From Tricholomella constricta (lineage: Eukaryota; Basidiomycota; Agaricomycetes; Agaricales; Lyophyllaceae): 64,000 bases of DNA. The stretch is from contig JAACJP010000011.1 of NCBI GenBank assembly GCA_013368375.1, positions 124,001 through 188,000 of the forward strand. The letters are read 5' to 3'. The notes beneath the pieces are model-generated. The model had not been told where the DNA came from, ran no database searches, and saw only the letters and a program-made list of their open reading frames with translations. Position 1 is the first letter of the stretch. Each line of letters begins with the position of its first letter. A program made the position numbers and the translations under genes. Positions 1 to 64,000 of the stretch are shown one piece after another.

Positions 1-2877
1 GCGTTGTGCACATCAACGGAATCCACTACATCCCTCTGGTCTTCTGCACTTGCCATGGCCAGTCAATGGTCACTATTGACCTAATGCATGCCCGCTTGAT
101 ACCCACAACATTCACTCGGTACACAACACTCTTCACAGCTGGCGTTTTGGATGACTATCGATTGGCAAACCTGGAATGTAAAGCATCAGCTTTTCAGTAT
201 TGGCAAAAACTTAGTCGTGCAACGGCCGCGGCGACGAACAGCGCGGACATTGATAATTTTTATCGTGAACTGCGGAGGCTTTCTCGTTCCTGGAGGTGGT
301 TGAAGAAAATAAAGTGGGCTGGCTATGGACATGAGAAAGATGATCCAATGAACCCTGTCGCGGGTGATCTTGCAATTTTTTGCCCCGCATGCCCTCAGCC
401 CGAGGTCAATCTACCCACTGACTGGAAATCTGACCAGAACAGGTACTTCCACCTGATTTCTTCCATAAAGTTAAGCATTTTAACAGATTGGAACACAGGA
501 AAGTCTACATTCGGTCTTTTGTAGCAGATGGAAATTTCAAAGCAGACCATGTTCGCCAGCCAAACGCCGCGGCTGATGTATGGTTATCAGAGGGGGGAGG
601 AATGATGGCCAAGAGGGAGGATTATCATGAGTTTTTGAAGACAGCATTCAACAAACTCACTGTAAGTCTATTTGGTTATGCATCGCCGCGGCACTGATTA
701 CCTTGTCCGTGGCAGAAAGCCCCATGTGAAAACCAATTTCGTGTTTTGGAACAAGCATTGCTGACTTCCAAGGCTTGTGATGTGACGGGGATTGTTGCCG
801 TTGCATGCGCCCGTCATGGTTGCTTTGCACCCAACAGCCTTGCTAACCTTTATGCTGGCGAGCAACAAAAGAATGTAGACTGGTCTCTTCTACAGGCAAT
901 CAAAGCAACCAATATGACTGACATCGAGGTGCTTCTTTTTATCTACGACATCGTTTGCCAGTACATCATCCACCTTGATGATCGCATCGGACCCTCCCTT
1001 CCCCCTCAAATGATAATTGACCGCGCTATTGGCCTTATGCATGTCCATGGCCACAAGCCTGACTGTTTCTTCCGCTTTGCATCATCTTTCATCCCTGGTG
1101 CCGCGGTTGTTGCTGGAGAAATCCTAGAGAGCTTATGGGCCGTCCTTAACACCGTCTCCCCCATGACTAGGACAGCTACTTTGGCCCATCGGGCAGAAAT
1201 TCTGGACGACCACATGAATGATTCAAATTGGAAGAAGTTGCTTGACATGTGTGAGTAATAATGGTCTTACCGCGGTGTGTTGTATGCCGCGGTCATGTGT
1301 TGACTCCTAATATTTCTCTAGCCGCGGCATTATGTTCGAGATTCCGTCGAGCTACTGAAACCAGGGAAAGTGCCGACCTATATTATGATCAAATGTGTAA
1401 TGGAGTTCCGGTTGAGCAGATTGCTGAGTGGGTTGCAGAGATTGAAGAAGCGGAGAGGGAAAGGCTTAACGATCCCAAGGCCATGGACATTCTGAAGGCA
1501 CGCACTACAGCCATCGAACCCCGTGAAGAGTCACCAGAGGTCATGGAATGCTTAACACTTGAAGAACAGTGGATCCAGCTAGGAATTGACCTTCAAGAGC
1601 AGCAGTTAGTCTTTTGCATTTTATGTTGAACATCATTCTGACCTGATGTGCCAGGACTAGCCTTCAGAATAAAGTGAAGAGGTTGGTGCGGGAGCCGCGG
1701 GAAGAGGACCGCAAGGCAGTGGAGGCTGAAAGAGCACGTCTGCATACGCAGATTAACGTCTTCACAGCATTGCAAGCCCGCACGGGACATCATCATTCAA
1801 CCCCAGTCATTCCAGATGACCCTCCCGATGACATGTTTGACTACCTGGAAGATGATGAGATAGAAGGACAGGGTGACCAAGGGGAAGGGGCGGCAGGTGC
1901 AACGGAAAGAGGTGAGATGAATACCGCGGCACCAAATACCGCGGCACCAAATGGCGGGAGTGGCGAGATGAATACCGCGGCACGAAATGGTGGCAGTGGC
2001 CGAGCAGGAGCCGTGGGGAGTGGCCCAACCACAACCAATGCCGCGGGTAGAGCCAACCCTGCTGAGGCAGATGACCCAGTCATTGAACCTGAAAGGACCC
2101 CCCTCTTCCTGCCCTCGGTCAACAATTCTGCAATCATCTCCCCTCTGGCAAGCCTTGAATTGAAATTTCGCAAGCTGCAAGCAGAGAAGTTGCTGACGAA
2201 CCTCCGGGAAAGCATTGCCGAGAAGTCATTCCTATACTCTCATGTTATGCGTATTGCTCCGCGGAAGGCTGTTCGTACACGCTCCCGTGTCACCATCGTC
2301 AAGCTCAACACCACTCTCAATACCCTTTGTCAGTCATATGGGAAGTGCAGAGCTGCTATGGTTCGCCTTCACGCAGATGAAGCTACATTGGACAAGTACA
2401 AAATCTTACTCAGAGAGCACATCAAGGCTAGCACAGCCATATTGGATCCTAACATACCTGGTTCCACAACACTTCGGTTGTCTTGGATTTGGCAAACTGG
2501 CAGCCAGGCCTCTGACAGTCCTGAAGCTCTTTTGGAATGTAGGTGTCATACTGGACGTCACCTAGCCGCGGCAATGTTACTAAATTCACTCTTCACCAAT
2601 AGATCAAAGGGTCCATTTCTTACGTGCACGCGCTCAAAAGCATCGCTGGAATGAGGAGTACATATTAGTGGGATATGAAATGACCTGGACTACACGGTAT
2701 TTCCTTCATCAGATGAAAACTTGGAAAGACCGCGGCAATGCCGCGGATGCTGCGAGTAAAGCCGGTGCAGCTGCCTATGCCAAGCGAAAGGCAGCTATGT
2801 GGTACCGCCTTGCATCTTCAGCAGAGGAACAATTTAAAAGGGTGAACACTGCATACCTCACACTTGTCATTCAGTAG
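1..2877 (+). CDS. KDZ transposase of element A (5' partial)
   Basis: Cut-and-paste type transposase with an RNase H fold, expected to act in the nucleus on the element's ends. Proposed exons are 3-442, 499-661, 716-1250, 1322-1604, 1655-2538 and 2603-2877. They sum to 2580 nt (860 codons) with no internal stop, and every junction is GT-AG and aligns with the element B homologue. The KDZ catalytic signature is visible in order: the Asp of VADGNF (exon 2), the Asp of YDIVCQY and the Glu of GEILESLW (both exon 3). The N-terminal CxC2 cysteine cluster expected from the homologue lies left of the window. CCGCGG occurs in both exons and introns. No lesion was seen, so this is the more intact of the two transposases here. 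Confidence 0.9.
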
Positions 2878-3331
2878 CAATATTTGAAGATTTGAATACA
2901 GACCAAGTTTTTGACCAAGAAATTTGAAGCGACACCGCGGCATACTACATTATCTCTAGGAACTCATATTGCAGCCAGGGCACCGCGGTGTGCCTGCACA
3001 TTGTCACAATTGAAGGTCACACCGCGGCCAGGGTGGCTTCAAGTAGCACCGCGGCACCACCAAAAAGTAACACATGGGGCCGAGCCACCATGGTGCTTAG
3101 CCCATTATTAGATACAACACAACATAACCATCGTCACTAAGAAAGGGATATGAATTACAGCTCACGCACCGCGGGCCGCGGTGCCAGCTCTCACTCTATA
3201 AATATGCCAGCTCTCACTCTATAAATAATGTGAATGGCCGGTTGAAATTCCGATCATTGTCACGCTCTTCTGTCAGTGTCACACATTCATCACAACTTGT
3301 TATCTGATCCCAATCCTCCACAAAAACATTC
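2878..3331 (+). promoter_or_regulatory. Intergenic region upstream of the companion gene, with duplicated TATA-like block
   Basis: 454 bp separate the transposase stop from the next start codon. The stretch holds six CCGCGG sites, two of them overlapping near 3168-3176. A 21-bp block ending in CTATAAAT is duplicated at 3183-3203 and 3206-3226, about 110-145 bp before the ATG. These are plausible TATA boxes for the gene at 3332. Promoter function is inferred from position only. Confidence 0.45.
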
Positions 3332-4993
3332 ATGACTCTCCAGCCATTAGATTCTATGGATTTCTCCCTGGGCACTTACAATGTCCATGGTGCTCACATA
3401 CAGGAGGTCCTCTTCTACTGTGAATCTCGCTTCCGCAAAGCCCTGGAGATATACAAGAAAGAGGAACAGGATGTTCAGCAGTGGATGCAGCCGCGCATTG
3501 TTCAAGAGCTTGTGCGTATTTGTGACATCACATCACGTGTTGTGTGACTGATGTGATCAACCCAGGATTTTGCGCTGGGATATGTTGGTGCTGCCGCGGC
3601 AATGATGGTCCCATGCGAGATTCCAGATCTCATTCGCCTCCTAGCCTGCAACCTTTTCCTGTTGTCCCACAATCTCACGGACACATGGCAACTATCTCCC
3701 GAGTTGCAGCTGGAGCTCGAGGCATCGGTGAACATTGATTATCCCACAGGTCCAGTCAGCGATTATTCCTGTGACTGGTGGAGCTTCCCTTTGGACGATG
3801 ACGCACGGCAAGATTTTAACCGGTTTACCATCAACACATGCTTGGATACCCATCGTGGATTAAAGCCGGACTCTGCAAAGACCTGGGTTCCCGCGGCGGT
3901 CCCGTCTAATCAAGCCAGCCGCGTCGTCAATGACATTCGGGGTCAAACACAGGGATATACCAGCATCTTTGGATCACGCATGGATTTGATCATGCGCCGT
4001 GCCGCGGCATTGCACAGCATGAATGAGGCCGCGGTCCAAAAGGAGAACACCGCGGGTGCAGCAGAAACCACTGACCTCACTGCTAAAGAGGTCAAGGACA
4101 TCTTTGAACCAGGGACCAATTCAGGTCCTCTGGGAACTGACTTTGGTGATCTGGCCTCAGGATCCTTGAAGTGGGAGGACTCTTCTGATGGCACCCATTC
4201 CCCCTCCAGTGCGCACAGATTTGATGCCATTGGCACCGACATCATCCAGCCACGTAGCCTGGAAAGCCCAGAAATACCCACCCATTTCGAGCAACAACCC
4301 CTACGAAGCTTCATTGACGATGTGGAGCCATACCGCGGCTACTACCATAGAGATCGGTCTCCTATCATTGTAACTCCTCTCCCAGCACACACCATGGCAT
4401 CCCCAGAGCAGGCAGCCGTGGCGCCCCCACACTTGGACGCCGCGGCATCACGAAAGCAGACCGCCGCGGCATCCTCCATCGTTGCGTTGGAGTTGTCAGA
4501 TGATGAGGACAAGGAAGATGAAGCGACATCCCTTCCTATGATCCTGCTCAGCGATGATGAGGAATCAGTCCCCATGATTGTGCTGACTGATGATGACGAA
4601 ACTCTCCCAATGATTGTGCTTAGCGACGATGAGGATCAAAGTCCAGCCATTCCACAACTTGAGCTAAGCAGTGATGATGAGCCTTCCACGGGCATTGTCC
4701 TTGTAGATGTCTCTGATGATGAGGCAGTCGTTGCAGTGGATTTGAGTGATGACGAGGTTCAGGATGTCCGTCGCCCCGGCACTGGGCTGCCCCATTTGGA
4801 CCTTGACAAGCTGCTTGCCTTTGACGACGGTGATATCCCAGACACGGTGGAGCATACCGCGAGCGGTTCCACTCGTATTCAGGTACCGCATGGCCCTTAC
4901 ACGCCATCATCATTTGCACACATTCCTGATTCAATCCTCGCAGACGACATGGAAATGGAATTCAGCGAAGACAGCGAAGAAGAGGAGGAATGA
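3332..4993 (+). CDS. Acidic KDZ companion protein with SUMO-interaction-like motif array
   Basis: Two exons, 3332-3511 and 3566-4993, give 535 aa with no stop; the intron matches in position and phase that of the element B homologue (10556-12628). No known enzymatic domain is recognised. The N-terminal part (HIQEVLFYCESR) and the C-terminal block (SSFAHIPDSIL) are conserved between elements. Residues about 366-458 hold at least six repeats of a hydrophobic strand followed by acidic residues, such as MILLSDDEE, MIVLTDDDE, MIVLSDDED and AVDLSDDEV. These fit the SUMO-interaction motif pattern ([VIL]x[VIL][VIL] next to S/T-D-D-E). The protein ends in an acidic tail. It lies 3' of the transposase on the same strand in both elements, so the pair is conserved. 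A SUMO-binding role is inference. A start at 3356 is an alternative. Confidence 0.82.
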
Positions 4994-5109
4994 TTAGAAT
5001 GATGTTGTCCTGTCCCCCGATCCCAATTTTTTTTGCAAGCATATTATTGTGTATAAGAAAATGATGATGGCTACATGTATTCCCTCTGGCTTGAGTCCAA
5101 TAGATCCAA

Positions 5110-6470
5110 CATAAATAGTATCATGCATGCCGCGGTCCGCGGCACCAAACGACCACCCGCTACACTGGGCAGCCCAATACACTGTATTATGCATGCCGCG
5201 GCAGGGCTAGATTGAATCTCATGCCGCGGCACCAACTGATGTACCTGCAACGGACCCGCGGGCCCCGTCCCACACGATAACTTGTACCCCCGCTACACCG
5301 TGCAGCCCGATACACTGTATTATGCATGCCGCGGCAGTGCTAGATTGAATCTCATGCCGCGGCACCAACTGATGTACCTGCAACGGACCCGCTGGCCCCG
5401 TCCCACACGATAACTTGTACCACCCGCTACACCGTGCAGTCCGATACATTGTATTATGCATGCCGCGGCAATGCTAGATTGAATCTCATGCCGCGGCACC
5501 AACTGATGTACCTGCAACGGACCCGCGGGCCCCGTCCCACACGATAACTTGTACCCCCGCTACACCGTGCAGCCCGATACACTGTATTATGCATGCCGCG
5601 GCAGTGCTAGATTGAATCTCATGCCGCGGCACCAACTGATGTACCTGCAACGGACCCGCTGGCCCCGTCCCACACGATAACTTGTACCACCCGCTACACC
5701 GTGCAGTCCGATACATTGTATTATGCATGCCGCGGCAATGCTAGATTGAATCTCATGCCGCGGCACCAACTGATGTACCTGCAACGGACCCGCTGGCCCC
5801 GTCCCACACGATACCTTGTACCACCCGCTACACCGTGCAGCCCGATACATTGTATTATGCATGCCGCGGCAGTGCTAGATTGAATCTCATGCCGCGGCAC
5901 CAACTGATGTACCTGCCACGGACCCGCTGGCCCCGTCTCACACGATACCTTGTACCACCCGCTACACCGTGCAGCTCGATACATTGTATCTCACGCCGCG
6001 GCACCCAAAACGAGGTATTTTCAATACCTGCAACAGGCCCGCTGGTGCCATGCAACGGACCCGCTGGCCCCGTCCCACACGATACCTTGTACCACCCGCT
6101 ACACCGTGCAGCTCGATACATTGTATCTCACGCCGCGGCACCCAAAACGAGGTATTTTCAATACCTGCAACAGGCCCGCTGGTGCCGTGCAACCCGATAC
6201 ATTGTACCACCCGCTACACCGTGTAGCCCGATACATTGTATTATGCATGCCGCGGCAATGCTAGATTGAATCTCATGCCGCGGCACCACCCGCGATGTAC
6301 CTGCAACGGACCCGCTGGCCGTCCCACCGTGCAGTCAGATACATTGTATCTCACGCCGCGGCACCCAAAACGAGGTATTTTCAATACCTGCAACAGGCCC
6401 GCTGGTGCCGTGCAACCCGATACATTGTATCTCATGCCGCGGGGCCGAACGACGTACTTTCAACACCTGC
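5110..6470. repeat. Subterminal tandem repeat array of element A (about 133-138 bp units)
   Basis: Units begin near 5221, 5354, 5488, 5621, 5755 and 5889 with a 133-134 bp period. After 5960 a variant unit of about 138 bp follows (5992, 6130) and then a more divergent part to about 6470. Every unit carries one or two copies of the 10-bp palindrome TGCCGCGGCA or a close variant. The array lies between the companion gene and the right terminus, the usual place for transposase-binding subterminal repeats. Open frames that cross it on the minus strand are products of the repetition, not genes. Confidence 0.9.
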
Positions 6471-6785
6471 AACAATCATCAATGCCGCGGTGGGGCAGAA
6501 CTGGTCCTCTCCGATACCTTGTACAAACCCGCTGCACCGTGCCATCCGCTACACTGTATCGTGCATGCCGCAGTGTCCATTGTATCGGGCCTGTTGGTGC
6601 AGACCAGCGGGACCCGCTGACACCGTCTGAGTGGATACAGTGTATAAGGCCCGCTGCACCGTGAGCATTGATACGATGTATGAGGCCCGCTGGAGCCACA
6701 GCGGGCCCGCTCGTTCCGTCAAACACACTACATGTATTGGCCCTGTGGGCCGTGGGACACAATACACTGTGATGCCTCTATGTGG
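6471..6785. repeat. Right terminal region of element A
   Basis: This stretch matches the right end of element B at about 70% by eye. Shared blocks in order are CCGTCAA, CTACATGTAT, GGACAC, TACA-TGT and TGCCT(C/G)TATGTG. The retrotransposon sequence resumes at about 6786. The conserved outermost block suggests that the element end read inward is CACATA(G/C)AGGCA. Repeated CCCGCTG motifs fill the rest. Confidence 0.7.
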
Positions 6786-8030
6786 CGACCCGTCCTTCTT
6801 CTTGATGAAGAAGACCGGCGACGCCATGGGCGACTTGGACGGCCGGATGCGACCTGTCTCGAGGTTCTCCTTGAGGAACGCGTCGAGTTCGACCTGTTCT
6901 GCCGGTGAGAGCGGGTAGACCTTCGTGCCCGTCGGCGACGCGCCCGGCTCCAGTTCGATGGCATGGTCCCATTGCTTGCGCTCTGGAAGCTCATCGAATG
7001 CGACTTTGGAGAAGACATCTTCAAAGTCGTGGAGGTGGGTCGGTACTGCGTCGCGGAAAGTTCTGGGCACGGAGTTAGCAGCGTGCGCTTCCGCAAGTCG
7101 CTGCGATGTCGTTTGGCTGGCCCGAATATGTCCGGCGGTCGGAGTCGGATGGATCGCGGTCGCGAAGATGCGATCGCCACTCAGGAAGGTTTCCACCAGG
7201 AAGTCGTCAGACTCTGGGTCAGGTTCCTCCAGGATCGGGGTGTAGGGGAGGAACTCCTCCTCATCAGAGTCGTCCTCAACATACGGGTTGGTCGGGGCTC
7301 GCAGGTCGGGCTCAGTCATTGGTATACCGTCGGCTCGACAGGCGCGGATCGCTGCGCGCACTTTGGTGCGTGCGCGCCGATCGGCTTTGACCTCGTCCTG
7401 GCAGGTGCCGCACTGCGTCGGACAGCGACTCATCTTCACCTCCTTGGTCTCCCAGTTGATCTCGGGGTTATGGTTTTTAAGCCAGTTGAACCCGAGGATC
7501 ATGTCTTGCTTGCCTAACTGGGTGACCCCGAAGACGGCTCATTCGGTATGACCGTTGTATCGCAAGACAGCTTCTACGATGCAAGAGACCGAACCGCCTT
7601 CGTTGAGAGTGCCGTCCACATTGTAAACCGGGGATGGCCGACTAAGCACCCTGGTCGTGAGCTTGTGTTTCTCGACGAAAGCGACATTGAGAAAACTGCC
7701 GGTCGCTCCGCTGTCCACTAGGGCAGTGACGGCATGCGACTCCTGGGTGTCGGTGGTCTCCAGTTCGACGTTGAGCCACAGGGATCTGGGGCAGGGGGAG
7801 GCAGCGGCGATGAAGCGACTAGGGAGTCGCTTTTCCCAGCGGGGTAGGCCACGACACGACGGGGCGATCGGCTTTGCGACTGCGATCGGTGTCGTCGGGT
7901 CGGAGGGGTTTTGTACGTCTTTGTCGGTCGGTTCACTTGTCGGAATAGCAGCAATATTAGGTGTATTGGCGTATTCTACGGATAAAGGAGCGAACCGATT
8001 ACGACTAGACAACGGGGGCGTACGTTCCAC
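6786..8030 (-). pseudogene. Ty3-a pol fragment: protease and start of reverse transcriptase
   Basis: Read on the minus strand from 8030. The aspartic protease motif ALVDSGATGSF is present, followed by the RNase-H-fold-proximal linker (QDMILGFNWL) and the RT entry region (SPVFFIKKKDGS), where element A cuts it off. A TGA at 7539-7541 interrupts the frame between the protease and linker halves; it is consistent with CGA to TGA. The catalytic RT core is absent from this fragment, so it cannot be functional. Confidence 0.85.
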
Positions 8031-8041
8031 CCGTTGTGTAA

Positions 8042-9161
8042 TTAAAAACCCTCCTCGGCGTCGGAGGTGGTCGCGTCGGCCGACGATGGAGTCGGGTCGG
8101 CGGGGACTGCGTCCTTGCGAGCTAGACGTTCCATGATAAGCGCCTCCAGCTCATCATCGAGCATGTGGCGCACGTCCCAGCGCAAAGGGCAGTCACGAGA
8201 GTAGTGACCCTTTTTCTTGCACCGAAAACAGTGGTCGTCGGCAGGCGCGACTCGATCGCGCATCCGATCTACGTCCATTGGGATGCCCTGGGGGATCGGC
8301 CTGGGGGCTGGTGCGGCAGGAGCGCGGGGGGCGGGGGGAGCGGGAGCGGGAGCGGGAGCGGGTGCGGTAGCGAACGCCCATCGTGCGGCTGCGGTGGTGG
8401 GCGGGCGGCTGTCGGGCGCCTTTGTCGGGACCATCCGACGGTGGAAGTCGTCCTCCGACCTCATGATGAAATCTTGAGAACGAGCGATCCTCAGCCACTC
8501 CTCAATCTTCTCGTCGTGCGGGCGACCCGTGGTGATGCTTCCGAGTCGCCTCGAGAGCTTCGGGTCCATTCCCCGACGGAATTTGAGGACCAGGTGACGC
8601 CCATCTGGGTAGCCCGCCTTGACCCACAGGGATCGGAACGAGTCGATGTACTCGTCGATCGATCGACCGTTCTGGAAGTACGCCGTCGACTCCAGGATGA
8701 GCGCGGCATCGGCGACCTCGTCGAAGAGGAAGAACTCGCCACGGAAGGTGTCTTCGAAGTCCTTCCAGGCGGGAAAGACGTCTTTGGCGGTTCCGAACTG
8801 GAACACCCGACTGACGAAGTCGGCGGCTCGCCCGTGCTGCATGTACGACAGCACCCATACTATTCGGGCGTGGTCGTCGGCGAAACTTCCCCCGCACAAG
8901 GAGAAGTAGAGCTTGCAGGCGTTCAAGAACGCACGACCGCCCGATCGGGCGCCGTCGTAAATGGGAGGGGGCGACGGTCGGAGGTGGTGCGATCCCGATC
9001 GCGGAGAGCCTGGCAGCGGGGTGGTCGTCTCAGGCGGCGGGGGGGTCGTGTCTGCTTCGGGAGCAGCGGGGGTGGGATTGGGGGGTGTCCCCGACATGAA
9101 TTTTTCGAAAAGAGCGGAGAGGCGGTCCATAGAGGCCGAGTTGGAGGTATTGGAGGCAGAG
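8042..9161 (-). pseudogene. Ty3-a gag (N-terminus replaced by element B)
   Basis: Retrotransposon capsid-type protein with a Pro-rich N-terminal part (TPPNPTPAAPEADTTPPPPE), a capsid segment and one CCHC zinc knuckle (CFRCKKKGHYSRDC) near the C-terminus. The open frame appears to continue to 9220, but bases beyond 9161 belong to the inverted repeat of element B. Comparison with the copy at 57694 shows that the natural N-terminus has been lost. The pol frame starts 11 bp downstream. Confidence 0.85.
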
Positions 9162-9390
9162 TACAATGTAGCGTGTCCTACTGTCCAGCGGGGCCATACA
9201 TGTAGCCGTATTGACGGCACCAGCGGGGCCGCTGGAGCGCCAGCGGGGCCACTACATGTAGCCGTGTTGCACGGTACCAGCGGGGTCTCTACATGTAGTC
9301 ATCTGGCACAGTTCCAGCGGCCCCGCTGGTGCTACAGCAGGGCTAATATGCAGCGGGGTAGGGGGCCAGCGGGGGATTGCCCACGTCTGC
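9162..9390. repeat. Left terminal inverted repeat of element B
   Basis: Begins TACAATGTAGCGTGTCC and matches the reverse complement of 23161-23388 with about five differences in 229 bp. All five are A/G or C/T transitions. It contains the palindrome CTACATGTAG more than once (near 9252 and 9291) and many CAGCGGGGCC blocks. The outer ~13 bp present on the right side (TGCCTGTATGTG) are missing here. Confidence 0.9.
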
Positions 9391-10060
9391 GGACCTCTGC
9401 GGGTTGCCTTTTTGGGGGCTAATACAGCGGGCCTATATGAGCCAGCGGGGGATTGCCCACGTCTGTGGACCTCCGCGGGTCGCCTTTCTGGGGGCTGATT
9501 GCCCACATCTGCGGACCTCTGCAGGTCTCCTTTGTGGGGGCTGGTATGGGGTATTGCCCACATCTGCGGACCTCCGCGGGTCGCCTTTTTGGGGGCTAAT
9601 ACAGCGGGCCTATATGAGCCAGCAGGGGATTGCCCACGTCTGTGGACCTCCGCGGGTCGCCTTTTTGGGGGCTGGTATGGGGCCCACATCTGCGGACCTC
9701 CGCGGGTCTCGTTGTTGGGGGCTGGTATTGCCCACGTCTGCGGACCTCCGCGGGTCGCCTTTTTGGGGGCTGGTATGGGGGATACCCACGTCTGCGGACC
9801 TCCGTGGGTCACCTTTTTGGGGGCTGGTATGGGGGATTGCCCACATCTGCGGACCTCCGCGGGTCGCCTTTCTGGGGGCTGGCATGGGGTATTGCCCACG
9901 TCTGCGGACCTCCGCGGGTCACCTTCTTGGGGGCTAATACAGCGGGCCTATATGGGCCAGCGGGGGATTCCCCACGTCTGCGGACCTCCGCATGGGGGAT
10001 TGCCCACGTCTGCGGACCTCCGCGGGTCGCCTTTTTGGGGGCTAATACAGCGGGCCTATA
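9373..10060. repeat. Left subterminal array of element B
   Basis: About a dozen tandem units of variable length. Each has the core CTGCGGACCTCCGCGGGTC followed by a GGGGGCTGGTATGGGG-type or GGGGGCTAATACAGCGGG-type spacer. Each intact unit carries one CCGCGG; several units carry CTGCGG, CCGTGG or CCGCAG instead, as expected from C to T decay. It is the mirror image of the right array at 22813-23165. Confidence 0.9.
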
Positions 10061-10555
10061 CGTGCTGTCGGCAGCGGCAGAGGGTTTGCGGGGCATTACC
10101 CACGTCCGCAGATAAATATATGTCCGCAGGTTGTTGTCTGTGGCCTATAAGGGCTAAAGTAAAGGCTAGTGGGGCATTCCTCATTGCCCGTGGGTTGTGC
10201 ACGCTCTGACAGCGGGGAATTACGCCATGTCCGCGGCCCATGTCCGCAGCTCATTGTCTGTGGGGCATGTTACATGTAGCATGTCCAACAAGCCTTCTGG
10301 CAAGGGGCCTATATGCTGCTGTCTGAGGCAGTGGAGGCTTTCTTCACGCGTCCGCGGACCAATGCATAACGGGCTCATTTCTCACCACCAAGTGAGTTGT
10401 CTTGGGCAGCGGCCAATACAAGCATACACTTTCTGCCAATACATGTCCGCGGTGTGGCCGCGGAGTCATACCGGTAAAATACAATCAAAACAAATGTGGT
10501 GTATATATTGAAAACAAGGCAAATGTTGTACAAATCTGTCACTGATCTTCTACCA
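10061..10555. other. Non-coding subterminal DNA of element B
   Basis: No convincing gene. The stretch holds four exact CCGCGG sites (near 10231, 10350, 10447 and 10458) plus further CCGCAG and CTGCGG near-matches, at roughly 30-100 bp spacing. It is probably the 3' flank of the companion gene that ends at 10556. Confidence 0.6.
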
Positions 10556-12628
10556 CTAATCATCCAAAATGTTGGCCGGAATGTGCGCAAATGAGGCGGC
10601 GGTGTATCGTCCGCGGGGTACTTGGACTGCAAGCTGCTCATTGAACTCATCGTCTGAAAACTGAAGTAAGCCTTCAAGCATTTCAATTGGCGGTCTGGCA
10701 TTACGACGAGCCCGCTGCCTGCGGCCAGTGCGCCGTGTAACCCTAAGTTGCCCCTCCTCACCTGAGTCCTTGGACAGTGAGAGGATGTCTGCCCCTTGCT
10801 CATCCGGGTCTTGCGCGCCCACCTCCGCGGGGCTGTCATCGTCTGAAAACTCGAGATCAGGGTCATGGAGATCTTCACTTTCCTCAACCCGATGGCCCGC
10901 GGAGCTGACTTCGTTGTCAGATGGCACATAATCTGGTGAGCCTGTGAGCTCAGACAGTAGAAATGATTAAGAATGCAATTTACCGCTCATCTCCGCGGAC
11001 CTGGGCTCAGCATCGGAAGGAACATAGTCCGGGGTTGGATAACGCGGTGCTATTTGGGTTCAAACAGTCAGAAAATATACAGAGACTGTAGAGGATGCAG
11101 CTTACCCGTCATCGCCGCGGGGTCCACCTCATCATCGGAAGGAATATACTCTCGGGTTGGATAACGCGGTGCTATTTGGGTTCAAACAGTCAGAAAATAT
11201 ATAGAGACTGTAGAGGATGCAGCTTACCCTTCATCTCCACGGGGTCCGCCTCATCATCGGAAGCAATATATTCCGGGGTTGGATAACGCGGTGCTATTTG
11301 GGTTCAAACAGTCAGAAAATATACAGAGACTGTAGAGGATGCAGCTTACCCATCATCTCCGCAGGGTCCGCCTCATCATCGGAAGCAATATACTCCGGGG
11401 TTGGATAACGGGGTGCTATTTCACAGTCAGGAAATATGAGGAAACATGCAAATCCAGTGCTTACCACCCGTTGCAATGATTGCCTCCAGATCTACAGGGC
11501 TGTCCGCGGCGGGGCCCGCGGCATCCGTGGCTAAGACATTGCTTTGGTAGTAACTCACATATTCCCCACCATCATCAGCTCGGAGCGGTGGCCTGCAAAA
11601 GTGGTCAGGATACTCAGAAGGCAGGAGTTCCCTGGGCCAGCGGACATCATCTCCGAGTGCATCATACCTGTCTGATGGACTGGGACTTGCACTGTGTGAG
11701 TCGGAGTCGACCCCCTTTGCCTTCCCTGATGGAAGATCCCCACCAAAGTCGGATCCCAGTGGCCCTGCAGTTGCCTGGGGGTCAAAGATTCTGAAGAGCT
11801 CCCGAGGAAGCATTTCTCCCCTCCCTTGCATATCCGCGGGTTTGATCTGATTGTCCGGGGAGATTTTCTCCGCGGCCCCCGCCTTTTGAGCTGTGATCTC
11901 CTCCTCCGCCTTTAGAGCCGAAGCCTCAAAGATGGTGTTGAAGGTTGCGGCACGGCGGGTGGACTCGAAGGCCTGTGCTTCTAAAATGGATGCAAAGCCT
12001 TGCACACGTGTCCGGCACTGCTGCAGGGCTTGCGGACTTGCTTGTGTCCGCGGGACCCAAAGCGGAGGTGCTTCCTTCCGCTGATGACGATGGAGGGCAA
12101 GGCATTCCTTCAGGGTAGAATGACTGAGCGGCTCCCGGGGCTCATTATCTTCATGCTCTAGCCACCAGTCACATGCATATTTTGTGACGGGTGCCGCGGG
12201 GTGTTCAAGCGGAAGGGCGGCGTCCAGAGCAAGGATCAGGGCATCCGAGAGCACCAGTGGGCCGTGAGATGTCTGTCCATAGAAGTGGCATGCAAGAAGT
12301 CAGAGGAGGTTTGGAACCTCACAGGGGGCCATCATGCTGGTTGCAGCACCTACATGGGCCAATGCAAAATCCTGTCACAAAAGAAACTGAGCTGCAATCT
12401 GATATTGATTTCACCGCGGGTACTTACAAGCTCCGCGGACAAGTGCTTCTGCATGGAAGCTCGAATTTTTGGATCATTCACTGCCGCATATTTGACCAGA
12501 GAGATATGCAACCTTGATTCGCAGTAAAAGAGGACCTCTTGCAAATGGATTGCGGCTCTGCCAAACGTCGGGAGTAAGAAATTTTCGGCATCTATGGACA
12601 AGAGCGCGGGAAACGTGGGGGAAGCCAT
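10556..12628 (-). pseudogene. Acidic KDZ companion gene of element B (one internal TGA)
   Basis: Homologue of 3332-4993. Proposed exons on the minus strand are 12628-12428, 12371-11465, 11415-11350, 11293-11228, 11171-11106, 11049-10984 and 10941-10556. They sum to 1758 nt (586 codons) in one frame, which supports the model. The N-terminus (IHLQEVLFYCESR) and C-terminus (ASFAHIPANIL) match element A. Four 66-nt exons each encode a 22-residue acidic module of the type PRYPTPEYIASDDEADPAEM. A TGA at 12300-12302 replaces an Arg codon seen in element A (CGA to TGA), so this copy is probably dead unless read through. Confidence 0.82.
10984..11471. repeat. 122-bp tandem exon-intron repeat inside the companion gene
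   Basis: Four units with an exact 122-bp period (exon starts at 11415, 11293, 11171 and 11049 on the minus strand). Each unit holds a complete 56-bp intron and a 66-nt exon, so amplification adds 22 residues without breaking the frame. The site equivalent to CCGCGG reads CCGCGG, CCGCGG, CCACGG and CCGCAG in successive units, showing decay from a shared site. Confidence 0.9.
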
Positions 12629-12890
12629 TGTGTTTGCCTTGGAGAGTCGATAAGAGATCGGATAAGGGGGAGAAAAGAGTAGTTGCCATAGTTACATAAT
12701 TGACAGTTGCTTTCCCACCATCATGTGATTTGACTGCACACGTGCATCCTGCAACATCCACGGACATCATTAGGCAAAGCACATCATGTTCAACGGGTCA
12801 TGTCATCCGCGGACTTGGTTGTTGTCACCCCGCGGACACAATCATTGATCATTCCATTCCATTCTGCACGGCATTGATGATCATTCCATT
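12629..12890. other. Spacer between transposase and companion gene of element B
   Basis: 262 bp, presumably the promoter of the companion gene on the minus strand. Contains two CCGCGG sites (near 12809 and 12831). A short repeat ATTGATCATTCCATTC-like block is present near 12844-12890. No coding signal was seen. Confidence 0.5.
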
Positions 12891-15800
12891 CTATGCAAGC
12901 AATGCTACATATGATTGATTTACTTCTTTAAATCGTTGCTCCGCCAACCAAGCAAGTTCCTTCCACATGGCTGTCTTCCGCCGTGCATATGCTGTCGGGC
13001 CCAGTTGTCCTGCAGCCGCGGCCTCCGCACCGCGCTCTATCCAGATCTGGGCCTGATGAAGGAAATATCGGGTGGTCCAAGTCATTTCATATTGAACAAG
13101 AGTGAATTCTTCTGTCCATCGATCCTTTTGTGCCCTTGCCCTCAAGAAATGAACACGTTGAACTATTGGTATCATGTCAGTAACAACTCCGCAGGGTTGA
13201 CGCCAAAGAACATACACTCCAGCACAGCCTCCGGACTATCTGTCGCTTGACCAGGTATTTGCCAAATCCAAGAAAGACTGGTACTTCGGATATCAGTTGA
13301 GCCCGGAGTGTTGGGATCCAGTATGGCGGTGCTCGATTTCACATGCTTCTTGTCAAGAATTTTGTACCTTTCCAGTGTGCCTTCATCTGCACCCAGACGG
13401 ACAAGCTTTGCTCTGCATTTGTCATACACCCGACAAAGGGTGGTGATTGTGTAATTGAGGGCGGTGATGTTACCCCGCGCGCGCGCGTCACCACACCCTT
13501 CCGCGGAGCAACTCGGATGACGTGTGAGTACAAAAATGATTTCTCCGCAATTGCATTGCGGAGGTTCTGCAGATGGCGCTCTGCTTGAACCTTGCGCAAT
13601 GCAAGCTCAAGTTTAGCCAGATGTGTCTCAGTTTCCCCAGCTGAGGATGGCAGGCAAATAGGTGTCTGCTCTGGTGGTAGGGGTCCGTCTGTTGCACTGA
13701 CAGGACGGGAGCGTGTTTGTGCTGGCACCGCGGCGTCTCCGGAGGGTGGCAGGTCCGCGGGGTTCTCGTCTAGGTTGTCAAAGGCTTCGACGTTCACTGG
13801 CACATCCTCCGCGGAGGCCGAAGGAATGAAGTTTATGCTCAGCTGTTTTGATGTGAACACATCAATTTGTGCACGTAGGCTTTGCCTTTCAGTTTCGACG
13901 GCCTTGCGGACATCTTCCCGCGGCTCGCGCACAAGTTGGCGGACTTTGTCTTGAAGGCCAATTCTAGATGGAAACTGTTCAGCTCCGGAAGACAAATAGA
14001 GATAAAATGTCTTACTGACGCTCCTCAAGATCAAGGCCTGATTGTATCCACTCCTCTTCAGCTGTTGAGTGTTGCACAGATCCATTGGAATCTCTCAGCT
14101 GCCCAATGTCCGCGGTGCGCGCTTTGAGGATGTCCATAGCCTTGACATCATGAACCCTCCTCCGCTCGGCCTCCTGGATCTCCGCCTCCCAAGTTGTGGT
14201 TTGTGTGCGGCTTATGCCTGAAGCGACACCTTTGAAATATTCTTGAGCAGTCTCCAACATCTCTGTCGCCTTTTCGTATGTCCGACACAATGTGACCGCT
14301 ACTCCGCGGCCGCGGACATGGTCAGTTATCATAACGGAATAGATGAAATTTTACTAACGCATCTGCAGGAGTTTCTTCCAGTTAGAATCATTCATATGAT
14401 CGTCCAGGATCTCCGCTCGGTGTGCCAATGTTGCGGTTCTGGTCATTGGTGACACAGTGTTCAACACGGCCCACAAACTCTCCAGAATTTCACCCGCAAC
14501 TATAGCAGCGCCTGGAATGAATGAAGTTGCAAAGCGGTTAAAGCAATCATCTTTGTGACCGTGAACATGGAGTAGTCCGATGGCCTGAGCAATAGTCATT
14601 CCTGGGGGGAGTAGGTGGCCGATGCGCTTCAGAAAGTGTACCATGTATTGGCAGGCAATATCATAGATCAATAACACCTGGTCAATGTCTTCCACATTTG
14701 TTGTTTTAAGCGCCTGGAGGAATGCCCAGTCCACATTCTTTTGCTGCTCACCCGCGTGGAGGTCCGACAGACTGTTGGGGGCAAAACAACCATGCCGCGC
14801 ACATGCAATGGCTACAATTCCTTTAACATCACAGGCTTTGGACACAAGCATTGCCTGCTCAACAGCGCGGAACTGATTCTCGCAAGGGGCTTTCTAAAAT
14901 ACAGGTTAGCACAGAACGCCGCGGGGTTGATGAACCCCGCGGACTACGCCGCGGAGGTGATCGGACTTGACTCACTGTCATCACATTGAATGCTTCCTTC
15001 AGGAACTCATTATAATTGGCCCGGTTAGCCATCATACCTGACCCTTCCGACAGCCAAACATCCATGGCATTGTTCTTTTGGCGAACATGATCCGCTTTGA
15101 AATTGCCATCTGCGACAAAAGACCTCATGTATACTTTTCTGCATATAATGTTAATAACAATGATCAATCGTCACCAAATGCACTCACTTATTTGGGTCCG
15201 CGGACCACCCCGCGGGGAGATTGACACCTGGCTGTGGACATGTGGGACAAAAAATGGCGAGCTCCCCTGCAGTGGTCTGCATTGGATCTCTGTTATTGCT
15301 GCCAAATCCACCCCATTTGAGCTTCTTCAGCCATCTCCATGAACGCGAGAGCCGGCGGAGTTCGCGATAAAAGTTGTCGATGTCTGCGGAGCTCGTTGCT
15401 GCAGCGGTAGTCCGGCTGAGTTTGTGCCAATACTGAAATGCAGATGCCTTGCATTCCAGGTTCGCAAGACGATAATCATCGAGGACTGCAGTGGTGAAGA
15501 GCGTATTGTATCGTGTGAAGCTAGCAGGCACCAATCGTTTGTGCATCAGGTCTGTATTGACCTGGCTGACTCCGCGGCATGAACAGAAGACAAGTGGAAT
15601 GTAGTGAATTCCATTGACATGTACAATGCGCACATAACGATTGTTGAATGCGTCGTGCCGTGGCATTCTCGCCGGAAGGTCATCATCAACACCAGTGTCA
15701 TCGTCATCTTCCTCGTCCACTTCGACTTCAACTGTGTCCAGATTAGACCCTGCCTCAGCAATCGGATGAAATTCTGGCTGTTGACCATAAGCACGGCTCA

Positions 15801-16601
15801 AGCGCGCCATATAATCATTGTCCGCTGCATCATAGGAAGTCTGATCAGTCATGTCCGCGGGGTCCGCGGGGTCGTTTCGCTGCTCTGTGCAGTGGTTCTT
15901 CTGTTCTTCATCGTCGTATTTCACCTGGTAATTCTCCAACTGCTCCTGTTGTAGCTGTAGTGTATCACAGAGTGCTTTCTCGGAGGAGTGGTGGGGGACC
16001 AGCAAGTAGGTACCAACCTCCTGCAGCTGAGCTGCCTGGAAGTATTGACCTGTCCAGAACTCAATGCGATGGAGAGGATTGTCCCTGTGAGTTGTCCGCA
16101 TGCAACCCCGGCAGAGTATCCTGTCACTGAGACAGTCTCGACAACGCCAACGTCCATAGTTGCCCTTGGGACAATCAGAACATTGAGTTTGATTCTCAAT
16201 GTACTCTCTCCCAAGTAGTCCCTCCAACAGTTCTGGAACGTGGTTCACAAATTCTTGAAGGTAATCACCTTGTGTCTGTGCTGTGATTCAGTTACATGTA
16301 CACACTACTTCAAAGAACAATTCACCTTGCCCCGTTTGGGGGCCACCTCATCAGTGGTGTCATTCAGGTCTGCTGAGTGAATGTCCGAATGCTCAAAGGG
16401 TTGGACATGGGTCTGCACACCCTGAGGGACAGATGTAGCAGGGTCCGGTGACCTCTTGCGCAAGGGGACACTCCTGGATTCCACGATGTCACCCCTCTGG
16501 GTATGCCTGACTGTTGTCTCGACATCCATGGCATATGAGCGAGAACTTTCCTTAAGGACTTCATCCTTCTTGCGACGTGTGCGCTTTACTGCACGCAACA
16601 T
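12891..16601 (-). pseudogene. KDZ transposase of element B with CxC2 cysteine cluster (one frameshift)
   Basis: Proposed exons on the minus strand are 16601-16326, 16275-15188, 15138-14976, 14893-14359, 14298-14016, 13963-13216 and 13162-12891. They sum to 3365 nt, two more than a multiple of three. The surplus is explained by a (CG)6 run at 13476-13487, where the frame shifts by one dinucleotide relative to element A. The N-terminal part carries the cysteine-rich CxC2-type cluster (CSDCPKGNYGRWRCRDC, then CRGC). The KDZ triad is present: Asp of VADGNF, Asp of YDIACQY, Glu of GEILESLW. Apart from the frameshift the protein would be about 1,120 aa. It is likely inactive in this copy unless the shift is corrected by slippage. 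Confidence 0.88.
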
Positions 16602-16857
16602 GGTGGGTAAGGATGAGATCTGATTTGGTGGAAAAATCAGAACCTGTCTACTGATGTATCACTGATTACTCTCGGACATGTCCTCATGGTTGTGCAAAGG
16701 TCAGCTGCACTCATAATCGGGGCCATTGATGTACCCGTGCCTCATATTACCCAAACTGGAAACTTCCTTGCCAAATGCGGGTACTGTGGGACAACTGTCA
16801 AGCGTGGAGTTCAACACTTTTAGACCCAAATAGGAAATTTTGTAACGGAGCTCCACC
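16602..16857. promoter_or_regulatory. Divergent promoter region between transposase and gene 3
   Basis: 256 bp separate the divergent start codons of the transposase (minus) and the gene at 16858 (plus). There is no exact CCGCGG in this gap, unlike most other parts of the element, although TTCCGG-like and CGGACA half-sites occur. A shared bidirectional promoter is inferred from geometry only. Confidence 0.45.
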
Positions 16858-19131
16858 ATGTCCGAAAATATTTTCACACCGGAAACAGTCACACATGCCC
16901 CCGCGGCCCTGAAGAAGACAAGTAAGGGGCCCCGTTACCCGGCTGACGAGCGCGCCGTCCTCAACAAGTACCGAGAGGAGTACCGGTCAGAGTCGGACCA
17001 GAAAAAAAGGGCGGCCATTTTCAAGGACAAAGTCTTGGTTGATATTTATAACTTCTGGAAGGCAAAGGGAACAGAGCCCAAGACCGCAAAGAAGTCTGCA
17101 TCAGCTACCATGGTCCGTCAGGCTAGAGTGTGTATCTCTGTGTCATCACACTGATCAGCATACAGAAACTGGCAGATTGGGTGAGGAACAACTGGAGGCC
17201 CTACCCAGCATATAACCAGTCATCGGGTAATTTGAAAGTTACTGTGCGCCAGGTAGTCAATCGGACAATGCGCGGCTTGATTACCGAAGAGTTGAAAGAG
17301 ATACTGGAGGAGGTCGATGAATCTCCCACCGCGGCCTTCCAGCAACACAACAAGGCTTTGGCACGGGTGATGAACAAACTCACTCCGCAACAACTCCAGG
17401 AGGCAGAGGCCACTGCCCGTGAGTGGAGCACCAAGGGCTTTCCTGCTGAGGAGCAGCGCAAGTGAGTGACTCCGCGGGGTCCGCGGACATCTCGGAGTTG
17501 ATACCTTCTTATCTCAGGAATGCGGATAAGCGGGGCTTTCAACGAGTGGAGAATGAGGATGCCAACAGGTGGCGAGAGATGGGCATGCTGTCCCTTACCT
17601 TTGTGGTATGGAGAGGGCAAGATGGGCAACTGAGTGTCCGGTCGTGAGTTGTTCATCGACTCCGCGGGCTTGTGCTGATGTCCGCCGCGGAGCAGTCATG
17701 ACAGCATTGCAGCAAATGCAGGAGCAATCAGCAAAACTTTCATTGATACCTTTCCGCACATGGTAAAGGACTTCAAAAGAAAGCTTATGGACTATGTCCT
17801 TTCACTCCAAGAATCCATTGCACCAGACCCCCTGCATCAGACTGATACAGTAATTCAGCCACGTCCAGATCTACAGCTGGATCAACAAAATGATGGTTTT
17901 CCAATTCTACCGGAGTTGGTAGAAGGTGTGCAACAGAGCAAAGATGACCTTGAGCTTCTGGTCCGCGCATTCCTGAAACATCATTACAGTACGTGATAAT
18001 TCTTTGATATCATATCAGACCTATCCTAATTTCCTTACAGAACTAGCATCGGGACACCTCTACTCATCCCCTCCATTCACTTCCATCAAAGCGGACAATA
18101 GAATGTTCATCCCCGCGGAGTACGTTCCCACGGACATCCAAATTCAAGACCCACGGAACCTCCGACTACATGAACTCCGGGAGTTGCTCGACTTCTGGCG
18201 AAAGCGCCAGAAGAGGCTTGGACCCTCAGAGACCTTTCGCTGGTCCAGTTACTTGAACAAGAAAAAGGAGAGAACGGAGGCGGTCTACGGGGCGCGCAAG
18301 GACGAGGAAGCTTTGGCTGCCGCGGCAGCAGCAAAGAAAGCAAGGCGGAAGAGGGGCAAAAAAAAAGCACCAGCTCTGGACCCCTTAGAAAGCCTTATTC
18401 CAATGTCGGACCTGGAAGGCAGTGACGGCGAACACAGCAGTCCAGCACCAGATGAAAACCAACATCCGACACCCCTGAGATTCAATCCATTACCGGATAA
18501 CGAACCCCGCGGACCACCCGATGAACTCGCAGAGCACTATCAGAATCAATCACAAGATAATGACCCTCACGGACTACCCAACAGACCCCGCGGAGCACCC
18601 ATCAAACCCCGCGGAGCACCCAACGAACCCTGCGGAGCACCCAACGAATCCAACGAACCTGGAGAACAGACTGACGAATATGGTCCCCATGACCGTCTTG
18701 AACCAGACCCCATGACTAATCAAAGCCTGGTCAGAATTGACGAAGCAACAATGCACCGCTTGAATGCCCGCGGACTTCCGACACAGGCACCCATCAATGG
18801 GCCTGGTGAAGGGCTGCCAGAGTACATGGTGCTGGCAACTGCAATGCAGCTCCTCAACGAGGTAACTCCGCCGCCCAACACTCCTACTCCCTCTCTGCCG
18901 AATACACCAACTCCGCCCACACCTCCGGTTACACGCAAGCGCAAGCAGGTTGAAGGACAGATGACTAAGCGAAAGAAATCAAAGCAGGATTTACTGCTTG
19001 CGGAGGCCGCGGACTTTGGTGTCAGTACCACCAGGGGTAGCCGCACACGCAATCAAACCATGACCCGAGCTGCAACATCCAAGTCCGCGGGGCCTAGCAA
19101 CAGGTCTAAAAGAAGCACAAGGCGCCGCTAG
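16858..19131 (+). CDS. Element B gene 3: unknown, basic C-terminus
   Basis: Proposed exons 16858-17127, 17166-17461, 17518-17643, 17696-17988 and 18041-19131 sum to 2076 nt (691 aa) in frame with GT-AG junctions. No family is recognised. Residues 1-95 form a charged helical region (PADERAVLNKYREEYRSE), then a conserved-looking WV-NNWRP segment follows. The middle is Pro- and Asp-rich, with 21-bp tandem repeats at about 18585-18650 giving PRGAPxxP units, each built on CCCCGCGGAGCACCC. The last 70 residues are strongly basic (KRKKSK, KRSTRRR), suggesting nuclear import. CCGCGG lies in exons and in introns 2 and 3. It could bind DNA or chromatin, but nothing in the sequence proves this. Confidence 0.8.
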
Positions 19132-19345
19132 TTTACTGTTTTCTCATCAGTTATAATTGTTGACAGCTCATTGGTAATTCATTGATCACAATGTTCAAAA
19201 AAATTGTTTTATTGTATATACTTTTCAATAATGTGGCAGTATATACACTACAAGTTGCTAGTGCTTTGCTATCATACATATTTGTTCAGTAAAGAAAACA
19301 GATATTTGAAGGAAGTCCGCGGGGTGTTCGGAAAGTCCAAGCCAC
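19132..19345. other. Convergent 3' region between genes 3 and 4
   Basis: 214 bp, AT-rich, between the stop codons of two convergent genes. It probably holds both polyadenylation regions. One CCGCGG sits at about 19317. No gene seen. Confidence 0.5.
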
Positions 19346-21599
19346 CTAGGCTGAATTGTGCTTTTTGGAAGGCCCTCCACCCTCATCCGCCGCCTTGCGT
19401 TTTGTGCCTCGCGAACCTTCCTCTGGAGCAGGTGACCCCTCAGGACTGAGCCGCGGAGACGGAGTGGCAGGGCCCGCGGGGCCCGCGGATCCTTGTGGGG
19501 TGGGCGGAGTCACCTGGAGGGTGGGTCCAGCTGGGGTCGACGCAGGCACAGTCGGGCTCCAGGCCGGTGGTGAAGGGGTGGCGAGAGCGGGGGTGGGCAC
19601 AGGGGTGGTGGGCACAGGGGTGGCTGGAGGTGGAGGTGGAGGGGTGGCTGGAGGTGGAGGGGTGGTGGGCAAGGGGGGCAGAGGGGTGGAGGGAGGCGGA
19701 GTTCCCTCAGCCGCTGACTGGGGTGAAGACGGAGGCAAAGGCGGATCTTGAGCGGACTCTGCGGGCCTGCGCGGAGGAGGCGGAGTTGCTTGCGGAGGTG
19801 CTTGCAAATCCATGTTCTCTATGTTGAGGGCGGCCATGTCCGCAAACAGCTCCGCGGCCAGCTCCGTGGGAAGAGGTGCTTGCACCTCTAGCATCCGCAC
19901 ACGCTTCTGCAGGCCCTGCACCTCGACTCCCTGACGCTGCGCCTCACCCAATACCTCCCTCCCTGCCAACTCCAGCTCCCGCTGTGCAAGTACAAGCTCT
20001 GCAGCCCTAAGGTTGATGAGCTCGCACTGCATTGACCGCCTCTTGTCCCGCTTCAGCACCAATTGCACGCTGACCTCCAGGTCTGACATCCGCTCCCGCA
20101 AAGTGGTATTTTCTGCGGTCAAGGTCGCAAGCCTGGTCAGGATCGCCGCGGGGTCAAAGTCCGCGGGGAGCGCGGCAGCGGACGGGAAGTGGGTGGCTAC
20201 AATGGTCTTCTTTAGCAAAGTGATGAAGAGAAGAAAAAAGACTTACAAGGCCTCGCGGGGTTGAAGTCCGCGGAGGGCGCGGCAGCGGACCTGGGGTGAG
20301 TGGCTACAAGTATATTTATTAGCAAAGTGATAAAAAAATGGATGGGAACTTACAGGGACCCGCGATGTTCTCCTTTGCCCGCTTGACCTTCGTTGGCTTT
20401 GGCCCCTTCCTCGGAATGCCTGGTGAGAAAACACAACTCTGCTTTGCAAACTTGCATGGAAAGCAGGCTGTTGCCTTCCCACCCTGTATCCTGCACGCGA
20501 GATTCCTCATTGTGCATTGTACACAGGCGGGGTCATAGTTTCCGTGGTCGACCGCGGACATCGCTCGGAATTCGTTGTCGCTGTCGTCCCGGTCCAAGTC
20601 CTGGAACGACTGCACCACCTTGCCCTTTCCCTTGTCTGCGGCGGAAGGCAAGGGGTCCGCCGCGCGGATACGGTGCTGTTCTGTTGTGTTGGGAAAGATC
20701 AGTGTCAGACTAGGTAATGCAAAAATGAAAAACTCACCGGGTTGAACGCCCGCGGCCTTGACCCCCGCGGACCCATCCACTTCCCTCTGCTTTCCCTTCT
20801 CCTTTCTTCTCCTCTCTGCCTTCTCCGCCCTCTCCTTCTCCGCCTTCAACGCCACGGCCCTCGCTTCCGCTTCCACAGCCCTCACCTCTGTGGCCCTTGC
20901 CTCCGCCTCTCTCTCTTTGGCAGCCCTCCTCCGGGCGGCCTTCTCTGCTCTCGCTCTCTCCATCTCCTCCCTCTCCCTCTTCTCCTTTTCCTCCCTCTCT
21001 ATTTCTTCCTCTAACCTCTGCTCCTCAGCCCATTTGGCCTTCCTCTTCTCCCGCCTTGCCTCCGCGGCCTTCATCTCCTCTGCCATTTCCGCGGCCTTTC
21101 TCCTTGCCAGTTCCATCGCCCGTTTCCTTGCCTCCTCGGCCTCCGCGACCCTTGCTGCCCACTCTGTGGCGGCCCTTGACGACTCCGCCTCCGCGGCACT
21201 CGCTGCCGGCTCCGCGGCACCCGCTGCTGACCCCGCGGCACCTGCTGCCGGCCCCGCGGACCCCGTTGTCTGCTGTTGGCCCTGGTGAGCACGCACAATG
21301 TCCAGAAGTTTACCCATTAGCTCCTTCGTGTTTTCCCCATGCGAGATGTCCTGGATTAGCCGGATTGTGGCAGCAAGGAGGGAGGCGTGCCTGGCCCGCA
21401 TAACCTCCGGGGTGGTGCTGGCCTTGACCCGCGGCCATAACTTTTTCTTATTTTCTAATGGTCAGTGATTGGTTAAGATAGAGAAAAAAAAATGTACCGC
21501 TGTTTTTTTGTACAGCGCAGTCAGCGCCGGGACATCGCCGTTTTCGACGGCCTTGACAATGTCGTTGTCGATCGCGTTCAGAGCCGTGATGTCGGACAT
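19346..21599 (-). CDS. Element B gene 4: Zn2Cys6-type zinc cluster and coiled-coil protein
   Basis: Proposed exons on the minus strand are 21599-21498, 21440-20738, 20680-20354, 20303-20247 and 20196-19346, in sum 2040 nt (679 aa), exactly in frame. Domains in order: Ala-rich segment, a long charged coiled coil rich in Glu, Arg and Lys (about residues 100-245), a six-cysteine cluster at about residues 321-351 with spacing C-x2-C-x6-C-x9-C-x2-C-x6-C, a basic linker (PRKGPKPTKVKRAKE), a second heptad-like region (about 400-470), a Pro-rich tail and a C-terminal KRK motif. The spacing fits the fungal Zn2Cys6 DNA-binding domain, whose dimers bind paired CGG triplets. Basic residues are sparse in the first half of the cluster, so DNA binding is inference. 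Exon 4 is a duplicate of the start of exon 5 together with its intron. It is a strong candidate reader of the CCGCGG sites. Confidence 0.85.
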
Positions 21600-21804
21600 T
21601 TTGATGCGCGGAGGGCGGTGTTGCGGACTTAGATTTGGGAGTGGTGGCGGGCAGATATGGGAGGGCAGAAGAGTTCCGCAGGAGTTGAAAATTCTCAACA
21701 TGGTCACGTGCAACATCCAATTATATCTCTCTTACTAATTGTTCCCCGTTGTTCCAAAAGATTCTTATCACGTGCTCTGATTGAAGATCAACCAGACCAT
21801 AAAG
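21600..21804. promoter_or_regulatory. Divergent promoter region between genes 4 and 5
   Basis: 205 bp separate the start codons of gene 4 (minus) and gene 5 (plus). No exact CCGCGG is present. A CACGTG-like TCACGTG occurs twice (near 21703 and 21768). Bidirectional promoter function is inferred from gene arrangement. Confidence 0.4.
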
Positions 21805-22413
21805 ATGGCCTTCTTCAACAGACACAGACCCATACAAATGAGCGCCATCAACCCATCGGAAAGTAACTCCGCGGACACCGCGGACATGCGACCTACTCCG
21901 CTCCGCGGATATGTTGTGATCAATTCCAATGGCCGGGAGTACCTTGTGCCACAACATCTGGCTGCCATAACGGAGCAGAAGCTCCTAACTGAAGCTTTGA
22001 AGGAAAAAGAGCTGAAGAAGGCCAAGGCTGATCCTGGAGTAAGTGATGGAATTGCTGCTCATTCATTGAAGGGATAGCTAACATAAATTGAGTAGCCAGT
22101 GAAGCACAAAGACGGAGGGTTTCTGACTCTAGCCTCTGGTTCTGTTATAATCCCCGCGGACCCCGTAAGTCTTTTTATGCACACCTTGTTTACAAAACTA
22201 ACAGTCATTTATTAGCCAATGACACAGCGAGAGCTCCTTGGTCTCCACGCTGAAATCAAAGCTTTCCAGCAACTTCACAACGTATCCTATGCTTCCGCGG
22301 CTCGTCAGCTGTATCTGGCAGAGGTCGCCAAACTTAACAGCCTGCAAGTTGCTCTCGGTGCCTTCCGTACCATCCGCAATGAAATTGATGGGCCTCAAAT
22401 GGGTGATACGTAG
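21805..22413 (+). CDS. Element B gene 5: small protein of unknown function
   Basis: Exons 21805-22038, 22096-22164 and 22216-22413 give 166 aa; a start at 21841 would give 154 aa and keeps the same frame. No family recognised. The protein has a hydrophilic N-terminus, a segment YLVPQHLAAITEQKLLTEAL that looks helical, and a helical C-terminal half (TQRELLGLHAEIKAFQQLH). CCGCGG occurs in exons 1, 2 and 3, for example as CTCCGCGGACACCGCGGAC near 21868. It is divergent from gene 4 and is the last gene before the right array. It might be a structural partner of the zinc-cluster protein, but that is a guess. Confidence 0.72.
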
Positions 22414-22812
22414 AGGACATAGTTTGGTACAGTTCTGCACTTCTGTCATTAAGTACTTGTGCAACAATGTGTGATTACATGCAATTAATTACATTACTGT
22501 GATTAGTAATCCCCATAGACGGAGGCCCGCGGACATATATTGATCCGCGGATGTTGGTATGGCCTGAGGCCCGCTGCGGTGCTGCGGGTGCCTCCAGAGA
22601 CAACGACCCGCGGACATGTATGTCACCGCGGACGTGCCTGCCCAGGCCCGCTGCAGTGCTGGGAGTGCACCACAAACTACGACATGTATTGAACTGCGGA
22701 CGTCGGTAATGGCCCGGCCAGGCCCGCTGCGGTGCCGGGGGTGCCTCTAGAGAATGACCCGCAAACCCTCACCCTGCCGCCGCTGACAGCACCATATAGG
22801 CCCGCTGTATTA
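22414..22812. repeat. Non-coding right subterminal DNA of element B
   Basis: Contains three diverged copies of a block GGCCCGCTG(C)GGTGCTG..GTGCC near 22570, 22648 and 22722, plus four exact CCGCGG sites (22528-22630), often as CCCGCGGACATGTAT or similar. No gene seen. Confidence 0.65.
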
Positions 22813-23165
22813 GCCCCCAAAAAGGCGACCCGCGGAGGTCCGCAGATGTGGGCAATACCAGCCCCCAACAACGAGACCCGCGGAGGTCCGCAGATCTGGG
22901 CATCCCCCATACCAGCCCCCAAAAACAAGACCTGCGGAGGTCCGCAGATCTGGGCATCCCCCATACCAGCCCCCAACAACGAGACCCGCGGAGGTCCGCA
23001 GATCTGGGCATCCCCCATACCAGCCCCCAACAACGAGACCCGCGGAGGTCCGCAGATCTGGGCATCCCCCATACCAGCCCCCAAAGACAAGACCCGCGGA
23101 GGTCCGCAGATCTGGGCATCTCCCATACCAGCCCCCAAAAAAAAGACCCGCGGAGGTCTGCAGAC
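22813..23165. repeat. Right subterminal array of element B (54-bp units)
   Basis: Units start with GCCCCCAA at 22813, 22861, 22915, 22969, 23023, 23077 and 23131; the first spacing is 48 bp and the rest are 54 bp. Each holds GACCCGCGGAGGTCCGCAG or a one-base variant. Because 54 is divisible by three, long open frames run through both strands; these are not genes. Mirror image of the left array. Confidence 0.92.
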
Positions 23166-23401
23166 GTGGGCAATCCCCCGCTGGCCCCCTACCCCGCTGC
23201 ATATTAGCCCTGCTGTAGCACCAGCGGGGCCGCTGGAACCGTGCCAGACGACTACATGTAGAGACCCCGCTGGTACCGTGCAACACGGCTACATGTAGTG
23301 GCCTCGCTGGCGCTCCAGCGGCCCCGCTGGTGCCGTCAATATGGCTACATGTATGGCCCCGCTGGACAGTAGGACACGCTACATTGTAGTGCCTGTATGT
23401 G
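23161..23401. repeat. Right terminal inverted repeat of element B
   Basis: Reverse complement of 9162-9390 over 228 bp, ending CATTGTA at 23388. The next 13 bp (GTGCCTGTATGTG) match the outermost block of element A's terminus, so the true end is probably at about 23401. Ty3-b gag coding sequence follows directly. Confidence 0.85.
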
Positions 23402-24796
23402 ATACTAGGGCTGTACGATCGGTTCGTGTTGCCTTCAACCATGCAGGACGCTCGTAACGACTTTAACGCTGTTACCTATTCGGCGAGCAAAGGCATACAA
23501 GGTCTGTATGACGACCTTGTGGATCATGCCATGAACATGGCAGCAAGAACGGATGATTGGACGTTCCTGGAGAAATTTCTCAAAACACTTCCGCGCGATA
23601 TGCGGAAGGCATTATTCAATGACGGGCTATCACCCGAAATCAATACAGCCCAAGAGTTCCTGGCGGTGGGCTTAGCACATCAAGCCACCCAGAAAACGGC
23701 TGATTACTTTGAGCGGACCATAACCGCTCAGCGAAGTCAACCAAGCCAAATGCGGAAACCAGATGGGGGGCGAGTAAACGCTCCACACAATAATTTCAAC
23801 AGGCCTCGACGGGTGTATGGCGCAGTAAATGAAAAGCCATATGTCAAGCCAGCGTATCAGGATCAACTTGGACGTGGAGAGCAAAAGCCCCACGTCGAAA
23901 AACCAGCGATGAATACAGGAGACCGTCCGCGTTACGATCAAACTAAAAACCACGATCATCACAACCACCCTCCGGGGGAAGTGTGCTTTAATTGTGGAAA
24001 ACTAGGGCATTTTGCAAAAGATTGCAAACAGCCCAAGAAACAGCGAGCGTTCCTAAGGGCCGCACGTACAGCGGCACCTGACGCAGCAAGTGAGGCGGAC
24101 GATGAAGACACGTCTCCCGAGGACCCGGACGGACGAGACAATGGACGCCCTGATACAGAGGCGGACAATGAAGACGAAGGCGATGAGTTCGTAGACATGG
24201 AGGTCTACGAAAATGAATACTATGCTCGGGACGATGAGACCGAGCGTATGTTTGCAATGACAGAAGTAATTGCGTCAGAAGAACGCAATGATAAACCACC
24301 AGTTCGCAAAGTGAAAGTGCGGACGGGGAGGGACAAAATTGCTTGTCCCGTAGTTCTGATAAAGGACAAGGAGTGCCTTGTCACCTACATTAACATAGGT
24401 GGACATGAGGCTTGGACCCTTTGGGATTCCGGGAGTACAACTACCGGACTTACGCCGTCATTCGCTCAAGTGGCCGATATTCGAGTATTTCCGCTGGAGG
24501 ATCCACTAATCCTCCAGCTCGGGACTAAAGGAAGTCGGGCCACAGTAAACTTTGGCACGACGGTGGAAGCCGCTCTTCCAGGGTTTAAAGGCAAGGTTTA
24601 CATGGACCTTGCTAACTTTGATCGATACGACGTGATTATAGGCACGCCGTTTATGCGCGCAAATAACGTCGTGCTGGACTTTAACCGTGACAAAGTTGTC
24701 GTCAATGGAGTCGCTATACCAGTAACTAAGGTAAAAATGGAGGATACTGATGGCCGAGCTAGACGCCATCGGTCATTGGAGAAACGAAGAGAATGA
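23402..24796 (+). CDS. Ty3-b gag and protease (5' partial)
   Basis: Capsid-type region (about the first 110 codons), then a CCHC zinc knuckle (CFNCGKLGHFAKDC) near codon 200 and a long acidic stretch. It ends with a retropepsin-like domain in which the catalytic triad reads LWDSGSTTTGL rather than the usual DTG/DSG-A. The first residues after element B's end are in frame, so the real start lies upstream and is lost. A TGA at 24794-24796 ends this frame; the same frame continues to a second TGA at 25247-25249. Confidence 0.85.
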   Translation: MLGLYDRFVLPSTMQDARNDFNAVTYSASKGIQGLYDDLVDHAMNMAARTDDWTFLEKFLKTLPRDMRKALFNDGLSPEINTAQEFLAVGLAHQATQKTADYFERTITAQRSQPSQMRKPDGGRVNAPHNNFNRPRRVYGAVNEKPYVKPAYQDQLGRGEQKPHVEKPAMNTGDRPRYDQTKNHDHHNHPPGEVCFNCGKLGHFAKDCKQPKKQRAFLRAARTAAPDAASEADDEDTSPEDPDGRDNGRPDTEADNEDEGDEFVDMEVYENEYYARDDETERMFAMTEVIASEERNDKPPVRKVKVRTGRDKIACPVVLIKDKECLVTYINIGGHEAWTLWDSGSTTTGLTPSFAQVADIRVFPLEDPLILQLGTKGSRATVNFGTTVEAALPGFKGKVYMDLANFDRYDVIIGTPFMRANNVVLDFNRDKVVVNGVAIPVTKVKMEDTDGRARRHRSLEKRRE

Positions 24797-25315
24797 CTAA
24801 AAGTAACAGTAGAAGATGACGATGATCCTGATAATGAGGGTAGGCCGATAAACAGCCTACCGAAGGATCATCCAGCACTTCTATTATCCGAGGAAGAGTT
24901 TCAAGAAACTCTTAAGGAGGGGGATAAGCCACCTCCGAAGAAGAGAAAACCCCAACGACGACAGCAGAAGGCAAAAAACGAGCCTTCGAACGAACGAGCA
25001 CAGGTTGACGAGCCATGCGAAGAACGTCAGCGTGATAATGAAGCGCGTAAGACGAGTGGGGCCGACAAGGATACGGAATCAGAGCCGTATACGAATACGA
25101 GTAATCAATCATTTTGGGATAGACCAAATCCACATCCACAATATGAGTGGATGTTCGACCCACGGATGCCGCAAGAATGGAACGCAGTAATAGTGTCAAT
25201 GCGGGCTCACGAAGGAAGAAATGTAGGCACGCGAGGACAAGCATACTGAAATCCACGGCCTGAGGAAGTATCGGAGCCAACGGAAATGAATTTTCCGGTG
25301 AATATACAACGGGCT
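24797..25315 (+). pseudogene. Ty3-b gag-pol linker with stops and frame change
   Basis: After the TGA at 24794 the gag frame stays open as a charged Lys/Glu-rich linker to the TGA at 25247-25249, and then continues to about 25400. The pol frame is different and opens only after about 25315. Either this copy has two nonsense mutations and a frameshift, or the element uses a programmed shift plus decay. No clear slippery site was identified. Confidence 0.6.
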
Positions 25316-28300
25316 AAACGGCACCCAATGGAGGCCTTACCGCGGAAGATTATCCACGACTTTGCCAGCAATGGCATGACGAATTCGAAGATATGGTGGG
25401 TGGTACGAAACAACAGCTACCACCCTGGCGGGAAGTCAATCACGAGATTACTCTCGTCGATGATGAGAAACAGTACCAGTACCACGCGCCGAGGTGCCCA
25501 ATGTCCCTTCGCGAGGAATTCTACGCGAAGGTTAATCGGTATACGGATTCTAAATGGTGGGAGCCTCGTTCGGTGAAGCAAGCAGCGCCGCTGCTATGTA
25601 TCCCGAAAAAAGACGGCTCCCTGAGAACACCCTTGGACGCACGCCAGCGTAACGATAACACGATCAAGGACGTTATGCCCTTGCCAGACCAGGACATTAT
25701 TCGCGAAGATGTCACTAGGGGAAAAATACGTTCCAAAATTGACTTAACGGATGCGTATGAACAAGTACGCATCCTTGAAAAAGATGTACATAAAACCGCT
25801 TTCGCAACGATAGCGGGAACATACATCAGTAACATCATGCAAATCGGGGACTGTAATGCTCCCGCGACATTTCAACGATTAATGACGTCCATCTTTCGGG
25901 ACGTCATTGGGAAGTTCATGCATGTATACTTGGACGATATATTCATATTCTCGAACTCTATTGAGGAACATGAAGACCACTTGCGAGTTGTGTTCGAACG
26001 ATTACGCGAACAATCACTCTACCTTAAATGGAAGAAATGCGAATTGTATTCGGATCGCGTTGATTGCCTTGGTCATATTATTGACAACCAAGGAATTCAC
26101 CCTGACGCTGACAAACTGGCACGGATCCGTGACTGGAGGATACCACGGAATTACAACGATATCCAACGATTCGTTGGACTTGTTAACTATCTGGGACAGT
26201 TTCTCCCAGATATATCTGCGTACACTGGTCCACTAATGGCGATGACCGAGAATGGGTCGCCATTTTATTGGAGACCAATTCACCAGCAATGCTTTGAAAT
26301 GATAAAGCATATATGCTGCACAACGCCAATAATTCGGCCGATTCAACCGAAGACAGGCGAACCAATTTGGATTATCTGTGACGCCTCCAAGTCAGGCGTC
26401 GGTGCGATGTATGGACAAGGACCTACATGGATCCAAGCCCAGCCGGCTGGATTCATGTCCAAAAAATTCACTAATGCACAGCAGAATTATGCTGTGCATG
26501 AACTCGAGACCTTAGCTATTCTCGAAGCGTTGCTTAAGTGGGAGGATAAACTTGTGGGCTATAAAATCCACATCATTACCGACCATAAAGCCCTCGAATT
26601 CTTTAAGACCCAGGTGAATTTATCACCTAGGCAGCGTCGATGGATGGAATACATGTCGCGATTTAACTTCGACATAACCTATGTGAAAGGCGAACTGAAC
26701 AAAGTCGCCGACTGTCTATCGCGATACTTCGAGAGCGATAACCATCAAGATCGTTACGACGTCCACGACTTCGTAGCTGCTGATGCTAGAATCGATCCTA
26801 CTGGTGAAGATCTACCAGTACCACGATACCATGAAATCGTGGAAAAAGTAGTTGAGATTCGAGCGATGAAAGACGTAGAAATACGTCGAAGCAAGCGTCT
26901 TCAAGAACGCCAGGAGGATCGAGATGTCGAAGCTCAGATAATGGAGGCTGCGGCACCAAGTACCGCATCCGGAACATCGTCACACCCTCAGAAAAGCATG
27001 AGTCCAACCGAACGGGAAAGTACGGTCGGAGATATTGTCCTCGGGAGGGACACAGTTTCTCCTCCCCCAGATAAAATGGATGAAAAGATCCGTCACGATG
27101 TCATCCTTGGATACCCAAAGGATAAACTATTTTCAGTTATTCTCGCTAATCCAATGGACTTTCGTACGTTCACCACGAAAGACAATTTCATTTGGACCAC
27201 GAATGCTATAAATGATAGCGTTCTATGTATACCGCGAGAACCCGAGCTCATCACCACAATTATTGAGCAAGCCCATAAAACTATGGGCCATTTCGGTGCT
27301 GAACGGACTACTGAATATATTCGACGATGGTATTGGTGGCCATCACTAACCACGACCGTGCGTACGTTTTGTAAAACGTGCGAATACTGCCAGCAGATCA
27401 AGACGTCGAATCAAAAACCGTCAGGGAAATTACACTCCCTGCCAGTACCAACTAAGCCTTGGGATTCTATCGGAATGGACTTTATCGGTCCATTTCCAGA
27501 ATCAAAGGGATATAATTACTTATGGGTAGTAATTTGTCGTATGACGAGTATGGTGCATATGATACCCATACATACGACGATGACAGCAGCCCAATTATCA
27601 TGGGTATACTTACGGGAGATCGTCAGGCTCCATGGCCTGCCAAGCTCGATCGTAAGCGATCGAGACTCTAAGTTTACGTCACGCTGGTGGCGCGAACTAC
27701 ATAAGTTATTAGGAGCTAAGCTCCTAATGTTGACATCTTTCCATCCTCAGATGGATGGACAAACGGAGCGAGCCAATCGTAGTATTGGCCAGATATTTCG
27801 CGCCGTTGTGAGGCATGACCAAAAGGATTGGGTAGATTGTATACCCATGGCTGAGTTCGCAATAAATGCGAGCGTATCGGCTACCACCAAGTTCGCTCCA
27901 TTTGAGCTGAATAGTGGATACATGCCGTCCATGTTGAAAGAGATACGCTCAGACAGCGTAATACCGAAGGGAATTCGAGAGTATGCGGAATGCGCATTGC
28001 AGAATATAGCGGAGGCGCATGACGCTATAATCGAAGCGCGCGTATTTCAAACGCGCAAGGCAAACAGGCGCCGATCCGCTGGTCCAGAAATAAAGGGGGG
28101 AGACTTGGTGTATTTATCCACCAAGAACTTGAACCTCCCCAAGGGACGCGCCCGTAAATTGTGCCCGAAATTTGTCGGGCCCTACAAAGTGCTGAAGGCC
28201 ATGCCAGACACGTCGAACTATACGTTGGAATTACCTACGGCACTCATGGAGCGCCGGATACATCCAACATTTCATATATTGATGTTGCGTCCATACTACG

Positions 28301-28560
28301 CAACGAATGATACAATGTTCCCTAATAGAACTCATCCGGAGCCCTACAATTTTGGGGCGCCGGATAATCACGAATGGTTCGTAGAAGACATTTTGGGCCA
28401 TAGATGGACCCAAAATAATACTGTGGAATATCAGGTTAGGTGGAGCCTGGGAGACACCACCTGGGAACCGCACACCAACTGTAACAAGTTAGCGGCACTG
28501 GATCGCTACTTGGAACTACAAGGGGTGAAGAGCGCGTCGAGGTTACCGCGACGAACCTAG
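25316..28560 (+). CDS. Ty3-b pol: RT, RNase H, integrase, chromodomain
   Basis: Open from about 25316 with the first ATG at 25393. RT: palm motif YLDDIFIF near 25927-25950. RNase H: IICDASKSGVGAM near 26371. Integrase: HHCC finger (H..H..CKTCEYC near 27270-27390) and catalytic core with MDFIGPFP and SDRDSKFTSRW. C-terminus: chromodomain with the aromatic cage residues expected in chromoviruses (VEYQVRWSLGDTTWEP near 28424), which usually steers integration to histone-marked chromatin. All catalytic motifs are intact over 1,055 codons. Confidence 0.92.
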
Positions 28561-28688
28561 AATGTGGCGCGGTCATGTGACCACAGCGATCAGGAAAATT
28601 ACATAACCATCAAAAGTTATGACAGAAGGTTAAATATGTTTGGCGCTAGACGCGCAACCGGTTTTCAACCCTCTCAACACAAACCAAC

Positions 28689-31592
28689 ATGTACCCCAGC
28701 CAAGTACCAACCTCCAGCAATGACGCGATTCAGGGCGGCGACAGCCGCACCGACCAGCAAAATTCGAACCCGGGGCCAAGTTCAAGTGGGGAGGGAGTGC
28801 AGGGGCGCGCGGAAAATGCGCCCCTGCCCCCAACTTACATGGGCTCGCAGCCCCAATTATACCAATATCCTCCGGTTGGCCATATGAGCCAACCGCACCA
28901 CCAAGGGCAACAACCACCTATGGGTGGTTTTTACCCGCCAGGGCTGGCATTCCAACAGATGCCATCAATGGCGGGTTTCATAGGGTACCCGCAACCGACG
29001 TGGTACCCCCAAATGCCCATGCAGCCTGTACCGCACAATACGCGGTACAACGAATCGGAGAAGATGGAGGTAGACGACCAAAATCGTCTGCAAGCAAATG
29101 TTCCGCCGGCGCAAGTGGTGCGCGGCGAACCGGTGCGGCAACATGTTGCACCGAATGCAGACGACAAAGCGTCATCAGCGTCGAGTTCGCGGAGGATGGC
29201 AGACGATCGCAGAGTATCGCCTGCGTCAAGTTCGAGGAGACCATTCGCAGACGATGGTCTCCTTTCTTCTCTCTTGGACCGATTGGAAGACGCGGGTATT
29301 CACCGCGAATTTTGTGATTTCTTGGACGATGGAATGGCGCAGCTGGTTATAACCCAGCTGCTTGATGCATACGATGGAGCTCGCGCGGATTTGAGACGCG
29401 TGAAAGCGAGAGAAGCGGCCATGGCTGAGCAACTCAGCCTGGCAAGAAAACGGCCAGCAGTAGCATCGCCGGATCGCGGGAAGGGACCATCGTCCCGACC
29501 CATAAAAAGGCAGCAAACGGAGGTGCGTCGAGAAGAACGCACCTCATACGAGCCACGACGACAAGAGAGGAGCGAGCCCAGGCGTCCAGAACGACGCCTG
29601 GAACAGGAGAATCGGCGGTACAACCGCCACCCCGACCAGGAAGTGTGGTGTGATGAACACCCACTTGATTATGGTTCTCAACGGGAAGAGCGCCGAGAGG
29701 ATCAAGGGACGCGCGAAGTGCGCCCCTTACCTGCTCCAGAAATCGAGCGCATGGCGTCGACATCGTCGACGTCAGCGGAAGCAAAGCCGCAAAACCTATC
29801 CGGAGCGTTACCGCCCCCGGGAGAAAGCCGGGTGCGGAACCCAGAACGAGGTTCTCAGAAGAAGGAACCTGTTGGCAAATACACTTTGCCAGCGCCAGCC
29901 CCTGCACCACCTAGTACGATGGTGCAGCCCCCAACGCCGCCATCTAAAGGCAAACAGAAGGCATCGGATCCATATGCCGAGGCTATGGATGAATCGGACT
30001 GGGGCGAGTCGTCTGACGACGACAAGCCTGTCAGCAAGAAGAAGGCTGCCAGGCAAAAGCAGCATCGCGAGAATATGGCTCGCAAAGCTGAGAAGGAGAT
30101 GCCGGGGCGGATCCCTGACGAGCTCGGGGTGGTCTTCATCAACGACCGCCACGAGAGGGACAACTGCTTTTGGTATATGCTAGTGCGGACGATATATGTA
30201 TTGTCCGCCCAGAATCGTGCCTACGCACTAGGCACCGCAGCGTGAGTGTCCGAAAGCGAGTTGGGGACGGGACACAATTCTCGTCCCCCATCGGGACGGC
30301 TATATGCCGTCGCACAACGCGGGTTCCCAATGAACCCTCGTGAAGTTGATCAGTTGTATGCACTGATCAACGATCGGCGCCCAGGCGTGACGGATGAAGA
30401 GCGGGCAGAGGCCTTTATGCTCTTTAGGGAGTTCCGGTGAGTCTCCCTCTCGGTAGCGCCCCATTTGCGCGACCAATCCATGGCTCGAGCAGCCATGGAT
30501 GAATTTAGAAGCGTCAACCGACCGTTCGATACACGGTCACCCATTTGGCAGGCCGCGCCAATTAGGCGGCCTGGGAGGGCATTCAAATATAGGCCGGACA
30601 AGCCTACACGAGGCGCTGGCCTGCCTCAGCCAGGCCCCGACCATGCCCTCGATGTCGAGCACTGGTGCCAACATATGATTCACCATGGGCGTATTGGTTC
30701 AAAGAACCAATACGGAGGAATCGTCATGGACTACCGGTTCCGCGTACATAGGCGCGGAACTTGGGGATACTTGTTGGCGAATGTACTAGCGCCAACTACC
30801 CACAGCATGCGGTCATGGTTCATGCGGCTGTTCGCGACCATTACTGCGCGGCCATACCTCTACTCAGAGGCTGTGGCTGCCTATAACGAGGCCAATCCAG
30901 ATCGGCCTTTCACACCGATCGAAGGCCCTGAGGTTACCATACCTCGCATCCAAGTGATCCCTCTGGAGGTGCGGATCACTGAACAAGGTGCCTTGCAACA
31001 CCTTATCAACATTGGTATTCCAGTAAGCTGGATACACCATAGCTACACTTATGGTCTACATTATTTGGACCATAACTACTCTAACTCAGGTCCCTATAAG
31101 GACCTGTTCCGCAATGTTGACGATGATCGAGTTCGTCGTCTAGATGAAATGGGTGTTCCACCTGCCATCCCTGAGTGGGATGGGTGGTACCATCCCACCA
31201 CCGACGACATCACGCGCATCCAAACACTGATGCACGTGGAATTCCAGACCGAATCACTAGACTGTCTAGTGAGTTCGGAATGGATGTTTGTGGGTGAAGA
31301 CCCACACTTCCGAGGACTCCGTGTTCGGGTGGGGGAATATCTCCCCCCAGGCCTGCATCACCCAGCTTCATCAGGATCGACGTCCATCAACGTCGAAATG
31401 GTGGACCCGGCAGCAGCTATACCTGCCCCCGCGACACCCTCCACAGTCGTGGCAGCTCCAACTGGAGCTACCGAAACCCAAGTGGACCCCGTGTCGGCCC
31501 TTACAGGGCCTTTATCACTGGCGGTGATTACCACCAGCCAGGGTCAGGTGGACAACAACACCACCGACCCCGACACAGTGATGGAGTCATAG
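28689..31592 (+). CDS. Ty3-b third ORF of unknown function (two in-frame TGA or two introns)
   Basis: One frame runs from 28689 to 31592, interrupted by TGA at 30243-30245 and 30438-30440. Both TGAs lie inside a GTGAGT splice-donor match, so introns are a possible alternative to nonsense mutation. The first third is Pro/Gln/Met-rich and low complexity, the next part is strongly charged with Arg-Glu pairs (SEPRRPERRLEQENRR), and the last part (30465-31592) has a globular look with many Trp and Tyr. No family recognised. It lies between the chromodomain stop and the polypurine tract on the coding strand, the position of env-like genes in some LTR elements; no signal peptide or membrane segment was seen. 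Confidence 0.65.
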
Positions 31593-31948
31593 GTCGGGGA
31601 GACAACCTAATCCCCCCGTCAACGAACCGACCTCGACACGTAGGGCGTACCGCCGGGCCGACCGCCATTGTCAGGTGCAGACCACCTGACTCCCGAGGAG
31701 CAATCCGCAGGTTGCATATTAACGCAACATTGGATGTCCTCACCACCACTCATTGTCGCACGGCACTTTGAGGCCGTGCAGTGGCGCTAATGCATCCACT
31801 ATTCGTTAAGTCGAGAATACGTATCATACCTACGTATTCTTGCATTATTTGATAGGTCTAGGTCGCCGGGACCTAGACCCTCCTTTTACTCTCTTTTTCT
31901 GCCCAACTCCCTGGTGAAGATCGCTACACGCGATCTTAAAGGGGGGTA
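31593..31948 (+). other. 3' untranslated segment and polypurine tract of Ty3-b
   Basis: No gene. The purine run AAAGGGGGG at 31938-31946 directly precedes the LTR start (TGTAAGGACG at 31949), the expected priming site for plus-strand DNA synthesis. A palindromic GATCGCTACACGCGATC block sits just upstream. Confidence 0.75.
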
Positions 31949-32236
31949 TGTAAGGACGCCCACTATCTTATCTAATCTTGGTTATCTAATCGTATCTTAT
32001 CGAGACGATTACGCTATTGTTTGGCAACACCTTCTGGTGTTGCCTATTTAATTCATTACATTAACTAAGTATAAACAACCTTGTACACCTATACGTAGCA
32101 ATCGACAGACTTGTCAAGCTTACGTCTAGTGTGAACAACAAGGTCCCCAAAATCTGTAACTCCGTTACAGATATCTACTTACTTGCTATGAACTACTCTT
32201 GAGTTATGTTATATACTGCTGCCGCTGGCTAGCACA
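31949..32236 (+). repeat. 3' LTR of Ty3-b
   Basis: Starts TGTAAGGACGCCC right after the polypurine tract and probably ends at ...AGCACA near 32236 (TG...CA), about 288 bp. The end is placed where KDZ-like coding sequence resumes; 32234 or 32241 are alternatives. No second LTR is available for comparison. Confidence 0.7.
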
Positions 32237-32239
32237 GTG

Positions 32240-32935
32240 TCAGCTGTAGAAACTCGAATTGGCCTCAGAAACGTAACCCGCGACTGGTCTCCACAAATCG
32301 ATGAAATGAGCAGCTATGGTGCGGCGCAGGGCTGCCTGGCGTTCTGCGTATGCCCGCAAACCCTCCCTGCAAGGCGTGTTTTCCTTCTCACCAATCAGAC
32401 CCTGCTCAGCTTTATCTAACCACCAGCGCTCCTGCCAATTCATGAACCGCAATACACGCTCCATCTCCTCCTGCAGAAGCTCAACCTCCTCTTTAAACCG
32501 CATTGCTCTAGCCCGTGATTTGCACCATTCAATGCGAAGGGCTGACATGAACGTCAACGATGAGGTCATGGGTGCCAACGATCACTCACCATCACGGAAG
32601 GTAGGGTCGTGCTCATCTGTTCCTTCTGCCCCTCTTGTCCGCCATATCCACACGAGACTGTGCGCCTGCCCTCAGACACACCATCTTCCTCAGACATGGA
32701 TCGGACATCAGCAGCAGTCAGCGGCTGCAGAGATGGTGAGAAGACAAGCTTGAGGAGATTCGCGAGCCTCATTAGAGCCGCATATGCAGCACGATACTCC
32801 TCAGCATTCATGTCAACTCTTGCCTGGACCGTCGCAATCGCATTCCGGGCTCGAGTATTTGCATGCTGCCCGCGAACAAAACGATCCTTGAATTTATATA
32901 GGTAAGATCGAATCTGTAGGTTTCGTCGCAGAGCG
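32240..32935 (-). pseudogene. C-terminal fragment of a third KDZ transposase family
   Basis: Minus strand, two exons read from about 32935 to 32240. Recognisable KDZ C-terminal segments: YLYKFKDRFVRGQHANTRAR, then LQPLTAADVRSM, then after an intron EWCKSRARAMRFKEEVELL and LRFMNWQERWW. It is clearly a different family from elements A and B. It contains no CCGCGG in 0.7 kb, so the motif is not a general KDZ feature. It is cut on one side by the Ty3-b LTR and on the other by Ty3-a sequence. Confidence 0.8.
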
Positions 32936-34064
32936 CAAGCAATGGGACCATGCCATCGAACTGGAGCCGGGCGCGTCGCCGACGGGCACGAAGGTCTACC
33001 CACGCTCACCGGCAGAACAGGTCGAACTCGACGCATTCCTCAAGGAGAACCTCGAGACAGGTCGCATCCGACCGTCCAAGTCGCCCATGGCGTCGCCGGT
33101 CTTCTTCATCAAGAAGAAGGACGGGTCTCTCCGACTGGTTCAGGACTATCGGACGCTCAATGCGCTCACAGTGAAGAACCGATACCCGCTGCCCCTCATT
33201 AGCGAACTGGTGAATAACCTTCGCGGCACGCGGTACTTCACCAAGTTGGACGTCCGATGGGGGTACAACAACGTCCGGATCAAGGAAGGCGACGAGTGGA
33301 AGGCAGCGTTTCGGACGAATCGCGGCCTCTTCGAGCCGCTCGTCATGTTCTTCGGCCTCACGAACAGCCCCGCCACATTTCAGACCATGATGAATGATAT
33401 CTTCCGCGATCTGATCGCCGAAGGTGTTGTTTGCGTGTACCTCGATGACATCTTGATTTATACAAAGACGCTAGAGGAACACCGTCGGGTCACGCGACTG
33501 GTACTGGACCGACTCCGCGAACATCAGCTGTTCTTAAAGCCCGAGAAATGCGAATTCGAGCAGACTAAGATCGAGTATCTCGGGCTGATCATTTCGCAAG
33601 GGCAAGCAGAAATGGATCCGGTTAAAGTCGCTGGAGTGTTGGAATGGCCGGCGCCGAAGAACAAGAAGGAGGTGCAAGCGTTCCTAGGCTTCACCAATTT
33701 CTACCGACGGTTCATCCAGGACTTCTCGCACCACGCCTGATCCCTGTTCGATCTGACAGGCAAGGATGTCGCCTGGCGGTGGGGAGAGTCGGAGCAGTCG
33801 GCCTTTGCCCTTCTGAAGTCTGCGATCACATCGGGGCCAGTCCTCATGTTCCCCGACGACGATCGACCGTACCGCATCGAAGCCGACTCGTCCGACTTCG
33901 CAACGGGCGCGGTCCTGTCGCAAGAGTCGCCGTCCGATGGCAAGTGGCACCCGGTCGCGTTCTACTCGAAGAGCTTGAACGCTGTCGAGCGGAACTACGA
34001 GATCCATGACAAAGAGATGCTGGCGATCATCCGGTCTCTGGAGGAATGGCGACACTTCTCTGGG
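32936..34064 (+). pseudogene. Ty3-a pol fragment: RT and start of RNase H
   Basis: Plus-strand RT with intact FFIKKKDG, the YLDDILIY catalytic motif (about 33438-33461) and the thumb (FLGFTNFYRRFI). A TGA at 33738-33740 after FSHHA fits CGA to TGA. The frame then continues into RNase H (EADSSDFATGAVL) to a breakpoint at about 34064, where the 3' side of Ty3-c begins. It overlaps the end of the 6786-9161 fragment and shows the sequence into which element A inserted. Confidence 0.88.
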
Positions 34065-34198
34065 TCGCGCGCGGTCACGTGAGGGGCACGTGTCGGTCTC
34101 GATTGTAGGTCCTTGTGGGTGTTTTTGAGGATCTCGGAGATCGAAAGAGAAAAAACTTAGGTTGTTTGTTCCTCCTCCATCTTCTCTTCGTCCTGCTC

Positions 34199-36178
34199 AT
34201 GTCGTCCTTCAATCCCGATATCGCGGCCCCTGCCTCCGTTGACCCTGGCACAATTTTGCGCGATTCCGAGTTGGCGCATCTGTCCGTCGAAGATCGGGCG
34301 CGTGTGGCGTTCCTTGGCGTACCCCGACCCGTTTCCCCGACGTCCTCTCTTCCTGGGATCGTCACACTTGTCGATGGGAGTGTCGGGGCGGTCCCCGAAT
34401 CTTCTCCCGCACCTCCCTCAATTCCCGATCATCGTCTGGTCGTCTGTCTGCCGGTTCGATCTCGACAGATACGGCGTCCTCGTTCCTCCACTCCAGAGGT
34501 TGAGTTCGAACTGGCCAGCGATCCTGTGTCACGTCCGGCGGCGACCTCGTTGTCCTGGGGGTCCCTTTTGATGGATGAGCTGTTGGCGGAGATCTTGCGT
34601 ACCGCTGTGCGGGTTCCCCCTTCCTTGGTGTGGTGTGAGACGCATGCACCGGTAAGTGTTGCCCTTTTTCTGCGATCGATTGTTGATTCCATTTTGAGGT
34701 CTTCGTTAGTGTGATCGTTGTCGGGAGCATCGGCTGTCCTGTCGATTTCAGGAGGTCCGTCTTCGCGGGACCCTGCCCTGTGTCGACTGCCGTGCGGCGC
34801 ACTCCCTGTGTTCGCTTTCGTTGGAGCATGGCCTAGAAGTGGCCGCTAGGCAGTTGGGGATTCCCTTGGCGTGGTTGCGCTCTCGTGCGGAAGGTTTTGC
34901 TTTCTCTCGCACTGGCGTTGTGATGTCCTTTACCAGCATCCGTCGCGCCTTGCGTTTACCGCTCCCCCCTCCTCTTCCCGTTGTTTCCACATCCCCTGAA
35001 GGGTCCAGTGCTGTTCCTCCTCCTCGTGCTCCCCCGCCTCGCGCCTTTTTTCGCGGTACGCGAGGCCAGGGTCGAAAGTCTGTGCCTGTTGGCCGTAGGG
35101 GTGCGCGCTTGTCCGTTCAGGAGGTGCGCTCTTCGCCTATCCCTGGCCCTTCTCCCTCCTCCTCCCGCGATAGTTCGGTTTCGCTTGTCCCCGTTCGTCG
35201 TTCTGGGCCCATTGTGCGCACCGAGTCTCCGGATTCCCCCATCGCTGGCCCTTCGGAGCCTCTCTTTTTAAAAGGGTCATCCTCCTCAGGCTCTTCTTCA
35301 CCCGTTTTGCCCTCTTCCCCCCCCGCCATGTTGATTTCGACCCCCCCTGCTGCTCCGGTTCCCTCCCCTCCCTCGTCTGAGGAGTACCTCCGTCTTCAAC
35401 GTCTCTATGACCAGGAGGTCGCGCGCGCGCAGGCCCTCTCTGTTCAAGTCAAGCTTCTCCGGGTCGAGGGTCAGCGTGCCAAGTCCCATCTTCGTGGCGT
35501 ATTGGCCGACTTCACCGATGAACGTGAGCGTTTCCTTCATCTGCAGGCGCAGACTTCGGAGGTCGTAGACGTCGATCGTGACGCGGAGGTTGAGGATCTT
35601 CGGATGGAGGTGTCGGTTCTTCAGGATGAGGTTGCTGGTTTGCAGGGGCACGTTGTCCACCTTCAGGAGGTTAGGGATCATTGGCGTGGTCACGCCTTGG
35701 ACCTCCGCACTCGCGTTGACGGTGAGTTTCGATTCTCTTCATTTTCTCCTTCTTGTTTCTAAGACTTCTCGTAGCCCTCGACCTTGCGCGTACCGCCTTC
35801 GCGTCCGATATGTATATCGCGGATGGTGCTTTGCATCGCGCCCTCGTCGAGTTGGAGGCGTCGCCAGTCCGAAGTATCATCGATGGCGCCCACAAGATTC
35901 TTGAGCGGCACTCGCTCCTGGAGCTGTTCCGCCCCCCCGTCGATCCCGAGTCGCCGTTCCCCGCGTTCGAGAATTTCCTTGCTCTTCACCGCCCTTCTCT
36001 TACCCGCGAAGGTGCCTTGGCGGAGTTCATGTCTCGGTCTCAGTTGATCGCCGACGACGAGCAGGACATTGCGTCGATGCGTCCCCTGGAGATAGGGTTG
36101 GTTGGGGAGGTGGGGGGTGATCGTGAGGGCGGTTCTTCTTCCAGTGCGGGTCCCTCTAAGCGTTGTCGCATCGAGTAG
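34199..36178 (+). CDS. Ty3-c antisense gene: Cys-motif and coiled-coil protein
   Basis: Lies 3' of pol on the opposite strand, with exons 34199-34650, 34752-35721 and 35775-36178. Both introns are conserved in copy 2 (59023-61026). Domains: Pro/Ser-rich N-terminus, a cysteine motif C-x2-C-x6-C (CVDCRAAHSLC) preceded by another Cys 14 residues upstream, formed across the first splice junction, then a Ser/Pro-rich segment, a strong coiled coil (EEYLRLQRLYDQEVARAQAL to the end of exon 2) and an acidic, Ser-rich tail ending in a basic patch. The motif equals half of a Zn2Cys6 cluster; no second half was found. Function unknown. Splice positions of exon 1/2 are good to a few bases. Confidence 0.8.
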
Positions 36179-36415
36179 TCGGTCCCTTCTGCAGCGTCTT
36201 GGCCTGCGTTTTTTTTTTTTTTTTGCTGAATATTTACAGTCCGGAGTTCGTTTGTTTGTTTTTTTTTTTTTTTTTTTTTCTTTTTTCTTGATATTTTTTC
36301 TTTGTGTGATATTGTTGCGCTGGTGGTTGAATACGTATAGTAGAGTTCGGTCTTGGGAAAATTTGCATAATTTTCGTGATGTGTTGGTGTGCGTGAGTGT
36401 TCGTCGAGTGTCTTT
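36179..36415. other. Spacer between convergent antisense gene and pol of Ty3-c copy 1
   Basis: Holds two long T runs on the plus strand (about 36210-36224 and 36259-36280). No gene seen; probably 3' ends of both transcription units. Confidence 0.5.
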
Positions 36416-39364
36416 TTAAATTGTGGGGTCCCGTGGTTTTCTTGGGAATAGTCGGTGGAATTCAAGGGCCATGTCCTTTGCTCCTTCTATATTCTCCGCT
36501 GGTTCCCAGGTATCGTCTTCGGGGCCGTACCCTTCCCATCGTACCAAGTAGAGGACGTGTTTCCCTCGTGTTCGGGAATCCAGGATCTGTCCCACTTCGT
36601 AGTGTTCTTCGCCCTCGACTTCGATCGTCTGCGGAGGTGGTTTTGATCGTCCGGGGAAATTCTCGTGCTCGTGCTTCTCGAGCAACTTGACGTGGAAGAC
36701 ATTGTGAATCCCTTTCAGTGTCGGAGGTAGTTCCAGTCGATACGCGTGGCTGGAGATCTTCTGCAGGATTTTGAAGGGGCCCAGTCTCCGGTGGTCCAGC
36801 TTTTTGGAGGGGCGTTTCGTTTTGATGTTCCGGCAGTCGAGCCATACTTCCGTTCCTACGGCCCAGTCTGGTGTAGGGTCCCGTTTCTTATCTGCAAATC
36901 GTTTGTAAGCTTCATTTGCGATCTCTATTTCTTTGCGGAGGTAGTCCTGGAGGGTCCGGAGATCTACGGCTACCTCCTGGGCTTCTTTCGCCGGTATATC
37001 TTTTATAGAGATTGTCAAGCGGGGGTGATAGCCCTTGTTCGCGAAGAAAGGGGAAACTCCCGTGGTCGAATGGGTCGTATTGTTGTACGTGAATTCCGCC
37101 AGAGGGAGCTGAATTCGCCAGTTGGTCTGGAGATAGTTCACGTACATCCGGAGGTATTGTTCCAGTGCCTGATTTACTCGTTCCGTCTGGCCGTCGGTCT
37201 CCGGGTGATACGCGGTCGAGAGGTTTGATTTGATGTCCAGGGCTTTACATAGCGAGCTCCAGAAACAGGAGACGAAGAGGGTGCCTCTGTCCGATATGAT
37301 GTCGTCGGGCAGTCCGTGCTTGGAGAAGACATGTTCCAAGAATAATTGAGCGAGTTCCTTTGCTGTGTCCGTTGTGTGACAGGGTATGAAGATGCCCTGC
37401 TTGGTGAGGCGGCATACTACGACCAGTACGGCGTCGTACCCATCCGATTCCGGTAATTCTACAATGTGGTCCATGGATATGGAGGCCCACGCCCTTCGCC
37501 CAATCTGGAGTGGTTTCAATAGTCCGTATGGGCTATGGCGTGGGACCTTCGCTCTTTTACAGGTATAACAGCTTCGGACGTATCGAGTGACCTCCTTCCT
37601 TAATCCGGGCCAGAAATAAGTCCTCATGATGAGTTGTGTGGTCTTTCTGATCCCTGGATGTCCGCGCAGTTTGTGGTCGTGATGTTGCTGTAGGATGTCG
37701 AGGCGTAATCTGGAATGGTCCGGTACGTAGATTCTTCCGTCGCGAAGGAGTAGTTTGCCATCATCAGATAGGGAGAACGCGGAGGTCTCATCTCCGGGTT
37801 TGGGTGCGTGTCTCTCGAAGAATTCATCTCGGGGTGTGTTCCGGATGTTGTTTAGTAGGAGCTCCTCGTTCAGTATTAGGGCCGCGTTCAATCGTTTGGG
37901 AGGTATGATGATGCGGTTGTTGAACGAATTATGATCCTGTTCGAACCCTTTCTTGGGATACACGTCTGGCCGTCGCGTGAGGGCATCTGGTTTCGCTCCT
38001 AATCTTCCGGGTCTGTAGTTTATTTGGAAGTCGAAGTTCGCCAGGCATTCCGACCATCGTGCTTGTCTGCGACTGAGTTGCTTGGTCGTAGAGAAATACT
38101 GTAGGTTGTTGTGGTCGGAGTACACTTGAATGCGGTGGGGAGATCCCTCTAGGTAGGCCCTCCATTGCTTAAACGCTTCCACGATTGCTAGGAGCTCCTT
38201 ATCATAGATGTCGTAGTTGAGCTCCGCGTCTATTATAGTTCTCGCGTAGAAGGCGACAGGACGTAAGTCTTGTGATGTCTCGTCAAATTGGGAGATGATC
38301 CCCGCTATGGCGAAGTCGGAAGCGTCGCACTCTAATATCACCGGTAGTTGAGGATCGAAGTGTCGTAGGATGGGTGCGGAGGAGAATGCTTTCTTCAATA
38401 GTTCGAAGACTCCTTCGCATTCGGAATCCCATTTCCAGATTGTGTCCTTTTGCGTGAGTTTGTTTAACCTCTTCGTTATGCCCGAGTAATTGTCGATAAA
38501 CCGCTGATAGAAGTTTGCAAAGCCTAGGAAAGATTGGAGTTCCTTGACCTTCGTCGGTCTAGGCCACTTCCGGATCACGTCGACTTTTCCTGGATCCATC
38601 TTTACTCCGCCAGGGGATACGGACATTTCCCGCCAGTCGATGTCCGGATTTGCTTCCTGTAACCAAGGTAATCCGAGCACTAGTGGCGTGGCCGGGTGTA
38701 ACTGTGTTATGAGGAGGTCGACCTTATACTCTAGTCCGTTCTCAAGTTTGATTGTTTCGGGACTATGGTGTGAAATGGCTCCACCTCCGCTGGGGTTTCC
38801 GTCGAACAGTTGTAGGGTCATGGGGCTGGCGAGAGGTTCCGGTTTCGTACACGAGGATTGTGCTATGAAATTTCCCGCCGCTCCACTATCGATAAGTGCC
38901 CGTAGTCGCGTTGAGGATCCTTCTAACTGTACTTCGATCGTGAAGGAGCGAGCTGACCGCGAGGGTAAGCGTTGATCTCCTGTGCCTGTTGTCGTTGGGA
39001 CGACTTCCTTTTTCCTTCGGAGGTCCGGTAGTGATCCTTCAATTTTGCCGTTTGACCCCCTTCGTAGCTTGATGCAGAGGTCTTTCCAGTTTATTCGGGG
39101 GTTGACCTCCTTCAACCATGATAGTCCCAACACTATCGCAGCTGTCTCGTGGAGTTTCGTAAGGAGGAACCTTATCCTCTGCGTGGTGCCGTCACTGAAT
39201 TTGACGTCGTTGGTGGTATAGTGTGTGATTTTGCCCGATGCGGAGAGTTCTCCATCAAATAGGCAAAGGTTTATTGGGGGTTTGAGCTCCTCAAGGTGGA
39301 GCCCGCGTGATGTCGCCATGTCGGAGTCCATGAAGTTGTCGGTAGCTCCGCTGTCGATAAGCAT
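36416..39364 (-). CDS. Ty3-c pol copy 1 with RT core deleted in frame
   Basis: 982 codons open from the first Met. Order: two retropepsin-like modules in tandem (MLIDSGATDNF and ALIDSGAAGNF), the end of RT ([13 protein letters not shown] onward), RNase H ([14 protein letters not shown]), integrase with HHCC finger (CYTCKRAKV) and DDE core ([21 protein letters not shown]), and a C-terminal chromodomain ([19 protein letters not shown]). The RT fingers and palm, including YLDD, are missing: the second protease module (PDIDWREM) runs straight into SVSPGG. Copy 2 retains at least 190 residues here. The frame is open yet the protein cannot reverse transcribe. The pol frame overlaps the gag end in the -1 frame. 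Confidence 0.88.
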   Translation of the reverse strand: MLIDSGATDNFMDSDMATSRGLHLEELKPPINLCLFDGELSASGKITHYTTNDVKFSDGTTQRIRFLLTKLHETAAIVLGLSWLKEVNPRINWKDLCIKLRRGSNGKIEGSLPDLRRKKEVVPTTTGTGDQRLPSRSARSFTIEVQLEGSSTRLRALIDSGAAGNFIAQSSCTKPEPLASPMTLQLFDGNPSGGGAISHHSPETIKLENGLEYKVDLLITQLHPATPLVLGLPWLQEANPDIDWREMSVSPGGVKMDPGKVDVIRKWPRPTKVKELQSFLGFANFYQRFIDNYSGITKRLNKLTQKDTIWKWDSECEGVFELLKKAFSSAPILRHFDPQLPVILECDASDFAIAGIISQFDETSQDLRPVAFYARTIIDAELNYDIYDKELLAIVEAFKQWRAYLEGSPHRIQVYSDHNNLQYFSTTKQLSRRQARWSECLANFDFQINYRPGRLGAKPDALTRRPDVYPKKGFEQDHNSFNNRIIIPPKRLNAALILNEELLLNNIRNTPRDEFFERHAPKPGDETSAFSLSDDGKLLLRDGRIYVPDHSRLRLDILQQHHDHKLRGHPGIRKTTQLIMRTYFWPGLRKEVTRYVRSCYTCKRAKVPRHSPYGLLKPLQIGRRAWASISMDHIVELPESDGYDAVLVVVCRLTKQGIFIPCHTTDTAKELAQLFLEHVFSKHGLPDDIISDRGTLFVSCFWSSLCKALDIKSNLSTAYHPETDGQTERVNQALEQYLRMYVNYLQTNWRIQLPLAEFTYNNTTHSTTGVSPFFANKGYHPRLTISIKDIPAKEAQEVAVDLRTLQDYLRKEIEIANEAYKRFADKKRDPTPDWAVGTEVWLDCRNIKTKRPSKKLDHRRLGPFKILQKISSHAYRLELPPTLKGIHNVFHVKLLEKHEHENFPGRSKPPPQTIEVEGEEHYEVGQILDSRTRGKHVLYLVRWEGYGPEDDTWEPAENIEGAKDMALEFHRLFPRKPRDPTI

Positions 39365-39516
39365 ATTTTCGGGTTTTTCTCCTCCTCCGTTTGGCGTGAG
39401 GTGTATTAAGAATGCCAGGGACGAGTGGGAGGAGAGTGTTACAGTGCGGGTGTCCGCTGTCGATAATGCCGTTGCGCGTAGTTTAGTGTCAAGGCCCGGT
39501 TTCAGCTCTTCGCGAT

Positions 39517-42435
39517 TCAGAGCCCGGGTAAGTCCTGAATCGCCCCCGCGTTTCCCTCTTCTGTCTTGTGATGGAATTCGAAGATGTCGTCGCCGATGAG
39601 GTAGGTGGCTCTGCCCATGGCGTTTGCTGTTGGGCAGTCGCGCATCCAGTGTTCCAGGTCACCGCATAGGATGCAGGCCTTGTCTCGAATTCGTTGTTGC
39701 TTTACGTCTTCATCGATCTTCACCCAGGGGCGCGTTGACTTCTTGAATCCGAAGTTGTTGGCTTGTAGTGCCTCTTCGTCATCCCATGCGATTTCTTGGT
39801 CTTGCGCCTTACCTTCCTTCCCTGAGTCCGGGTCCTGATCGTGACTTTCGGCGTTCAAGCGTGCGTTCCTGTTCCCCTGAGCCGTTTGCGGCATCGTGCG
39901 GCTTGCGGGTCCGGCCGAAGGTCCCATCGGAGGTCGTGCGGAGGTGTTGGAGGTGTTCGCATTATTCGCCCAGAGGGGTTTGTAGGACTCTGGATTTTCT
40001 ATGCGATGTTCCCAGTACCTCCGGTCGATTTGGGTGACCAGATCTCGGTAACCTTCGTAGGTTTCAGGGCTTGGTGCGATGGCCAGGACGTTAAGGATTC
40101 GTTGGGGGAGCGCTTTCCGGAGTGTGAACTGTAGTGCTACCCAGTTCCAGCCTGTTTCGTACGCTTCTTGTTCGAACTTGATGATGAATGCTGTGAACTT
40201 TTCCCATTCCTTCATTTTCAGTCGCGAAATGTTGTTCTCGGCTTCCACTCTCGAGTTCGGTATTCCGAAGCGTGATCCTAATTCGTGTACGAATCCTTCC
40301 CAATTCGTGAACATTGGGTGTTGGGGGTTGTACGTGAGTTGCAGCCGAAAGTAGTCCATAGCTCCGTCCTTTAAGTAGGAGCTCGCGAATGACACCTTCA
40401 GGTGATCCTGTTCGTAGGTGATCGCCTTGGCTTGAAACGTTACTAGGCATTCCGTGACGAAGGTTTTCCATCTCCTCGGTTCTTTTCCAGTGAAGGGGTC
40501 CGGTTTCCTGATGTCGATTTTCGATTCCAGGTTTAGGAGGTGTCGGTACTGTTCCGGGGTCAGGTTTTGGTTTGGGCCTAAGAGCTGTTGCGGTGGAGGT
40601 GGGGGTCGTTGAGGGTTTGTGAATTGGCCTCCTCCCGAATTTCCGGGTGGGCCTCCTCCTCCTCCTCCTCCGTGGCCTCCTCCTCCTCCGTGGCCTCCTC
40701 CTCCTCCGTGGCCTCCTCCTCCTCCGTGGCCTCCTCCTCCCCCTCCGGGACCTCCGTGGCCTCCCGGGCCTCCTGGTCCTTGTGGTGGTCCGTATCCTCC
40801 GTGACCTCCCCCTCCTCCAGGACCTCCTGTTCCTCCGGGGCCGTTTCCCCAATAACCTCCTCCTCCCCCTCCTGGTCCTCCGGGGCCGTTTCCCCATTGA
40901 GTTCCTCTCGGGGTAGGTGGTCCCGAAGATCCCGGAGGTGGTTGGGGCTGTGGAGGTGGTCCGTTGTACTGGGGGTTCGGTCGTCCGCCGGGTATGGGTG
41001 GGGCTGGTCCGGGGTTGTATCCAGTTCTGTATTGTTCGAACTGGGGGAATTGTTGTTGGGTCCCTTGCCTTCCGTCGAGGATGTTTACGTTTTGACCGGG
41101 GCCGGGGTCCGCTCCGATTCCACGTCGTTCTCTTGGGGAGATTGGGCGTTGGCCTTGCGGTGACCTCCTGTTCTGACTTGCCAGATGAGGTGGTGTTTGG
41201 CGCCAGTCTTCTCGTGCCCTAGGGGGTGCTCCCTCTCTTCTTTCCGAGTTTTCTTCGCGTAGTTCGTAGCTGTGGGCGTACGACAGTGGCGTTGGGATTC
41301 CCCATTCCGACGGAGGTAGGGGAATGTTCTCAGGTTCCCTCGGAGGTACTCCTTCTTGGTTTGCGAAGGTCCTCTGTGGGCCCTGAAAACCCGAATTTGG
41401 CCTGGAAAACGGTCCTTCGACAGGGGGGTTCTCTTCGGGGATTCTTTGTAAGTTGTGGGCTCCCCAGAACCCGAACGTCGGAGCTCTTCGAGCGTCTGCC
41501 CCTGGTGTGACGGTGGGTTCGAACCCTTCTTGGCTGGGGGGAGCGTTCCCTTGGTTCATCCTCCTGAGTAGAGCCGAAGCTGTCTGCGTATTGACCGTGC
41601 TTGTCGCTTGTGGAGGTTCTTCGAATCTAGTTTCGATTCTGGAGGGAACGGGCTCCTGAATTGGCATGTGGAAGGAACGTCCCGCGCTTTGGGGGTCGGA
41701 GAATCTTCTTCCCTCGTTGGATGTCTGGATTTCTCCAGCCAGAGCGCGTAACCTTCTTTCGTTTCCCCCCATTTGTAGCAACACCGTCAGTTGTGGGGGT
41801 AATCGATGGGCTTCGTGCAGTTGCATGGTCGACAACACGAGGTTGGCCCATTGTTCCGGTGTTCGGGGTTGATGATCCATCCCCATGGTTTTGACTAGGA
41901 GCTCGTGCGCTTGTCGTGAAAACTCTTCTCGCGTCATGCGGAGCTCGTAGAGTATCCTTTCGTGGTCTGAACCGTGTAGAAAGGGGTTTTGTTGACGAGC
42001 GAACTGTCCCTGTCCCTCCTCTCGAGCCCTATCCCTCCTCTGGAACATCTCCGGGTGCCTCAACCTTTCGTAGTACGACCCGGGAGTCTGGTTACTTGAA
42101 GGCGGAGGTCCGGAGGTCGTTGCGGATGGTGGTAAGGGAGGATAGTTGGGGGTGGCGAGTTGGTAAGAGGGGTTGAAAACGTTTGAGGGGGTCCGGGGTA
42201 GGGGTCGTCGTGGGTCCTGACTGACTGAGGAAAAATCCCCCTCATGTTGGCCAGGTTGGAAGATCTGGTGTTCCAACCTGGACCTGTTGGATCCGAAAGT
42301 CCCTTGCATCGGAGGTCCTGTTGAGGCAGGGGAGGTTTCGAAGGGTGGTGGTGAAGGTCTCCTTTGAGTGAAGGAGGGACCTTCGAAGTTTTGATAGCGG
42401 ATGGTTGTGTTAGGCTCCACTATCGTCGAGGACAT
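39517..42435 (-). CDS. Ty3-c gag copy 1
   Basis: 972 aa from the ATG 30 bp inside the 5' LTR. The first 560 residues are disordered and rich in Pro, Arg, Gln and Glu, with Gly-rich repeats (His plus five Gly, about 40645-40760). The capsid-like region follows, then a CCHC-type knuckle (CILCGDLEHWMRDC) near the C-terminus. The frame ends at 39517 and pol is open in the -1 frame across this stop, which suggests retroviral-type -1 frameshifting; no slippery heptamer was pinned down. Confidence 0.88.
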   Translation of the reverse strand: MSSTIVEPNTTIRYQNFEGPSFTQRRPSPPPFETSPASTGPPMQGTFGSNRSRLEHQIFQPGQHEGDFSSVSQDPRRPLPRTPSNVFNPSYQLATPNYPPLPPSATTSGPPPSSNQTPGSYYERLRHPEMFQRRDRAREEGQGQFARQQNPFLHGSDHERILYELRMTREEFSRQAHELLVKTMGMDHQPRTPEQWANLVLSTMQLHEAHRLPPQLTVLLQMGGNERRLRALAGEIQTSNEGRRFSDPQSAGRSFHMPIQEPVPSRIETRFEEPPQATSTVNTQTASALLRRMNQGNAPPSQEGFEPTVTPGADARRAPTFGFWGAHNLQRIPEENPPVEGPFSRPNSGFQGPQRTFANQEGVPPREPENIPLPPSEWGIPTPLSYAHSYELREENSERREGAPPRAREDWRQTPPHLASQNRRSPQGQRPISPRERRGIGADPGPGQNVNILDGRQGTQQQFPQFEQYRTGYNPGPAPPIPGGRPNPQYNGPPPQPQPPPGSSGPPTPRGTQWGNGPGGPGGGGGGYWGNGPGGTGGPGGGGGHGGYGPPQGPGGPGGHGGPGGGGGGHGGGGGHGGGGGHGGGGGHGGGGGGGPPGNSGGGQFTNPQRPPPPPQQLLGPNQNLTPEQYRHLLNLESKIDIRKPDPFTGKEPRRWKTFVTECLVTFQAKAITYEQDHLKVSFASSYLKDGAMDYFRLQLTYNPQHPMFTNWEGFVHELGSRFGIPNSRVEAENNISRLKMKEWEKFTAFIIKFEQEAYETGWNWVALQFTLRKALPQRILNVLAIAPSPETYEGYRDLVTQIDRRYWEHRIENPESYKPLWANNANTSNTSARPPMGPSAGPASRTMPQTAQGNRNARLNAESHDQDPDSGKEGKAQDQEIAWDDEEALQANNFGFKKSTRPWVKIDEDVKQQRIRDKACILCGDLEHWMRDCPTANAMGRATYLIGDDIFEFHHKTEEGNAGAIQDLPGL

Positions 42436-42464
42436 GTCCGGTGGGTGGGAGGACCTCGATATTA

Positions 42465-42810
42465 TGTTAGGACCTGATGTAGCACGCTGGTTACGGAGTT
42501 ATTCCGGGACCACCGAGGCGGACAGGCCTGACGTTGTCGAGGAAGACGAGCTCCGAAGGGTCGTTCGGAGGTCGTGAGCGTCGACAAGGATGTTCGCAAG
42601 AGCTTGTTCGAACGAATGAAGCTTAAGCGATACGAGAGTGAAGCAGAATAGATTCGAGAAAGTGAGAGAGAACAAGAACGAGAACAGAGACTAGTCGTAA
42701 CAATTGGTAATATCGAGGTAAAGAGTCTGAAAAGAAGTGGTGCCATCATATATACGGTGGACGTGCATGGGAAAGCGTAAGTGATTGCGAGTTTAGGGGC
42801 GGTCGTGACA
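42465..42810 (-). repeat. 5' LTR of Ty3-c copy 1 (346 bp)
   Basis: On the plus strand it begins TGTTAGGACC and ends GGTCGTGACA. It matches the LTR of copy 2 (57991-58800) after removal of an insertion there. To its right copia coding sequence resumes directly, so the right-hand insertion site is at 42810/42811. Confidence 0.93.
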
Positions 42811-44820
42811 GGTTAGTGAATAGATCCGCGACGTTATGCTTGGTGTTGACATATCGAACATTGATCTCTCGAGATTGGACGCGTTCGCGGAGGAAGTGGT
42901 ACTTGATATCAACATGTTTGACACGAGCGTGGAAGAGTGAGTCTTCTGAGAGACTGATCGCAGCATTGTTATCGCATAGTATGGTTGTGGGATCGGGCGT
43001 CTCGTAACCGATTGCGTTCAGCAGTGCCCGGAGCCATATGCATTCCTGTGCCGCCTCAAAAGTAGCCATGTATTCCGCCTCACAAGATGATGCTGCGACG
43101 GTTTTTTGTTTGCGTGCCGCCCAAGAGATAGCGCCTGAGCCAAGACTCCAAGTGTATCCGCCGATGCTGCGTCTGGTATCAAGACAGTTCGCCCAGTCCG
43201 AATCGGTGAAGGCGACGAGGGATATGGATGACGTTCCTCCAAGATGGAGTTTCAGATCGCGAGTTCCCTTGAGATAGCGTACCAGATGGATCGCAGCATT
43301 CCAGTGTACGGTCGAGTAAGAGTCGACAAATTGTGTGAGCTGCTGGACGGCGTATGCAATATCTGGTCGTGTGGAGATAGCTAAATATAAGAGGCATCCG
43401 ACGAGGGAGCGGTAGGGGAGTTTGGCAATAGCGATCTGTTCGTCTGGCGGTAGGGATGTACGATCCACTCGCCTGAGTTTTAAGCCGTTTTCCATGGGGA
43501 GTGATAAAGGAGTGGCATCTTGTTGGCGGAAGAGGTGGATTATCTTATCGATGAGGGCGGTTTGGGATAGCTTGACGGCGTTGTTGGGGCGATCCCACTC
43601 GACGGCAATGCCGACGACGAATTTGGGGGTACCGAGATCGGAGATAGTCCATGCGCTGCGCATCTGGTCTTTGAAGTGATTGTTCTCGGCTTCGTTGCTG
43701 GCGATGGCTAAGAAATCGTCAACGTGTACAGCTGCAATGATTGTGCCCGTGTCAGTTTTGCGATAGTAGATGCATGACTCGCACGCTAGGCGGGTGAACC
43801 CCCAAGAGATCATGTTGTCGTTCAAGGTTTGATTCCATATGTGCCCGCTCTGTTTCATCCCGTAGAGTCCGCGTACCAGGCACCATACCCATCCTTCCTT
43901 CCCTTCTTTGTATACTCCCATGTCCTTCAGTGACTTGAGTTCTTCTCTGTATCCCTCTTCCCATTTCGCTGCATCCGCTGACCTCTTTGCCTCTTCCCAT
44001 GTTTTCGGCTCGTCCTCGAACTCTAGATCCCTCGGGTCGACTCCGCCGGCATCAATGATGGCTGCCAAGGCTCGATCATGATCGGTTTCGGAGTGATGGG
44101 GCTCGGGCCCTCGATCCTCGGGATCCGGTGTCGGATCGGCTATGGCGTCATTGGCGGGTGCTTCGCGCTGTTCCGTTCTGGCTGCCTTGATGCGTTCAGC
44201 GCTTGCCTTTGATTCTGCAACGGCGCGTTCCGTGCGGGTGGTGCTTGTGGGGTCTGCCTTCTGTGAGAATTGTGTTGTCCGTCCGGAGCGCCTGGGTTCC
44301 ACTGGTGGTATTGGTGGTGTTTGTTCGGCTTCGACAGTTACGGGATAGAAGTCATGTTCGTCGTCATCATCAGTGGCAAGTGGCTGTTCTGCTGAACCTT
44401 CGCTGATTTCCTGTATTGTTGTAGGTTCGCGTTCGGCTGATAGGGGAATATCTGGGAGGTGGCCATCATGGCGTTCGAGGAATCGGACGTGGTATGAGCT
44501 GTAGACCTTTCCAGAGGGTTTGTGATAGCAGCGGTACTCTTTTGTGTTAGGGTTATAGCCGATCAGAATGCATTCGATTGACCTTTCATAGATCTTTGGG
44601 TTGTTTCGATTCTGAATGAGGACGAAGGCGCGACAGCCAATTTCCCTCATGTGTGAGTAATTCGGCGGTCGATTGTGCCATGCCTCGTATGCCAACTTCC
44701 CTTTGAGAGATTTGGTGGCAGTCCTTTCATGAAGGTAGCATGCGGTAAGATAGAATTCGTCCCACATGTTGGCTGGGCATCCGGCTGCGATTCGCATTGT
44801 GCGCGCTTTATTGTTGAGCG
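42811..44820 (-). pseudogene. copia pol part 2: end of integrase, RT, RNase H
   Basis: Open downstream of a TGA at 44820. Integrase C-terminal region (MREIGCRAFVLI), RT with the VHVDDFLAI catalytic motif and RNase H (SSCEAEYMATFEAAQE, the TKHNVADLFT end). An in-frame deletion removes about 100 residues of RT between GVY and the KEGKEGWVWCLVRGLYGMKQ segment, including the usual first catalytic Asp region. The apparent C-terminus read into 42746 is LTR sequence of Ty3-c, not copia. Confidence 0.85.
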
Positions 44821-45845
44821 TTCAGTGCATGCGTTCTACTCGTCCCATGTGCGCTGATGTGTATGGTGCACCAAACTGCTGCGCGCCACCTTGTGCTTTG
44901 AGCCACGCGTCCATCTTATGTCCAGAGAGTTCTCCGTCGTGGCCTGTTCGATAGACCCCAACTTTGAGTCCAGTTTCCCGTTGTCTTGCTCTCTCCCAGG
45001 CTTTGAGCTCCTCCAGCGCGTCGCTTTTCAGTTTAAGGGGAATCGACCAGGGCTTGTTGGAGTAATTGTCGACAAGGTTCATCATGTAATTGTATCCATT
45101 TCGTGACTGTACATCCGCCTTTCCAGTAAGGTCTATCCATACGATGCCCAGTTTCCTCGTTGCTCTGTGTCCCTCCCCTTCCTCACGTGTCTTCGGTACA
45201 GGTGTCCTGGTCTGCTTTCCAAGGATGCACGAGTCACATTTTTGTGGGAGGGGGAGGGAAGTAGAGGGCATACCTGTGATCATGCCAGCTTTCACCATCT
45301 CGTTCATGGTCTGGTAATTGGCATGACCCAGGCGACGATGCCAGATCTCGAGGTTCGGGGCATGTTGTGCGGAATAGGCGTGGTCTGCGAATGCTGAGAT
45401 AAGTTTAAGGGCATACAGGCGCTGGTTCGGGATGAGAGGACCGCCGGCGACGAACGCGCCGGTTGACTTGTTGTAGATCTTGACGCCCTCGTCGTCGAAA
45501 TGGGTCGTAGTCCCTGCGCGTGTAGACATTGCGCTGACTGAGATTAGACAGACCGTGGAGTTGGGGACGTAAAGCGCGTCCTCAAGAATGATGGATGCCC
45601 CCTTCGCAATGTGGAGCCTTATCTTTCCAATGCCCAGTGCTGCGATCGACGATCCGCCGACGCCTGTGATGGATCTAGAGGGGATCGGCTGGAGGGTCAT
45701 GAAGTCGTTCATGTCTGGGGAGATGTGGACGGTAGCGCCCGAGTCTATATAGAATGGGTATTCCTCGAGCGAGATAGGCGTTCTCTTTGTCTGTTGGAGT
45801 GGCGTGATGCTCGCGTAAGCTGATTCATCGACTGGTTTCGAGTGT
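44821..45845 (-). pseudogene. copia pol part 1: protease and integrase
   Basis: Protease motif FYIDSGATVHIS near 45745, GAG-pre-integrase zinc region (WHRRLGHANYQTMNEM, CDSCILGKQ) and the integrase core (IVWIDLTGKADV). It ends at a TGA after ERMH (44820), consistent with CGA to TGA, and then continues in frame to the RT part. Confidence 0.83.
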
Positions 45846-45996
45846 TCGTTCCAGTCGATGGAGGCCTTCAGATCTCCTCCTAACGCGATCCATGCGGTTT
45901 CGTTAATGGAGGCTGAGCCGCCTGTGGGCGGAGTGGATGACGCTAGGCCGGCGAATTCTGGCTTGCGTCTGCTTCGGTGATGTCAGAACTGTCGAC

Positions 45997-47003
45997 TTAG
46001 GCGATGTAGGCCTTTCCGTCTTTGATGTAAGGGACGGGCGTCTTGTTCTTGTTGGTGTTCGGGCTTCCCCCCGGTTTGCTTCCGGATTTCTTCCCCCTCC
46101 TTGCGGCAACGGATTCCACGATAGTCTTTCCCGCCATTCCTCCTCCTGGGTGAACGCACCATTCGGTCGTGTGCCCCTTGCATGGTTTCTTGGCGGCGAA
46201 ACAGGTGGAACAGCAGATAGCTCCTGGTTCGTGATTGTGTGAGTGGCCGCCCGAATCCTTTGCTGCAAGAGCGGTGTCGTGGGGGCGCATCTGTTCCTTC
46301 GCGGTCAAGAGCGTCTGCTTGTTCTGGAGGACCCGGATAATCTGGGCCGCGGTGTAAGGGGATTCGGTAGTAGAGTCGGACAGGGCACGGGAGATGGTGG
46401 ACTGGACGGACTCGTACGACTTGTTGCTCAGGCTGTTCAGGAGCGCGATGCATTTGAATAGGTCGCGCGTTATGGCGCCCATATCAAACGCTGTGTCGAT
46501 GAGCATGCAGATATTGTTAGCTGTTGCGATGAGGGGTTCGGATGGGGAACAGTAGGTGATAGGGCTTGCTGGATAATGGCGACTTGACGGATCGGGCCCG
46601 CGCTCTGACAGTGCTCCCGTAACGCTTCATAGCTCCTCCTGACCCCTTTGTCGTAGTCGATAAGATCGTGGAGGGAATCATCGATGGTGCTTTGTAGCGC
46701 GGCGACGGCCATCGCCAGATTCTCTGTATAGTTCGAGAACGCACGGGGTTCAACATGAGGGAGGGGCAGATAGGTGTAGGGGGGAAAGACGTAGTGGGTA
46801 AGGTGGTTCAGCGTGGTGAACGTCCGAAAATTGCGTTCCCATTTCTTCCAGTCGTGAGTGTCGTGATGTAACTTTGCGCCACTGAAAGGGATGCTCGCGC
46901 GGAGCAGTGTGACGGAGGGATGGGTAGCGTCGGTGGATAGGGCTTTGGAGGACTTAGCCTCGGGGTCGCCAGCATCCTTGGGATCGTTTGCTTTGGGGGG
47001 CAT
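45997..47003 (-). pseudogene. copia gag with frameshift
   Basis: Starts MPPKANDPKD at 47003 and stays open to 46470; the second half is in another frame (46506-45997). The second half has a CCHC-like Cys/His region (CCSTCFAAKKPCKGHTTEWC), typical of copia gag in fungi. Further stops lie between 45845 and 45997. Confidence 0.78.
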
Positions 47004-47166
47004 GTCTGTAGCGATAGACGTGTGTAGACAAAGAGATTTGTGCGCGTTGCGCGTGTTCTGATGCGATAGCGCATCAGATAAGATCTACCGATTAGATCGG
47101 TTTCCGGTCCGGGACTTTGTGGTTGGTGGAGATTCTAACGCCGTCTCTAGTAAGAGTTCGGCGATT

Positions 47167-47177
47167 GGCCCATAACC
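47167..47177 (-). other. copia primer-binding site (initiator tRNA-Met half-molecule type)
   Basis: Directly next to the LTR on the minus strand reads GGTTATGGGCC. This equals the start of the Drosophila copia primer-binding site, which pairs with the anticodon-arm side of an initiator tRNA-Met half-molecule. The match is to known biology from memory; the tRNA itself is not in the window. Confidence 0.7.
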
Positions 47178-47453
47178 TGTTAGAATCTATACCGTCTAGA
47201 CCACTGTAAGTGGACGATAAGTATAACCTTAGTCTCGTATAAACGACTATATTATTGTGCGGACCCGTACCTGTAAGTGGATGATAAGTATAACTACATT
47301 ATAGTCAGTAACGTGTCCGTGATAAGAGTAAATGTAAACTACTCACCCTTAGTCTCGTATAAACGACTAAGGGTGTCTAGAGGTAATGTATGGTATATAT
47401 ATGTTCTGTAGTAATAAAGAGTCCTTTGTTATAAGTAAGAAGAAAGGGAAACA
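47178..47453 (-). repeat. 5' LTR of the copia element
   Basis: Plus-strand start TGTTAGAATC, next to the primer-binding site; probable end ...GAAACA near 47453. Inside are two repeats of CTGTAAGTGGAYGATAAG (47214, 47271), a repeated CTTAGTCTCGTATAAACGAC (47229, 47348) and a hairpin (CCCTTAGTC, 10-nt loop, GACTAAGGG). No second LTR is available, so the outer end is approximate. Confidence 0.65.
47345..47372. repeat. Perfect 9-bp hairpin in the copia LTR
   Basis: CCCTTAGTC and GACTAAGGG are separated by 10 nt (TCGTATAAAC). It could form a terminator- or dimerisation-type hairpin in LTR RNA; role not known. Confidence 0.75.
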
Positions 47454-47461
47454 GACCGTGA

Positions 47462-50197
47462 ATGATCGAGCCGACACAAAGGATGTGTTCGGTGCTCTCA
47501 CATTCTAACACTGCATTGGTACTATCAACGCTCAATAATGCCGCGAAGTTGACGCCTGTCCCGTATCTCCAAGAGGCGGCTGGAGCAGCGCTCAGTCTTG
47601 TCAACGTCATCCAGGTTTGTGGGCTCCTCTGCTCAAATGTTTCACTGTGATGTACGTCTGGCTCTTTCGTTATGCTGGTGCTTTCAGGACGTGAAGAGTA
47701 ACAAGGACCTGTTCAAACGATTGGCCGACGACGCCTGTGCTCTTGTGTATATCACATCAGTAAAACTCAAACAGGCTAGAATATCTAGCACTAGCCGCTC
47801 TAGCTCCGCTATGCCGCTATGTTTGTTGGTAGAGCTAAAAAACCCTCATGATTCTAGTTCGCTCTCATAGTTCTAGTACGCTCCTACCTGCTCCCTACCC
47901 TTGTTCTAGCTGCTATCAATATATATAATATTATTAACAGGCATACTCTACAAACATCAGGGAACAGTACTACTGAATTTAGAGGAACCACACACCCAAA
48001 AGGGAAGAGTTGAGAGCTGCCGGAAACTGCTGAATCAGCTATCACGACAAAAGGCGCAAAAAGACAATAAAACATACCTCAGAAACAAATCAAGACGACA
48101 CCAACTATCACTAGCAGCCTTCGTTGGGGTGGCCTTGGGTCAAGAGCCGGTGGTGGTGGTAGATGGAATGTATGTTGAATTGAGTTGCCGAGGCTCGCAC
48201 TCCAGTTGGCGAATGAAGCTATGTCGGGGCCTGATGTGCGTGGCACGGGCATCGCAGTTGTCGTTCACGTTGGGATGCTTGTTTCCCGCGCTGAGACTTC
48301 CCTCGCAGATTTACCAGTCTCGGAGCTGCTGACATGAGAGTAGCCGCAGGTGGGGTGGCCGGGTTTGAATCACGACAGCGGGGCCTTGCCTTGTCACTGC
48401 AGAAAAAGAGCCACAAATTAGTCCTAAGAAATATGTAGAAAAGAAATGGACAGATGCTGCACCGCTGTTAGTTCGTCGATGGGTGGACATGGCTTCGTGG
48501 GGACAAAAGACAACAAGAAAATGGTAAATGGAACATAAGAGGGTGCTTGTACCAGACAGACGGTACCCATAGGCAGGCAGTCACAAAGACTACAAGCACC
48601 AGAAGGAGACAACTTCTCCGAACAGGAATGCGTTGGGGATATGGATTGCAATACTGAAGTGATTGAACATGTGAACGTTTGAACAAGCGACGACTGACGT
48701 GGCGGACAGCAGGAGGAGTTGAAGCGGAGTTTGAAGGACTTGTCAAGATCTTCGCAACAATTCATTGTTTGTCCTAGCGTTCTATACCCCCCAGCTCGTC
48801 TATCCGTGATCTACCTATTCTAGCCATGAGGAGTCTTGCTGATGCATTCTATGCAGGGATAATAAGGCAGCGACTGGTATTTCCGCTGTCACGCCTGCAT
48901 ACCTAGACCATGCACAAGAATTATCGGAGTCAGTTTTCGCACCTCTTTCGTCGTTATCTTAGTTCGATTTACCCATATCGTTTCAGCACTTTGCACGATA
49001 TCTACAATTTCACGAAAGCGCAAACAAAAAGGAACATAATCTTACGAACGATTCAGCATAAATCGGACGCCGGGACGGTGCAGGAATATCGGGATCAGTT
49101 GAAGCATTGCCTTGATGTTTTCAGCGTCAGTATCTAGACTTTTCTTTCAATCTCGTTCATGATTTTCTCATATGTGGTACATATTGACTGTACAGGTTAG
49201 GTCAAGTATATCCATTCAGGATACGCTCGCATCTATTCAGCAGCAGCTCGCCGAGATAGAAGCCCGGAGCAAAACAGCGCAGGAACAGGAGGCTTTCCAG
49301 CAAGAAGGTCTTGCGGGGGAGGGAACAGAAGACGAAGCTGCCGCTGAGCGGGAACGAGTGAAAAGGCAGGGGGAGGGTGAAACGCGTACAGAGGAAATGG
49401 TGGCTGATCTCGAAAGGGCAAAGCGGGAAGGGATTGAAAGGGACAATGCTGAGAGGGAAAAGGCTCAGAAGGAAGAGGCTTTACAGGAGAAGATTAACAA
49501 GGAAAGAGCTGAGAAGGAGAGGGCCGAGCAGGAGAGGATTGCTAAGGAGAGGGCCGAACGGGAGAGGGTTGACAAAGAGAGGGCCGAACAGGAGAGGGTA
49601 AATAAAGAGAAGGTCGAACAAATGAGGATTGAACAAGAGAGGGTTGACAAAGAGAAGGCGCAGAGGGACGAAACCATACGACAAGAAGCAGAATGGTTTG
49701 CAGCGGAGCAGGCGCGCGTACTAAAGTTCACAGCGTGGCAGCAATTTCAAAATCCAGGAGCTCCAACAACACCGTCCTCGAATCCTTTTCGGCAGAACGC
49801 TCCGTCTCCTCCTGGTCCTCCCTCCCCCTTTCCTGGACTCCCTTTCACTATGCCTGATGTTTCCAGTTCCTCGTTTCCTAACTCAGCTTCGTTTTATCCA
49901 GGTCCCCATTCACCGCCTCTAGGGCCTCCACCAGGCTCTTCGCATCTAGGAATATACCCCTCGCGTCCCGGCCCACACGCTACCCCCGGCCATGGCTACG
50001 GATTTGGTAGTTACACATCCATAGGGGGAAACCAAAACGTGTACGAGAACAGTGTGGTCAACTCCAACTCGGGGAATGTAACCACAAATAATGTGGTGAA
50101 CTCCAATAATGACAATTCTTATCGGGTATACCGCGGTGGGCGCTCGTCTGTCCTACGGTACCAGTACAACGACTCTTCTAACTCCCATTTTCTATAG
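47462..50197 (+). pseudogene. Host-type gene with NLR-N-terminal-like helical domain, interrupted
   Basis: Exon 1 47462-47614 and exon 2 from 47688 give the helical start LQEAAGAALSLVNVIQ-DVKSNKDLFKRLADDACALVY, familiar from the N-terminal domain of many basidiomycete NACHT/NLR and kinase proteins. The domain resumes at about 48910 (RFSTLHDIYNFTKAQTKRNI, EYRDQLKHCLDVF), then an intron 49126-49195, then exon 49196-50197. That last exon encodes a long highly charged single helix (Glu/Arg/Lys repeats), a Pro-rich part and an Asn/Ser-rich tail. Roughly 1.1 kb of unrelated DNA (about 47775-48900) lies where about 150 bp is expected, so the gene is probably disrupted. No NTPase domain was seen. Confidence 0.65.
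47775..48900. other. Unassigned 1.1-kb insertion-like stretch
   Basis: No coding signal, no clear terminal repeats. It interrupts the helical domain of the flanking gene. CTAGC-rich short repeats occur near 47780-47880, and a B-box-like GGTTTGAATCAC at 48362, but no matching A box was convincing. It may be a short non-coding transposon. Confidence 0.4.
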
Positions 50198-50662
50198 GGA
50201 ATCGAGGACCGAAGAGGATTTAGAAGCTTCCTAACTTCAGCTTTTGGGTTAGAGACTGTGTTAGTCTTTCTGGCAACGTGTTCATGATGGATTGAATGCT
50301 AGGTACAAATGTAGTCCTTAGATTTGTCTGGAGGACAAGCACTGCTGCCGTGATTTACTAATGACATCCATACATTGACAATAAATATTCACCCCCCAAA
50401 TCGTCGACAGGTTCGGCAGGGAGACATTATGGTCATTCGGTAGGAATATACATATTGAACAGCACATGCAGTGGTTGGGAGTGGAAAGTCGAATCGCGAG
50501 CTCATTAGTGGTTATCTATCGATTGGGACGGACGGACGATATCAATGAGCGCATGCGGAGAGTCCGTCACATGCCATGTCTGTGACGCGGATTTAGAACC
50601 GTTCGAAGGAAAGACTGGTGTCTGTCTAGGAATCGCCGATTCACCGCGACTCTCTTCATAAT
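50198..50662. other. Intergenic region before the MYND gene
   Basis: 465 bp with no gene seen. Presumably the 3' end of the upstream gene and the promoter of the gene at 50663. Confidence 0.5.
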
Positions 50663-51625
50663 ATGTCCTCTGGTATCGAGCTTTGCAATCGTGGAGTCCT
50701 TTCTTTTCAGAGAGGCAACGCCAACGAGGCCTTCGAGTTCTACCGAAAGTCGATCAAGAAAATTCTCAAGGACGAGAATGTCACAGCCAAAGTTCCAGGA
50801 GCCCTCCCCAATGAATATCCTCAGGAAATATTAGGCTTCGTCTGGAGTGGCTTCACGAGTTGTTTTAGGGATGCTACGTTGAACTTCACGGAGGAATCGC
50901 ACCCAGAGGCGTACAAGCTCCTCAGTTCTTTCCGCGCATCTGCTCCCAAACCGCACGCGAGATTGGAGAGAACCCCGAGGGGCATTATTCTACTGAAGGG
51001 TATGCAGATCGTAGCCGGTCTGACGCTGGGGCTTTTGGCCTGGGACAAGCGCGACCGCGCCACGGCCTCCAAACGTTATCAGGAAGCCATCGATGTCGCG
51101 GCGACGCATCCCCCCTTTATCTCGCCTGCGCCAGGAGTGGTAGGATTGGAGAGATGGGTCCACATTCAACTTGAGCAGATAAGGGACAATCTCGATATGC
51201 TCATACAGAACGATACCCTGAATGCGGAGGTCCTGGGGGCACAGACGAGGAGTGGTGATGTTCCTGGTAGGAGGGATGTTGTGGATCTGCCTGTTCTGCA
51301 AGCGAGGATCGATGGGACAGGGGCTGTCACGGCTGAAAATACAACCGACTTCGCGACGACTGCATGCGCGAAGTGCTGGAAGCGGTCTCCGCAGTTGCGA
51401 CGGTGCTCGGTGTGCATGAACACATCTTGTCAGTGTGGATTTTCTTTGCAAGATGGCAATTTCACGTTAATTTTTTTTTACAAATTCATAGACTGCAGCA
51501 AGGATTGTCAAGCCAAGGATTGGAAGTTCGTCGAGAATATTGTATCGTTCCAGACACCCTATTCAACCCATTTTTTCCCAATCAGGGTGCACAAAAAGAC
51601 TTCTTGCCTGCGCGCATCGAAATGA
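50663..51625 (+). CDS. MYND zinc-finger protein with TPR-like N-terminus
   Basis: Exons 50663-51428 and 51492-51625 give 299 aa. The intron lies inside the MYND finger: CAKCWKRSPQLRRCSVCMNTSY joins to CSKDCQAKDWK, restoring the family's cysteine order C-x2-C-x7-C-x2-C-x4-YC-x3-C. Splicing at T|GTCAGT is supported because it regenerates the YC. The N-terminal half has a TPR-like feature (NRGVLSFQRGNANEAFEFYRKSIKK). MYND fingers bind proline-rich partners. The C-terminus after the finger may be altered by another unseen intron. This is the most intact host-type gene of the window. Confidence 0.82.
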   Translation: MSSGIELCNRGVLSFQRGNANEAFEFYRKSIKKILKDENVTAKVPGALPNEYPQEILGFVWSGFTSCFRDATLNFTEESHPEAYKLLSSFRASAPKPHARLERTPRGIILLKGMQIVAGLTLGLLAWDKRDRATASKRYQEAIDVAATHPPFISPAPGVVGLERWVHIQLEQIRDNLDMLIQNDTLNAEVLGAQTRSGDVPGRRDVVDLPVLQARIDGTGAVTAENTTDFATTACAKCWKRSPQLRRCSVCMNTSCQCGFSLQDGNFTLIFFYKFIDCSKDCQAKDWKFVENIVSFQTPYSTHFFPIRVHKKTSCLRASK

Positions 51626-51952
51626 GGTCAGGTGAACTCTTTTACCTATTATCATTGGAAGCTGACTGTACTTAAATCAAGGGAGATGTGGGCGCCACGC
51701 TTTGTGTCAAACTACGAATTGTCAATGAATACTATCATAGTATCCCTCGTGCATGACCGAGTCGCCGTTCGCAAGAAAGCACCTAGTTGTACTACTTGTG
51801 GCACTATACTGCAACCCACAATTATCTTACCCACAGAGGAACTCATCGCTCATTTCTAACTTTCTACGAGCTGGCGCGAGCATATTTCCATCAGGCCAGA
51901 TGGTACGTGGACCAAATACAATCCGCAGCTGCAGGAAGAGTCAAAAAACGGC
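51626..51952. other. Spacer between MYND gene and GMC pseudogene
   Basis: About 330 bp between convergent genes; no gene seen. Confidence 0.5.
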
Positions 51953-54330
51953 TCAGTCTAAGCCGTACTCTGTCATACCTTTCTCCCCAATCACATATGC
52001 AGTGACTATAGCGAGTGCCATGGTCAGCTGCCAGAGGTAATAGAGGACATCGACACGAACCTTGCGTGTGTGCAGCGATGTGAAGCAGGACAATAGATAT
52101 ATCGACGACGCGTATATTCTTCGTGCCATACACCTAGTGGCGTAAAACGTCAGAATAAATCGTTAGTACAAGTTCAGTTGTGTGCACCTTGAGCTGCGGG
52201 TCTACGACTCCTTGCTTGTCCCTCGGAGCATCGAGCATGTTCCGATACCGTCTGACCGACGCAGGTCAATAAGGAGCCAAGTCGAATATGAAGGAAACTC
52301 ACGCTATGCAGAGCCCACAGTGTCCTTGATGTAGTCTTCCGACGACCTTTCCCGTCAAAAAGATGTCCAAGGACAAATAGAATGGACGACTGACCTCGGA
52401 TTTGCTCGTCAGTTGTGCACTCAGTACCAGGCTGCAGCTCTGCGCCGGCGATCCCCGACTTAAGCGGCTCAGTTTCAGCCATGTGGCGTATGTACTTAAG
52501 CGATTGCACCAGGAGTTCTAGGTCTGCGTGCACGTAAGGAACAGGACATGACTTGTAGGTGGAAGTAATCATACGTACCGGAATCTTTCTCGAAGTAGAG
52601 AGGGTCGATCTCGGGGTTGTCGTGCGGGTCGTCAGATTTGGAGTGCTATCGGGACGATATACGTCAAGGTTAACGCGAGACCGTGGATAGGGGAACGAAC
52701 AATGGTCCCACGCGAAACGGGGTGATTAAGAAACGCGCATAGGGACATATAGGCCTGTCCTGGCTCCGGAGTCACTGCAACGAACAGCGTCGGCCTTTAG
52801 CAGGTAGCCGCTCGGGTTCACTTACCACTGGATCTTGGAAATAGGGCAGGCCATGGGACAAACTCAAATTCGGGTGACGCGTCGGAGCGCAGGATTGAAA
52901 GCTGAGTGTTGAGCTGCTCACGCAGGCCGGGAGCTATTCCTGGCGTGTTGCTAAATTCTTTGATCTCCTGCTCAATCTTCTCGCGGAGCTTGGCGGCGCC
53001 CTGAGACTTGACGCTAGTCAATGCAACATAAGTTAAACAGCTGATCCCCGTCCTCAGGAGTCCTTTCCCTTCGGCGCTTGAAAATGAGAAAGAAAAACTA
53101 GTGAGAGGTGAATAAAGAACCATGTATAGATGCATCCTGAAGTCGTAGCGCCTCTTTGGCATACTCAGGATCCCGAAGCAAATCGAGAGTTTGAGGCTTG
53201 ATCAATGGATCAAGTTTATAGGAGACATTGATGAACGGATGATCTTGCAGGTTCTCGCCAGCCCCAGGGAGATCCAACTTCGTCTCTACCCCGATTTTTG
53301 ACAGTGCGTCACGACAACCAACACCAGACAGCTCGAGGATCTGCAGGTTCTTGATGGTCCTGAGCCGTAGTCAACCATTGAACACCGAGGATATACAAAT
53401 TCGAATTACCCTGTGCTGAGGATGACCTCTTTCCGAGCAGCGACAAAATGTTTTTTGTCTTGGTGGATGAATTCAATCCCAGTCGCGAGTAAGTCTTGCC
53501 CTGCGGGTTTGTCTGCGAAGACGACACGGGATACCAGGGCTCGGCTGAGAACCTGATGCAGAAAATAAATTATCAGAACGCAAACATCAATATATATAAC
53601 AGCCTCTCCCCTACCGTAAGATTTGGACGGTCTCCTACGGGCTGGAGCTATGCCGTGGCAGCGTCAGAACAGGTCCACGTTCGAGGATCTATATTTTCCA
53701 AAGCAACCCATGTACCATTGATCTGTGTATTCCGAGTTTAGAGCATGATGTCGTCAGAGCTAGGAAGGCCTCACATCTCCCTTGTAGGGATCGTCAAGAA
53801 CCTTGATTCCCAGATTCGCAAAAGTTTTCTGCACCATGCTCTCCACGGTGTGGACGCGGGTTGGAATCGTAAATTGAATCGGTCTGGATGCACCCAGGGC
53901 ATCGGTGTCGTACGTTAGAGGAGACAAAGCTGTCAATTCCTTGCCTGGGGGATGAAATCTGGTCCAAATAATTTAGTTCGCCAAAAACAAACTGGAAGCA
54001 AGCCGAAGTTACTTCTCCGCCTTTCTCGAGTAATAAAAGAAATTCTTCCAGTTCCACCCTGGATTTCCAAGTTTCTCAAAGGCATCGACATCGATTGCGG
54101 GAGGTTTGATCCAGCAGAAAAAATTCATGATTGAACTACCCCCTACAATCAAAATTTTGAGAAAGCTGAAGGCAAAAATTCAGATAATAAGTCACCTAGC
54201 CCTTTCCCCCGCAACCACAAAATCTCCTTGTTGTTCGCATATTTCTGCTTCGCAGTCATGAAGGACCAGTCATACTGAGATAGGATTAATAACTGGGGGA
54301 GCTTATGGCACAGAGTACGAACCTTAGGGT
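51953..54330 (-). pseudogene. GMC oxidoreductase pseudogene, FAD-binding N-terminus missing
   Basis: Flavin-dependent alcohol/sugar oxidase family (glucose-methanol-choline). Minus-strand exons keep DWSFMTAKQKYANNKEILWLRGKG followed by GSSIMNFFCW, the second GMC signature TIKNLQILELSGVG, the substrate-domain helix LREKIEQEIKEF, and the C-terminal region with the catalytic His neighbourhood (VVDISIVLLHIAAHTQ). The N-terminal dinucleotide-binding GGGTAG segment is absent: upstream sequence turns into the Plavaka remnant. A one-base loss near 52227 (in CSML-R-DKQGVVDP) shifts the frame. Many introns of about 50 bp are still recognisable. Not functional here. Confidence 0.82.
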
Positions 54331-54552
54331 CAGCGATAGTCAGTCCACATCAGGAAAAAATATTCGGGTATATAAACCAGGCCGAGATTCCATAGCTCGT
54401 GAACCTGTTCCGTAGCTCTCGGTACTTGTGGTACTCTTCAATACCTCTACGTACCTCTCACATAAGTTCAGGAGTGCTCGTACTTTTGCTGATGGTTCCG
54501 TAACGGTCCAAACATGTATCATATATAGACAACACTACCAATAGTACTGGGC

Positions 54553-57000
54553 TTACATACGATCATGCCGAGCAGCGCGTACAAGATCAAGGCGACGTCG
54601 GCGAGCAACTTCATGACGGGGACGGTTCCAGAAGTGGGAGAGATCAGGGAGGTAACGCAAGTGGTAAAAATCATACCCACGAAGGTAAGGGTTGAGGTAA
54701 AAAGATGCTGCGTCATCAAGGACCGTGTCGGATGACCAGGCTTGGTTGCTAGACCATCCAAAGTTGGGTAGGAGGTGGCAGGAGCGGATAATTTGGGATG
54801 CAGGGATGATGGAGGCATGGCGTTGACGGTTGTGCGAGGAAAACAAAGTCCTAAACATGCCGAGATCATTGTCAAATGTTCCGAGAGGTCTAAACCAATG
54901 GACAAAGAGCAAAGGGTCGGGGAACAAGCCATGCTGCTCCAGAAGGGCAAAAATGAGCCTGACCTGTGCAATACGGATGCCTGTATAGTGTTTAGAGCTG
55001 TGGCCAACATGAGAAAAGATCACGTACCATCGAGAGGACCTTTGGAGGGATCACCTGGGTGAACTCGAACAAGGACTGTACTGAATTGTGGTGGTGACCC
55101 TTTCTTGATTCCTTGAGTAGTGACGATCCTGCGCTTGTGCTTCGTGGCTATAACAGTGTCCTTCACAACAACGCGCGAAACCCCAGGGATAGGCGGGAGG
55201 GAGAGATAGAGGCGGTGGTAGACGGGGAAAGTGGAAAGATCATTGAGAGGAAAACGAGGAGTGATAGAGCGCTCCCGGAGGAATGCGGTGAGGTGGAATA
55301 AGAAATCCTGCGCACCAAAATCCTGGACAATGGACGTTGCGGTGACGCGAGGCAGAGCAGGCTTCCTTGCAACTCGGTAAGTTGTTGTTTGGTCTTGTGG
55401 GTGCAGAATTTCGGCGTCTACATTGTCCTCCTCGCTGGCACTATCTGGATCCGTCTCTGCTATATTCTGGTCACCCATTGCCCACTGCAAATACATGCTG
55501 AACCGTCGTATTGCCTCCTGACGTTGCAGCCATGTGGTCATCTGCTTTGTGTAAGCCTTCTTGTTGCTCGCTCGATATCCAACTTTTGCTAAATCAATAT
55601 GAAGCCCTTCTGTTGCCTCCGTGTTGAAGCCAGTAGCACTACCAAGGGCTCGAATAGAATCAAGGTAATGCTTGATGTTGTGGAGTTTACTGATGTTGAA
55701 ATGCGCCCGGATATCCAAATCGACAAACACCTGCTTGTTTTCATGAAACACCACCCAAGCTGCATCCAAGTGTGCCAGAGACTCGTCGGTATGGACCTTG
55801 AACTGCGCATAAAAGATAAAGTCTAACACTCCCCGTACTGCGCGCACTACAGCAGGATCCGTTGTGTTTGCCAGAACTCTGAGAAAGACTTTTGCCATGT
55901 TCTTATGCTCCACGCCGGTCCACTGTGTCGTGAGGGAGATTCCTTTCTTGAAGTGACGGAGGGTCGGGTGGGGGGTTATGGAACGGTACCGTCAATCGAT
56001 CTCGTCAGTGCCACCAGGAACTGCCTCTGTCGCCCAACTGACAATGTGATCCTTGAAGACACCAAGATGCAGCTGGTGGAGAATATCGGGCGTGATACAT
56101 GTGAAGATGTTACAGTGTGGTAAGTCTTTCCAGAAGGGGTCGATCGAACGGAGGGAATGCTGAGTGAACTCTTCAGGTCTTTCACCGCGGGACTGCTGGG
56201 CCAGAATGTGCAAGGTCTTTTTGGGGTCGTGTAGAATAGAATGAACCGGATCACCACGCTGATTGGGTAGTACGGTGCATTTTGGACAGGCACTCTCCTT
56301 GCAGGCAGCAACGAGGCACTGTTCTGGGTAGTCGGCGACTTACGCCGCGACAATCGGGTAGGCCATTCGCACAAAGCCATCCGCGCAGTTCATCCTAACG
56401 CCATTTTTCCCAGCATCAATCAAGGGCTTCAGGATTGTGCGCATGCATTCGTGGAACAACTGGTGCCCCTCAACTGATCGACGATTTTTCGAGAAGCATT
56501 CCAACTTTGAGACAGGTATGTACCCAATTAGAACCATCGCATGCGCAGAGCTCTGATGACAAAGTCCTTGGTCTGTTGACCCAACTCCTAGGTATACTGG
56601 GTAGGCTTGCTTATCACCACTGAACGATGTTAGGCTGGTCTTGTCTGATGATAAAATGACAGGAACAATGGTCGCTCCCAGAGGTAAGTCGTCCTAAGCG
56701 TTGAAATATCAGATTTTTCTGATGCATCGGCGAATAGGAATAAAGGCCAACTCGCCTGTGTATCGTGCCACCATTCCGCACTGTTCATCTCCCCGTACTC
56801 CCGATTTGTGCAGTCCTTGTCACGATAGACACGACATGGTGCGTACTTATTATTTTTTCCTATCAGTGGATTCTCCAACAACTCTTGCACACAATCAACA
56901 GGATTGCGATGCCATAATTCGAGCTCCTCTTTTCGAAGCTTTCCCTCGGTATCTTTCTCGTCGCCCGTGATCTGAAACGCCGTACATGTCCATCCAGGGC
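54553..57000 (-). pseudogene. Plavaka-type (CACTA-like) transposase, decayed
   Basis: Minus-strand Plavaka transposase pieces in order: ELELWHRNPVDCVQELL with the WWHDTQ end, LPLGATIVPVILSSDKT, SFSGDKQAYPVYL, MVLIGYIPVSKLECF, CADGFVRMAYPIVAA, a C-x2-C finger (CPKC), DILHQLHLGVFKDHI, VEHKNMAKVFL, HFNISKLHNIKHYLDSIR, FNTEATEGLHIDLAK and a C-terminal part ending at about 54553. Introns are visible, for example near 55020 and 55950. A TAA at 56341-56343 and other frame breaks show decay. Terminal repeats were not located. Confidence 0.82.
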
Positions 57001-57693
57001 TGCCAGGAAGTGCATCAATTCGTTGCAGAAGGCTTCTTGTGTTGTGAAAACTAGGTTTCGCACCGCCGTGAATCTATTAGTATGTTAGCTCGGCCCTCTC
57101 TCCTTAATAATGATGACACTGATACTCACACTTTCCAGCTTTAAAAATGCATCCACCTTCGTCTGACTGACTCCTGATGTTAGGGGAACACCCGTTCGCG
57201 CCCTCCTACGCTCATCGACCACCCCTCGACACGCGCGATCGCTCCTGCCCGATCGCGATCCCGACCCTGATGCTCTGACTCCTGTCATTTCCCTCCCTTC
57301 CCTGTTTAGGCCTGACACTGTTTCCCGATCACCCGACATCCCGATGACGGTTACTATCAGACAGCATCCGGAACCGCTCGTTATTATCACATGTACAGTA
57401 CACTCGTATGTAGCCGGCCCCCTGGCATCTGGGAATCCTTTACACTATTCTCTTTGGATTCCCCTTTGCCAGGTAAGCCTTACTTACCTTCGTTTGCTGT
57501 ACATCAATATAACTTTGGATTCCCCTTTGCCAGCACGACTAAGCTCTGCTCTAAGGTCGCCCTAACAGCAGAATAGTGTCTCTTAGAAACCCGACGAAGC
57601 CGACCGACCAGCTTCCGCGCCGAAACATGCGTCTGCTACACGCGACCGTCCAACGTGCGCTCGCTCTGATCGCCCGCCCAGTCCCGTTTCGAG
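57001..57693. other. Region without a supported gene; short direct repeats
   Basis: Contains an intron-like break of the Plavaka 5' side, then a stretch with a Pro/Asp/Arg-rich open frame (57180-57390) that is not recognised. The 20-bp sequence TTTGGATTCCCCTTTGCCAG occurs twice (57457 and 57521). This may be the 5' untranslated or LTR region of the Ty3-a copy that begins at 57694, but no LTR pair supports this. Confidence 0.4.
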
Positions 57694-57990
57694 ATGTCTG
57701 AATTTGGTGACATGCCACTCGAACGACCGTTCTCTCCCTTCCTCATGACGGAGGAGCGGTTGGCGAATATGGAAGCCACGATTTCGGCTCTCTCCGCCTC
57801 CAACACCTCCAACACGGCCTCTATGGATCGCCTCTCCGCTCTTTTCGAAAAACTCATGTCGGGGACACCCCCCAATCCCACCCCCGCTGCTCCTGAAGCA
57901 GACACGACCCCTTTGCTGCCTGACACGATCCCTCCGCCGCCTGAGACGACCCCTCCGCCGCCAGGCTCTCTGCGATCGGGATCGCACCAC
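57694..57990 (+). pseudogene. Ty3-a gag N-terminus, cut by Ty3-c LTR
   Basis: Starts MSEFGDMPLERPFSPF and continues as a short coiled coil (ASNTSNTASMDRLSALFEK) and the Pro-rich segment seen at 9161-8900. The Ty3-c 3' LTR interrupts it at 57991. It supplies the gag sequence missing left of element B and proves the left boundary of element B at 9161/9162. Confidence 0.85.
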
Positions 57991-58800
57991 TGTTAGGACC
58001 TTGCGTAGCACGCTGGTTGCGGAGTTATTCCGAGACCACCGAAGCGGACATGTTAGAGGACGTCCGGATGGGCGAAGGCGAGCGACGAGCTACAAGCCGG
58101 CGCGAGCCAAGAGAGTCCTGAATGCGGTCAAGTGAGCAATCAACAGTGCGAAACGTGAGGAGGGCGACGAGAGAGCAAGCTAAGAGTCGATCAATGTATA
58201 AACCCGAAGATACTGTTATTGTTCAGGTTGGAGATATTCTATCTCCAACCCAGGCTTATATACTACATCGCCGAGCCGGTGACTAAGGCGGTATGTAAAG
58301 GCGCTGACTACGGATGAGTAACAATTGTCCAGCTGACTGATAGGAATCTAAGTAGTGGTGTCGGTGTGGGAGTAATGGCTACGAAAGGGGCGTAAGAACA
58401 GTATGGCGGTCAGCAAGTATGTCTAAGGCGGGGGCCATGGGGGCCGATGACAGAGAACAAGAGACTAAGCGATAATAGGAGTGGGCGCACGGTGCAGCCC
58501 CTTACAGGACAGGCCTGACGTCGTCAAGGAAGACGGGCTCCGATCAGGTAATCGGAGGTCGTGAGCGTTGACGAGGATGTTCACCGGAGCTTGTTCGAAC
58601 GAATGAGCACAAGTGATACAATTGCGAAGGTGAGTAAACCGAGAGAGTAAGAGAGAATAAGAAACGGGAACGGGAACCAAATGGTAATATCGAGGTGAAG
58701 AGTCTGGAAAGAAGTGGTGTCATGTTATATACAGTGGGTAGGCGTGGGAAAGCGTAGTGGGATGTGATTTTAGGGGTGGTTGTTAGGGGCGGTCGTGACA
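57991..58800 (-). repeat. 3' LTR of Ty3-c copy 2, containing a solo LTR
   Basis: Plus-strand start TGTTAGGACC and end GGTCGTGACA, as in copy 1. Total 810 bp; removal of the 461-bp insertion leaves 349 bp against 346 bp in copy 1. Confidence 0.92.
58051..58506. mobile_element. Solo LTR of another retrotransposon inside the Ty3-c LTR
   Basis: 456 bp, starting TGTTAGAGGACG and ending CCCCTTACA (TG...CA). It is flanked by the 5-bp target-site duplication GGACA at 58046-58050 and 58507-58511; the uninterrupted LTR at 42465 has GGACA once. Family not represented elsewhere in the window as far as I could see. Confidence 0.92.
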
Positions 58801-58816
58801 TTACCCCCTCCTCAAG
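58801..58816 (-). other. Polypurine tract of Ty3-c copy 2
   Basis: Minus strand reads TTGAGGAGGGGGTAA directly before the LTR start TGTCACGACC, the expected plus-strand primer site. The equivalent region is lost in copy 1. Confidence 0.8.
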
Positions 58817-59022
58817 CGTCGAGCCACTGAGACGCGGGGAGATGTTCGAATACGGATAGTGTGGCGGTTGTTTTTCTTTCTGGGTCGCGCGCGGTCACGT
58901 GAGGGGCACGTGCGGGTCTAGGTCGATTGTGGGTCCATGTGGGTGATTTGGAGGATCTCGGAGATCGAAAAAGAGGAGAGCTCTGGTTGTTTTTTCTCCT
59001 CTAATTTCTTTTTATCATCTCC

Positions 59023-61026
59023 ATGTCGGTCTTCAATCGAGATTTTGCACCGTCTGCCTCCGCTGCCCAGATTTTGCGCGATCAAGAGTTGGCGCGTTTA
59101 TCCGAAGAAGATCGGGCGCGCGTCGCGTTCTTGGACATGCCCCGACCCGTCTCCCCTACTCCTTCTCTCCCTGGGATCGCCGTTCTCCCAGATGGAAGCG
59201 TTGGGGCCATCCCCAGTTCTTCCCCCGTTCCTCCTATGCCCTCCTTCCCTCGACTGGTTATTCGTCTTCCGGTCCGGGCTCAGCAGATCCGTCGCCCCCG
59301 TTCGACCACTCCGGAGGCCCTTTTCGAATCTTCCAGTGATCCCGTGTCGCGTCCGGCGGCGACTTCATTGTCTTGGGGGCCCCTCTTGACAGATGCGGTT
59401 CTGGCGGAGGTGATGCATACCGCTGTGCGGGTTCCTCCCTCTTTGGCTTGGTGTGAGGCGCACGGACCGGTAAGTATCGTCTTTCGTTTGCGATCGGGCT
59501 GGATCCTTCCGCTGATTCTCTTTTTGGGCTCTTTGCTAGTGTGATCGGTGTCGGGGTCATCATCAGTCTTGCCGTTTTCAGGAGGTTCGTCTTCGTGGGA
59601 CCTTGCCCTGCGTCGATTGCCGCGCGGCGCACGCCTTGTGCTCCCTGTCGCTTGACCATGGTCTAGAGGTGGCATCTAGGGAATTGGTGATCCCCTTGGC
59701 GTGGTTGCGGACCCGTACCGAAGGTTTTTCCTTCTCCCGCACCGGCGTCGCTATGTCCTTTTCCGCTATCCGTCGTATCTTGCGTGTGGCGTCCCCCTCC
59801 TTCGACTCCTCTCTTGTCTCCGTGCCTTCTACGGAGGTCCTTTCCCTTTCCTCTTCTTCTGGGGATGAGGCACCGTTCGCCTTAGCCGTGCTCCGCCTGC
59901 GCGTGCTATCTTTCGTGGTACCCGAGGACAGGGTCGAAAATTAGCGTCTGTTGGTCGTGGGGGTATGCGGTCTGGTCTGCAGGGGTGTCCTTTGCCTCGT
60001 TCCCCCTCCCTTTCTCCCGCGGCGCTGACTTCTCCTCTTTTGGTTCCTCCTTTGTCGGGCGCTACGCGTGCGGTGTCCCCCGATACGACCCCTGATGAAC
60101 CTCTCTTTTAAAGAGCTCGTCCAATTCAGTTTCGCCATCGCCAGCCCTGCAGTCCTGCCCTCCCTCCATGTTGCTGTCGTCCCCCCTCGCTACCCCTGCT
60201 CCTTCCGTTCCTTCGCCGGAGGCGTTCCTCCGTCTCCAGCGTCTCTACGACCAGGAGGTCGCGCGTGCTCAGGCCCTTTCCTCCCAGGTCGAGCGTCTCG
60301 AGGTCGAGGGTGAACGCCACAAAGGTCGTTTTCACGGAGTCCTATCCCAACTCGCCGACGAGCGTGAACGCCTTCTTCATCTGCAGGCGCAGACATCGCG
60401 TGCCGTGGAGGTCGTCGACGTCGATCGTGACGCTGAGGTTGAGGATCTGCGGATGCAGGTTGCGGGTCTCGAGGATGAGGTAGCGGGTCTTCAGGGGCAC
60501 GTCGTCCATCTTCAGGAGGTCCGGGACCATTGGCGTGGTCATGCCTTGGACCTTCGTGTTCGTGTCGACGGTGAGTTTTTTGATTCGTGTCATTCCTCTC
60601 TCGTTGTCTGAGTTTGTCATAGCCCTTGAACTTGCGCGTACCGCCTTTGCGTCGGACATGTTTGTCGCCGACGGTGCCTTGCGTCGCGCCCTTGTCGAGA
60701 TGGAGGTGTCGCCGGCCCGGGATATTGTCGACGCTGCCCATAAGGTCCTGGAGCGGCATTCGCTCCTCGAGCTCTTCCCCCCTCCCGTCGACCCCGAGGT
60801 ACTCTTCCCTGCGTTCGATCATTTCCTTGCTTTGCACCGCACTTCGCTCACTCGTGAAGACGCCCTTGCGGACTTCGTGTCTCAATCCCAATTAATCGCC
60901 GACGATGAGCAGGATATTGCTTCGATGCGTCCGTTGGAGGGGGAGTTGGATGGGGAGGTCGGGTTTGGTCGCGGGGAGGGTTCCACTCCGAGCGCGGGTC
61001 CGTCCAAACGTCGTCGCATTGACTAG
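59023..61026 (+). pseudogene. Ty3-c antisense gene, copy 2 (frameshifted)
   Basis: Homologue of 34199-36178. Exon 1 59023-59469, intron to 59581, exon 2 from 59582, intron 60571-60622, exon 3 60623-61026. The cysteine motif CVDCRAAHALC is kept across the first splice junction, and the coiled coil (60200-60570) and acidic tail with C-terminal KRRRID are kept. A frameshift near 59890-59940 in the Ser/Pro-rich middle causes early termination at 59942, and a TAA ends the restored frame near 60108. The conserved ends and introns argue for past selection. Confidence 0.8.
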
Positions 61027-61231
61027 TCGGTCTTCTTGTTGGTGTCTAGGACCTTCTTTGCTTTCTTTTTGTTGAATATTTACATCTGAAGTTCGTTAAT
61101 TCTTTTTCCTTGGTGTTTTCTTTTCCTTGTAGTGTCGTTGTCCCGGTGTTCGAAATACATTTTGTGATAAAAATCGTTTTCTTGAAGGGGCTTTTCATAA
61201 ATTTCGTGAAGTGCGTGAATTTCGTCGGATT

Positions 61232-64000
61232 CTAGATTGTGGGGTCTCGTGGTTTCCTTGGGAATAGACGATGGAATTCGAGGGCCATGTCTTTTGCTCC
61301 CTCTATGTTTCCTGCTGGTTCTCATGTGTCGTCCTTAGGGCCATATCCTTCCCATCGTACCAAGTAGAGCACGTGTTTCCCTCGTGTTCGGGAGTCTAGG
61401 ATTCGTTCTACTTCGTAGTGCTCCTCGCCCTCGATTTCGATTGTCTGCGGAGGTGGCTTTGATCATCCTGGGAAGTTCTCGTGTTCGTGTTTTTCGAGTA
61501 ACTTGACGTGGAACACATTGTGAATTCCCTTCAGTGTCGGAGGTAGTTCCAGTCGATACGCGTGGCTGGAGATCTTCTGTAGGATTTTGAAGGGGCCCAG
61601 TCTCCGGTGGTCCAGCTTTTTGGAGGGGCGTTTCGTTTTGATGTTCCGGCAATCGAGCCATACCTCCGTTCCTACGGCCCAATCTGGTGTAGGGTCCCGT
61701 TTCTTGTCCGCGAATCGTTTGTAGGCTTCGTTTGCGATCTCTATCTCTTGGCGGAGGTAGTCCTGGAGGGTCCGGAGGTTTACGGCTACCTCCTGGGCTT
61801 CCTTTGCCGGTATGTCTTTTATAGAGATTGTCAGGCGGGGGTGATAACCCTTGTTCGCAAAGAAAGGAGAGACTCCCGTGGTCGAATGGGTCGCATTGTT
61901 ATACGTGAATTCCGCCAGTGGGAGCTGTGTTCGCCAGTTGGTCTGGAGGTAGTTCACGTATATTCGGAGGTACTGTTCCAGTGTCTGATTTACTCGTTCC
62001 GTCTGGCCGTCGGTCTCCGGGTGATACGCGGTCGAAAGGTTCGATTTAATGTCCAGGGCTTTACACAGCGAGCTCCAGAAACGGGAGACAAAGAGGGTGC
62101 CCCTGTCCGATATGATGTCGTCGGGCAGTCCGTGCTTGGAGAAGACATGTTCCAAGAATAGTTGAGCAAGTTCCTTTGCTGTGTCCGTTGTGTGACAGGG
62201 TATGAAGATGCCTTGCTTGGTGAGGCGGCATACTACGACCAGGATGGCGTCGTACCCATCCGATTCCGGTAATTCTACAATGTGGTCCATGGATATGGCC
62301 CACGCCCTTCGCCCAATCTGGAGTGGTTTCAATAGTCCGTATGGGCTATGGCGTGGGACCTTCGCTCTTTTACAGGTATAACAGCTTCGGACGTATCGAG
62401 TGACCTCCTTCCTTAATCCGGGCCAGAAATAAGTCCTCATGATGAGTTGTGTGGTCTTTCTGATCCCTGGATGTCCGCGCAGTTTGTGGTCGTGATGTTG
62501 CTGTAGGATGTCGAGGCGTAATCTGGAATGGTCCGGTACGTAGATTCTTCCGTCGCGAAGGAGTAGTTTGCCATCATCAGATAGGGAGAACGCGGAGGTC
62601 TCATCTCCGGGTTTGGGTGCGTGTCTCTCGAAGAATTCGTCTCGGGGTGTGTTCCGGATGTTGTTTAGTAGGAGCTCCTTGTTCAGTATTAGGGCCGCGT
62701 TCAATCGTTCGGGGGGTATGATGATGCGGTTGTTGAACGAATTATGATCCTGTTCGAACCCTTTCTTGGGATACACGTCTGGCCGTCGCGTGAGGGCATC
62801 TGGTTTCGCTCCTAATCTTCCGGGTCTGTAATTTATTTGGAAGTCGAAGTTCGCCAGGCATTCCGACCATCGTGCTTGTCTGCGACTGAGTTGCTTGGTT
62901 GTAGAGAAATACTGTAGGTCGTTGTGGTCGGAGTACACTTGAATGCGGTGGGGAGATCCCTCTAGGTAGGCCCTCCATTGCTTAAACGCTTCCACGATTG
63001 CTAGGAGCTCCTTGTCATAGATGTCGTAGTTGAGCTCCGCGTCTATCATAGTTCTCGCGTAGAAGGCGACAGGACGTAAGTCTTGTGATGTCTCGTCAAA
63101 TTGGGAGATGATCCCCGCTATGGCGAAGTCGGAAGCGTCGCACTCTAATATCACCGGTAGTTGAGGATCGAAGTGTCGTAGGATGGGTGCGGAGGAGAAT
63201 GCTTTCTTCAATAGCTCGAAGACTCCTTCGCATTCGGAATCCCATTTCCAGATTGTGTCCTTTTGCGTGAGTTTGTTTAACCTCTTCGTTATGCCCGAGT
63301 AATTGTCGATAAACCGCCGATAGAAGTTTGCAAAGCCTAGGAAAGATTGGAGTTCCTTGACCTTCGTCGGCCTAGGCCACTTCTGAATCGCGTCGACTTT
63401 TCCTGGGTCCATCTTTACTCCGCCGGGGGATACGATGACGCCTAGGTATTCGATCTCCGTAGTGTGAAACGTGCATTTCTCCGGTTTTGCATGAAGGTTG
63501 TGTTTCCGGAGCCTCTCGAGGACCTTCCGAACGTGTCCGTGATGTTCCTCTAAGGTCTCCGAGAAAACCAGAATGTCGTCGAGATAGATCACTACGAACA
63601 CGTCGTTCATGTCGTGGAAGATGTCGTTCATGAAGTGTTGGAATGTCGCGGGTGAGTTTGTCATGCCGAAAGGCATTACCAGGTATTCGAAAAGTCCATA
63701 ACGAGTGCGGAAGGCTGTCTTCCATTCGTGTCCCGGAGCTATGCGGACGTTGTTGTAGCCCACTCGGAGGTCGATCTTCGAGTATACTTTCGCTTTTTGA
63801 AGTCGGTCTATGAGGTCTCCGATCAGAGGTAGAGGGTAACGGTTCTTCTTGGTGATCCGATTTAATCCTCTATAGTCCACGCATAGCCGGAGTGATCCGT
63901 CCTTCTTCTTTGCGAACAGTACCGGAGCTCCCGCTGACGAACTCGAAGGTCGGATGAACCCTTTTCCGAGCATCTCGTCGATGTAATCCTTCAATGCTTT
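61232..64000 (-). pseudogene. Ty3-c pol copy 2, RT core present, chromodomain broken by two TGA
   Basis: From 63994 down: RT with [14 protein letters not shown] and YLDDILVF, RNase H ([14 protein letters not shown]), integrase ([32 protein letters not shown]). The frame then meets TGA at 61463-61465 just before the chromodomain and another TGA at 61322-61324 in place of the chromodomain Trp of DDTWEP. Both are C-to-T type changes compared with copy 1. RT, RNase H and integrase are otherwise intact, so this copy may still supply enzyme activity without chromatin targeting. It continues past the window. Confidence 0.87.

Follow-up and report, generated by a model that had tools for sequence, protein, structure and literature searches.

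The plant transposons Ac and Spm carry a short element-specific word in many subterminal copies, where it is read by an element protein. Known Zn2Cys6 domains read CCG and CGG triplets, with everted CCG/CGG as their known code, and the yeast factors of this class regulate promoters through few sites. To our knowledge, no yeast Zn2Cys6 factor is a transposon protein that saturates its own element. Zn2Cys6 proteins are reported to be the most abundant class of fungal regulators (PMC10141177), and the yeast factors Pdr1 and Pdr3 to recognise CCGCGG (PMC3091778).

A sequence-specific DNA binder encoded by a transposon has been described in Arabidopsis, where the motif of VANC is dense in its own VANDAL family and rare elsewhere (PMC5735166). 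Related families use different motifs, whose density matters for localisation, and loss of methylation has been reported. Most of the motifs sit in tandem repeats outside coding sequence, oriented one way, and they evolve through the formation of repeats (PMC5735166). Among fungal elements, the account of TET/JBP Kyakuja/KDZ transposons (PMC12730594) does not contain 'zinc' in its main text, and the sections of it covered here mention no saturating word. Among the matches listed for literature on KDZ elements, on CCGCGG in fungal transposons, on fungal anti-silencing, on transposon-encoded Zn2Cys6 proteins and on mushroom TET/JBP, including passages of PMC8889193, no description of a self-saturating word with a transposon-encoded Zn2Cys6 protein was found.

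The window, which is the whole 64,000-nucleotide stretch of DNA that was analysed, holds two such candidate elements, A and B. Judged by their coding content, both are KDZ-type DNA transposons, each predicted to encode a CxC2 transposase and a Zn2Cys6-like protein. Their features within the window are as follows.

1..6540, plus strand: right part of element A
518..1228 (C11:124518-125228), plus strand: KDZ transposase domain of A (PF18758, E 2e-39)
1647..2654, plus strand: open frame of A with 7 CCGCGG, likely a transposase exon by DNA similarity to B
3557..4993, plus strand: open frame of A with 8 CCGCGG, likely the C-terminal exon
5152..6474, no strand: terminal array of A, 134-bp and 81-bp units with GCCGCGGC
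6549..9161, minus strand: Ty3/gypsy-type fragment separating A from B
9162..23388, minus strand: element B, 14.2 kb
9162..9420, no strand: left arm of the terminal inverted repeat of B, 259 nt, 96% complementary
9367..10065, no strand: left subterminal array of B, ~55-bp unit with CTGCGGACCTCCGCGGG
11427..12299, minus strand: open frame of B, likely the C-terminal exon
13339..14094, minus strand: open frame of B, likely a transposase exon
14381..14896 (C11:138381-138896), minus strand: KDZ transposase domain of B (PF18758, E 5.9e-35)
15184..16287, minus strand: CxC2 cysteine-cluster exon of the KDZ transposase of B (PF18803, E 2.2e-18)
17977..19131, plus strand: third gene of B, transcribed divergently from the other genes; matched by eye to L002:6049-7248 (minus) in A
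19346..20242, minus strand: likely last exon of the Zn2Cys6-like gene of B, with heptad-like and Pro-rich stretches and a KRK tail (by eye)
20319..21461, minus strand: first long exon of the Zn2Cys6-like protein of B, a charged stretch (coiled coil by eye) followed by the Zn cluster
20433..20525, minus strand: Zn2Cys6-like cluster of B, CX2CX6CX9CX2CX6C
22793..23185, no strand: right subterminal array of B, 54-bp unit
23130..23388, no strand: right arm of the terminal inverted repeat of B

Both PF18758 matches lie above the cut-off, as does the CxC2 of B against PF18803 (66.8 bits, cut-off 27); the CxC2 of A was identified through its match to the CxC2 protein of B, at 55-63%. The third gene of B matches no Pfam family. 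GTAAGT donors are present in the intron region between the two exons of the Zn2Cys6-like gene, and the two exons are predicted to join. Element A extends beyond the left edge of the window to about C11:115543, with an inverted array at its left end (C11:115543-116361). No 6-10 bp repeat indicative of a target-site duplication flanks the ends of B. The duplication of Kyakuja is given as 7 bp, and B has terminal inverted repeats, unlike the Laccaria Kyakuja elements, which are reported to have none (PMC12730594).

A sequence-only reading had counted about 53 CCGCGG palindromes in A, about 90 in B and about 5 elsewhere. Exact counting bears this out, with 53 in the part of A inside the window, 91 in B and only 5 in the other ~43 kb (at 25340, 46347, 50131, 56185 and 60017), a total of 149; the whole of element A holds 114 over 15.0 kb. 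The retroelement sandwiched by A and B serves as an internal control and has no site in 2613 b. Markov models of orders 1 and 2 predict 1.4 and 2.7 sites in A and 3.5 and 9.4 in B, and 12-14 in the remaining 43.5 kb, against the 5 observed. Orders 3 and 4 give higher expectations (29-80), probably because CCGCGG itself supplies those 4- and 5-mers.

Words of equal composition are not comparably dense, contrary to the refuting outcome named in the sequence-only reading: GCCGGC occurs 3 times and CGGCCG 4 times over positions 1-24000, counted in 2-kb bins. One-mismatch neighbours of CCGCGG number 0-3 each in A, except CCGCTG with 10, and up to 20 in B, where that maximum (CTGCGG) is partly array-derived. 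The enrichment recurs in related elements, CCGCGG being the most over-represented 6-mer at 24 of 26 loci around close copies of the B-type transposase. Base composition, codon use or amino-acid repeats have practically no chance of producing these counts as an artefact. Nothing was found in favour of this, although the site is further repeated by the arrays; array-free interiors still carry ~6 sites per kb, and the low-order Markov and equal-composition controls stay at background. We therefore reject it.

Coding and non-coding DNA are saturated alike, as the sequence-only reading had held. The interior of B has 40 sites (6.7/kb) in six ORFs and 36 (5.4/kb) in a remainder that may itself contain short exons. 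Gaps between sites look random in B (coefficient of variation 1.05, against 0.98 for random placement) and are slightly clustered in A (1.25), with no regular spacing of the nucleosome-phasing kind found. That reading had also placed the sites in different frames, and here it holds only in part: all three frames occur, yet of the 55 sites counted in eight ORFs, 42 share the frame N-CC|GCG|G, read as x-Ala-x (P = 8e-11 against equal frames).

Over the 3.0 kb in which A and B can be aligned there are 17 distinct sites, of which only 4 are common to both; saturation has therefore been rebuilt, not merely inherited. Across 21 B-type copies, CCGCGG is retained at 288 of 324 places, compared with 1233 of 1679 for other two-CpG 6-mers (copies ungrouped). 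Eleven representatives were taken from these copies, with near-duplicates and three poorly aligned copies omitted. Five of them, ~6% diverged from B, have only 1 of 624 aligned site bases altered, although this group was drawn by site count. The other six have at least four sites altered, and five of these keep the CxC2 frame open. A split of B copies into 'intact' and 'degraded' was discarded as circular, since it was defined by site counts. A decayed copy at C1:56941 retains 17 CCGCGG in 20 kb. From this copy and the site-poor copies with open CxC2 frames it follows that full saturation is dispensable for persistence.

Selection at the level of DNA very probably maintains the saturation. A neutral drive, in which biased gene conversion or repair spreads the word among elements without benefit, would draw on the many near-identical copies and on arrays that evolve through unit duplication. 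Conversion, however, homogenises and does not create single scattered sites, and the sites both occupy a protein-friendly frame and are retained better than controls across copies, which makes such a drive extremely improbable.

The candidate agent of this selection is the Zn2Cys6-like protein. The spacing rule of Zn2Cys6 domains, CX2CX6CX5-12CX2CX6-8C, is found at 29 of 30 loci homologous to the Zn protein of B, the exception (L039) being a fragment without the cluster part. The proteins of A and of a related clade, C, also carry a six-Cys cluster (CX2CX6CX8-10CX2CX6C). One Lys besides the six Cys is invariant in 10 of 10 aligned Zn domains, which were selected by the six-Cys pattern, so that Cys conservation is no independent test. 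A PDB profile search with the Zn domains returned seven matches at E up to 10, all of them Zn2Cys6 proteins (best E 0.013). With E values up to 10 allowed, nine of the 10 members match Pfam Zn_clus, the best at E 9.4e-5; the domain of B itself scores 14.9 bits, below the 21-bit cut-off. The structure model of this domain is modest (pLDDT 62), and Foldseek gave no match to it at E 0.001; likewise, none of 7990 candidates scored for the Zn exon of B in a large protein collection of uncertain fungal coverage reached E 0.001. The protein is probably the reader of the element's word.

Word and protein differ together among families. The preferred word is RCCGCGGY in A, YCCGCGGR in B and ANCCGGNT in clade C. 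The preference of B for T before CCG is partly present at non-site CCGs too, and B subfamily 5 has hardly any purine/pyrimidine preference at the flank (R 0.43). In clade C, represented by sequence from four copies, none whole, CCGG reaches 12.3/kb against a background of 3.4, CGCG is depleted, and CGGCCG is also raised (40 versus 8 strand-hits). CCGG with these flanks replaced ACCCG as the better-fitting candidate word; its conservation is only slightly above that of controls (0.745 versus 0.689). The clade C Zn cluster is 20% identical to that of B.

A family-matched Zn gene lies upstream on the same strand at 25 of 32 B copies, 5 of 6 A copies and 8 of 10 C copies (38 of 48); the search at 43 remote KDZ copies detected none. 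TET/JBP (PF12851), sought up to 12 kb from the CxC2 match, occurs at 11 of the 43 remote copies, at none of the 6 A or 10 C copies, and at 1 of 32 B copies, the last a weak match 7.3 kb off that is not assigned to the element. The families would thus diverge through joint change of protein and word. Alternatively, the KDZ transposase could read CCGCGG through CxC2, with the sites holding transposase along the element. CxC2 is present in both A and B and diverges by family (A and C are 52-63% identical to B), but it is also detected in the remote copies that have no detected Zn gene, and everted CCG/CGG is the known code of Zn2Cys6 domains (PMC3091778), not of CxC2; we consider this reading distinctly unlikely. 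The sequence-only reading took the sites for targets of a protein that the element encodes. This is supported by site turnover at similar density, by conservation above control words, by the family-matched gene that accompanies most copies of A, B and C, and by the finding that the family whose Zn cluster has diverged most uses a different word; from these we infer binding.

Outside the sites, CpG observed/expected is 0.62-0.64 in A and B compared with 1.03-1.16 in neighbours, with an accompanying excess of TpG/CpA. This depletion presumably reflects methylation. Among the six site-poor B-type representatives, 33 of 48 altered site bases are CpG transitions. Both observations would also suit a host protein that shields CCGCGG, whose CpGs survive while others decay in a methylated element. 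Retention alone, however, is unlikely to yield 10 to 40 times the order-1 and order-2 Markov expectation, and the CCGG-rich clade C and the site-free retroelement also argue against such shielding, which we regard as highly improbable.

We propose that the Zn2Cys6 protein, whose coiled coils probably make it a dimer, would bind CCGCGG, in which CCG and CGG triplets stand back to back, at ~100 places per element. Dense binding would label the element as self, and the main benefit would be that host CpG methylation and silencing are kept off it, at the cost of maintaining the word within coding exons, for the most part at positions that read as alanine. We put at about 50% the probability that each element is coated by the Zn2Cys6 protein it encodes, with protection from methylation silencing as the most likely purpose. 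Given such a reader, anti-silencing is somewhat favoured as the main benefit. The reader might instead serve gene activation, transposase gathering (cis-preference) or copy counting, with protection from methylation as a by-product. Zn2Cys6 proteins are typically transcription factors (PMC3091778, PMC5559640), and the dense sites of the terminal arrays would suit a transposition complex, yet binding at promoters or termini needs no near-randomly spaced sites across exons and introns, and we rate these other benefits as rather unlikely.

Compared with Ac and Spm, whose sites are confined to the ends, the KDZ elements are dense in the interior as well. Their predicted binding would resemble that of Pdr1/Pdr3 in joining CGG triplets in opposite directions, as CCGCGG (PMC3091778). 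Like VANDAL, they have a family-specific dense short motif, terminal non-coding regions included, and a binder of their own is predicted. In contrast to VANC motifs, the KDZ word is palindromic and scattered through exons too, in addition to end arrays, and methylation loss, reported for VANC (PMC5735166), would be expected for the KDZ elements. The protein has a predicted Zn2Cys6-like fold and accompanies a KDZ transposase (PF18758) in a fungal host, whereas VANDAL is Mutator-like. In the best reading, the KDZ system would work like VANC while being unrelated to it. With TET/JBP Kyakuja/KDZ elements it shares the transposon group, an accessory gene and cytosine methylation as the likely opponent (PMC12730594); the A, B and C copies differ in having the Zn2Cys6-like protein, with only the one weak, distant TET/JBP match among 48. 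Tentatively, and at somewhat less than even odds, self-labelling along the full length of KDZ elements evolved independently, a family-specific palindromic address and its matched Zn2Cys6 reader co-diverging and replacing the TET/JBP demethylase of sister elements against methylation silencing.

If true, this would be an independent, non-plant case of sequence-specific transposon anti-silencing, and would help to explain how fungal KDZ elements free of TET/JBP persist in methylating hosts. With the word visible in DNA alone, reader specificity, word turnover and coding cost would become directly measurable, and the families would offer natural pairs of Zn2Cys6 domain and target word for deciphering the Zn2Cys6 code. 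It would also be a case of selection on transposon DNA acting through protein-coding sequence.

The hexamer CCGCGG occurs 149 times in the window, a stretch of contig C11, with 53 copies in element A (1-6540, the right part of a KDZ DNA transposon), 91 in element B (9162-23388, a second such transposon) and 5 elsewhere, close to the counts of about 53, about 90 and about 5 made in the sequence-only reading. Order-1 and order-2 Markov models predict 1.4 and 2.7 sites in A and 3.5 and 9.4 in B, and they predict 12-14 in the 43.5 kb outside both elements, where 5 are observed. None are present in the 2.6 kb of retroelement fragment separating A from B. With terminal arrays excluded, site density is 5.9 per kb in the part of A within the window and 6.1 per kb in the core of B. 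An equal density of unrelated GC-rich hexamers, named earlier as a result that would refute the claim, is absent: GCCGGC is present 3 times and CGGCCG 4 times in positions 1-24000 (counted by 2-kb bins), and most other GC-rich hexamers that rank at the top in A and B coincide in part with the site and its flanking bases.

All genomic counts derive from one genome, that of Tricholomella constricta. Its 44 Mb contain 967 pairs of CCGCGG sites no more than 30 bases apart, versus 197 pairs for the reversed control word. Among the first 50 pairs listed, 29 fall within or next to three B-type copies, 14 belong to one dense cluster on contig C1 (985112-1002738) and 7 are elsewhere. Units of the C1 cluster resemble the terminal arrays of B, no match to KDZ or to CxC2 (the KDZ-associated cysteine cluster, PF18803) falls there among the matches listed, and the cluster perhaps represents non-autonomous derivatives.

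The count was repeated in related KDZ elements of this genome, as had been suggested. Of the 26 loci fetched around close CxC2 copies, 24 (L006-L029) have CCGCGG as their most over-represented hexamer; the exceptions are partial copies, one with a single site (L034) and one where CCGCGG ranks second (L035). The same is true of 29 of 30 partly overlapping loci (L036-L065, except L056) around B-type Zn genes, which encode a Zn2Cys6-like protein. In a decayed copy at C1:56941 (L003, L004), 17 sites were counted over the 20 kb read.

Of selection or copying on DNA, both named in the earlier claim, selection is supported by site turnover between A and B together with retention above controls among B-type copies. 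Segments of A and B that align over 3.0 kb are 67-82% identical (68% in the longest) and contain 11 sites in A and 10 in B. Four sites are shared and 13 of 17 differ, two of these lying opposite gaps, with both elements remaining saturated. With B as the reference, CCGCGG is retained in 288 of 324 instances (0.89) across 21 B-type copies, which are related, so that trials are not independent. Retention of control hexamers in these copies is 1233/1679 (0.73) with two CpGs, 9670/13523 (0.72) with one, 1414/1883 (0.75) for GC-rich words without CpG and 42842/56810 (0.75) for the remainder. Five representatives about 6% different from B show 1 change in 624 aligned site bases and six others show 4 to 20 changed site bases (CpG transitions, 33/48), although these groups were formed by site count and only the ungrouped 288/324 has test value. 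The CxC2 frame is open at full length in five of the six, and the sixth (L026) was matched in two pieces.

Sites in exons had been described as lying in different frames. All three frames are indeed used by 55 sites in eight ORFs, but 42 share the frame x-Ala-x, with 7 as Pro-Arg and 6 in the third frame. We think that CCGCGG is carried mostly where harm to the protein is least.

Outside the sites, observed/expected CpG is 0.62 in A and 0.64 in B (neighbours, 1.03-1.16) and TpG/CpA is 1.31 and 1.23 (neighbours, 0.94-0.99), while the sites hold 29% and 23% of the CpGs of A and B. This pattern looks like methylation decay, with sites spared by selection or protection.

A different word is enriched in clade C, a third related KDZ family (CxC2 53-55% identical to B), where CCGCGG is not the top hexamer (L030-L033). 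In five pieces totalling 25 kb, from four copies, each incomplete, CCGCGG occurs 8 times, near the order-1 prediction. CCGG reaches 11.8-13.2 per kb in all five pieces, versus 3.4 in background, 1.9 in A, 2.7 in B and 2.5 in a retroelement inserted into the C66 copy; GGCC, GCGC and CGCG occur at 6.3, 2.6 and 1.2 per kb. The extended palindrome AANCCGGNTT gives 22 strand-hits versus 0 in background, and CGGCCG is likewise raised (40 versus 8). CCGG retention among clade C copies (348/467) is only slightly higher than that of controls (1518/2203), and thus turnover of this word seems fast. Clade C locus L068 (C20:62501-66500) also seems to contain an array of ACCCGCAC/CACCCGCA-type units, which visual inspection places within or next to the third gene; the 8-mer is hit 30 times in L068 and L033 together. 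Flanks differ between A, where a purine precedes and a pyrimidine follows 62 of 82 sites, and B, where 40 of 76 sites show the opposite pattern, although B's preference is partly present before non-site CCG and hardly visible in B subfamily 5.

Separate searches with one Zn-gene query per type revealed a same-strand upstream gene (limit 26 kb, mostly 4-6 kb) for 25 of 32 B-type, 5 of 6 A-type and 8 of 10 C-type copies, the type matching in all 38. None was found by these three queries, which a more diverged Zn gene would escape, at 43 remote KDZ/CxC2 matches outside these families. Pairing lists were hand-compiled, the remote set includes fragments and some elements are perhaps counted twice. 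Of the 43 remote matches, 11 have TET/JBP (PF12851) within 12 kb (1.5-1.8 kb away in 10), as against none of the 10 C-type or 6 A-type copies; the one case among 32 B-type copies is a weak hit at 7.3 kb, which was not assigned to the element. From these placements, the Zn2Cys6 gene seems to be an alternative to TET/JBP among the KDZ elements of this one genome. Six stronger TET/JBP matches are present elsewhere in the genome.

Frames resembling TET/JBP, 1.5-1.8 kb away from remote KDZ copies (below Pfam cut-off, placement consistent)
C14:695718
C29:75505
C56:85937
C50:58692
C22:2056
C27:160456
C42:50707
C67:69210
C33:248358
C5:993067

Clade-C-type Zn genes without a clade C CxC2 partner in the lists (fragments or further families)
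C33:13684
C113:8973
C73:20039
C21:502435
C64:49153
C61:36915

Other genes and clusters
Window 17977-19131, + strand, third gene of B, divergent to Zn gene
L002:6049-7248, - strand, counterpart in A (by-eye comparison), divergent to Zn gene
Window 34710-34811, + strand, Zn2Cys6-like cluster (CDRC...C...CVDC...C), outside A and B
Window 59540-59641, + strand, Zn2Cys6-like cluster (CDRC...C...CVDC...C), outside A and B

By eye, the third genes of A and B share a basic tail and a similar block, which in B reads LHELRELLDFWRKRQ...FRWSSYLN; no Pfam family was found for that of B. Window stretches around the two Zn2Cys6-like clusters are without CCGCGG excess.

Zn2Cys6 domains read CGG triplets. Pdr1/Pdr3 are described as recognizing CCGCGG by its oppositely directed CGG triplets (PMC3091778), making the element-encoded Zn2Cys6-like protein the obvious putative reader by analogy, although CxC2 may read the sites instead. 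Among known systems, VANC of Arabidopsis VANDALs works most similarly: its targets are described as motif-dense, with family-specific motifs and protein-motif coevolution (PMC5735166). It is nevertheless another system, as its motifs are mainly in non-coding tandem repeats (PMC5735166). VANDAL also belongs to another transposon group than A and B. Element-wide word saturation of this kind is not described among the literature matches listed.

About a hundred randomly spaced sites run through exons and introns, whereas a promoter needs few, which suggests that the putative Zn2Cys6-like reader would coat its own element through them. The same reader may instead serve activation, cis-preference or transposase loading. 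TET/JBP in sister elements has been proposed to counter methylation (PMC12730594). Given this proposal and the CpG depletion of A and B, the likeliest gain from saturation would be protection from silencing.
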